DNA from: Calliopsis andreniformis
Lineage: Eukaryota > Arthropoda > Insecta > Hymenoptera > Andrenidae
DNA: 64,000 bases
Direction: 5' to 3'
Assembly: GCF_051401765.1 (NCBI RefSeq)
Contig: NW_027480429.1
Span: 15,442,157-15,506,156, forward strand
A program made the translations under genes and the position numbers. Shown piece by piece: positions 1-64,000 of this stretch (the first letter of the stretch is position 1; each line of letters starts with the position of its first letter). Under the pieces are notes generated by a model that was not told where the DNA came from, made no database searches, and saw only the letters and a list, made by a program, of their open reading frames with translations.

Positions 1-105
1 TCAATGCCCGAAGCATAAAATGCAATAAAAGTACAACAGTTCTTCCATCATATAACAGGAATAATTGCAACCAGTGTGAAAGTAATGGTCATTTCCATGT
101 TCCGG

Positions 106-134
106 GCAACCTAGGCTTCACTCTAGGGCGTTGC
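106..134 (+). other. Conserved imperfect dyad (hairpin-capable) in each monomer, example copy
   Basis: GCAAC (106-110) can pair with GTTGC (130-134), and CTAG (111-114) with CTAG (123-126). A three-base bulge, GGC (127-129), sits on the right arm, and G115 faces T122 around the loop CTTCAC. Most monomers keep both arms. Monomers with CACCCTAG restore a G-C pair at the 115/122 position; type e monomers, with CTAGA and TCTAG, have A-T there. Short dyads are a known feature of centromeric satellites that lack CENP-B boxes. A function here is inference only. Confidence 0.7.
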
Positions 135-275
135 TCCACCAGATCGAATAGTTAGGGCCTTAGAATTCAACGCCAGAATTCTAAAATACAATAAAGATGC
201 AACAGCTTTTCCATCGTATAAAACGAATAATTGCAAACAGTCTGAAAGTAATGGTCATTTCTACGTTCCAGGCAA
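110..275 (+). repeat. Representative 166-bp monomer (first complete unit, type b)
   Basis: Reading from CCTAGG, landmarks in order are: the CTAG dyad; CCACCAGATCGAATAG; TTAGGGCC (GGGCCTTAGAAG in most monomers); CAACGCC followed by AGAAGC or CGAAGC in most units; an A/T-rich stretch; CAG-TTTTTCC-ATCGTAT; then either AAAACGAATAA or AACAGGAATAA; TTGCAACCAGTGTGAAAG; TATGGTCATTTCTACG; TTCCGGGCAA. Type b is marked by CGCCAGAATTC and AATAAAGATGC, and is seen again near 29880, 38670 and 61905. A hand-built consensus has 36 C, 32 G and 7 CpG in 166 bases. The two alternative states after CGTAT are the most obvious binary polymorphism across the array. Confidence 0.95.
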
Positions 276-2766
276 CCTAGGCTTCACCCTAGGGCGTTGT
301 TCCACCAGATCGAATAGGTAGGGCCTAGGAAGTCAACGCCATAAGAATAAAATACAATATAAATATAACAGTTTTTCCATCGTATAAAACGAATAATAGC
401 AACCAGTGTGAAGGTTATGGTCATTTCAACGTTCCGGGCAATCTAGGCTTCACTCTAGGGCGTTGCTCCACCAGATCAATCAGTTAGGGCCTTAGAAGTC
501 AACGCCCGAAGCATAAAATACAAAATAAATAGAACAGTTTTTCCATTGTATAAAACGAATAATTGCTACCAGTGTAAAAGTTATGGTCATTTCTACGTTC
601 CGGGTAACCTAGGCTTCACTCTAGGGCGTTGCTCCACCAGATCGAATGGTTAGGGCCTTAGAAGTCCACGCCAGAAGCATAAAATACGATAAAGATGCAA
701 CAGTTTTTCCATCGTATAAAACGAATAATTGCAACCAGTGTGAAATTTATGGTCATTCCTATATTCCGAGCAACCTAGACTTCACTCTAGAGCGTTTCTC
801 CACCAGATCGAATAGTTAGGTCCTTAGAAGTCAACACCAGAAGCATAAAATACGATATAAATACAACAGTTTGTCCATCGTAGAACAGGAATATTTGCAA
901 CCAGTGCGAAAGTTATGGTCATTTCTGCGTTCCGGGCAACCTAGGCTTCACTCTAGGGCGTTGCTCCACCAGATTCAACAGCTAGGGCCATAGAAGTCAA
1001 CGGCCGAAGCATAAAATACAAAATAAATAGTACAGTTTTTGCATCGTATAAAACGAATAATTGACACCAGTGTGGAAGTTATGGTAATTTCCACGTTCCG
1101 GGCAGCCTAGGCTTCACTCTAGGGCGTTGCTCCACCAGATGGAATAGTTAGGACCTTAGAAGTCAACGCCAGATGCATAAAATACAATAAAGATGCAACA
1201 GCTTTTCCATCGTATGACAGGAATAATTGCAACCAGTTTGAAAGTGATGGTCATTTCTACGTTCCGGGCAACCTAGGCTTCACTCTAGGGCGTTGTTCCA
1301 CCAGATCGAACAGTTAGGCCCTAAGAAGTCAACGCCAGAAGCATAAAATACAATATAAATATAACGGTTTTTCCATCGTATAAAACGGATAATTGCAACC
1401 AGTGTGAAAGTAATGGTCATTTCTACGTTCCGAGCAACCTAGGCGTCACTCTAGGGCGTTGCTCCACCAGATTCAATAGTTAGGGCCTTAGAAGTCAACG
1501 CCCGAAGCATAAAATACGATATAAATACAACAGCTTTTCCATCGTATAAAACGGATAATTGCAACCAGTGTGAAAGTAATGGTCATTTCTACGTTCCGAG
1601 CAACCTAGGCGTCACTCTAGGGCGTTGCTCCACCAGATCGAATAGCTAGGGACTTAGAATTCTTCTCTAAAAGCATAAAATACAATTACAATACAACAGT
1701 TTTTACATCATATAACAGGAATAATTGCAACCAGTGTGAAAGTAATGGTCATTTCTACGTTCCGGGCAACGTAGGTTTCACTCTAGGGCGTTGATCCGCC
1801 AGAGGGAATAGTTAGTGCCTAAGGAGTCAACTCCAGAAGCATAAAATACAATATAAATACAACAGTTTTTCAATCGTATAAAACGAATATTTGCAACCGG
1901 TGTGAAAGTTATGGTCATTTCTACGTTCCGGGCAACCTAGGTTTTACTCTAGGGCGTCGCTCCAATAGGTCGAATAGCTAGGGACTTAGAATTCAACGCC
2001 AGAAGGAGAAAATACAATATATGTACAACAGTTTTTTCATCGTATAAAATGAATACTTGCAAACATTGTGAAAGTTATGGTCATTTCTACGTTCCAGGCA
2101 ACCTAGGCTTCACCCTAGGGCGTTGTTCCACCAGATCGAATAGGTAGGGCCTAAGAAGTCAACGCCATAAGAATAAAATACAATATAAATATAACAGTTT
2201 TTCCATCGTATAAAACGAATAATAGCAGCCAGTGTGAAAGTTATGGTCATTTCAACGTTCCGGGCAACCTAGGCTTCACTCTAGGGCGTTGTTCCACCAG
2301 ATCGAACAGTTAGGCCCTAAGAAGTCAACGCCAGAAGCATAAAATACAATATAAATATAACAGTTTTTCCATCGTATAAAACGAATGATAGCAACCAGTG
2401 TGAAAGTTATGGTCATTTCTACGTTCCGGGCAACCTAGGCTTCACTCTAGGGCGTTGCTCCACCAGATCGAATAGTTATTGCCTTAGAAGTCAACGCCCG
2501 AAGCATAAAATACAAAATAAATAAAACAGTTTTTCCACTGTATGAAACGAATAATTGCAACCAGTATGAAACTTATGGTCTTTTCCACTTTCCGAGCAAC
2601 CTAGGCTTCACCCTAGGGCGTTGCTCCAACAGATTGAATAGTTAGGGCCTTAGAAGTCAACGCCCGAAGCATAAAATACGATATAAATACAACAGCTTTT
2701 CCATCGTATAAAACGAATAATTGCAACCAGTGTGAAAGTTATGGTCATTTCAACGTTCCGGGCTTC

Positions 2767-4244
2767 CTAGGCTTCACTCTATGGCGTTGCTCCACCACAT
2801 CGAATAGCTATGGCCTTAGAAGTCAACGCCTGAAGCATAAAATGCAATAAAAATACAACAACTTTTCCATCGTATAACGGGAATAATAGCAACAAGTGTG
2901 AAAGGTATGATCATTTCGACGTTTCGGGCATGCTAGACTTAACTCAGAGGCGTTGCTCCACCAGATAGAAGGGTTAGGGCCTTTGAAATCAACGCCCGAA
3001 ACATAAAATACAATATAAATACAACAGTTTTTCCATGGTATAAGACGAATAATTGCAACCAGTGTGAAAGTAATGGTCATTTCGACGTTTCGGGCAACCT
3101 AGGCTTCACTCTAGGGCGCTGCTCCACCAGATCGAATAGCTAGGGACTTAGAATTCAACGCTAAAAGCATAAAGTACAATAAAGATGCAACAGCTTTTCC
3201 ATCGTACAACAGGAATAATTGCAACCAGTGTGAAGGTAACGGTCTGACCTACGTTCCGGGCAACCTAGGCTTCACTCTAGGGCGTTGCACCACCAGATCG
3301 AATAGTTAGGGCCTTAGAAGTCAACGCCAGAAGCATATAAAACAATATAAGTACAACAACTTTTCCATCGTATAACAGGAATAATAGCAACCAGTGTGAA
3401 AGGTATGATCATTTCGACGTTTCGGGTATCCTAGACTTAACTCAGAGGCGTTGCTCCACCAGATAGAAGGGTTAGGGCCTTTGAAATCAACGCCAGAAGC
3501 ATAAACCACAAAATAAATACAACAACTTTTCCATCGTATAACAGGAATAATAGCAACCAGTGTGAAAGATATGGTTACTTCTACGTTCCGGGCAACCTAG
3601 GGTTCACTCTAGGGCGTTGCTCCACCAGATCGAATAGTCAGGGACTAAGAAGTGAACGCCCGTAGCATGAAATACACTAAATATAGAAGAGTTTTTTCAT
3701 CGTATAACAGGAATAATTGCAACCAGTGCGAAAGTGATGGTCATTTCTACATTCAGAGCAACCTAGGCTTCACTCTAGGGCGTTGCTCCACCAGATCGAA
3801 TAGTTAGGGCCTTAGAAATCAACGCCAGAAGCATAAAATACAATAAAGATGCAACAGTTTTTCCATCGTATAACAGGAATAACTGCAAACAGTATGAAAG
3901 TACTGGTCATTTCTACGTTCCGGGTAACCTAGTTTTCACTCTAGGGCGTTGCTCCACCAGATCGTATAGCTAGGGACTTAGAATTCAACGCCATAAGAAT
4001 AAAATACAATATAAGTACAACAGTTTTTCCATCGTATAAAATGAATAATTGCAACCAGTGTGAAAGTAATGGTCATTTCTACGTTCCGGGCAACCTAGGC
4101 TTCACTCTATGCGTTGCTCCACCCGATCGAATAGCTAGGGACTTAGAATTCAACGCTAAAAGCATAAAGTACAATAAAGATGCAACAGTTTTTCCATCGT
4201 ATAACAGGAATAATTGCAACCAGTGTGAAGGTAACGGTCTGTCC
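2767..4244 (+). repeat. Divergent monomer block (region A)
   Basis: These monomers fit the 18-type order poorly. Marks include GGTATGATCATTTCGACG, CTTAACTCAGAGGCG, AACGCTAAAAGCATAAAG and GGTAACGGTCTG. The same unusual monomers recur in 20193-22729 and its duplicate. The stretch 3080-3280 matches about 21667-21867 at an offset of 18,587 bp. The stretch from about 4030 to 4620 matches about 22451-23041 at an offset of 18,421 bp, one monomer less. A one-base deletion at about 4110 (CTATGCG for CTAGGGCG) is shared with 22530, so the two blocks descend from a common ancestor. No gene is present. Confidence 0.8.
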
Positions 4245-7085
4245 TACGTTCCGGGCAACCTAGGCTTCACTCTAGGGCGTTGCTCCACCAGATCGAATAG
4301 TTAGGGCCTTAGAAGTCCACGCCAGAAGCATAAAATACGATAAAGATGCAACGGTTTTTCCATCGTATAAAACGAATAATTGCAACCAGTGTGAAATTTA
4401 TGGTCATTCCTACATTCCGAGCAACCTAGACTTCACTCTAGAGCGTTGCTCCGCCAGATCGAATAGTTAGGTCCTTAGAAGTCAACGCCAGAAGCATAAA
4501 ATACGATATAAATACAACAGTTTGTCCATCGTAGAACAGGAATATTTGCAACCACTGCGAAAGTTATGGTCATTCCTGCGTTCCGGGCAACCTAGGCTTC
4601 ACACTAGGGCGTTGCTCCACCAGATTCAACAGTTAGGGCCTTAGAAGTCAACGCCCGAAGCATCAAATACAAAATAAATGGAACAGTTTTTCCATTGTAT
4701 AAAACGAATAATAGCAATCAGTGTGAAAGTTATGGTCATTTCTACTTTGCGGGCAACCTAGGATTCACCCTAGGGCGTTGCTCCAACAGATTGAATAGTT
4801 AGGGCCCTAGAAGTCAATGCCCGAAGCATAAAATGCAATCAAAATACAACAGTTCTTACATCATATAACAGGAATAATTGCAACCATTTTGAAAGTGATG
4901 TTCATTTCTACGTTCCGGGCAACCTAGGCTTCACTTTAGGGCGTTGCTCCACCAGATCGAATAGCTAGGGCCTTAGAAGTCAACGCCTGGAACATAAAAT
5001 ACAAAATAAATAGTACAGTTTTTCCATCGTATAAAACGAATAATTGCTACCAGTGTGGAAGTTATGGTCATTCCCACGTTCCGGGCAGCCTAGGCTTCAC
5101 TCTAGGGCGTTGCTCGACCAGATGGAATAGTTAGGGCCTTAGAAGTCAACGCCAGATGCATAAAATACAATAAAGATGCAACAGTTTTTCCATCGTATAA
5201 AACGAATAATTGCAAACAGTCTGAAAGTAATGGTCATTTCTACGTTCCAGGCAACCTAGGCTTCACCCTAGGGCGTTGTTCCACCAGATCGAATAGGTAG
5301 GGCCTAAGAAGCGAACGCCAGAAGCATAAAATACAATATATATACAGCAGTTTTTCCATCGTATAACAGGAATAATTGCAACCAGTGCGAAAGTGATGGT
5401 CATTTTTACATTCAGAGCAACCTAGGCTTCACTCTAGGGCGTTGCTCCACCAGATCGAATGGTTAGGGCCTTAGAAATCAACGCCAGAAGCATTAAATAC
5501 AATAAAGATGCAACAGTTTTTCCATCGTATAACAGGAATAACTGCAAACAGTATGAAAGTACTGGTCATATCTACGTTCCGGGTAACCTAGGTATCACTA
5601 TAGGGCGTTGCTCCACCAGATCGTATAGCTAGGGACTTAGAATTCAACGCCATAAGAATAAAATACAATATAAGTACAACAGTTTTTCCATCGTATAAAA
5701 TGAATAATTGCAACCAGTGTGAAAGTTATGGTCATTTCTACATTCCGAGCAACCTAGGCTTCACTCTAGGGCGTTGCTCCACCTGATCCAATAGGTAGGG
5801 CCTTAGAACTCAACGCCAGAAGCATAAAATACAATAAAGATGCAACAGTTTTTCCATCGTATAAAACGACTAATTGCAAACAGTCTGAAAGCAATGGTCA
5901 TTTCTACGTTCCAGGCAACCTAGGCTTCACCCTAGGGCGTTGTTCCACCAGATCGAATAGGTAGGGCCTAAGAAGTCAACGCCATAAGAATAAAATACAA
6001 TATAAATATAACAGTTTTTCCATCGTATAAAACGAATAATAGCAACCAGTGTGAAGGTTATTGTGATTTCAACGTTGCGGGCAATCTAGGCTTCACTCTA
6101 GGGAGTTGCTCCACCAGTTCAATCAGTTAGGGCCTTAGAAGTCAACGCCCGAAGCATAAAATACAAAATAAATAGAACAGTTTTTCCATTGTATAAAACG
6201 AATAATTGCTACCAGTGTAAAAGTTATGGTCATTTGTACGTTCCGGGCAACCTAGGCTTCACTCTAGGGCGTTGCTCCACCAGATCGAATAGTTAGGGCC
6301 TTAGAAGTCCACGCCAGAAGTATAAAATACGATAAAGATGCAACAGTTTTTCCATCGTATAAAACGAGTAATTGCAACCAGTGTGAAATTTATGGTCATT
6401 CCTACATTCCGAGCAACCTAGACTTCACTCTAGAGCGCTGCTCCACCAGATCGAATAGTTAGGTCCTTAGAAGTCAACGCCAGAAGCATAAAATACGATA
6501 TAAATACAACAGTTTGTCCATCGTAGAACAGGAATATTTGCAACCAGTGCGAAAGTTATGGTCATTTCTGCGTTCCGGGCAACCTAGGCTTCACACTAGG
6601 GCGTTGCTCCACCAGATTCAACAGTTAGGGCATTAGAAGTCAACGCCCGAAGCATAAAATACAAAATAAATGGAACAGTTTTTCCATTGTATAAAACGAA
6701 TAATAGCAATCAGTGTGAAAGTTATGGTCATTTCTACTTTCCGGGCAACCTAGGATTCACCCTAGGGCGTTGCTCCAACAGATTGAATAGTTAGGGCCCT
6801 AGAAGTCAATGCCCGAAGCATAAAATGCAATCAAAATACAACAGTTTTTACATCATATAACAGGAATAATTGCAACCATTTTGAAAGTGATGTTCATTTC
6901 TACGTTCCGGGCAACCTAGGCTTCACTTTAGGGCGTTGCTCCACCAGATCGAATAGCTAGGGCCTTAGAAGTCAACGCCTGGAGCATAAAATACAAAATA
7001 AATAGTACAGTTTTTCCATCGTATAAAACGAATAATTGCTACCAGTGTGGAAGTTATGGTCATTCCCACGTTCCGGGCAACCTAG
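4245..7085 (+). repeat. Block with an 850-bp segment repeated at a 12-monomer spacing
   Basis: The segment 4245-5093 recurs at 6237-7085, 1,992 bp (exactly 12 x 166) downstream. It carries types e and f and rare monomers marked by GCAATCAAAATAC and CAACCATTTTGAAAGTG. The copies are close but not identical, for example CTACTTTGC against CTACTTTCC near 4743 and 6735. Between them lies a second overlap: about 3695-4080 matches about 5354-5740 at 1,659 bp spacing, marked by ATTCAGAGCAACC. Several rounds of unequal exchange are implied. No coding content. Confidence 0.75.
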
Positions 7086-8637
7086 GCTTCACCCTAGGGC
7101 GTTGTTCCTCCAGATCGAATAGGTAGGGCCTAAGAAGTCAACGCCATAAGAATAAAATACAATATAAATATTACAGTTTTTCCATCGTATAAAACGAATA
7201 ATAGCAACCAGTGTGAAGGTTATGGTCATTTCAACGTTCCGGGCAATCTAGGCTTCACTCTAGGGGGTTGCTCCTCCAGATCAATCAGTTAGGGCCTTAG
7301 AAGTTAACGCCCGAAGCATAAAATACAAAATAAATAGAACAGTTTTTCCATTGTATAAAACGAATAATTGCTACCAGTGTAAAAGTTAAGGTCATTTCTG
7401 CGTTCCGGGTAACCTAGGCTTCACTCTAGGGCGTTGCTCCACCAGATCGAGTAGTTAGAGCCTTAGAAGTCCACGCCAGAAGCATAAAATACGATAAAGA
7501 TGCAACAGTTTTTCCATCGTATAAAACGAATAATTGCAACCAGTGTGAAATTTATGGTCATTCCTACATTCCGGGCAACCTAGGATTCACCCTAGCGCGC
7601 TGCTCCAACAGATTGAATAGTTAGGGCCCTAGAAGTCAACGCCAGACGCATAAAATACAATATAAATACAACTGCGTTTCCATCGTATGAAACGAATAAT
7701 TGCAACCAGTGTGAAAGTTATGGTCATTTCCACATTCCGTGTAACCTAGGCTTCACTCTAGGGCGTTGCTCCACCAGATCGAATAGTTAGGGCCTTAGAA
7801 GTCAACGTCAGAAGCATAAAATACAATAAAACTACAACAGTTATTCCATCGTATAACAGGAATAATTCCAACTAGTTTGAAAGTGATGGTCATTTCTACG
7901 TTCCGGGCAACCTAGGCTTCACTCTAGGGCGTTGTTACACCAGATCGAATAGTTAGGGCCTAAGAAGTCAACGCCAGAAGGAGAAATTACAATATAAATA
8001 CAACAGCTTTTCCATCGTATAAAACGAGTAATTGCAACCAGTGTGAAAGTTATGGTCATTTCTACGTTCTGGGCAACCTAGGCTTCACCATAGGGCGTTG
8101 CTCTACCAGATCGAATAGTCAGGGCCTTAGAAGTCAACGCCCGAAGCATAAAGTACAAAATAAATAGAACAGATTTTCCACTGTATATAACGAATAATTG
8201 CTACCAGTGTGAAAGTTATGGTCATTTTTACTTTCCTGGCAGCCTAGGTTTCACCCTAGGGTGTTGCTCCAACAGATTGAATAGTTGAGGCCTTAGAAGT
8301 CAACGCCCGAATCATAAAATGCAATAAAAATACAACAGCTTTTCCATCGTATAAAACGAATAATTGCAACCAGTGTGAAGGTTATGGTCATTTCTACGTT
8401 CCGGGCAACCTACGTTTCACTCTATGGCGTTGCTCCACCAGATCGAATAGTTAGGGCCTAAGAATTCAACGCCAGGAGCATAAAATACGATATGAATACA
8501 ACAGCTTTTCCATCGTATAAAACGAGTAATTGCAACCAGTGTGAAAGTTATGGTTATTTCTGCGTTTCGGGCATCCTAGGCTTCACTCGAGGGCGTTGCT
8601 CCATCAGATCGAATAGTTGGGGCCTTAGAAGTCAACG
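7086..8637 (+). repeat. Mixed c-d-e monomers followed by divergent monomers
   Basis: Types c, d and e occupy about 7086-7570, repeating the order seen at 276-770 and 5940-6420. About nine less typical monomers follow to 8637. Marks among these are GTTGTTACACC (about 7930), CACATTCCGTGTAACC (about 7730), GGTGTTGCTCC (about 8260) and GGCATCCTAGG (about 8570). The 166-bp phase is kept throughout. Nothing other than satellite is seen. Confidence 0.75.
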
Positions 8638-11600
8638 CCAGAAGCATAAAATACGATAAAGATGCAACAGTTTTTCCATCGTATAAAACGAACAATTGCA
8701 ACCAGTGTGAAATTTATGGTCATTCCTACATTCCGAGCAACCTAGACTTCACTCTAGAGCGTTTCTCCACCAGATCGAATAGTTAGGTCCTTAGAAGTCA
8801 ACACCAGAAGCATAAAATACGATATAAATACAACAGTTTGTCCATCGTAGAACAGGAATATTTGCAACCAGTGCGAAAGTTATGGTCATTTCTGCGTTCC
8901 GGGCAACCTAGGCTTCACTCTAGGGCGTTGCTCCACCAGATTCAACAGCTAGGGCCATAGAAGTCAACGCCCGAAGCATAAAATACAAAATAAATAGTAC
9001 AGTTTTTGCATCGTATAAAACGAATAATTGCTACCAGTGTGGAAGTTATGGTCATTTCCACGTTCCGGGCAGCCTAGGCATCACTGTAGGGCGTTGCTCC
9101 ACCAGATCGAATAGTTAGGGCCTTAGAAGTCCACGCCAGAAGCATAAAATACGATAAAGATGCAACAGTTTTTCCATCGTATAAACGAATAATTGCAACC
9201 AGTGTGAAATTTATGGTCATTCCTACATTCCGAGCAACCTAGACTTCACTCTAGAGCGTTTCTCCACCACATCGAATAGTTAGGTCCTTAGAAGTCAACG
9301 CCAGAAGCATAAAATACGATATAAATACAACAGTTTGTCCATCGTAGAAAAGGAATATTTGCAACCAGTGCGAAAGTTATTGTCATTTCTGCGTTCCGGG
9401 CAACCTAGACTTCACTCTAGGGCGTTGCTCCACCAGATTCAACAGTTAGGGCCTTAGAAGTCAACGCCCGAAGCATAAAATACGATATAAATACAACAGT
9501 TTTTCAATCGTATAAAACGAATATTTGCAACCAGTGTGAAAGTTATGGTCATTTCTACGTTCCGGGCAACCAAGGTTTTACTCTAGGGCGTCGCTCCAAT
9601 AGGTCGAATAGCTAGGGACTTAGAATTCAACGCCAGAAGGGTAAAATACAATATATGTACAACAGTTTTTTCATCGTATAAAATGAATACTTGCAAACAT
9701 TGTGAAAGTTATGGTCATTTCTACGTTCCAGGCAACCTAGGCTTCACCCTAGGGCGTTGTTCCACCAGATCGAATAGGTAGGGCCTAAGAAGTCAACGCC
9801 ATAAGAATAAAATACAATATAAATATAACAGTTTTTCCATCGTATAAAACGAATGATAGCAACCAGTGTGAAAGTTATGGTCATTTCTACGTTCCGGGCA
9901 ACCTAGGCTTCACTCTAGGGCGTTGCTCCACCAGATCGAATAGTTATTGCCTTAGAAGTCAACGCCCGAAGCATAAAATACAAAATAAATAAAACAGTTT
10001 TTCCATTGTATGAAACGAATAATTGCAACCAGTATGAAACTTATGGTCTTTTCCACTTTCCGAGCAACCTAGGCTTCACCCTAGGGCGTTGCTCCAACAG
10101 ATTGAATAGTTAGGGCCTTAGAAGTCAACGCCCGAAGCATAAAATACGATATAAATACAACAGCTTTTCCATCGTATAAAACGGATAATTGCAACCAGTG
10201 TGAAAGTAATGGTCATTTCTACGTTCCGAGCAACCTAGGCGTCACTCTAGGGCGTTGCTCCACCAGATCGAATAGCTAGGGACTTAGAATTCATCTCCAA
10301 AAGCATAAAATACAATTAAAATACAACAGTTTTTCCATCGTATAACAGGAATAATTGCAACCAGTGTGAAAGTAATGGTCATTTCTACGTTCCGGGCAAC
10401 GTAGGTTTCACTCTAGGGCGTTGATCCGCCAGAGGGAATAGTTATTGCCTTAGAAGTCAACGCCCGAAGCATAAAATACAAAATAAATAAAACAGTTTTT
10501 CCATTGTATGAAACGAATAATTGCAACCCGTATGAAACTTATGGTCTTTTCCACCTTCCGAGCAACCTAGGCTTCACCCTAGGGCGTTGCTCCAACAGAT
10601 TGAATAGTTAGGGCCTTAGAAGTCAACGCCCGAAGCATAAAATACGATATAAATACAACAGCTTTTCCATCGTATAAAACGGATAATTGCAACCAGTGTG
10701 AAAGTAATGGCCATTTCTACGTTCCGAGCAACCTAGGCGTCACTCTAGGGCGTTGCTCCACCAGATCGAATAGCTAGGGACTTAGAATTCATCTCTAAAA
10801 GCATAAAATACAATTAAAATACAACAGTTTTTCCATCGTATAACAGGAATAATTGCAACCAGTGTGAAAGTAATGGTCATTTCTACGTTCCGGGCAACGT
10901 AGGTTTCACTCTAGGGCGTTGATCCGCCAGAGGGAATAGTTAGGGCCTAAGGAGTCAACTCCAGAATCATAAAATACAATATAAATACAACAGTTTTTCA
11001 ATCGCATAAAACGAATAATTGCAACCAGTGTGAAAGTTATGGTCATTTCTACGTTCCGGGCAACCTAGGTTTCACTCTAGGGCGTCGCTCCAATAGGTCG
11101 AATAGCTAGGGAATTAGAATTCAACGCCAGAAGGATAAAATACAATATATGTACATCAGTTTTTTCATCGTATAAAATGAATACTTGCAAACATTGTGAA
11201 AGTTATGGTCATTTCTACGTTCCAGGCAACCTAGACTTCACCATAGGGCGTTGTTCCACCAGATCGAATAGGTAGGCCCTAAGAAGTCAACGCCAGAAGC
11301 ATAAAATACAATATAAATATAACAGTTTTTCCATCGTATAAAACGAATGGTAGCTACCAGTGTGAAAGTTATGGTCATTTCTACGTTCCGGGCAACCTAG
11401 GCTTCACTCTAGGGCGTTGCTCCACCAGATCGAATAGTTATTGCCTTAGAAGTCAACGCCCGAGGCATAAAATACAAAATAAATAAAACAGTTTTTCCAT
11501 TGTATGAAACGAATAATTGCAACCAGTATGAAACTTATGGTCTTTTCCACTTTCCGAGCAACCTAGGCTTCACCCTAGGGCGTTGCTCCAACAGATTGAA

Positions 11601-13390
11601 TAGTTAGGGCCTTAGAAGTCAACGCCCGAAGCATAAAATGCGATATAAATACAACAGCTTTTCCATCGTATAAAACGGATAATTGCAACCAGTGTGAAAG
11701 TAATGGTCATTTCTACGTTCCGAGCAACCTAGGCGTCACTCTAGGGCGTTGCTCCACCAGATCGAATAGCTAGGGACTTAGAATTCATCTCTAAAAGCAT
11801 AAAATACAATTAAAATACAACAGTTTTTCCATCGTATAACAGGAATAATTGCAACCAGTGTGAAAGTAATGGTCATTTCTACGTTCCGGGCAACGTAGGT
11901 TTCACTCTAGGGCGTTGATCCGCCAGAGGGAATAGTTAGGGCCTAAGGAGTCAACTCCAGAAGCATAAAATACAATATAAATACAACAGTTTTTCAATCG
12001 TATAAAACGAATAATTGCAACCAGTGTGAAAGTTATGGTCATTTCTACGTTCCGGGCAACCTAGGTTTTACTCTAGGGCGTCGCTCCAATAGGTCGAATA
12101 GCTAGGGACTTAGAATTCAACGCCAGAAGGATAAAATACAATATATGTACAACAGTTTTTTCATCGCATAAAATGAATACTTGCAAACATTGTGAAAGTT
12201 ATGGTCATTTCTACGTTCCAGGCAACCTAGGCTTCACCCTAGGGCGTTGTTCCACCAGATCGAATAGGTAGGGCCTAAGAAGTCAACGCCATAAGAATAA
12301 AATACAATATAAATATAACAGTTTTTCCATCGTATAAAACGAATAATAGCAACCAGTGTGAAAGTTATGGTCATTTCAACGTTCCGGGCAATCTAGGCTT
12401 CACTCTAGGGCGCTGCTCCACCAGATCAATCAGTTAGGGCCTTAGAAGTCAACGTCCGAAGCATAAAATACAAAATAAATAGAACTGTTTTTCCATTGTA
12501 TAAAACGAATAATTGCTACCAGTGTAAAAGTTATGGTCATTTCTACGTTCCGGGTAACCTAGGCATCACTGTAGGGCGTTGCTCCACCAGATCGAATAGT
12601 TAGGGCCTTAGAAGTCCACGCCAGAAGCATAAAATACGATAAAGATGCAACAGTTTTTCCATCGTATAAAACGAATAATTGCAACCAGTGTGAAATTTAT
12701 GGTCATTCCTACATTCCGAGCAACCTAGACTTCACTCTAGAGCGTTTCTCCACCAGATCGAATAGTTAGGTCCTTAGAAGTCAACGCCAGAAGCATAAAA
12801 TACGATATAAATACAACAGTTTGTCCATCGTAGAAAAGGAATATTTGCAACCAGTGCGAAAGTTATTGTCATTTCTGCGTTCCGGGCAACCTAGGCTTCA
12901 CTCTAGGGCGTTGCTCCACCAGATTCAACAGTTAGGGCCTTAGAAGTCAACGCCCGAAGCATAAAATACAAAATAAATAGTACAGTTTTTGCATCGTATA
13001 GAACGAATAATTGCTACCAGTTTGGAAGTTATGGTCACTTCTACGTTCCGGGCAACCTAGGGTTCACTCTAGGGCGTTGCTCCACCAGATCAATCAGTTA
13101 GGGCCTTAGAAGTCAACGCCCGAAGCATAAAATACAAAGTAAATAGAACAGTTTTTCCATTGCATAAAACGAATAATTGCTACCAGTGTAAAAGTTATGG
13201 TCATTTCTACGTTCCGGGTAACCTAGGCTTCACTCTAGGGCGTTGCTCCACCAGATCGAATAGTTAGGGCCTTAGAAGTCCACGCCAGAAGCATAAAATA
13301 CGATAAAGATGCAACAGTTTTTCCATCGTATAAAACGAATAATTGCAACCAGTGTGAAATTTATGGTCATTCCTACATTCCGAGCAACCT
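8638..13390 (+). repeat. HOR-derived runs: e-f-g and repeated j-k-l(-m-n-o/i) blocks
   Basis: e-f-g occupies about 8638-9085 and e-f follows at 9120-9450. After m, n and an o/i chimera, type j starts three times with TAGTTATTGC at 9941, 10439 and 11435. Those spacings are 498 bp (3 monomers) and 996 bp (6 monomers), giving j-k-l, j-k-l-m-n-(o/i) and j-k-l-m-n in turn. The block closes with c-d-e-f-g-d-e. A one-base deletion lies at 9181-9187 (ATAAACG). The junction near 10430 joins the front of an m monomer (CCGCCAGAGGG) directly to j, a clear recombinant monomer. Confidence 0.8.
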
Positions 13391-14770
13391 GGGCTTCACC
13401 CTAGGGCGTTGTTCCACCAGATGGAATAGTTAGGGCCTAAGAAGTCAACGCCAGAACCATAAAATACAATATAAATATAACAGTTTTTCCATCGTATAAA
13501 ACGAATAATAGCAACCAGTGTGAAAGTTATGGTCATTTCTACGTTCCGGGCTTCCTAGGCTTCACTATATGGCGTTGCTCCACCACATCGAATAGCTACG
13601 TCCTTAGAAGTCAACGCCTGAAGCATAAAATGCAATAAAAATACAACAGTTTTTTCACCGTATAACTGGAATAGTTGCAACAAGCGTGAAGGTAATGGTC
13701 ATTTCTGCGTTCCGCGCAACCTGGCTTCACCCTAGGGCGTTGTTCCACCAAATCGAATAGTTAGGGCCTAAGAAGTGAACGCCAGAAGCATAAAATACAA
13801 AATAAATAGAACAGTTTTTCCATTGCATAAAACGAATAATTGCTACCAGTGTAAAAGTTATGGTCATTTCTACGTTCCGGGCAACCTAGGTTTTACTCTA
13901 GGGCGTCGCTCCAATAGGTCGAATAGCTAGGGACTTAGAATTCAACGCCAGAAGGATAAAATACAATATATGTACAACAGTTTTTTCATCGCATAAAATG
14001 AATACTTGCAAACATTGTGAAAGTTATGGTCATTTCTACGTTCCAGGCAACCTAGGCTTCACCCTAGGGCGTTGTTCCACCAGATCGAATAGGTAGGGCC
14101 TAAGAAGTCAACGCCATAAGAATAAAATACAATATAAATATAACAGTTTTTCCATCGTATAAAACGAATAATAGCAACCAGTGTGAAAGTTATGGTCATT
14201 TCTACGTTCCGGGCGACCTAGTCTTCAGTCTGGGGCGTTGTTCCACCAGATCGAATAGTTAGGGCCTAAGAAGTCAACGCCAGAACCATAAAATACAATA
14301 TAAATATAACAGTTTTTCCATCGTATAAAACGAATAATAGCAACCAGTGTGAAAGTTATGGTCATTTCTACGTTCCGGGCTTCCTAGGCTTCACTCTATG
14401 GCGTTGCTCCACCACATCGAATAGCTACGGCCTTAGAAGTCAACGCCTGAAGCATAAAATGCAATAAAGTACAACAGTTTTTTCACCGTATAACAGGAAT
14501 AATTGCAACAAGCGTGAAGGTAATGGTCATTTCTGCGTTCCGGGCAACCTAGGCTTCACCCTAGGGCGTTGTTCCACCAAATCGAATAGTTAGGGCCTAA
14601 GAAGTGAACGCCAGAAGCATAAAATACAACATAAATACAACAGTTTTTCCATCATATAAAACGAATAATTGCAACCAGGATGAAAGTTATGGTCATTTCT
14701 ACTTTCCGGGCAACCTAGGCTTCACCCTAGGGCGCTGCTCCAACAGATTGATTAGTTAGGGCCTTAGAAG
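13391..14770 (+). repeat. p-q-r runs leading back to type a
   Basis: A p-like unit, q and an r/d chimera run from about 13400 to 13860, then n, o, p, q and r. GGGCTTCCTAGG, CCACCACATCG and CCACCAAATCG mark p, q and r. Two one-base deletions occur, CCTGGC for CCTAGGC at about 13721 and CAATAAAGTAC at about 14467. Type a begins again at 14771, 89 monomers less 4 bp after position 1. That shortfall equals the four one-base deletions found in region A. Confidence 0.75.
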
Positions 14771-16762
14771 TCAATGCCCGAAGCATAAAATGCAATAAAA
14801 GTACAACAGTTCTTCCATCATATAACAGGAATAATTGCAACCAGTGTGAAAGTAATGGTCATTTCCATGTTCCGGGCAACCTAGGCTTCACTCTAGGGCG
14901 TTGCTCCACCAGATTCAACAGCTAGGGCCATAGAAGTCAACGGCCGAAGCATAAAATACAAAATAAATAGTACAGTTTTTGCATCGTATAAAACGAATAA
15001 TTGATACCAGTGTGGAAGTTATGGTCATTTCCACGTTCTGGGCAGCCTAGGCTTCACTCTAGGGCGTTGCTCCACCAGATGGAATAGTTAGGGCCTTAGA
15101 AGTCAACGCCAGATGCATAAAATACAATAAAGATGCAACAGCTTTTCCATCGTATGACAGGAATAATTGCAACCAGTTTGAAAGTGATGGTCATTTCTAC
15201 GTTCCGGGCAACCTAGGCTTCACTCTAGGGCGTTGTTCCACCAGATCGAACAGTTAGGCCCTAAGAAGTCAACGCCAGAAGCATAAAATACAATATAAAT
15301 ATAACGGTTTTTCCATCGTATAAAACGAATGATAGCAACCAGTGTGAAAGTTATGGTCATTTCTACGTTCCGGGCAACCTAGGCTTCACTCTAGGGCGTT
15401 GCTCCACCAGTTTGAATAGTTAGGGCCTTAGAAGTCAACGCCCGAAGCATAAAATACGATATAAATACAACAGCTTTTCCATCGTATAAAACGGATAATT
15501 GCAACCAGTGTGAAAGTAATGGTCATTTCTACGTTCCGAGCAACCTAGGCGTCACTCTAGGGCGTTGCTCCACCAGATCGAATAGCTAGGGACTTAGAAT
15601 TCATCTCTAAAAGCATAAAATACAATTAAAATACAACAGTTTTTCCATCGTATAACAGGAATAATTGCAACCAGTGTGAAAGTAATGGTCATTTCTACGT
15701 TCCGGGCAACGGAGGTTTCACTCTAGGGCGTTGATCCGCCAGAGGGAATAGTTAGGGCCTAAGGAGTCAACTCCAGAAGCATAAAATACAATATAAATAC
15801 AACAGTTTTCCAATCGTATAAAACGAATAATTGCAACCAGTGTGAAAGTTATGGTCATTTCTACGTTCCGGGCAACCTAGGTTTTACTCTAGGGCGTCGC
15901 TCCAATAGGTCGAATAGCTAGGGACTTAGAATTCAACGCCAGAAGGATAAAATACAATATATGTACAACAGTTTTTTCATCGTATAAAATGAATACTTGC
16001 CAACATTGTGAAAGTTATGGTCATTTCTACGTTCCAGGCAACCTAGGCTTCACCCTAGGGCGTTGTTCCACCAGATCGAATAGGTAGGGCCTAAGAAGTC
16101 AACGCCATAAGAATAAAATACAATATAAATATAACAGTTTTTCCATCGTATAAAACGAATAATAGCAACCAGTGTGAAAGTTATGTTCATTTCTACGTTC
16201 CGGGCGACCTACTCTTCAGTCTGGGGCGTTGTTCCACCAGATCGAATAGTTAGGGCCTAAGAAGTCAACGCCAGAAGCATAAAATACAATATAAATATAA
16301 CAGTTTTTCCATCGTATAATACGAATAATAGCAACCAGTGTGAAAGTTATGGTCATTTCAACGTTCCGGGCTTCCTAGGCTTCACTCTATGGCGTTGCTC
16401 CACCACATCGAATAGCTACGGCCTTAGAAGTCAACGCCTGAAGCATAAAATGCAATAAAAATACAACAGTTTTTTCACCGTATAACAGGAATAATTGCAA
16501 CAAGCGTGAAGGTAATGGTCATTTCTGCGTTCCGGGCAACCTAGGCTTCACCCTAGGGCGTTGTTCCACCAAATCGAATAGTTAGGGCCTAAGAAGTGAA
16601 CGCCAGAAGCATAAAATACAACATAAATACAACAGTTTTTCCATCATATAAAACGAATAATTGCAACCAGGATGAAAGTTATGGTCATTTCTACTTTCCG
16701 GGCAACCTAGGCTTCATCCTAGGGCGCTGCTCCAACAGATTGATTAGTTAGGGCCTTAGAAG
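14771..16762 (+). repeat. 12-monomer HOR unit (1,992 bp)
   Basis: From TCAATGCCCG at 14771 to the next copy at 16763 is exactly 12 x 166 bp. The order read is a-g-h-i-k-l-m-n-o-p-q-r, which is the inferred 18-mer lacking b-f and j. From 15421 to about 16950 it aligns with 60387 to about 61916 at a constant offset of 44,966 bp, after which the copies diverge in type b. Confidence 0.85.
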
Positions 16763-19700
16763 TCAATGCCCGAAGCATAAAGTGCAATAAAAGTACAACA
16801 GTTCTTCCATCATATAACAGGAATAATTGCAACCAGTGTGAAAGTAATGGTCATTTCCATGTTCCGGGCAACCTAGGCTTCACTCTAGGGCGTTGCTCCA
16901 CCAGATCGAATAGTTAGGGCCTTAGAATTCAACGCCAGAAGCATAAAATACAATAAAGATGCAACAGTTTTTCCATCGTATAACAGGAATAACTGCATAC
17001 AGTATGAAAGTACTGGTCATTTCTACGTTCCGGGTAACCTAGGTTTCACTCTAGGGCGTTGCTCCACCAGATCGTATAGCTAGGGACTTAGAATTCAACG
17101 CCATAAGAATAAAATACAATATAAATATAACAGTTTTTCCATCGTATAAAACGAATAATAGCAACCAGTGTGAAGGTTATGGTCATTTCATCGTTCCGGG
17201 CAATCTAGGCTTCACTCTAGGGCGCTGCTCCACCAGATCAATCAGTTAGGGCCTTAGAAGTCAACGTCCGAAGCATAAAATACAAAATAAATAGAACTGT
17301 TTTTCCATTGTATAAAACGAATAATTGCTACCAGTGTAAAAGTTATGGTCATTTCTACGTTCCGGGTAACCTAGGCATCACTGTAGGGCGTTGCTCCACC
17401 AGATCGAATAGTTAGGGCCTTAGAAGTCCACGCCAGAAGCATAAAATACGATAAAGATGCAACAGTTTTTCCATCGTATAAAACGAATAATTGCAACCAG
17501 TGTGAAATTTATGGTCATTCCTACATTCCGAGCAACCTAGACTTCACTCTAGAGCGTTTCTCCACCAGATCGAATAGTTAGGTCCTTAGAAGTCAACGCC
17601 AGAAGCATAAAATACGATATAAATACAACAGTTTGTCCATCGTAGAAAAGGAATATTTGCAACCAGTGCGAAAGTTATTGTCATTTCTGCGTTCCGGGCA
17701 ACCTAGGCTTCACTCTAGGGCGTTGCTCCACCAGATTCAACAGTTAGGGCCTTAGAAGTCAACGCCCGAAGCATAAAATACAAAATAAATAGTACAGTTT
17801 TTGCATCGTATAAAACGAATAATGGCTACCAGTTTGGAAGTTATGGTCATTTCCACGTTCCGGGCAGCCTAGGCTTCACTCTAGGGCGTTGCTCCACCAG
17901 ATGGAATAGTTAGGGCCTTAGAAGTCAACGCCCGAAGCATAAAATACAAAATAATTAAAACAGTTTTTCCATTGTATGAAACGAATAATTGCAACCCGTA
18001 TGAAACTTATGGCCTTTTCCACTTTCCGAGCAACCTAGGCTTCACCCTAGGGCGTTGCTCCAACAGATTGAATAGTTAGGGCCTTAGAAGTCAACGCCCG
18101 AAGCATAAAATACGATATAAATACAACAGCTTTTCCATCGTATAAAACGGATAATTGCAACCAGTGTGAAAGTAATGGTCATTTCTACGTTTCGAGCAAC
18201 CTAGGCGTCACTCTAGGCCGTTGCTCCACCAGATCGAATAGCTAGGGACTTAGAATTCATCTCTAAAAGCATAAAATACAATTAAAATACAACAGTTTTT
18301 CTATCGTCTAACAGGAATAATTGCAACCAGTGTGAAAGTAATGGTCATTTCTACGTTCCGGGCAACGTAGGTTTCACTCTAGGGCGTTGGTCCGCCAGAG
18401 GGAATAGTTAGGGCCTAAGGAGTCAACTCCAGAAGCATAAAATACAATATAAATACAACAGTTTTTCAATCGTATTAAACGAATAATTGCAACCAGTGTG
18501 AAAGTTATGGTCATTTCTACGTTCCGGGCAACCTAGGTTTCACTCTAGGGCGTCGCTCCAATAGGTCGAATAGCTAGGGACTTAGAATTCAACGCCAGAA
18601 GGATAAAATACAATATATGTACAACAGTTTTTTCATCGTATAAAATGAATACTTGCAAACATTGTGAAAGTTATGGTCATTTCTACGTTCCAGGCAACCT
18701 AGGCTTCACCCTAGGGCGTTGTTCCACCAGATCGAATAGGTAGGACCTAAGAAGTCAACGCCATAAGAATAAAATACAATATAAATATAACAGTTTTTCC
18801 ATCGTATAAAACGAATAATAGCAACCAGTGTGAAAGTTATGGTCATTTCAACGTTCCGGGCAACCTAGGCCTCACTCTAGGGCGTTGTTCCACCAGATCG
18901 AACAGTTAGGTCCTAAGAAGTCAACGCCAGAAGCATAAAATACAAAATAAATAGTACAGTTTTTGCATCGTATAAAACGAATAATTGCTACCAGTTTGGA
19001 AGTTATGGTCATTTCCACGTTCCGGGCAGCCTAGGCTTCACTCTAGGGCGTTGCTCCACCAGATGGAATAGTTAGGGCCTTAGAAGTCAACGCCAGATGC
19101 ATAAAATACAATAAAGATGCAACAGTTTTTCCATCGTATAACAGGAATAATTGCAACCAGTTTGAAAGTGATCGTCATTTCTACGTTCCGGGCAACCTAG
19201 GCTTCACTCTAGGGCGTTGCTCCACCAGATAGAATAGATAGGGCCTTAGCAGTCAACGCCCGAAGCATAAAATACAAAATAAATAGTACAGTTTTTCCAT
19301 CGTATTAAACGAATAATTTCTACCAGTGTGGAAGTTATGGACATTTCTACTTTCCGGACAACCTGGGCTTCACCCTAGGGCGTTGTTCCACCAGATGGAA
19401 TAGTTAGGGCCTAAGAAGTCAACGCCAGAACCATAAAATACGATATAAATACAGCAGCTTTTCCATCGTATAAAACGAATAATTGCAACCAGCGTGATAG
19501 TTATGCTCATTTCTACGTACCGGGCAACCTAGGCATCATCGTAGGGCGTTGCTCCACCAGATCGAATAGCTAGGGACTTAGAATTCATCTCTAAAAGCAT
19601 AAAATACAATTAAAATACAACAGTTTTTCCATCGTATAACAGGAATAATTGCAACCAGTGTGAAAGTAATGGTCATTTCTACGTTCCGGGCAACGTAGGT

Positions 19701-20192
19701 TTCACGCTAGGGCGTTGATCCGCCAGAGGGTATAGTTAGGGCCTAAGGAGTCAACTCCAGAAGCATAAAATACAATATAAATACAACAGTTTTTCAATCG
19801 TATAAAACGAATAATTGCAACCAGTGTGAAAGTTATGATCATTTCTACGTTCCGGGCAACCTAGGTTTCACTCTAGGGCGTCGCTCCAATAGGTCGAATA
19901 GCTAGGGACTTAGAATTCAACGCCAGGAGGATAAAATACAATATATGTACAACAGTTTTTTCATCGTATAAAATGAATACTTGCAAACATTGTGAAAGTT
20001 ATGGTCCTTTCTACTTTCCGGGCAACCTAGGCTTCACCCTAGGGCGCTGCTCCAACAGATTGAATAGCTAGGGCCTTAGAACTCAATGCCCGAAGCATAA
20101 AATGCAATAAAAGTACAACAGATCTTCCATCATATAACAGGAGTAATTGCAACCAGCTTGAATGTGATGGTCATTTCTACGTTCCGAGCGAG
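16763..20192 (+). repeat. 20-monomer HOR unit (3,320 bp) plus the type a monomer at the duplication boundary
   Basis: Type a restarts at 16763 and again at 20083, exactly 20 x 166 bp apart. The order is a-b-c-d-e-f-g-j-k-l-m-n-o-(i/g)-h, two unusual monomers, then l-m-n. The type a monomer at 20083-20192 ends GAGCGAGCTAGG, unlike the usual GGGCAACCTAGG. It directly precedes the 19.4-kb duplication. Confidence 0.8.
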
Positions 20193-22729
20193 CTAGGCTT
20201 CACTCTAGGGCATTGCTCCACCAGATCGAATAGTTAGTACCTTAGAAGCCAACGCCAGAAGCATAAAATACAATATAAATACAACAGCTTTCCATCGTAT
20301 AAAATGAATAATTGCAAACAGTGTGAAAGTAATGGTCATTTCTACGTTCCGGGCAACCTAGGCTTCACTGTAGGGCGTTGCACCACCAGATCGAATAGTT
20401 AGGGCCTTAGAAGTCAACGCCAGAAGCATAAAAGACAATATAAATACAACAACTTTTCCATCGTATAACAGAAATAATAGCAACCAGTGCGAAAGTTATG
20501 GTCATTTCTACGTTCCAGGCAACCTAGGCTTCACTCTAGGGCGTTCCTCCACCAGATCGAATAGTTAGGGCCTTAGAAGTCAACGCCCGAAGCCTAAAAT
20601 GCAATAAAACTACAACAGTTTTTCCATCGCATAACAGGAATAATTCCAACCAGTTTGAAAGTGATGGTCATTTCTACGTTCCGGGCAACCTAGGCTTCAC
20701 TCTAGGGCGTTGTTACACCAGATCGAATAGTTAGGGCCTTAGAAGTCAACGCCCGAAGCATAAAATGCAATAAAACTACAACAGTTTTTCCATCGCATAA
20801 CAGGAATAATTCCAACCAGTTTGAAAGTGATGGTCATTTCTACGTTCCGGGCTACCAAGGCTTCACTCTAGGGCGTTGTCACACCAGATCGAATAGCTAC
20901 GACCTTAGAAGTCAAAGCCAGAAGCAGAAAATACAATAAAAATGCAACAGTTTTTCCACCGTACAGCATGGCTAATTGCAACCAGTGCGAAAGTAATGAT
21001 CATTTCGACGTTTCGGGCAACCTAGGCTTCACTCTAGGGCGCTGCTCCAACAGATCGAATAGCTAGGGACTTAGAATTCAACGCTAAAAGCATAAAGTAC
21101 AATAAAGATGCAACAGCTTTTCCATGGTATAACAGGAATAAGTGCAACCAGTGTGAAGGTAACGGTCTGTCCTACGTTCCGGGCAACCTAGGCTTCACTC
21201 CAGGGCGTTGCTAAATCAGATCGAATAGATAGGATCTTAGAAGTCAACGCCCGAAGCATAAAGTACAAAATAAATAGAACAGATTTTCCATTGTATAAAA
21301 CGAATAATAGCAACCAGTGTGAAAGTTAAGGTCATTTCTACGTTCCGGGCAACCTAGGCTTCACTCTAGGGCGTTGCACCACCAGATCGAATAGTTAGGG
21401 ACTAAGAAGTCAACGCCAGAAGCACCAATTACAAAATAAATACAACAGTTTTTCGATCGTATAAAGCGAATAATTGCAACCAGTGTGAAAGTAATGGTCA
21501 TTTCAACGTTGCGGGCAACCAAGGCTTCACTCTAGGGCGTTGTCACACCAGATCGAATAGCTACGACCTTAGAAGTCAAAGCCAGAAGCAGAAAATACAA
21601 TAAAAATGCAACAGTTTTTCCACCCTATAGCATGGCTAATTGCAACCAGTGCGAAAGTAATGATCATTTCGACGTTTCGGGCAACCTAGGCTTCACTCTA
21701 GGGCGCTGCTCCACCAGATCGAATAGCTAGGGACTTAGAATTCAACGCTAAAAGCATAAAGTACAATAAAGATGCAACAGCTTTTCCATCGTACAACAGG
21801 AATAATTGCAACCAGTGTGAAGGTAACGGTCTGACCTACGTTCCGGGCAACCTAGGCTTCACTCCAGGCCGTTGCTAAATCAGATCGAATAGATAGGATC
21901 TTAGAAGTCAACGCCCGAAGCATAGAGTACAAAATAAATAGAAGAGATTTTCCATTGTATAAAACGAATAATAGCAACCAGTGAGAAAGTTAAGGTCATT
22001 TCTACGTTCCGGGCATCCTAGGCTTCACTGTAGGGCGTTGCACCACCAGATCGAATAGTTAGGGCCTTAGAAGTCAACGCCAGAAGCATAAAAAACAATA
22101 TAAATACAACAACTTTTCCATCGTATAACAGGAATAATAGCAACCAGTGTGAAAGGTATGATCATTTCGACGTTTCGGGCAACATAGGCTTCACTGTAGG
22201 GCGTTGCTCCACCAGATCGAATGGGTAGGGCCATAGAAGTCAACGCCCGGAACATAAAATACAATATAAATACAACAGTTTTTCCATTGTATAAAACGAA
22301 TAATGGCAACCAGTGTGAAAGTAATGGTCATTTCTACGTTCCGGGCAACCTAGGCGTCACTCTAGGGCGTTGCTCCACCACATCGAATAGCTACGGCCTT
22401 AGAAGTCAACGCCAGAAGCATAAAATACAATATAAATACAACAGCATTTCCATCGTATAAAATGAATAATTGCAAACAGTGTGAAAGTAATGGTCATTTC
22501 TACGTTCCGGGCAACCTAGGCTTCACTCTATGCGTTGCTCCACCCGATCGAATAGCTAGGGACTTAGAATTCAACGCTAAAAGCATAAAGTACAATAAAG
22601 ATGCAACAGTTTTTCCATCGTATAACAGGAATAATTGCAACCAGTGTGAAGGTAACGGTCTGTCCTACGTTCCGGGCAACCTAGGCTTCACTCTAGGGCG
22701 TTGCTACACCAGATCGAATAGTTAAGGCC
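20193..22729 (+). repeat. Divergent monomer block at the start of B1
   Basis: Rare monomers are marked by GCATTGCTCC, GAAGCCTAAAATGC, GTTGTCACACC, CATGGCTAATTGC and GGTAACGGTCTG. A pair of near-identical adjacent monomers lies at about 20578-20910. A four-monomer unit starting GTCACACC repeats at 20878 and 21542, exactly 664 bp apart. Homologous monomers occur at 2767-4310 in region A. A nearly identical segment is at 39605-42141 by the large duplication. Confidence 0.8.
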
Positions 22730-24530
22730 TTAGAAGTCCACGCCAGAAGCATAAAATACGATAAAGATGCAACAGTTTTTCCATCGTATAAAACGAATAA
22801 TTGCAACCAGTGTGAAATTTATGGTCATTCCTACATTCTGAGCAACCTAGACTTCACTCTAGAGCGTTTCTCCACCAGATCGAATAGTTAGGTCCTTAGA
22901 AGTTGACACCAGAAGCATAAAATACGATATAAATACAACATTTTGTCCTTCGTAGGACAGGAATATTTGCAACCAGTGCGAAAGTTATGGTCATTTCTGC
23001 GTTCCGGGCAACCTAGGCTTCACTCTAGGGCGTTGCTCCACCAGATCAATCAGTTAGGGCCTTAGAAGTCAACGCCCGATGCATAAAATACAAAATAAAT
23101 AGAACAGTTTTTCCATTGTATAAAACGAATAATTGCTACCAGTGTAAAAGCTATGGTCATTTCTACGTTCCGGTCAACCTAGGCTTCACTCTAGGGCGTT
23201 GCTCCACCAGATCGAATAGTTAGGGCCTTAGAAGTCCACGCCAAAAGCATAAAATACGATAAAGTTGCAACAGTTTTTCGATAGTATAACAGGAATAATT
23301 CCAACCAGTCTGAAAGTAATGGTCATTTCTACGTTCCAGGCAATCTAGGCTTCAGCCTAGGGCGTTGTTCCACCAGATCGAATAGTTAGGGCCTAAGAAG
23401 TCAACGCCAGAAGCATAAAATACAATATAAATATAACAGTTTTTCCATCGTATAAAACGAATAATAGCAACCAGTGTGAAAGTTATAGTCATTTCTACGT
23501 TCCGGGCTTCCTAGGCTTCACTATATGGCGTTGATCCACCACATCGAATAGCTACGTCCTTAGAAGTCAACGCCTGAAGCATAAAATGCAATAAAAATAC
23601 AACAGGTTTTTCACCGTATAACTGGAATAGTTGCAACAAGCGTGAAGGTAATGGTCATTTCTGCGTTCCGGGCAACCTGGCTTCACCCTAGGGCGTTGTT
23701 CCACCAAATCGAATAGTTAGGGCCTAAGAAGTGAACGCCAGAAGCATAAAATACAATATAAATACAACAGTTTTACCATCATATAAAACGAATAATAGCA
23801 ACCAGTGTGAAGGTTATGGTCATTTCAACGTTCCGGGCAATCTAGGCTTCACTCTAGGGCGTTGCTCCCCCAGATCAATCAGTTAGGGCCTTAGAAGTCA
23901 ACGCCCGAAGCATAAAATACAAAATAACTAGAACAGTTTTTCCATTGCATAAAACGAATAATTGCTACCAGTGTAAAAGTTATGGTCATTTCTACGTTCC
24001 GGGTAACCTAGGCTTCACTCTAGGGCGTTGCTCCACCAAATCGAATAGTTAGGGCCTTAGAAGTCCACGACAGAAGCATAAAATACGATAAAGATGCAAC
24101 AGTTTTTCCATCGTATAAAACGAATAATTGCAACCAGTGTGAAATTTATGGTCATTCCTACATTCCGAGCACCCTGGGCTTCACCCTATTGCGTTGTTCC
24201 ACCTGATGGAATAGTTAGGGCCTAAGAAGTCAACGCCAGAACCATAAAATACGATATAAATACAGCAGCTTTTCCATCGTATAAAACGAATAATTGCAAC
24301 CAGCGTGATAGTTATGCTTATTTCTACGTACCGGGCAACCTAGGCATCACCCTAGGGCGTTGCTCCAACAGATTGAATAGTTAGGGCCTTAAAAGTCAAT
24401 GCCCGAAGCATAAAATGCAATACAAATACAACAGTTTTTCCATCGTATAACAGGAATAATTGCAACCAGTGTGAATGTAATGGTCGTTTCTACGTTCCGG
24501 GCAACCTAGGATTCACTCTAGGGCGTTGCT
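22730..24530 (+). repeat. Mixed e-f-d, p-q-r and c-d-e monomers in B1
   Basis: Types e and f (here with ATTTTGTCC, a sub-variant of f) are followed by d, an altered e, p, q and r, then c, d and e again and two units with CAGCGTGATAG and GAATGTAATGG. The f sub-variant with GAAGTTGACACC and TTGTCCTTCG is also used in the later B blocks and was not seen in regions A or C. A one-base deletion (CCTGGC) lies at about 23678. Confidence 0.75.
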
Positions 24531-26114
24531 CCAACAGATTGAATAGTTAGGGCCTTACAAGTCAATGCCCGAAGCATAAAATGCAATAAAAATACAACAG
24601 TGTTTCCATCATATAACGGGAATAATTGCAATCAGTTTGAAAGTGATGGCCATTTCTACGTTCCGGGTAACCTAGGCTTCACTCTAGGGCGTTGTTCCAC
24701 CACATCGAACAGTTAGGCCCTAAGAAGTCAACGCCAGAAGCATAAAATACAATATAAATATAACAGTTTTTCCATCGTATAAAACGAATGATAGCAACCA
24801 GTGTGAAAGTTATGGTCATTTCTACGTCCCGGGCAACCTAGGCTTCACTCTAGGGCGTTGCTCCACCAGATCGAATAGTTATTGCCTTAGAAGTCAACGC
24901 CCGAAGCATAAAATACAAAATAAATAAAACAGTTTTTCCATCGTATAAAACGAATAATTGCAACCAGTATGAAACTTATGGTCATTCCTACATTCCGAGC
25001 AACCTGGGCTTCACCCTAGGGCGTTGTTCCACCAGATGGAATAGTTAGGGCCTAAGAAGTCAACGCCAGAACCATAAAATGCAAAAAAAATACAACAGTG
25101 TTTCCATCGTATAAAACGAATAATAGCAACCAGTTTGAAACTTATGGTCATTTCTACTTTCCGAGCAACCTAGGCTTCACCCTAGGGCGTTGCTCCAACA
25201 GATTGAATAGTTAGGGTCTTAGAAATCAACGCCCGAACCATAAAATGCAAAAAAAATACAACAGTGTTTCCATCATATGACAGGAATAATTGCAACCAGT
25301 TTGAAAGTGATGGCCAATTCTACGTTCCGGGCAACCTAGGTTTCACTCCAGGGCGTTGCACCAGCAGACCGAATAGTTACGGCCTAAGAAGTCAACGCCA
25401 GAAGCATAAAATACGATATAAATACAACAGCATTTCCATCTTATAAAACGAATAATTGCAACCAGTGTGAAAGTAATGGTCATTTCTACGTTCCGAGCAC
25501 CCTAGGCGTCTCTCTAGGGCGTTGCTCTACCACATCTAAAAGCTACGGCCTTAGAAGTCAACGCCAGAGGCATGAAATACAATATAAATACAACAGTGTT
25601 TCCATCATATAACAGGAATAATTGCAACCAGTTTGAAAGTGATGGCCATTTCTACGTTCCGGGCAACCTAGGCTTCACTCTATGACGTTCTTCCACCACA
25701 TCGAATAGCTACGGCCTCAGAAGTCAACGCCTGAAGTATAAAAGGCATTAAAAATACAACAGTCTCTCCATCCTATAACAGGAATAATTGCAACCCGTGT
25801 GAAAGTAATGGTCATTTCTACGTTCCAGGCAATCTAGGCTTCACTCTAGGGCGTTGTTCCACCAGATCGAATAGTTAGGGCCTAAGAAGTCAACGACAGA
25901 AGCATAAAATACAATATAAATATATCAGTTTTTCCATCGTATAAAACGAATAATAGCAGCCAGTGCGAAAGTTAAGGTCATTTCTACGGTCCGGGCAACC
26001 TAGGCTTCACTCTAGGGCGTTGCTCCACCAGATCAAACAGTTAGGGCCTTAGAAGCCAACGCTCGAAGCATTAAATACCAAATAAATAGAACAGTTTTTC
26101 CATCGTATAAAACA
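24531..26114 (+). repeat. A-tract monomer block (first in B1)
   Basis: Several monomers replace the usual GCAATAAAAATAC with GCA followed by a run of eight A, as at 25082-25090 and about 25249. They pair this with CAGTGTTTCCATC, CAGTTTGAAAGTGATGGCC and AATTCTACG. They alternate with monomers ending ACTTTCCGAGCAACC. A 460-bp part, about 25638-26098, recurs at about 31778-32238 at 6,140 bp spacing, marked by TATGACGTTC and CAGTCTCTCCATCC. These types were not seen in regions A or C. Confidence 0.75.
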
Positions 26115-27401
26115 AATAATTGCAACCAGTATGAAACTTATGGTCATCTCTACTTTCCGAGCAAGCTAAGCTTCACCCTAGGGCGTTGCTCCAACAGATT
26201 CAATAGTTAGGACCTTAGAAGTGAACGCCAGAACCATAAAATGCAAAAAAATACAACAGTGTTTCCATCATATATCAGGAATAACTGCAACCAGTTTGAA
26301 AGTGATGGCCAATTCTACGTTCCGGGCAACCTAGGTTTCACTCCATGGCGTTGCTCCACCAGATTCAACAGTTAGGGCCTTATAAGTCAACGCCCGAAGC
26401 ATAAAATATAAAATAAATAGTACAGTTTTTGCGTCGTATAAAACGAATAATTGCTACCAGTGTGGAAGTTATGGTCATTTCCACGTTCCGGGTAGCCTAG
26501 GCTTCACTCTAGGGCGTTGCTCCACCAGATGGAACAGTTAGGGCCTTAGAAGTCAACGCCAGATGCATAAAATACAATAACGATGCAACAGTTTTTCCAT
26601 CGTATAACAGGAATAATAGCAACCAGTGTGAAAGTTATGGTCATTTCAACGTTCCGGGCTTCCTAGGCTTCACTCTATGGCGTTGCTCCACCACATCGAA
26701 TAGCTACGGCCTTAGAAGTCAACGCCTGAAGCATAAAATGCAATAAAAATACAACAGTTTTTTCACCGTATAACAGGAATAATTGCAACCAGTGTGAAAT
26801 TTATGGTCATTCCTACATTCCGAGCAACCTAGACTTCACTCTAGAGCGTTTCTCCACCAGATCGAATAGTTAGGTCCTTAGAAGTTGACACCAGAAGCAT
26901 AAAATACGATATAAATACAAGATTTTGTCCTTCGTAGAACAGGAATATTTGCAACCAGTGCGAAAGTTATGGTCATTTCTGCGTTCCGGGCAACCTAGGC
27001 TTCACTCTAGGGCGTTGCTCCACCAGATTCAACAGCTAGGGCCATAGAAGTCAACGCCCGAAACATAAAATACAAAATAAATAGTACAGTTTTTGCATCG
27101 TATAAAACGAATAATTGCTACCAGTGTGGAAGTTATGGTCATTTCCACGTTCCGGGCAGCCTAGGCTTCACTCTAGGGCGTTGCTCCACCAGATGGAATA
27201 GTTAGGGCCTTAGAAGTCAACGCCAGATGCATAAAATACAATAAAGATGCAACAGTTTTTCCATCGTATAACAGGAATAATTGCAACCAGTTTGAAAGTG
27301 ATGGTCATTTTTACGTTCCGGGCAATCTAGGCTTCGCTCTAGGGCGTTGTTCCACCAGATCGAACAGTTAGGCCCTAAGAAGTCAACGCCAGAAGCATAA
27401 A
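26115..27401 (+). repeat. Internal 1,287-bp duplication, copy 1
   Basis: This stretch matches 27774-29060 at 1,659 bp spacing (10 monomers less one base). The missing base is a seven-A run present once in each interval. One difference was seen: A at 26506 against G at 28165. The repeat stops where CATAAAG (27402) faces CATAAAA (29061). Content is an A-tract monomer, a g variant with TATAAAATAAATAG, then h, p/q, e, f, g and h. Confidence 0.85.
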
Positions 27402-27773
27402 GTACAATATAAATACAACAGTTTTTCCATCGTATAAAACAAATAATTGCAACCAGTATGAAACTTATGGTCATTTCGACTTTCCCAGCAACCTAGGCTT
27501 CACCCTAGGGCGTTGCTCCAACAGATTGAATAGTTAGGGCCTTAGAAGTCAACGCCCGGACCATAAAATGCAAAAAAAATACAACAGTGTTTCCATCATA
27601 TAACAGGAATAATTGCAACCAGTTTGAAAGTGATGGCCAATTCTACGTTCCGGGCAACCTACGCTTCACTCTATTGCGTTGCTCCACCAGATCGAATAGT
27701 TAGTGCCTTAGAAGTCAACGCCAGAAGCATATAATACAATATAAATACAACAGTGTTTCCATCGTATAAAACG
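27402..27773 (+). repeat. Spacer between the two 1,287-bp copies
   Basis: This is satellite too, with A-tract monomers. It belongs to a longer match: 27381 to about 27924 corresponds to 32526 to about 33069 at 5,145 bp spacing (31 monomers less one base). Shared marks are CAGTTTTTCC followed by AAAACAAATAA, GACTTTCCCAGC, CGGACCATAAAATGC and CTATTGCG. Confidence 0.75.
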
Positions 27774-29060
27774 AATAATTGCAACCAGTATGAAACTTAT
27801 GGTCATCTCTACTTTCCGAGCAAGCTAAGCTTCACCCTAGGGCGTTGCTCCAACAGATTCAATAGTTAGGACCTTAGAAGTGAACGCCAGAACCATAAAA
27901 TGCAAAAAAATACAACAGTGTTTCCATCATATATCAGGAATAACTGCAACCAGTTTGAAAGTGATGGCCAATTCTACGTTCCGGGCAACCTAGGTTTCAC
28001 TCCATGGCGTTGCTCCACCAGATTCAACAGTTAGGGCCTTATAAGTCAACGCCCGAAGCATAAAATATAAAATAAATAGTACAGTTTTTGCGTCGTATAA
28101 AACGAATAATTGCTACCAGTGTGGAAGTTATGGTCATTTCCACGTTCCGGGTAGCCTAGGCTTCGCTCTAGGGCGTTGCTCCACCAGATGGAACAGTTAG
28201 GGCCTTAGAAGTCAACGCCAGATGCATAAAATACAATAACGATGCAACAGTTTTTCCATCGTATAACAGGAATAATAGCAACCAGTGTGAAAGTTATGGT
28301 CATTTCAACGTTCCGGGCTTCCTAGGCTTCACTCTATGGCGTTGCTCCACCACATCGAATAGCTACGGCCTTAGAAGTCAACGCCTGAAGCATAAAATGC
28401 AATAAAAATACAACAGTTTTTTCACCGTATAACAGGAATAATTGCAACCAGTGTGAAATTTATGGTCATTCCTACATTCCGAGCAACCTAGACTTCACTC
28501 TAGAGCGTTTCTCCACCAGATCGAATAGTTAGGTCCTTAGAAGTTGACACCAGAAGCATAAAATACGATATAAATACAAGATTTTGTCCTTCGTAGAACA
28601 GGAATATTTGCAACCAGTGCGAAAGTTATGGTCATTTCTGCGTTCCGGGCAACCTAGGCTTCACTCTAGGGCGTTGCTCCACCAGATTCAACAGCTAGGG
28701 CCATAGAAGTCAACGCCCGAAACATAAAATACAAAATAAATAGTACAGTTTTTGCATCGTATAAAACGAATAATTGCTACCAGTGTGGAAGTTATGGTCA
28801 TTTCCACGTTCCGGGCAGCCTAGGCTTCACTCTAGGGCGTTGCTCCACCAGATGGAATAGTTAGGGCCTTAGAAGTCAACGCCAGATGCATAAAATACAA
28901 TAAAGATGCAACAGTTTTTCCATCGTATAACAGGAATAATTGCAACCAGTTTGAAAGTGATGGTCATTTTTACGTTCCGGGCAATCTAGGCTTCGCTCTA
29001 GGGCGTTGTTCCACCAGATCGAACAGTTAGGCCCTAAGAAGTCAACGCCAGAAGCATAAA
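27774..29060 (+). repeat. Internal 1,287-bp duplication, copy 2
   Basis: Counterpart of 26115-27401. A third, more diverged relative of most of this unit lies at 34712-35786, 8,460 bp after the corresponding part of copy 1. It differs at several single bases, for example GCATCG for GCGTCG and AGATACATAA for AGATGCATAA. Copies 1 and 2 are therefore younger than the split from the third. Confidence 0.85.
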
Positions 29061-31695
29061 ATACAATATAAATATAACGGTTTTTCCATCGTATAAAACG
29101 AATGATAGCAACCAGCGTGAAAGTTATGGTCATTTCTACGTTCCGGGCAACCTAGGCTTCACTCTAGGGCGTTGCTCCACCAGATCGAATAGTTATTGCC
29201 TTTGAAGTCAACGCCCGAAGCATAAAATACAAAATAAATAAAACAGTTTTTCCATTGTATGAAACGAATAATTGCAACCAGTATGAAACTTATGGTCTTT
29301 TCCACTTTCCGAGCAACCTAGGCGTCACTCTAGGGCGTTGCTCCACCAGATCGAATAGCTAGGGACTTAGAATTCATCTCTAAAAGCATAAAATACAATT
29401 AAAATACAACAGTTTTTCCATCGTATAACAGGAATAATTGCAACCAGTGTGAAAGTAATGGTCATTTCTACGTTCCGGGCAACCTAGGCTTCACCCTAGG
29501 GCGTTGTTCCACCAAATCGAATAGTTAGGGCCTAAGAAGTGAACGCCAGATGCATAAAATACAATATAAATACTACAGTTTTTCCATCATATAAAACGAA
29601 TAATTGCAACCAGGATGAAAGTTATGGTCATTTCTACTTTCCGGGCAACCTAGGCTTCACCCTAGGGCGCTGCTCCAACAGATTGATTAGTTAGGGCCTT
29701 AGAAGTCAATGCCCGAAGCATAAAATGCAATAAAAGTTCAACAGTTCTTCCATCATATAACAGGAATAATTGCAACCAGTGTGAAAGTAATGGTCATTTC
29801 CATGTTCCGGGCAACCTAGGCTTCACTCTAGGGCGTTGCTCCACCAGGTCGAATAGTTAGGGCCTTAGAATTCAACGCCAGAATTCTAAAATACAATAAA
29901 GATGCAACAGCTTTTCCATCGTATAAAACGAATAATTGCAAACAGTCTGAAAGTAATGGTCATTTCTACGTTCCAGGCAACCTAGGCTTCACCCTAGGGC
30001 GTTGTTCCACCAGATCGAATAGGTAGGGCCTAGGAAGTCAACGCCATAAGAATAAAATACAATATAAATATAACAGTTTTTCCATCGTATAAAACGAATA
30101 AAAGCAACCAGTGTGAAGGTTATGGTCATTTCAACGTTCCGAGCAATCTAGGCTTCACTCTAGGGCGTTTCTCCACCAGATCAATCAGTTAGGGCCATAG
30201 AAGTCAACGCCCGAAGCATAAAATACAAAATAAATAGTACAGTTTTTGCATCGTATAAAACGAATAATTGCTACCAGTGTGGAAGTTATGGTCATTTCCA
30301 CGTTCCGGGCAGCCTAGCCTTCACTCTAGGGCGTTGCTCCACCAGATGGAATAGTTAGGGCCTTAGAAGTCAACGCCAGATGCATAAAATACAATAAAGA
30401 TGCAACAGTTTTTCCATCGTATAACAGGAATAATTGCAACCAGTTTGAAAGTGATGGTCATTTTTACGTTCCGGGCAACCTAGGCTTCACTCTAGGGCGT
30501 TGTTCCACCAGATCGAACAGTTAGGCCCTAAGAAGTCAACGCCAGAAGCATAAAATACAATATAAATATAACAGTTTTTCCATCGTATAAAACGAATGAG
30601 AGCAACCAGCGTGAAAGTTATGGTCATTTCTACGTTCCGGGCAACCTAGGCTTCACTCTAGGGCGTTGCTCCACCAGATCGAATAGTTATTGCCTTAGAA
30701 GTCAACGCCCGAAGCATAAAATACAAAATAAATAAAACAGTTTTTCCATTGTATGAAACGAATAATTGCAACCAGTATGAAACTTATGGTCTTTTCCACT
30801 TTCCGAGCAACCTAGGCTTCACCCTAGGGCGTTGCTCCAACAGATTGAATCGTTAGGGCCTTAGAAGTCAACGCCCGAAGCAAAAAACACGATATAAATA
30901 CAACAGCTTTTCCATCGTATAAAACGGATAATTGCAACCAGTGTGAAAGTAATGGTCATTTCTACTTTCCGAGCAACCTAGGCGTCACTCTAGGGCGTTG
31001 CTCCACCAGATCGAATAGCTAGGGACTTAGAATTCATCTCTAAAAGCATAAAATACAATTAAAATACAACAGTTTTTCCATCGTATAACAGGAATAATTG
31101 CAACCAGTGTGAAAGTAATGGTCATTTCTACGTTCCGGACAACGTAGGTTTCACTCTAGGGCGTTGATCCGCCAGAGGGAATAGTTAGGGCCTAAGGAGT
31201 CAACTCCAGAAGCATAAAATACAATATAAATACAACAGTTTTTCAATCGTATAAAACGAATAATTGCAACCAGTGTGAAAGTTATGGTCATTTCTACGTT
31301 CCGGGCAACCTAGGTTTCACTCTAGGGCGTCGCTCCAATAGGTCGAATAGCTAGGGACTTAGAATTCAACGCCAGAAGGATAAAATACAATATATCTACA
31401 ACAGTTTTTTCATCGTATAAAATGAATACTTGCAAACATTGTGAAAGTTATGGTCATTTCTACGTTCCAGGCAACCAAGGCTTCACCCTAGGGCGTTGTT
31501 CCACCAGATAGAATAGGTAGGGCTTAAGAAGTCAACGCCTTAAGAATAAAATACAATATAAATATAACAGTTTTTCCATCGTATAAAACGAATAATAGCA
31601 ACCAGTGTGAAAGTTATGGTCATTCCTACGTTCCGGGCGACCTAGTCTTCAGTCTGGGGCGTTGTTCCACCAGATCGAATAGTTAGGGCCTAGGA
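29061..31695 (+). repeat. HOR run i-j-l-r-a-b-c-g-h-i-j-k-l-m-n-o-p in B1
   Basis: Types follow the general order, with short cuts at j to l (about 29310, through a j/k switch), l to r (about 29490) and c to g (about 30190). Type a begins at 29706 and the sequence then runs a-b-c-g-h-i-j-k-l-m-n-o-p to about 31690. Every skip keeps the 166-bp phase, as expected for homologous exchange between different monomers in register. Confidence 0.8.
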
Positions 31696-34600
31696 AGTCA
31701 ACGCCATAAGAATAAAATACAATATAAATATAACAGTTTTTCCATCGTATAAAACGAATAAAAGCAACCAGTGTGAAGGTTATGGCCATTTCTACGTTCC
31801 GGGCAACCTAGGCTTTACTCTATGACGTTCTTCCACCACATCGAATAGCTACGGCCTCAGAAGTCAACGCCTGAAGTATAAAAGGCATTAAAAATACAAC
31901 AGTCTCTCCATCCTATAACAGGAATAATTGCAACCCGTGTGAAAGTAATGGTCATTTCTACGTTCCAGGCAACCTAGGCTTCACTCTAGGGCGTTGTTCC
32001 ACCAGATCGAATAGTTAGGGCCTAAGAAGTCAACGACAGAAGCATAAAATACAATATAAATATATCAGTTTTTCCATCGTATAAAACGAATAATAGCAGC
32101 CAGTGTGAAAGTTATGGTCATTTCTACGGTCCGGGCAACCTAGGCTTCACTCTAGGGCGTTGCTCCACCAGATCAAACAGTTAGGGCCTTAGAAGCCAAC
32201 GCTCGAAGCATTAAATACCAAATAAATAGAACAGTTTTTCCATTGTATAAAACGAATAATTGCTACCAGTGTAAAAGTTATGGTCATTTCTACGTTCCGG
32301 GCAACCTAGGCTTCACCCTAAGCCGTTGTTCCACCAGATCGAATAGTTAGGGCCTAAGAAGTGAACGCCAGAAGCATAAAATGCAATACAGATAAAACAG
32401 TTTTTCCAACGTATAACTGGATTAATTGCAACCAGTTTGTAAGTGATGGTCATTTCTCCTTTCCGGGCAACCTAGGCTACACTCTAGGGCGTTGCTCTAC
32501 TAGATCGAATAGCTAGGGCCTTAGAAGTCAACGCCAGAAGCATAAAGTACAATATAAATACAACAGTTTTTCCATCGTATAAAACAAATAATTGCAACCA
32601 GTATGAAACTTATGGTCATTTCGACTTTCCCAGCAACCTAGGCTTCACCCTAGGGCGTTGCTCCAACAGATTGAATAGTTAGGGCCTTAGAAGTCAACGC
32701 CCGGACCATAAAATGCAAAAAAAATACAACAGTGTTTCCATCATATAACAGGAATAATTGCAACCAGTTTGAAAGTGATGGCCAATTCTACGTTCCGGGC
32801 AACCTACGCTTCACTCTATTGCGTTGCTCCACCAGATCGAATAGTTAGTGCCTTAGAAGTCAACGCCAGAAGCATATAATACAATATAAATACAACAGTG
32901 TTTCCATCGTATAAAACGAATAATTGCAACCAGTATGAAACTTATGGTCATCTCTACTTTCCGAGCAAGCTAAGCTTCACCCTAGGGCGTTGCTCCAACA
33001 GATTCAATAGTTAGGACCTTAGAAGTGAACGCCAGAACCATAAAATGCAAAAAAATACAACAGTGTTTCCAACTTATAACAGGAATAATTGCAACCAGTT
33101 TGATAGTGATAGCCAATTCTACGTTCCGGGCAACCCAGGCTTCTCTCTAGGGCGTTGCTCCACCAGATCGAATAGATAGTGCCTTAGAAGTCAACGCTAG
33201 AAGCATAAAATACAATATAAATACAACAGTTTTTCCATTGTATAAAACGAATAATTGCAACCAGTATGTAACTTATGGTCATTTCTACTTTCCAAGCAAC
33301 CTAGGCTTCACCCTAGGGCCTTGCTCCAACAGATTGAATAGTTAGGGCCTTAGAAGTCAACGCCCGAACCTTAAAATGCAAAAAAAATACAACAGTGTTT
33401 CCATCATATATCAGGAATAACTGCAACCAGTTTGAAAGTGATGGCCAATTCTACGTTCCGGGCAAACTAGGTTTCACTCCATGGCGTTGCTCCACCAGAC
33501 CGAATAGTTACGGCCTAAGAAGTCAACGACAGAAGCATAAAATACGATATAAATACAACAGCTTTTCCATCGTATAGAACGAATAATTGCAACCAGTATG
33601 ATACTTATGGTCATTTCTACTTTCCGAGCAAGCTAGGCTTCACCCTAGGGCGTTGCTCCAACAGATTGAAAGTTAGGGCCTTAGAAGTCAACGCCCGAAG
33701 CATAAAATGCAATAAAAATACAACAGTGTTTCCATCGTATAAAACGAATAATTGCAGCCAGTTTGAAAGTGATGGCCAATTCTACCTTCCGGGCAACCTA
33801 GGCTTCACTCTAGGGCGTGCTCCACCAGATCGAATAGTTAGTGCCTTAGAAGTCAACGCCAGAAGCATAAAATACAATATAAATACAACAGTTTTTCCAT
33901 CGTATAAAACGAATAATTGCAACCAGTATGAAACTTAAGTTCATTTCTACTTTCCGAGCAACCTAGGCTTCACCCTAGGGCGTTGCTCCAACGGATTGAA
34001 TAGTTAGGGCCTTAGAAGTCAACGCCCGAACCATAAAATGCAAAAAAAATACAACAGTGTTTCCATCATATAACAGCAATAATTGCAACCAGTTTGAAAG
34101 TGATGGCCAATTCTACGTTCCGGCAACCTAGGTTTCACTCCAGGGCGTTGCTCCACCAGACCGAATAGTTACGGCCTAAGAAGTCAACGCCAGAAGCATA
34201 AAATACGATATAAATACAACAGCTTCTCCATCGTACAAAACGAATAATTGCAACCAGTGTGAAAGTAATGGTCATTTCTACGTTCTGAGCACCCTAGGCG
34301 TCTCTCTAGGGCGTTGCTCCACCACATCTAATAGCTACGGCCTTAGAAGTCAACGCCAGAGGCATAAAATACAGTATAAATGCAACAGCTTTTCCACGTA
34401 TAAAACGAATAATTCCAACCAGTATGAAACTTATGGTCATTTCTACTTTCCGAGCAACCTAGGCTTCACCCTAGGGCGTTGCTCCAACGGATTGAATAGT
34501 TAGGGCCTTAGAAGTCAGCGCTAGAAGCATAAAATACAATATAAATACAACAGTTTTTCCATTGTATAAAACGAATAATTGCAACCAGTATGTAACTTAT

Positions 34601-34711
34601 GGTCATTTCTACTTTCCAAGCAATCTAAGCTTCACCCTAGGGCCTTGCTCCAACAGATTGAATAGTTAGGGCCTTAGAACTCAACGCCCGAACCTTAAAA
34701 TACAAAAAAAA
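31696..34711 (+). repeat. A-tract monomer block (second in B1), richest in one-base deletions
   Basis: A-tract monomers (runs of seven or eight A near 32708, 33049, 33379, 34040 and 34704) alternate with ACTTTCCGAGC monomers. Five of the ten one-base deletions of the B unit fall between about 33049 and 34396. They affect an A run, TGAATAG, CGTTGC, CCGGG and CCATCG. The segment shares about 460 bp with 25638-26098 and about 540 bp with 27381-27924. No gene is present. Confidence 0.8.
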
Positions 34712-35786
34712 TACAACAGTGTTTCCATCATATATCAGGAATAACTGCAACCAGTTTGAAAGTGATGGCCAATTCTACGTTCCGGGCAACCTAGGGTTCA
34801 CTCCATGGCGTTGCTCCACCAGATTCAACAGTTAGGGCCTTATAAGTCAACGCCCGAAGCATAAAATATAAAATAAATAGTACAGTTTTTGCATCGTATA
34901 AAACGAATAATTGCTACCAGTGTGGAAGTTATGGTCATTTCCACGTTCCGGGTAGCCTAGGCTTCACTCTAGGGCGTTGCTCCACCAGATGGAACAGTTA
35001 GGGCCTTAGAAGTCAACGCCAGATACATAAAATACAATAACGATGCAACAGTTTTTCCATCGTATAACAGGAATAATAGCAACCAGTGTGAAAGTTGTGG
35101 TCATTTCAACGTTCCGGGCTTCCTAGGCTTCACTCTATGGCGTTGCTCCACCACATCGAATAGCTACGGCCTTAGAAGTCAACGCCTGAAGCATAAAATG
35201 CAATAAAAATACAACAGTTTTTTCACCGTATAACAGGAATAATTGCAACCGGTGTGAAATTTATGGTCATTCCTACATTCCGAGCAACCTAGACTTCACT
35301 CTAGAGCGTTTCTCCACCAGATCGAATAGTTAGGTCCTTAGAAGTTGACACCAGAAGCATAAAATACGATATAAATACAAGATTTTGTCCTTCGTAGAAC
35401 AGGAATATTTGCAACCAGTGCGAAAGTTATGGTCATTTCTGCGTTCCGGGCAACCTAGGCTTCACTCTAGGGCGTTGCTCCACCAGATTCAACAGCTAGG
35501 GCCATAGAAGTCAACGCCCGAAACATAAAATACAAAATAAATAGTACAGTTTTTGCATCGTATAAAACGTATAATTGCTACCAGTGTGGAAGTTATGGTC
35601 ATTTCCACGTTCCGGGCAGCCTAGGCTTCACTCTAGGGCGTTGCTCCACCAGATGGAATAGTTAGGGCCTTAGAAGTCAACGCCAGATGCATAAAATACA
35701 ATAAAGATGCAACAGTTTTTCCATCGTATAACAGGAATAATTGCAACCAGTTTGAAAGTGATGGTCATTTTTACGTTCCGGGCAAC
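34712..35786 (+). repeat. Third copy of the g-h-p/q-e-f-g-h cassette
   Basis: It aligns with 26252-27326 at a constant 8,460 bp (51 monomers less 6 bases, equal to the six one-base deletions between them). It is about 1,075 bp long with scattered single-base differences, including GTTGTGG at about 35097 and AACGTATAATTG at about 35568. After 35786 it switches to type r sequence. Confidence 0.8.
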
Positions 35787-36008
35787 CTAGGCTTCACCCT
35801 AGGGCGTTGTTCCACCAAATCGAATAGTTAGGGCCCAAGAAGTGAACGCCAGATGCATAAAATACAATATAAATACAACAGTTTTTCCATCATATAAAAC
35901 GAATAATTGCAACCAGGATGAAAGTTATGGTCATTTCTACTTTCCGGGCAACCTAGGCTTCACCCTAGGGAGCTGCTCCAACAGATTGATTAGTTAGGGC
36001 CTTAGAAG

Positions 36009-38498
36009 TCAATGCCCGAAGCATAAAATGCAATAAAAGTACAACAGTTCTTCCATCATATAACAGGAATAATTGCAACCCGTGTGAAAGTAATGGTCAT
36101 TTCTACGTTCCGGGCAACCTAGGCTTCACTCTAGGGCGTTGCTCCACCAGATCGAATAGTTATTGCCTTAGAAGTCAACGCCCGAAGCATAAAATACAAA
36201 ATAAATAAAACAGTTTTTCCATTGTATGAAACGAATAATTGCAACCAGTATGAAACTTATGGTCTTTTCCACTTTCCGAGCAACCTAGGCTTCACCCTAG
36301 GGCGTTGCTCCAACAGATTGAATAGTTAGGGCCTTAGAAGTCAACGCCCGAAGCATAAAATACGATATGAATACAACAGCTTTTCCATCGTATAAAACGG
36401 ATAATTGCAACCAGTGTGAAAGTAATGGTCATTTCTACGTTCCGAGCAACCTAGGCGTCACTCTAGGGCGTTGCTCCACCAGATCGAATAGCTAGGGACT
36501 TAGAATTCATCTCTAAAAGCATAAAACACAATTAAAATACAACAGTTTTTCCATCGTATAACAGGAATAATTGCAACCAGTGTGAAAGTAATGGTCATTT
36601 CTACGTTCCGGGCAACGTAGGTTTCACTCTAGGGCGTTGATCCGCCAGAGGGAATAGTTAGGGCCTAAGGAGTCAACTCCAGAAGCATAAAATACAATAT
36701 AAATACAACAGTTTTTCAATCGTATAAAACGAATATTTGCAACCAGTGTGAAAGTTATGGTCATTTCTACGTTCCGGGCAACCTAGGCTTCACTCTAGGG
36801 CGTTGCTCCACCAGATCGAATAGTTATTGCCTTAGAAGTCAACGCCCGAAGCATAAAATACAAAATAAATAAAACAGTTTTTCCATTGTATGAAACGAAT
36901 AATTGCAACCAGTATGAAACTTATGTTCTTTTCCACTTTCCGAGCAACCTAGGCTTCACCCTAGGGCGTTGCTCCAACAGATTGAATCGTTAGGGCCTTA
37001 GAAGTCAACGCCCGAAGCAAAAAACACGATATAAATACAACAGCTTTTCCATCGTATAAAACGGATAATTGCAACCAGTGTGAAAGTAATGGTCATTTCT
37101 ACTTTCCGAGCAACCTAGGCGTCACTCTAGGGCGTTGCTCCACCAGATCGAATAGCTGGGGACTTAGAATTCATCTCTAAAAGCATAAAATACAATTAAA
37201 ATACAACAGTTTTTCCATCGTATAACAGGAATAATTGCAACCAGTGTGAAAGTAATGGTCATTTCTACGTACCGGGCAACGTAGGTTTCACTCTAGGGCG
37301 TTGATCCGCCAGAGGGAATAGCTGGGGACTTAGAATTCATCTCTAAAAGCATAAAATACAATTAAAATACAACAGTTTTTCCATCGTATAACAGGAATAA
37401 TTGCAACCAGTGTGAAAGTAATGGTCATTTCTACGTTCCGGGCAACGTAGGTTTCACTCTAGGGCGTTGATCCGCCAGAGGGAATAGTTAGGGCCTAAGG
37501 AGTCAACTCCAGAAGCATAAAATACAATATAAATACAACAGTTTTTCAATCGTATAAAACGAATAATTGTAACCAGTGTGAAAGTTATGGTCATTTCTAC
37601 GTTCCGGGCAACCTAGGTTTCACTCTAGGGCGTCGCTCCAATAGGTCGAATAGCTAGGGACTTAGAATTCAACGCCAGAAGGATAAAATACAATATACCT
37701 ACAACAGTTTTTTCATCGTATAAAATGAATACTTGCAAACATTGTGAAAGTTATGGTCATTTCTACGTTCCAGGCAACCAAGGCTTCACCCTAGGGCGTT
37801 GTTCCACCAGATCGAATAGGTAGGGCTTAAGAAGTCAACGCCTTAGGAATAAAATACAATATAAATATAACAGTTTTTCCATCGTATAAAACGAATAATA
37901 GCAACCAGTGTGAAAGTTATGGTCATTCCTACGTTCCGGGCGACCTAGTCTTCAGTCTGGGGCGTTGTTCCACCAGATCGAATAGTTAGGGCCTAAGAAG
38001 TCAACGCCAGAAGCATAAAATACAATATAAATATAACAGTTTTTCCATCGTATAAAACGAATAATAGCAACCAGTGTGAAAGTTATGGTCATTTCAACGT
38101 TCCGGGCTTCCTAGGCTTCACTCTATGGCGTTGCTCCACCACATCGAATAGCTACGGCCTTAGAAGTCAACGCCTGAAGCATAAAATGCAAGAAAAATAC
38201 AACAGTTTTTTCACCGTATAACAGGAATAATTGCAACAAGCGTGAAGGTAATGGTCATTTTTGCGTTCCGGGCAACCTAGGCTTCACCCTAGGGCGTTGT
38301 TCCACCAAATCGAATAGTTAGGGCCTAAGAAGTGAACGCCAGATGCATAAAATAGAATACAAATACAACAGTTTTTCCATGATATAAAACGAATAATTGC
38401 AAACAGGATGAAAGTTATGGTCATTTCTACTTTCCGGGCAACCTAGGCTTCACCCTAGGGCGCTGCTCCAACAGATTGATTAGTTAGGGCCTTAGAAG
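36009..38498 (+). repeat. 15-monomer HOR unit (2,490 bp) with an extra l monomer
   Basis: From type a at 36009 to type a at 38499 is exactly 15 x 166 bp. The order is a-j-k-l-m-j-k-l-l-m-n-o-p-q-r. The two adjacent l monomers start AGCTGGGG at 37154 and 37320. That sub-variant is shared only by these two, so they arose by a local one-monomer duplication. One base differs between them (GTACCGGG against GTTCCGGG). Confidence 0.85.
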
Positions 38499-39604
38499 TC
38501 AATGCCCGAAGCATAAAATGCAATAAAAGTACAACAGTTCTTCCATCATATAACAGGAATAATAGCAACCAGTGTGAAAGTAATGGTCATTTCCATGTTC
38601 CGGGCAACCTAGGCTTCACTCTAGGGCGTTGCTCCACCAGATCGAATAGTTAGGGCCTTAGAATTCAACGCCAGAATTCTAAAATACAATAAAGATGCAA
38701 CAGCTTTTCCATCGTATAAAACGAATAATTGCAAACAGTCTGAAAGTAATGGTCATTTCTACGTTCCAGGCAACCTAGGCTTCACCCTAGGCCGTTGTTC
38801 CACCAGATCGAATAGGTAGGGCCTAGGAAGTCAACGCCATAAGAATAAAATACAATATAAATATAACAGTTTTTCCATCGCATAAAACGAATAAAAGCAA
38901 CCAGTGTGAAGGTTATGGTCATTTCAACGTTCCGGGCAATCTAGGCTTCACTCTAGGGCGTTGCTCCACCAGATCAATCAGTTAGGGCCATAGAAGTCAA
39001 CGCCCGAAGCATAAAATACAAAATAAATAGTACAGTTTTTGCATCGTATAAAACGAATAATAGCAACCAGTGTGAAAGTTATGGTCATTTCAACGTTCCG
39101 GGCTTCCTAGGCTTCACTCTATGGCGTTGCTCCACCACATCGAATAGCTACGGCCTTAGAAGTCAACGCCTGAAGCATAAAATGCAAGAAAAATACAACA
39201 GTTTTTTCACCGTATAACAGGAATAATTGCAACAAGCGTGAAGGTAATGGTCATTTTTGCGTTCCGGGCAACCTAGGCTTCACCCTAGGGCGTTGTTCCA
39301 CCAAATCGAATAGTTAGGGCCTAAGAAGTGAACGCCAGATGCATAAAATACAATACAAATACAACAGTTTTTCCATCATATAAAACGAATAATTGCAACC
39401 AGGATGAAAGTTATGGTCATTTCTACTTATCGGGCAACCTAGGCTTCACCCTAGGGCGCTGCTCCAACAGATTGATTAGTTAGGGCCTTAGAAGTCAATG
39501 CCCGAAGCATAAAATGCAATAAAAGTACAACAGTTCTTCCATCATATAACAGGAATAATAGCAACCAGTGTGAAAGTAATGGTCATTTCCATGTTCCGGG
39601 CAAC
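38041..39604 (+). repeat. 6-monomer repeat (996 bp) closing B1
   Basis: The stretch from about 38061 to 38600 recurs at about 39057-39596, exactly 996 bp later. It covers p, q, r and a, with single-base differences such as AATAGAATAC against AATACAATAC and CCATGATAT against CCATCATAT. Type a begins at 38499 and 39495. A g/p chimeric monomer at about 39006-39110 joins TTTTTGCATCG to GGGCTTCC. The last type a monomer runs into B2 at 39605. Confidence 0.85.
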
Positions 39605-42600
39605 CTAGGCTTCACTCTAGGGCATTGCTCCACCAGATCGAATAGTTAGTACCTTAGAAGCCAACGCCAGAAGCATAAAATACAATATAAATACAACAGC
39701 TTTCCATCGTATAAAATGAATAATTGCAAACAGTGTGAAAGTAATGGTCATTTCTACGTTCCGGGCAACCTAGGCTTCACTGTAGGGCGTTGCACCACCA
39801 GATCGAATAGTTAGGGCCTTAGAAGTCAACGCCAGAAGCATAAAAGACAATATAAATACAACAACTTTTCCATCGTATAACAGAAATAATAGCAACCAGT
39901 GCGAAAGTTATGGTCATTTCTACGTTCCAGGCAACCTAGGCTTCACTCTAGGGCGTTCCTCCACCAGATCGAATAGTTAGGGCCTTAGAAGTCAACGCCC
40001 GAAGCCTAAAATGCAATAAAACTACAACAGTTTTTCCATCGCATAACAGGAATAATTCCAACCAGTTTGAAAGTGATGGTCATTTCTACGTTCCGGGCAA
40101 CCTAGGCTTCACTCTAGGGCGTTGTTACACCAGATCGAATAGTTAGGGCCTTAGAAGTCAACGCCCGAAGCATAAAATGCAATAAAACTACAACAGTTTT
40201 TCCATCGCATAACAGGAATAATTCCAACCAGTTTGAAAGTGATGGTCATTTCTACGTTCCGGGCTACCAAGGCTTCACTCTAGGGCGTTGTCACACCAGA
40301 TCGAATAGCTACGACCTTAGAAGTCAAAGCCAGAAGCAGAAAATACAATAAAAATGCAACAGTTTTTCCACCGTACAGCATGGCTAATTGCAACCAGTGC
40401 GAAAGTAATGATCATTTCGACGTTTCGGGCAACCTAGGCTTCACTCTAGGGCGCTGCTCCAACAGATCGAATAGCTAGGGACTTAGAATTCAACGCTAAA
40501 AGCATAAAGTACAATAAAGATGCAACAGCTTTTCCATGGTATAACAGGAATAAGTGCAACCAGTGTGAAGGTAACGGTCTGTCCTACGTTCCGGGCAACC
40601 TAGGCTTCACTCCAGGGCGTTGCTAAATCAGATCGAATAGATAGGATCTTAGAAGTCAACGCCCGAAGCATAAAGTACAAAATAAATAGAACAGATTTTC
40701 CATTGTATAAAACGAATAATAGCAACCAGTGTGAAAGTTAAGGTCATTTCTACGTTCCGGGCAACCTAGGCTTCACTCTAGGGCGTTGCACCACCAGATC
40801 GAATAGTTAGGGACTAAGAAGTCAACGCCAGAAGCACCAATTACAAAATAAATACAACAGTTTTTCGATCGTATAAAGCGAATAATTGCAACCAGTGTGA
40901 AAGTAATGGTCATTTCAACGTTGCGGGCAACCAAGGCTTCACTCTAGGGCGTTGTCACACCAGATCGAATAGCTACGACCTTAGAAGTCAAAGCCAGAAG
41001 CAGAAAATACAATAAAAATGCAACAGTTTTTCCACCCTATAGCATGGCTAATTGCAACCAGTGCGAAAGTAATGATCATTTCGACGTTTCGGGCAACCTA
41101 GGCTTCACTCTAGGGCGCTGCTCCACCAGATCGAATAGCTAGGGACTTAGAATTCAACGCTAAAAGCATAAAGTACAATAAAGATGCAACAGCTTTTCCA
41201 TCGTACAACAGGAATAATTGCAACCAGTGTGAAGGTAACGGTCTGACCTACGTTCCGGGCAACCTAGGCTTCACTCCAGGCCGTTGCTAAATCAGATCGA
41301 ATAGATAGGATCTTAGAAGTCAACGCCCGAAGCATAGAGTACAAAATAAATAGAAGAGATTTTCCATTGTATAAAACGAATAATAGCAACCAGTGAGAAA
41401 GTTAAGGTCATTTCTACGTTCCGGGCATCCTAGGCTTCACTGTAGGGCGTTGCACCACCAGATCGAATAGTTAGGGCCTTAGAAGTCAACGCCAGAAGCA
41501 TAAAAAACAATATAAATACAACAACTTTTCCATCGTATAACAGGAATAATAGCAACCAGTGTGAAAGGTATGATCATTTCGACGTTTCGGGCAACATAGG
41601 CTTCACTGTAGGGCGTTGCTCCACCAGATCGAATGGGTAGGGCCATAGAAGTCAACGCCCGGAACATAAAATACAATATAAATACAACAGTTTTTCCATT
41701 GTATAAAACGAATAATGGCAACCAGTGTGAAAGTAATGGTCATTTCTACGTTCCGGGCAACCTAGGCGTCACTCTAGGGCGTTGCTCCACCACATCGAAT
41801 AGCTACGGCCTTAGAAGTCAACGCCAGAAGCATAAAATACAATATAAATACAACAGCATTTCCATCGTATAAAATGAATAATTGCAAACAGTGTGAAAGT
41901 AATGGTCATTTCTACGTTCCGGGCAACCTAGGCTTCACTCTATGCGTTGCTCCACCCGATCGAATAGCTAGGGACTTAGAATTCAACGCTAAAAGCATAA
42001 AGTACAATAAAGATGCAACAGTTTTTCCATCGTATAACAGGAATAATTGCAACCAGTGTGAAGGTAACGGTCTGTCCTACGTTCCGGGCAACCTAGGCTT
42101 CACTCTAGGGCGTTGCTACACCAGATCGAATAGTTAAGGCCTTAGAAGTCCACGCCAGAAGCATAAAATACGATAAAGATGCAACAGTTTTTCCATCGTA
42201 TAAAACGAATAATTGCAACCAGTGTGAAATTTATGGTCATTCCTACATTCTGAGCAACCTAGACTTCACTCTAGAGCGTTTCTCCACCAGATCGAATAGT
42301 TAGGTCCTTAGAAGTTGACACCAGAAGCATAAAATACGATATAAATACAACATTTTGTCCTTCGTAGGACAGGAATATTTGCAACCAGTGCGAAAGTTAT
42401 GGTCATTTCTGCGTTCCGGGCAACCTAGGCTTCACTCTAGGGCGTTGCTCCACCAGATCAATCAGTTAGGGCCTTAGAAGTCAACGCCCGATGCATAAAA
42501 TACAAAATAAATAGAACAGTTTTTCCATTGTATAAAACGAATAATTGCTACCAGTGTAAAAGCTATGGTCATTTCTACGTTCCGGTCAACCTAGGCTTCA

Positions 42601-45526
42601 CTCTAGGGCGTTGCTCCACCAGATCGAATAGTTAGGGCCTTAGAAGTCCACGCCAAAAGCATAAAATACGATAAAGTTGCAACAGTTTTTCGATAGTATA
42701 ACAGGAATAATTCCAACCAGTCTGAAAGTAATGGTCATTTCTACGTTCCAGGCAATCTAGGCTTCAGCCTAGGGCGTTGTTCCACCAGATCGAATAGTTA
42801 GGGCCTAAGAAGTCAACGCCAGAAGCATAAAATACAATATAAATATAACAGTTTTTCCATCGTATAAAACGAATAATAGCAACCAGTGTGAAAGTTATAG
42901 TCATTTCTACGTTCCGGGCTTCCTAGGCTTCACTATATGGCGTTGATCCACCACATCGAATAGCTACGTCCTTAGAAGTCAACGCCTGAAGCATAAAATG
43001 CAATAAAAATACAACAGGTTTTTCACCGTATAACTGGAATAGTTGCAACAAGCGTGAAGGTAATGGTCATTTCTGCGTTCCGGGCAACCTGGCTTCACCC
43101 TAGGGCGTTGTTCCACCAAATCGAATAGTTAGGGCCTAAGAAGTGAACGCCAGAAGCATAAAATACAATATAAATACAACAGTTTTACCATCATATAAAA
43201 CGAATAATAGCAACCAGTGTGAAGGTTATGGTCATTTCAACGTTCCGGGCAATCTAGGCTTCACTCTAGGGCGTTGCTCCCCCAGATCAATCAGTTAGGG
43301 CCTTAGAAGTCAACGCCCGAAGCATAAAATACAAAATAACTAGAACAGTTTTTCCATTGCATAAAACGAATAATTGCTACCAGTGTAAAAGTTATGGTCA
43401 TTTCTACGTTCCGGGTAACCTAGGCTTCACTCTAGGGCGTTGCTCCACCAAATCGAATAGTTAGGGCCTTAGAAGTCCACGACAGAAGCATAAAATACGA
43501 TAAAGATGCAACAGTTTTTCCATCGTATAAAACGAATAATTGCAACCAGTGTGAAATTTATGGTCATTCCTACATTCCGAGCACCCTGGGCTTCACCCTA
43601 TTGCGTTGTTCCACCTGATGGAATAGTTAGGGCCTAAGAAGTCAACGCCAGAACCATAAAATACGATATAAATACAGCAGCTTTTCCATCGTATAAAACG
43701 AATAATTGCAACCAGCGTGATAGTTATGCTTATTTCTACGTACCGGGCAACCTAGGCATCACCCTAGGGCGTTGCTCCAACAGATTGAATAGTTAGGGCC
43801 TTAAAAGTCAATGCCCGAAGCATAAAATGCAATACAAATACAACAGTTTTTCCATCGTATAACAGGAATAATTGCAACCAGTGTGAATGTAATGGTCGTT
43901 TCTACGTTCCGGGCAACCTAGGATTCACTCTAGGGCGTTGCTCCAACAGATTGAATAGTTAGGGCCTTACAAGTCAATGCCCGAAGCATAAAATGCAATA
44001 AAAATACAACAGTGTTTCCATCATATAACGGGAATAATTGCAATCAGTTTGAAAGTGATGGCCATTTCTACGTTCCGGGTAACCTAGGCTTCACTCTAGG
44101 GCGTTGTTCCACCACATCGAACAGTTAGGCCCTAAGAAGTCAACGCCAGAAGCATAAAATACAATATAAATATAACAGTTTTTCCATCGTATAAAACGAA
44201 TGATAGCAACCAGTGTGAAAGTTATGGTCATTTCTACGTCCCGGGCAACCTAGGCTTCACTCTAGGGCGTTGCTCCACCAGATCGAATAGTTATTGCCTT
44301 AGAAGTCAACGCCCGAAGCATAAAATACAAAATAAATAAAACAGTTTTTCCATCGTATAAAACGAATAATTGCAACCAGTATGAAACTTATGGTCATTCC
44401 TACATTCCGAGCAACCTGGGCTTCACCCTAGGGCGTTGTTCCACCAGATGGAATAGTTAGGGCCTAAGAAGTCAACGCCAGAACCATAAAATGCAAAAAA
44501 AATACAACAGTGTTTCCATCGTATAAAACGAATAATAGCAACCAGTTTGAAACTTATGGTCATTTCTACTTTCCGAGCAACCTAGGCTTCACCCTAGGGC
44601 GTTGCTCCAACAGATTGAATAGTTAGGGTCTTAGAAATCAACGCCCGAACCATAAAATGCAAAAAAAATACAACAGTGTTTCCATCATATGACAGGAATA
44701 ATTGCAACCAGTTTGAAAGTGATGGCCAATTCTACGTTCCGGGCAACCTAGGTTTCACTCCAGGGCGTTGCACCAGCAGACCGAATAGTTACGGCCTAAG
44801 AAGTCAACGCCAGAAGCATAAAATACGATATAAATACAACAGCATTTCCATCTTATAAAACGAATAATTGCAACCAGTGTGAAAGTAATGGTCATTTCTA
44901 CGTTCCGAGCACCCTAGGCGTCTCTCTAGGGCGTTGCTCTACCACATCTAAAAGCTACGGCCTTAGAAGTCAACGCCAGAGGCATGAAATACAATATAAA
45001 TACAACAGTGTTTCCATCATATAACAGGAATAATTGCAACCAGTTTGAAAGTGATGGCCATTTCTACGTTCCGGGCAACCTAGGCTTCACTCTATGACGT
45101 TCTTCCACCACATCGAATAGCTACGGCCTCAGAAGTCAACGCCTGAAGTATAAAAGGCATTAAAAATACAACAGTCTCTCCATCCTATAACAGGAATAAT
45201 TGCAACCCGTGTGAAAGTAATGGTCATTTCTACGTTCCAGGCAATCTAGGCTTCACTCTAGGGCGTTGTTCCACCAGATCGAATAGTTAGGGCCTAAGAA
45301 GTCAACGACAGAAGCATAAAATACAATATAAATATATCAGTTTTTCCATCGTATAAAACGAATAATAGCAGCCAGTGCGAAAGTTAAGGTCATTTCTACG
45401 GTCCGGGCAACCTAGGCTTCACTCTAGGGCGTTGCTCCACCAGATCAAACAGTTAGGGCCTTAGAAGCCAACGCTCGAAGCATTAAATACCAAATAAATA
45501 GAACAGTTTTTCCATCGTATAAAACA

Positions 45527-46813
45527 AATAATTGCAACCAGTATGAAACTTATGGTCATCTCTACTTTCCGAGCAAGCTAAGCTTCACCCTAGGGCGTTG
45601 CTCCAACAGATTCAATAGTTAGGACCTTAGAAGTGAACGCCAGAACCATAAAATGCAAAAAAATACAACAGTGTTTCCATCATATATCAGGAATAACTGC
45701 AACCAGTTTGAAAGTGATGGCCAATTCTACGTTCCGGGCAACCTAGGTTTCACTCCATGGCGTTGCTCCACCAGATTCAACAGTTAGGGCCTTATAAGTC
45801 AACGCCCGAAGCATAAAATATAAAATAAATAGTACAGTTTTTGCGTCGTATAAAACGAATAATTGCTACCAGTGTGGAAGTTATGGTCATTTCCACGTTC
45901 CGGGTAGCCTAGGCTTCACTCTAGGGCGTTGCTCCACCAGATGGAACAGTTAGGGCCTTAGAAGTCAACGCCAGATGCATAAAATACAATAACGATGCAA
46001 CAGTTTTTCCATCGTATAACAGGAATAATAGCAACCAGTGTGAAAGTTATGGTCATTTCAACGTTCCGGGCTTCCTAGGCTTCACTCTATGGCGTTGCTC
46101 CACCACATCGAATAGCTACGGCCTTAGAAGTCAACGCCTGAAGCATAAAATGCAATAAAAATACAACAGTTTTTTCACCGTATAACAGGAATAATTGCAA
46201 CCAGTGTGAAATTTATGGTCATTCCTACATTCCGAGCAACCTAGACTTCACTCTAGAGCGTTTCTCCACCAGATCGAATAGTTAGGTCCTTAGAAGTTGA
46301 CACCAGAAGCATAAAATACGATATAAATACAAGATTTTGTCCTTCGTAGAACAGGAATATTTGCAACCAGTGCGAAAGTTATGGTCATTTCTGCGTTCCG
46401 GGCAACCTAGGCTTCACTCTAGGGCGTTGCTCCACCAGATTCAACAGCTAGGGCCATAGAAGTCAACGCCCGAAACATAAAATACAAAATAAATAGTACA
46501 GTTTTTGCATCGTATAAAACGAATAATTGCTACCAGTGTGGAAGTTATGGTCATTTCCACGTTCCGGGCAGCCTAGGCTTCACTCTAGGGCGTTGCTCCA
46601 CCAGATGGAATAGTTAGGGCCTTAGAAGTCAACGCCAGATGCATAAAATACAATAAAGATGCAACAGTTTTTCCATCGTATAACAGGAATAATTGCAACC
46701 AGTTTGAAAGTGATGGTCATTTTTACGTTCCGGGCAATCTAGGCTTCGCTCTAGGGCGTTGTTCCACCAGATCGAACAGTTAGGCCCTAAGAAGTCAACG
46801 CCAGAAGCATAAA
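45527..46813 (+). repeat. Internal 1,287-bp duplication, copy 1, in B2
   Basis: This is the B2 counterpart of 26115-27401, with its own partner at 47186-48472. The single A/G difference between partners is kept (TTCACTC against TTCGCTC), so the internal duplication predates the 19.4-kb duplication. Confidence 0.85.
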
Positions 46814-47185
46814 GTACAATATAAATACAACAGTTTTTCCATCGTATAAAACAAATAATTGCAACCAGTATGAAACTTATGGTCATTTCGACTTTCCCAG
46901 CAACCTAGGCTTCACCCTAGGGCGTTGCTCCAACAGATTGAATAGTTAGGGCCTTAGAAGTCAACGCCCGGACCATAAAATGCAAAAAAAATACAACAGT
47001 GTTTCCATCATATAACAGGAATAATTGCAACCAGTTTGAAAGTGATGGCCAATTCTACGTTCCGGGCAACCTACGCTTCACTCTATTGCGTTGCTCCACC
47101 AGATCGAATAGTTAGTGCCTTAGAAGTCAACGCCAGAAGCATATAATACAATATAAATACAACAGTGTTTCCATCGTATAAAACG

Positions 47186-48472
47186 AATAATTGCAACCAG
47201 TATGAAACTTATGGTCATCTCTACTTTCCGAGCAAGCTAAGCTTCACCCTAGGGCGTTGCTCCAACAGATTCAATAGTTAGGACCTTAGAAGTGAACGCC
47301 AGAACCATAAAATGCAAAAAAATACAACAGTGTTTCCATCATATATCAGGAATAACTGCAACCAGTTTGAAAGTGATGGCCAATTCTACGTTCCGGGCAA
47401 CCTAGGTTTCACTCCATGGCGTTGCTCCACCAGATTCAACAGTTAGGGCCTTATAAGTCAACGCCCGAAGCATAAAATATAAAATAAATAGTACAGTTTT
47501 TGCGTCGTATAAAACGAATAATTGCTACCAGTGTGGAAGTTATGGTCATTTCCACGTTCCGGGTAGCCTAGGCTTCGCTCTAGGGCGTTGCTCCACCAGA
47601 TGGAACAGTTAGGGCCTTAGAAGTCAACGCCAGATGCATAAAATACAATAACGATGCAACAGTTTTTCCATCGTATAACAGGAATAATAGCAACCAGTGT
47701 GAAAGTTATGGTCATTTCAACGTTCCGGGCTTCCTAGGCTTCACTCTATGGCGTTGCTCCACCACATCGAATAGCTACGGCCTTAGAAGTCAACGCCTGA
47801 AGCATAAAATGCAATAAAAATACAACAGTTTTTTCACCGTATAACAGGAATAATTGCAACCAGTGTGAAATTTATGGTCATTCCTACATTCCGAGCAACC
47901 TAGACTTCACTCTAGAGCGTTTCTCCACCAGATCGAATAGTTAGGTCCTTAGAAGTTGACACCAGAAGCATAAAATACGATATAAATACAAGATTTTGTC
48001 CTTCGTAGAACAGGAATATTTGCAACCAGTGCGAAAGTTATGGTCATTTCTGCGTTCCGGGCAACCTAGGCTTCACTCTAGGGCGTTGCTCCACCAGATT
48101 CAACAGCTAGGGCCATAGAAGTCAACGCCCGAAACATAAAATACAAAATAAATAGTACAGTTTTTGCATCGTATAAAACGAATAATTGCTACCAGTGTGG
48201 AAGTTATGGTCATTTCCACGTTCCGGGCAGCCTAGGCTTCACTCTAGGGCGTTGCTCCACCAGATGGAATAGTTAGGGCCTTAGAAGTCAACGCCAGATG
48301 CATAAAATACAATAAAGATGCAACAGTTTTTCCATCGTATAACAGGAATAATTGCAACCAGTTTGAAAGTGATGGTCATTTTTACGTTCCGGGCAATCTA
48401 GGCTTCGCTCTAGGGCGTTGTTCCACCAGATCGAACAGTTAGGCCCTAAGAAGTCAACGCCAGAAGCATAAA
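47186..48472 (+). repeat. Internal 1,287-bp duplication, copy 2, in B2
   Basis: This is the B2 counterpart of 27774-29060. Content and boundaries are as in B1, and the match to copy 1 stops at CATAAAA against CATAAAG. Confidence 0.85.
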
Positions 48473-51400
48473 ATACAATATAAATATAACGGTTTTTCCA
48501 TCGTATAAAACGAATGATAGCAACCAGCGTGAAAGTTATGGTCATTTCTACGTTCCGGGCAACCTAGGCTTCACTCTAGGGCGTTGCTCCACCAGATCGA
48601 ATAGTTATTGCCTTTGAAGTCAACGCCCGAAGCATAAAATACAAAATAAATAAAACAGTTTTTCCATTGTATGAAACGAATAATTGCAACCAGTATGAAA
48701 CTTATGGTCTTTTCCACTTTCCGAGCAACCTAGGCGTCACTCTAGGGCGTTGCTCCACCAGATCGAATAGCTAGGGACTTAGAATTCATCTCTAAAAGCA
48801 TAAAATACAATTAAAATACAACAGTTTTTCCATCGTATAACAGGAATAATTGCAACCAGTGTGAAAGTAATGGTCATTTCTACGTTCCGGGCAACCTAGG
48901 CTTCACCCTAGGGCGTTGTTCCACCAAATCGAATAGTTAGGGCCTAAGAAGTGAACGCCAGATGCATAAAATACAATATAAATACTACAGTTTTTCCATC
49001 ATATAAAACGAATAATTGCAACCAGGATGAAAGTTATGGTCATTTCTACTTTCCGGGCAACCTAGGCTTCACCCTAGGGCGCTGCTCCAACAGATTGATT
49101 AGTTAGGGCCTTAGAAGTCAATGCCCGAAGCATAAAATGCAATAAAAGTTCAACAGTTCTTCCATCATATAACAGGAATAATTGCAACCAGTGTGAAAGT
49201 AATGGTCATTTCCATGTTCCGGGCAACCTAGGCTTCACTCTAGGGCGTTGCTCCACCAGGTCGAATAGTTAGGGCCTTAGAATTCAACGCCAGAATTCTA
49301 AAATACAATAAAGATGCAACAGCTTTTCCATCGTATAAAACGAATAATTGCAAACAGTCTGAAAGTAATGGTCATTTCTACGTTCCAGGCAACCTAGGCT
49401 TCACCCTAGGGCGTTGTTCCACCAGATCGAATAGGTAGGGCCTAGGAAGTCAACGCCATAAGAATAAAATACAATATAAATATAACAGTTTTTCCATCGT
49501 ATAAAACGAATAAAAGCAACCAGTGTGAAGGTTATGGTCATTTCAACGTTCCGAGCAATCTAGGCTTCACTCTAGGGCGTTTCTCCACCAGATCAATCAG
49601 TTAGGGCCATAGAAGTCAACGCCCGAAGCATAAAATACAAAATAAATAGTACAGTTTTTGCATCGTATAAAACGAATAATTGCTACCAGTGTGGAAGTTA
49701 TGGTCATTTCCACGTTCCGGGCAGCCTAGCCTTCACTCTAGGGCGTTGCTCCACCAGATGGAATAGTTAGGGCCTTAGAAGTCAACGCCAGATGCATAAA
49801 ATACAATAAAGATGCAACAGTTTTTCCATCGTATAACAGGAATAATTGCAACCAGTTTGAAAGTGATGGTCATTTTTACGTTCCGGGCAACCTAGGCTTC
49901 ACTCTAGGGCGTTGTTCCACCAGATCGAACAGTTAGGCCCTAAGAAGTCAACGCCAGAAGCATAAAATACAATATAAATATAACAGTTTTTCCATCGTAT
50001 AAAACGAATGAGAGCAACCAGCGTGAAAGTTATGGTCATTTCTACGTTCCGGGCAACCTAGGCTTCACTCTAGGGCGTTGCTCCACCAGATCGAATAGTT
50101 ATTGCCTTAGAAGTCAACGCCCGAAGCATAAAATACAAAATAAATAAAACAGTTTTTCCATTGTATGAAACGAATAATTGCAACCAGTATGAAACTTATG
50201 GTCTTTTCCACTTTCCGAGCAACCTAGGCTTCACCCTAGGGCGTTGCTCCAACAGATTGAATCGTTAGGGCCTTAGAAGTCAACGCCCGAAGCAAAAAAC
50301 ACGATATAAATACAACAGCTTTTCCATCGTATAAAACGGATAATTGCAACCAGTGTGAAAGTAATGGTCATTTCTACTTTCCGAGCAACCTAGGCGTCAC
50401 TCTAGGGCGTTGCTCCACCAGATCGAATAGCTAGGGACTTAGAATTCATCTCTAAAAGCATAAAATACAATTAAAATACAACAGTTTTTCCATCGTATAA
50501 CAGGAATAATTGCAACCAGTGTGAAAGTAATGGTCATTTCTACGTTCCGGACAACGTAGGTTTCACTCTAGGGCGTTGATCCGCCAGAGGGAATAGTTAG
50601 GGCCTAAGGAGTCAACTCCAGAAGCATAAAATACAATATAAATACAACAGTTTTTCAATCGTATAAAACGAATAATTGCAACCAGTGTGAAAGTTATGGT
50701 CATTTCTACGTTCCGGGCAACCTAGGTTTCACTCTAGGGCGTCGCTCCAATAGGTCGAATAGCTAGGGACTTAGAATTCAACGCCAGAAGGATAAAATAC
50801 AATATATCTACAACAGTTTTTTCATCGTATAAAATGAATACTTGCAAACATTGTGAAAGTTATGGTCATTTCTACGTTCCAGGCAACCAAGGCTTCACCC
50901 TAGGGCGTTGTTCCACCAGATAGAATAGGTAGGGCTTAAGAAGTCAACGCCTTAAGAATAAAATACAATATAAATATAACAGTTTTTCCATCGTATAAAA
51001 CGAATAATAGCAACCAGTGTGAAAGTTATGGTCATTCCTACGTTCCGGGCGACCTAGTCTTCAGTCTGGGGCGTTGTTCCACCAGATCGAATAGTTAGGG
51101 CCTAGGAAGTCAACGCCATAAGAATAAAATACAATATAAATATAACAGTTTTTCCATCGTATAAAACGAATAAAAGCAACCAGTGTGAAGGTTATGGCCA
51201 TTTCTACGTTCCGGGCAACCTAGGCTTTACTCTATGACGTTCTTCCACCACATCGAATAGCTACGGCCTCAGAAGTCAACGCCTGAAGTATAAAAGGCAT
51301 TAAAAATACAACAGTCTCTCCATCCTATAACAGGAATAATTGCAACCCGTGTGAAAGTAATGGTCATTTCTACGTTCCAGGCAACCTAGGCTTCACTCTA

Positions 51401-54400
51401 GGGCGTTGTTCCACCAGATCGAATAGTTAGGGCCTAAGAAGTCAACGACAGAAGCATAAAATACAATATAAATATATCAGTTTTTCCATCGTATAAAACG
51501 AATAATAGCAGCCAGTGTGAAAGTTATGGTCATTTCTACGGTCCGGGCAACCTAGGCTTCACTCTAGGGCGTTGCTCCACCAGATCAAACAGTTAGGGCC
51601 TTAGAAGCCAACGCTCGAAGCATTAAATACCAAATAAATAGAACAGTTTTTCCATTGTATAAAACGAATAATTGCTACCAGTGTAAAAGTTATGGTCATT
51701 TCTACGTTCCGGGCAACCTAGGCTTCACCCTAAGCCGTTGTTCCACCAGATCGAATAGTTAGGGCCTAAGAAGTGAACGCCAGAAGCATAAAATGCAATA
51801 CAGATAAAACAGTTTTTCCAACGTATAACTGGATTAATTGCAACCAGTTTGTAAGTGATGGTCATTTCTCCTTTCCGGGCAACCTAGGCTACACTCTAGG
51901 GCGTTGCTCTACTAGATCGAATAGCTAGGGCCTTAGAAGTCAACGCCAGAAGCATAAAGTACAATATAAATACAACAGTTTTTCCATCGTATAAAACAAA
52001 TAATTGCAACCAGTATGAAACTTATGGTCATTTCGACTTTCCCAGCAACCTAGGCTTCACCCTAGGGCGTTGCTCCAACAGATTGAATAGTTAGGGCCTT
52101 AGAAGTCAACGCCCGGACCATAAAATGCAAAAAAAATACAACAGTGTTTCCATCATATAACAGGAATAATTGCAACCAGTTTGAAAGTGATGGCCAATTC
52201 TACGTTCCGGGCAACCTACGCTTCACTCTATTGCGTTGCTCCACCAGATCGAATAGTTAGTGCCTTAGAAGTCAACGCCAGAAGCATATAATACAATATA
52301 AATACAACAGTGTTTCCATCGTATAAAACGAATAATTGCAACCAGTATGAAACTTATGGTCATCTCTACTTTCCGAGCAAGCTAAGCTTCACCCTAGGGC
52401 GTTGCTCCAACAGATTCAATAGTTAGGACCTTAGAAGTGAACGCCAGAACCATAAAATGCAAAAAAATACAACAGTGTTTCCAACTTATAACAGGAATAA
52501 TTGCAACCAGTTTGATAGTGATAGCCAATTCTACGTTCCGGGCAACCCAGGCTTCTCTCTAGGGCGTTGCTCCACCAGATCGAATAGATAGTGCCTTAGA
52601 AGTCAACGCTAGAAGCATAAAATACAATATAAATACAACAGTTTTTCCATTGTATAAAACGAATAATTGCAACCAGTATGTAACTTATGGTCATTTCTAC
52701 TTTCCAAGCAACCTAGGCTTCACCCTAGGGCCTTGCTCCAACAGATTGAATAGTTAGGGCCTTAGAAGTCAACGCCCGAACCTTAAAATGCAAAAAAAAT
52801 ACAACAGTGTTTCCATCATATATCAGGAATAACTGCAACCAGTTTGAAAGTGATGGCCAATTCTACGTTCCGGGCAAACTAGGTTTCACTCCATGGCGTT
52901 GCTCCACCAGACCGAATAGTTACGGCCTAAGAAGTCAACGACAGAAGCATAAAATACGATATAAATACAACAGCTTTTCCATCGTATAGAACGAATAATT
53001 GCAACCAGTATGATACTTATGGTCATTTCTACTTTCCGAGCAAGCTAGGCTTCACCCTAGGGCGTTGCTCCAACAGATTGAAAGTTAGGGCCTTAGAAGT
53101 CAACGCCCGAAGCATAAAATGCAATAAAAATACAACAGTGTTTCCATCGTATAAAACGAATAATTGCAGCCAGTTTGAAAGTGATGGCCAATTCTACCTT
53201 CCGGGCAACCTAGGCTTCACTCTAGGGCGTGCTCCACCAGATCGAATAGTTAGTGCCTTAGAAGTCAACGCCAGAAGCATAAAATACAATATAAATACAA
53301 CAGTTTTTCCATCGTATAAAACGAATAATTGCAACCAGTATGAAACTTAAGTTCATTTCTACTTTCCGAGCAACCTAGGCTTCACCCTAGGGCGTTGCTC
53401 CAACGGATTGAATAGTTAGGGCCTTAGAAGTCAACGCCCGAACCATAAAATGCAAAAAAAATACAACAGTGTTTCCATCATATAACAGCAATAATTGCAA
53501 CCAGTTTGAAAGTGATGGCCAATTCTACGTTCCGGCAACCTAGGTTTCACTCCAGGGCGTTGCTCCACCAGACCGAATAGTTACGGCCTAAGAAGTCAAC
53601 GCCAGAAGCATAAAATACGATATAAATACAACAGCTTCTCCATCGTACAAAACGAATAATTGCAACCAGTGTGAAAGTAATGGTCATTTCTACGTTCTGA
53701 GCACCCTAGGCGTCTCTCTAGGGCGTTGCTCCACCACATCTAATAGCTACGGCCTTAGAAGTCAACGCCAGAGGCATAAAATACAGTATAAATGCAACAG
53801 CTTTTCCACGTATAAAACGAATAATTCCAACCAGTATGAAACTTATGGTCATTTCTACTTTCCGAGCAACCTAGGCTTCACCCTAGGGCGTTGCTCCAAC
53901 GGATTGAATAGTTAGGGCCTTAGAAGTCAGCGCTAGAAGCATAAAATACAATATAAATACAACAGTTTTTCCATTGTATAAAACGAATAATTGCAACCAG
54001 TATGTAACTTATGGTCATTTCTACTTTCCAAGCAATCTAAGCTTCACCCTAGGGCCTTGCTCCAACAGATTGAATAGTTAGGGCCTTAGAACTCAACGCC
54101 CGAACCTTAAAATACAAAAAAAATACAACAGTGTTTCCATCATATATCAGGAATAACTGCAACCAGTTTGAAAGTGATGGCCAATTCTACGTTCCGGGCA
54201 ACCTAGGGTTCACTCCATGGCGTTGCTCCACCAGATTCAACAGTTAGGGCCTTATAAGTCAACGCCCGAAGCATAAAATATAAAATAAATAGTACAGTTT
54301 TTGCATCGTATAAAACGAATAATTGCTACCAGTGTGGAAGTTATGGTCATTTCCACGTTCCGGGTAGCCTAGGCTTCACTCTAGGGCGTTGCTCCACCAG

Positions 54401-57400
54401 ATGGAACAGTTAGGGCCTTAGAAGTCAACGCCAGATACATAAAATACAATAACGATGCAACAGTTTTTCCATCGTATAACAGGAATAATAGCAACCAGTG
54501 TGAAAGTTGTGGTCATTTCAACGTTCCGGGCTTCCTAGGCTTCACTCTATGGCGTTGCTCCACCACATCGAATAGCTACGGCCTTAGAAGTCAACGCCTG
54601 AAGCATAAAATGCAATAAAAATACAACAGTTTTTTCACCGTATAACAGGAATAATTGCAACCGGTGTGAAATTTATGGTCATTCCTACATTCCGAGCAAC
54701 CTAGACTTCACTCTAGAGCGTTTCTCCACCAGATCGAATAGTTAGGTCCTTAGAAGTTGACACCAGAAGCATAAAATACGATATAAATACAAGATTTTGT
54801 CCTTCGTAGAACAGGAATATTTGCAACCAGTGCGAAAGTTATGGTCATTTCTGCGTTCCGGGCAACCTAGGCTTCACTCTAGGGCGTTGCTCCACCAGAT
54901 TCAACAGCTAGGGCCATAGAAGTCAACGCCCGAAACATAAAATACAAAATAAATAGTACAGTTTTTGCATCGTATAAAACGTATAATTGCTACCAGTGTG
55001 GAAGTTATGGTCATTTCCACGTTCCGGGCAGCCTAGGCTTCACTCTAGGGCGTTGCTCCACCAGATGGAATAGTTAGGGCCTTAGAAGTCAACGCCAGAT
55101 GCATAAAATACAATAAAGATGCAACAGTTTTTCCATCGTATAACAGGAATAATTGCAACCAGTTTGAAAGTGATGGTCATTTTTACGTTCCGGGCAACCT
55201 AGGCTTCACCCTAGGGCGTTGTTCCACCAAATCGAATAGTTAGGGCCCAAGAAGTGAACGCCAGATGCATAAAATACAATATAAATACAACAGTTTTTCC
55301 ATCATATAAAACGAATAATTGCAACCAGGATGAAAGTTATGGTCATTTCTACTTTCCGGGCAACCTAGGCTTCACCCTAGGGAGCTGCTCCAACAGATTG
55401 ATTAGTTAGGGCCTTAGAAGTCAATGCCCGAAGCATAAAATGCAATAAAAGTACAACAGTTCTTCCATCATATAACAGGAATAATTGCAACCCGTGTGAA
55501 AGTAATGGTCATTTCTACGTTCCGGGCAACCTAGGCTTCACTCTAGGGCGTTGCTCCACCAGATCGAATAGTTATTGCCTTAGAAGTCAACGCCCGAAGC
55601 ATAAAATACAAAATAAATAAAACAGTTTTTCCATTGTATGAAACGAATAATTGCAACCAGTATGAAACTTATGGTCTTTTCCACTTTCCGAGCAACCTAG
55701 GCTTCACCCTAGGGCGTTGCTCCAACAGATTGAATAGTTAGGGCCTTAGAAGTCAACGCCCGAAGCATAAAATACGATATGAATACAACAGCTTTTCCAT
55801 CGTATAAAACGGATAATTGCAACCAGTGTGAAAGTAATGGTCATTTCTACGTTCCGAGCAACCTAGGCGTCACTCTAGGGCGTTGCTCCACCAGATCGAA
55901 TAGCTAGGGACTTAGAATTCATCTCTAAAAGCATAAAACACAATTAAAATACAACAGTTTTTCCATCGTATAACAGGAATAATTGCAACCAGTGTGAAAG
56001 TAATGGTCATTTCTACGTTCCGGGCAACGTAGGTTTCACTCTAGGGCGTTGATCCGCCAGAGGGAATAGTTAGGGCCTAAGGAGTCAACTCCAGAAGCAT
56101 AAAATACAATATAAATACAACAGTTTTTCAATCGTATAAAACGAATATTTGCAACCAGTGTGAAAGTTATGGTCATTTCTACGTTCCGGGCAACCTAGGC
56201 TTCACTCTAGGGCGTTGCTCCACCAGATCGAATAGTTATTGCCTTAGAAGTCAACGCCCGAAGCATAAAATACAAAATAAATAAAACAGTTTTTCCATTG
56301 TATGAAACGAATAATTGCAACCAGTATGAAACTTATGTTCTTTTCCACTTTCCGAGCAACCTAGGCTTCACCCTAGGGCGTTGCTCCAACAGATTGAATC
56401 GTTAGGGCCTTAGAAGTCAACGCCCGAAGCAAAAAACACGATATAAATACAACAGCTTTTCCATCGTATAAAACGGATAATTGCAACCAGTGTGAAAGTA
56501 ATGGTCATTTCTACTTTCCGAGCAACCTAGGCGTCACTCTAGGGCGTTGCTCCACCAGATCGAATAGCTGGGGACTTAGAATTCATCTCTAAAAGCATAA
56601 AATACAATTAAAATACAACAGTTTTTCCATCGTATAACAGGAATAATTGCAACCAGTGTGAAAGTAATGGTCATTTCTACGTACCGGGCAACGTAGGTTT
56701 CACTCTAGGGCGTTGATCCGCCAGAGGGAATAGCTGGGGACTTAGAATTCATCTCTAAAAGCATAAAATACAATTAAAATACAACAGTTTTTCCATCGTA
56801 TAACAGGAATAATTGCAACCAGTGTGAAAGTAATGGTCATTTCTACGTTCCGGGCAACGTAGGTTTCACTCTAGGGCGTTGATCCGCCAGAGGGAATAGT
56901 TAGGGCCTAAGGAGTCAACTCCAGAAGCATAAAATACAATATAAATACAACAGTTTTTCAATCGTATAAAACGAATAATTGTAACCAGTGTGAAAGTTAT
57001 GGTCATTTCTACGTTCCGGGCAACCTAGGTTTCACTCTAGGGCGTCGCTCCAATAGGTCGAATAGCTAGGGACTTAGAATTCAACGCCAGAAGGATAAAA
57101 TACAATATACCTACAACAGTTTTTTCATCGTATAAAATGAATACTTGCAAACATTGTGAAAGTTATGGTCATTTCTACGTTCCAGGCAACCAAGGCTTCA
57201 CCCTAGGGCGTTGTTCCACCAGATCGAATAGGTAGGGCTTAAGAAGTCAACGCCTTAGGAATAAAATACAATATAAATATAACAGTTTTTCCATCGTATA
57301 AAACGAATAATAGCAACCAGTGTGAAAGTTATGGTCATTCCTACGTTCCGGGCGACCTAGTCTTCAGTCTGGGGCGTTGTTCCACCAGATCGAATAGTTA

Positions 57401-59016
57401 GGGCCTAAGAAGTCAACGCCAGAAGCATAAAATACAATATAAATATAACAGTTTTTCCATCGTATAAAACGAATAATAGCAACCAGTGTGAAAGTTATGG
57501 TCATTTCAACGTTCCGGGCTTCCTAGGCTTCACTCTATGGCGTTGCTCCACCACATCGAATAGCTACGGCCTTAGAAGTCAACGCCTGAAGCATAAAATG
57601 CAAGAAAAATACAACAGTTTTTTCACCGTATAACAGGAATAATTGCAACAAGCGTGAAGGTAATGGTCATTTTTGCGTTCCGGGCAACCTAGGCTTCACC
57701 CTAGGGCGTTGTTCCACCAAATCGAATAGTTAGGGCCTAAGAAGTGAACGCCAGATGCATAAAATAGAATACAAATACAACAGTTTTTCCATGATATAAA
57801 ACGAATAATTGCAAACAGGATGAAAGTTATGGTCATTTCTACTTTCCGGGCAACCTAGGCTTCACCCTAGGGCGCTGCTCCAACAGATTGATTAGTTAGG
57901 GCCTTAGAAGTCAATGCCCGAAGCATAAAATGCAATAAAAGTACAACAGTTCTTCCATCATATAACAGGAATAATAGCAACCAGTGTGAAAGTAATGGTC
58001 ATTTCCATGTTCCGGGCAACCTAGGCTTCACTCTAGGGCGTTGCTCCACCAGATCGAATAGTTAGGGCCTTAGAATTCAACGCCAGAATTCTAAAATACA
58101 ATAAAGATGCAACAGCTTTTCCATCGTATAAAACGAATAATTGCAAACAGTCTGAAAGTAATGGTCATTTCTACGTTCCAGGCAACCTAGGCTTCACCCT
58201 AGGCCGTTGTTCCACCAGATCGAATAGGTAGGGCCTAGGAAGTCAACGCCATAAGAATAAAATACAATATAAATATAACAGTTTTTCCATCGCATAAAAC
58301 GAATAAAAGCAACCAGTGTGAAGGTTATGGTCATTTCAACGTTCCGGGCAATCTAGGCTTCACTCTAGGGCGTTGCTCCACCAGATCAATCAGTTAGGGC
58401 CATAGAAGTCAACGCCCGAAGCATAAAATACAAAATAAATAGTACAGTTTTTGCATCGTATAAAACGAATAATAGCAACCAGTGTGAAAGTTATGGTCAT
58501 TTCAACGTTCCGGGCTTCCTAGGCTTCACTCTATGGCGTTGCTCCACCACATCGAATAGCTACGGCCTTAGAAGTCAACGCCTGAAGCATAAAATGCAAG
58601 AAAAATACAACAGTTTTTTCACCGTATAACAGGAATAATTGCAACAAGCGTGAAGGTAATGGTCATTTTTGCGTTCCGGGCAACCTAGGCTTCACCCTAG
58701 GGCGTTGTTCCACCAAATCGAATAGTTAGGGCCTAAGAAGTGAACGCCAGATGCATAAAATACAATACAAATACAACAGTTTTTCCATCATATAAAACGA
58801 ATAATTGCAACCAGGATGAAAGTTATGGTCATTTCTACTTATCGGGCAACCTAGGCTTCACCCTAGGGCGCTGCTCCAACAGATTGATTAGTTAGGGCCT
58901 TAGAAGTCAATGCCCGAAGCATAAAATGCAATAAAAGTACAACAGTTCTTCCATCATATAACAGGAATAATAGCAACCAGTGTGAAAGTAATGGTCATTT
59001 CCATGTTCCGGGCAAC

Positions 59017-60178
59017 CTAGGCTTCACTCTAGGGCGTTGCTCCACCAGATCGAATAGTTATTGCCTTAGAAGTCAACGCCCGAAGCATAAAATACAAAAT
59101 AAATAAAACAGTTTTTCCATTGTATGAAACGAATAATTGCAACCCGTATGAAACTTATGGTCTTTTCCACTTTCCGAGCAACCGAGGCTTCACCCTAGGG
59201 CGTTGCTCCAACAGATTGAATAGTTAGGGCCTTAGAAGTCAACGCCCGAAGCATAAAATACGATATAAATACAACAGCTTTTCCATCGTATAAAACGGAT
59301 AATTGCAACCAGTGTGAAAGTAATGGTCATTTCTACGTTCCGAGCAACCTAGGCGTCACTCTAGGGCGTTGGTCCACCAGATCGAATAGCTAGGGACATA
59401 GAATTCATCTCTAAAAGCATAAAATACAATTAAAATACAACAGTTTTTCCATCGTATAACAGGAATAATTGCAACCAGTGTGAAAGTAATGGCCATTTCT
59501 ACGTTCCGGGCAACGTAGGTTTCACTCTAGGGCGTTGATCCGCCAGAGGGAATAGTTAGGGCCTAAGGAGTCAACTCCAGAAGCATAAAATACAATATAA
59601 ATACGACAGTATTTCAATCGTATAAAACGAATAATTGCAACCAGTGTGAAAGTTATGGTCATTTCTTCGTTCCGGGCAACCTAGGTTTCACTCTAGGGCG
59701 TCGCTCCAATAGGTCGAATAGCTAGGGACTTAGAATTCAACGCCAGAAGGATAAAATACAATATATGTACAACAGTTTTTTCATCGTATAAAATGAATAC
59801 TTGCAAACATTGTGAAAGTTATGGTCATTTCTACGTTCCAGGCAACCTAGGCTTCACCCTAGGGCGTTTTTCCACCAGATCGAATAGGTAGGGCCTAAGA
59901 AGTCAACGCCATAAGAATAAAATACAATATAAATATAACAGTTTTTCCATCGTATAAAACGAATAATAGCAACCAGTGTGAAAGTTATGGTCATTTCAAC
60001 GTTCCGGGCAACCTAGGCTTCACTCTAGGGCGTTGTTCCACCAGATCGAACAGTTAGGCCCTAAGAAGTCGACGCCAGAAGCATAAAATACAATATAAAT
60101 ATAACAGTTTTTCCATCGTATAAAACGAATGATAGCAACCAGTGTGAAAGTTATGGTCATTTCTACGTTCCGGGCAAC
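59017..60178 (+). repeat. 7-monomer HOR unit j-k-l-m-n-o-i (1,162 bp)
   Basis: TAGTTATTGC at 59055 recurs at 60217, exactly 7 x 166 bp. The second pass repeats j-k-l-m-n-o before leaving to p. The unit aligns with 10401-11240 at 48,616 bp offset. From the next j monomer the offset is 48,782 bp, so region A lacks one monomer that C has: A carries a single o/i recombinant near 11260 where C has separate o and i. Confidence 0.85.
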
Positions 60179-61728
60179 CTAGGCTTCACTCTAGGGCGTT
60201 GCTCCACCAGATCGAATAGTTATTGCCTTAGAAGTCAACGCCCGAAGCATAAAATACAAAATAAATAAAACAGTTTTTCCATTGTATGAAACGAATAATT
60301 GCAACCAGTATGAAACTTATGGTCTTTTCCACTTTCCGAGCAACCTAGGCTTCACCCTAGGGCGTTGCTCCAACAGATTGAATAGTTAGGGCCTTAGAAG
60401 TCAACGCCCGAAGCATAAAATACGATATAAATACAACAGCTTTTCCATCGTATAAAACGGATAATTGCAACCAGTGTGAAAGTAATGGTCATTTCTACGT
60501 TCCGAGCAACCTAGTTGTCACTCTAGGGCGTTGCTCCACCAGATCGAATAGCTAGGGACTTAGAATTCATCTCTAAAAGCATAAAATACAATTAAAATAC
60601 AACAGTTTTTCCATCGTATAACAGGAATAATTGCAACCAGTGTGAAAGTAATGGTCATTTCTACGTTCCGGGCAACGTAGGTTTCACTCTAGGGCGCTGA
60701 TCCGCCAGAGGGAATAGTTAGGGCCTAAGGAGTCAACTCCAGAAGCATAAAATACAATATAAATACAACAGTTTTTCAATCGTATAAAACGAATAATTGC
60801 AACCAGTGTGAAAGTTATGGTCATTTCTACGTTCCGGGCAACCTAGGTTTTACTCTAGGGCGTCGCTCCAATAGGTCGAATAGCTAGGGACTTAGAATTC
60901 AACGACAGAAGGATAAAATACAATATATGTACAACAGTTTTTTCATCGTATAAAATGAATACTTGCAAACATTGTGAAAGTTATGGTCATTTCTACGTTC
61001 CAGGCAACCTAGGCTTCACCCTAGGGCGTTGTTCCACCAGATCGAATAGGTAGGGCCTAAGAAGTCAACGCCATAAGAATAAAATACAATATAAATATAA
61101 CAGTTTTTCCATCGTATAAAACGAATAATAGCAACCAGTGAGAAAGTTATGGTCATTTCTACGTTCCGGGCGACCTAGTCTTCAGTCTGGGGCGTTGTTC
61201 CACCAGATCGAATAGTTAGGGCCTAAGAAGTCAACGCCAGAAGCATAAAATACAATATAAATATAACAGTTTTTCCATCGTATAAAACGAATAATAGCAA
61301 CCAGTGTGAAAGTTATGATCATTTCAACGTTCCGGGCTTCCTAGGCTTCACTCTATGGCGTTGCTCCACCACATCGAATAGCTACGGCCTTAGAAGTCAA
61401 CGCCTGAAGCATAAAATGCAATAAAAATACAACAGTTTTTTCACCGTATAACAGGAATAATTGCAACAAGCGTGAAGGTAATGGTCATTTCTGCGTTCCG
61501 GGCAACCTAGGCTTCACCCTAGGGCGTTGTTCCACCAAATCGAATAGTTAGGGCCTAAGAAGTGAACGCCAGAAGCATAAAATACAACATAAATACAACA
61601 GTTTTTCCATCATATAAAACGAATAATTGCAACCAGGATGAAAGTTATGGTCATTTCTACTTTCCGGGCAACCTAGGCTTCACCCTAGGGCGCTGCTCCA
61701 ACAGACTGAATAGTTAGGGCCTTAGAAG
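60179..61728 (+). repeat. HOR run j to r in region C
   Basis: The order j-k-l-m-n-o-p-q-r is read without a gap, the longest unbroken view of this half of the inferred 18-mer. From 60387 it aligns with 15421 onward. Single-base differences include CTAGTTGTC (about 60513) and CGACAGAAGG (about 60904). No indel was needed. Confidence 0.85.
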
Positions 61729-64000
61729 TCAATGCCCGAAGCATAAACTGCAATAAAAGTACAACAGTTCTTCCATCATATAACAGGAATAATTGCAACC
61801 AGTGTGAAAGTAATGGTCATTTCCATGTTCCGGGCAACCTAGGCTTCACTCTAGGGCGTTGCTCCACCAGATCGAGTAGTTAGGGCCTTAGAATTCAACG
61901 CCAGAATTCTAAAATACAATAAAGATGCAACAGCTTTTCCATCGTATAAAACGAATAATTGCAAACAGTCTGAAAGTAATGGTCATTTCTACGTTCCAGG
62001 CAACCTAGGCTTCACCCTAGGGCGCTGTTCCACCAGATCGAATAGGTAGGGCCTAGGAAGTGAACGCCATAAGAATAAAATACAATATAAATATAACAGT
62101 TTCTCCATCGTATAAAACGAATAATAGCAACCAGTGTGAAGGTTATGGTCATTTCAACCTTCCGGGCAATCTAGGCTTCACTCTAGGGCGTTGCTCCACC
62201 AGATCAATCAGTTAGGGCCTTAGAAGTCAACGCCCGAAGCATAAAATACAAAATAAATAGAACAGTTTTTCCATTGTATAAAACGAATAATTGCTACCAG
62301 TGTAAAAGTTATGGTCATTTCTACGTTCCGGGTAACCTAGGCTTCACTCTAGGGCGTTGCTCCACCAGATCGAATGGTTAGGGCCTTAGAAGTCCACGCC
62401 AGAAGCATAAAATACGATAAAGATGCAACAGTTTTTCCATCGTATAAAACGAATAATTGCAACCAGTGTGAAATTTATGGTCATTCCTACATTCCGAGCA
62501 ACCTAGACTTCACTCTAGAGCGTTTCTCCACCAGATCGAATAGTTAGGTCCTTAGAAGTCAACACCAGAAGCATAAAATACGATATAAATACAACAGTTT
62601 GTCCATCGTAGAACAGGAATATTTGCAACCAGTGCGAAAGTTATGGTCATTTCTGCGTTCCGGGCAACCTAGGCTTCACTCTAGGGCGTTGCTCCACCAG
62701 ATTCAACAGCTAGGGCCATAGAAGTCAACGGCCGAAGCATAAAATACAAAATAAATAGTACAGTTTTTGCATCGTATAAAACGAATAATTGCTACCAGTG
62801 TGGAAGTTATGGTAATTTCCACGTTCCGGGCAGCCTAGGCTTCACTCTAGGGCGTTGCTCCACCAGATGGAATAGTTAGGACCTTAGAAGTCAACGCCAG
62901 ATGCATAAAATACAATAAAGATGCAACAGCTTTTCCATCGTATGACAGGAATAATTGCAACCAGTTTGAAAGTGATGGTCATTTCTACGTTCCGGGCAAC
63001 CTAGGCTTCACTCTAGGGCGTTGTTCCACCAGATCGAACAGTTAGGCCCTAAGAAGTCAACGCCAGAAGCATAAAATACAATATAAATATAACGGTTTTT
63101 CCATCGTATAAAACGAATGATAGCAACCAGTGTGAAAGTTATGGTCATTTCTACGTTCCGGGCAACCTAGGCTTCACTCTAGGGCGTTGCTCCACCAGAT
63201 TGAATAGTTAGGGCCTTAGAAGTCAACGCCCGAAGCATAAAATACGATATAAATACAACAGCTTTTCCATCGTATAAAACGGATAATTGCAACCAGTGTG
63301 AAAGTAATAGTCATTTCTACGTTCCGAGCAACCTAGGCGTCACTCTAGGGCGTTGCTCCACCAGATCGAATAGCTAGGGACTTAGAATTCATCTCTAAAA
63401 GCATAAAATACAATTAAAATACAACAGTTTTTCCATCGTATAACAGGAATAATTGCAACCAGTGTGAAAGTAATGGTCATTTCTACGTTCCGGGCAACGT
63501 AGGTTTCACTCTAGGCCGTTGATCAGCCAGAGGGAATAGTTAGGGCCTAAGGACTCAACTCCAGAAGCATAAAATACAATATAAATACAACAGTTTTTCA
63601 ATCGTATAAAACGAATAATTGCAACCAGTGTGAAAGTTATGGTCATTTCTACGTTCCGGGCAACCTAGGTTTCACTCTAGGGCGTCGCTCCAATAGGTCG
63701 AATAGCTAGGGACTTAGAATTCAACGCCAGAAGGATAAAATACAATATATGTACATCAGTTTTTTCATCGTATAAAATGAATACTTGCAAACATTGTGAA
63801 AGTTATGGTCATTTCCACGTTCCAGGCAACCTAGGCTTCGCGCTAGGGCGTTGTTCCACCAGATCGAACAGTTAGGCCCTAAGAAGTCAACGCCAGAAGC
63901 ATAAAATACAATATAAATATAACAGTTTTTCCATCGTATAAAACGAATGATAGCAACCAGTGTGAAAGTTATGGTCATTTCTACGTTCCGGGCAACCTAG
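61729..64000 (+). repeat. HOR run a to i, then k-l-m-n-i, at the right edge
   Basis: Types a-b-c-d-e-f-g-h-i follow r in order, completing the other half of the inferred 18-mer. Then come k, l, m, n and an i monomer reached through an n/i exchange near 63838 (CTTCGCGCTAGGG). The run matches 1-2130 closely. The window ends inside a CCTAG landmark (63996-64000), so the array continues beyond it. Confidence 0.85.

Follow-up and report, generated by a model that had tools for sequence, protein, structure and literature searches.

Among the closest described systems, the human pedigree CEPH 1463 yielded 18 de novo structural changes in 150 centromere transmissions, of which 13 fell in alpha-satellite arrays, measured 680–12,228 bp, and always comprised whole units (PMC12240836). 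For mutation accumulation lines of Arabidopsis, in-frame insertions and deletions of 1–31 monomers have been described (Dong et al. 2025, as relayed in the review PMC12321929), with the insertions said there to come from adjacent sequence and to be consistent with break-induced replication. Reviews favour break-induced replication for satellite growth (PMC8997354; PMC12321929), and a cell-line study links array changes to RAD52 and PIF1 (PMC11034957). Here, we analysed a window of 64,000 nt (that is, the whole stretch of DNA under study) in which 117 monomers of a 166-bp satellite stand twice in tandem. Read as a real event, this duplication would share with the alpha-satellite of CEPH 1463 a one-step, whole-unit, in-register change of the array (PMC12240836), and with the Arabidopsis lines a precise in-frame gain from adjacent sequence (PMC12321929). 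However, the CEPH 1463 changes concern higher-order repeat arrays, mostly on a chromosome with units that are >99.9% identical, and as reported they reach 12,228 bp at most (PMC12240836), whereas the array in the window has no higher-order repeat, the flanks at the breakpoints are 78–91% identical, and the block measures 19,412 bp. Similarly, the 117 monomers amount to about four times the maximum given for Arabidopsis (PMC12321929), and the birth of the event in the window was not directly observed. A third likeness is to the false duplications found with HMM-Flagger, in which a satellite stretch is likewise written twice, although those cases were detected by read depth (PMC12991106), while the present one is known from the assembled sequence, with its exact-register junction and short homology. 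The kind of event is thus already known, and this specimen is either a clean example of it or a register-preserving assembly error.

The whole window is composed of one 166-bp satellite arranged head to tail, the sequence of which resembles that of a eukaryotic satellite. Segmentation gave 384 complete monomers (the partial ones at the window ends being excluded), with 360 of 166 bp and 24 of 165 bp. Their spacing is always 165 or 166, except for the last step, which is cut by the window end, and all 384 align in 166 columns, which means that no insertion relative to the consensus is present. An 18-base anchor within the monomer occurs 109 times in the forward and 0 times in the reverse orientation in the window. 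Without the second copy of the duplicated block, comparison of the remaining 267 monomers with the consensus gives 3,722 substitutions and 14 one-base deletions; the block holds ten of these deletions. Moreover, register is kept across the array: the 37,219 compared pairs of repeated 60-mers (about half of which stem from the duplication itself) include no phase shift greater than 1 base, and the same holds for the 17,791 pairs that are compared without the second copy. The average over all monomer pairs is 24.3 differences per 166 positions, and neighbouring monomers (lag 1; mean of 25.0 differences) are not closer than distant ones. A higher-order repeat was sought and rejected, since the mean differences at lags 1–30 range from 23.0 to 25.3 with no period being prominent and neighbours are no more alike; the 117-monomer block itself occurs only twice in the window. 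Named satellites of Prunus, pennycress, and switchgrass (Panicum B2) have the same 166-bp length, a likeness that does not by itself speak for identity. An exact 27-mer of the monomer had 0 matches in prokaryote and viral contig collections (with own-genome records possibly omitted), and a 17-base piece of it had no occurrence in the paper texts searched. The figure of 166 was absent from the Populus/Salix paper in which it was sought, and a 166-bp candidate from Tribolium was set aside, the sole mention in the paper being of a segment of another satellite.

On the forward strand, the left part of the array (L; positions 1–20192), delimited by monomer segmentation, is followed by copy 1 of the duplicated block (U; 20193–39604), copy 2 (39605–59016), and, after a further 19 bp, the right part of the array (R; 59036–64000), which a diagonal scan identifies as the same satellite and whose blocks of ~4–15 monomers resemble places in L and U (among 60 of 221 segments). 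The initial annotation had described two adjacent 117-monomer segments at a constant offset, and both its coordinates and its monomer count proved exact, the length of 19,412 bp being 117 × 166 (19,422) minus ten one-base deletions. It had also reported that no mismatch appears in the stretches it compared and that private one-base deletions are common to both. The self-comparison of the two copies gave 0 differences in 19,412 bases, and 10 of the 10 deletions lie at identical places. Because ~2,840 differences would be expected for an unrelated in-register block of this size, chance is excluded as the source of the identity, which is also far above the array background of 24.3 differences per 166. 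The identity continues for 19 bases past the block end (to 39623/59035), and at the offset of 19,412 the sole match run of at least 100 bp is 20193–39623, with 19,431 bp. Viewed monomer by monomer at lag 117, there are 0 differences in all 116 complete monomers inside the block and 7–37 in those outside it, and the monomer holding the left boundary has 3, all of them to the left of that boundary. Moreover, the block holds 32 variants that are unique in the non-redundant array (a count that excludes seven columns left of the boundary), and 32/32 are found in copy 2 as well.

All three boundaries share the same monomer phase, 7 nt into the anchor, and the junction is exactly in register. Here, the match run, the shared phase, and the base-level comparison place the 19-bp junction homology at 39605–39623 (the exact run ending at 39623/59035), and the same kinds of evidence place the ancestral right breakpoint at 59017–59035, where 19 bp of the right flank equal the block start. 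The exchange point falls within 39605–39623 or its equivalents at 20193–20211 and 59017–59035. Followed rightward with one mismatch allowed, these 19 exact bases of the ancestral breakpoints extend to an agreement at 43 of 44 positions. Flanking monomers at the breakpoints are 78–91% identical. Specifically, the left flank of copy 1 matches the block end, from the nearest monomer outward, at 151/166, 136/166, 135/166, 141/168, and 144/166 positions, and the block start matches the right flank, again outward, at 145/167, 146/167, 144/167, 141/167, 131/168, and 135/167. An exact run of at least 19 bases is reached by 19.4% of random in-register points, and a 19-bp run is therefore ordinary. Over ±166 bp, the breakpoints show 36 mismatches; random in-register pairs average 48, and 7% of them do as well. 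Over ±500 bp, the values are 139 versus 145 (29%), while for ±83 and ±332 bp the proportion of equally good pairs is 14% each. A span from −166 to +44, picked after seeing the data, is equalled by 3% of random pairs. When possible partners are ranked, the one used by the left breakpoint is 6th of 258 over ±166 bp (36 mismatches, the best having 30) and 18th over ±332 bp, and that used by the right breakpoint is 22nd of 258 and 49th, respectively, its best partner lying at lag 21 with 6 mismatches in 332. The homology at the join is short and modestly above the array average, and the right breakpoint bypassed much better partners; the breakpoints lack the extended flanks of high similarity that would be expected if homologous exchange were to work efficiently.

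The junction lies within a dyad, CCTAG-N8-CTAGG (39604–39621), which is carried by 225 of the 384 complete monomers. A hot spot at this dyad was considered and rejected, as the boundaries of other block pairs show no accumulation at it, with 11/111 starts (null of 13.3%) and 11/113 ends (for which no null was computed) in phase 0–19, and as there is no extra fold stability. Folded as DNA, the stretch 39520–39690 is not stabler than its shuffles (z of 0.66), 153 of 200 being at least as stable. The junction 19-mer ranks 3rd of 147 in conservation within the monomer, but we make no claim of a break in the most conserved part, because conservation itself also makes the matching run look longer.

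Given these observations, we lean towards one very recent event that duplicated 117 monomers in tandem and in register within the 166-bp satellite array. If the duplication is real, one event is the simplest account of it, because copy 2 is complete, both edges are sharp, and 32 of 32 singletons are present in both copies. Such an event may start with a double-strand break or with a replication fork that stalls or breaks, after which the end would re-pair with the sister chromatid at a site ~117 monomers back from its own position. Short in-register homology would serve this re-pairing, and copying would then proceed onward to leave the order L-U-U-R. The initial annotation had proposed, on condition that the duplication is real, a single large unequal exchange, of which the single event is retained, but unequal exchange is too specific, as break-induced replication leaves the same scar and the two are indistinguishable here. 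As the flanks are diverged and the breakpoint homology is short, break-induced replication, or copying of a microhomology type, would be the likelier form when compared with reciprocal unequal sister exchange, to judge from the sequence.

The recent event and the assembly artefact, between which the initial annotation had left the choice, are the right pair of alternatives, with register and short homology favouring the recent event. On the side of a real event are the perfect copy, the extension of only 19 bp, the exact register, and the register keeping across the array, as well as the 32 shared singletons, the human and Arabidopsis precedents, and breakpoints with a local similarity slightly above the average (36 versus 48 mismatches over ±166 bp). 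Weighing against it are a size of 117 monomers, which exceeds the directly observed events in the cited cases as reported and is some tenfold that of any other block pair in the window, a length of 19.4 kb, which is suspiciously near to that of long reads, and a local homology that is modestly better than chance (7–29% by span). The odds we attach to the real event and to the artefact are judgements and not computed values.

The artefact reading, to which we give an appreciable chance but one well short of even, holds that the genome has a single copy of the block, which the assembly shows twice because of a mis-join that preserves register, a patched gap, or a blunt join of contigs overlapping by 19.4 kb. 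Perfect identity across a read-length stretch is a classical sign of such an error, and the partner used by the left breakpoint is among the best on offer (6th of 258). Blunt joining would reach exact register by luck in 1 of 166 cases, and this counts against blunt joining only, with a register-preserving mis-join or a gap patch being unaffected. A similarity-driven mis-join, on the other hand, must accept flanks that are 78–91% identical, and at the right breakpoint it must do so despite much better partners (e.g., that at lag 21, with 6 mismatches in 332 bp). Accurate-read assemblers should refuse overlaps of 78–91%, though noisy-read assembly or gap patching might accept them. Nor is the join explained by assembly tangles arising from long exact repeats in the block, because no 1,000-bp stretch recurs exactly within a single copy. 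As for precedents, satellite arrays are known to suffer false duplications, an example being two active human arrays of one assembly with ~500 kb falsely duplicated in each (PMC12991106), and in one Prunus draft genome most locations of a 166-bp repeat are described as apparently misassembled (PMC9028240).

Returning to a duplication that is real, the copies could instead be old and held identical by gene conversion, a process both proposed and reported for centromeric satellites (PMC8997354; PMC2834710), but we regard this as very improbable, as conversion must here span all 19.4 kb, end sharply on both sides, and use this one donor only, and nothing in the rest of the array points to local homogenisation (mean of 25.0 at lag 1 versus 24.3 for all pairs). 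More improbable still is a 19.4-kb extrachromosomal circle excised and then re-inserted beside its source, which would produce the same tandem structure and is of a type, circle re-integration, listed among satellite mechanisms (PMC12321929), but which requires two events at one place when nothing in the sequence demands a circle.

The window also holds other, smaller duplications. After the large one, the next longest exact repeats are of 895 bp, followed by 621 and 549. With the second copy excluded, we found 113 high-identity block pairs of at least 500 bp, many of which overlap or have common boundaries, so that they represent fewer events than 113. The longest of these pairs, truncated by the window edges, spans 1,984 bp, the second longest spans 1,706 bp, and identity among the 40 longest is 96.7–99.77%. 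The large duplication is perfect and exceeds even the longest of them about tenfold. The initial annotation had stated that other repeats in the array differ by scattered substitutions, which is borne out by the background of 24.3 per 166 and refined by the presence of these shorter block duplications. One of them is nested within the block on the forward strand, with the first element at 26115–27401 and the second at 27774–29060 (one mismatch in 1,287 bp; offset of ten monomers). Since both copies of U carry this pair, it predates the large duplication.

As to age, the zero differences set an upper 95% bound of ~11,000 generations at a rate of 7e-9 per site, or of 6,400 generations at 1.2e-8, both being loose bounds from rates that may not be those of the host. 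At 4.94e-8, the human centromere rate (PMC12240836), the corresponding and likewise loose bound is 1,560 generations.

If the duplication is not real, the window would provide an example of a hidden, register-keeping false duplication in a satellite array. If it is supported by reads, the recent duplication would preserve a trace of satellite growth that has not yet decayed, with both breakpoints located to within 19 bp; it would be bigger than the directly observed events as given in the cited accounts and set in an array with low flank similarity. In that case it would inform the question of whether array growth proceeds in many small steps or through occasional large jumps, and of how small a homology suffices. 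Tentatively, and as a doubtful rather than a probable generalization, a satellite array without higher-order repeats might then expand through individual copying jumps of tens of kb that need only ~20–45 bp of in-register homology between monomers otherwise differing by 10–20%, so that large saltatory steps, and not just gains of a few monomers, would build arrays.

Throughout the window, the satellite monomers are of near-constant length despite abundant substitutions. When compared with the consensus, the 267 monomers that remain with the second copy of the large duplication (39605-59016) left out carry 3,722 substitutions and 14 one-base deletions, with no insertions. Moreover, neighbouring monomers are not closer to each other than distant ones over the whole window (25.0 versus 24.3 differences per monomer pair) and, therefore, no local homogenisation gradient is seen across it, block copies aside.

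For the older block pairs (at least 500 bp each, second copy again left out), we observed that the boundaries are enriched at phase 40-59 of the monomer, as counted from GGGCAACC, with 30 of 111 starts (against a null of 13.6%, computed for starts only) and 33 of 113 ends located there, and that phase 140-159 is also frequent among the ends (29/113), though the pairs have boundaries in common and are non-independent. Additionally, a small dyad, CCTAG-N8-CTAGG, is found in 225 of the 384 complete monomers, often with the palindrome CCTAGG. The dyad at 39604-39621, which has the same phase as those of other monomers, holds the junction between the two copies of the large duplication, a placement that is probably due to chance.

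At the opposite ends of the window, 1-2272 and 61729-64000 share 98.2% identity (41 mismatches in 2,272 bp) at an offset of 61,728, or 255 monomers once the second copy of the 19,412-bp block is removed. As both window ends truncate this match, an older duplication, possibly a longer one, may continue past the window.
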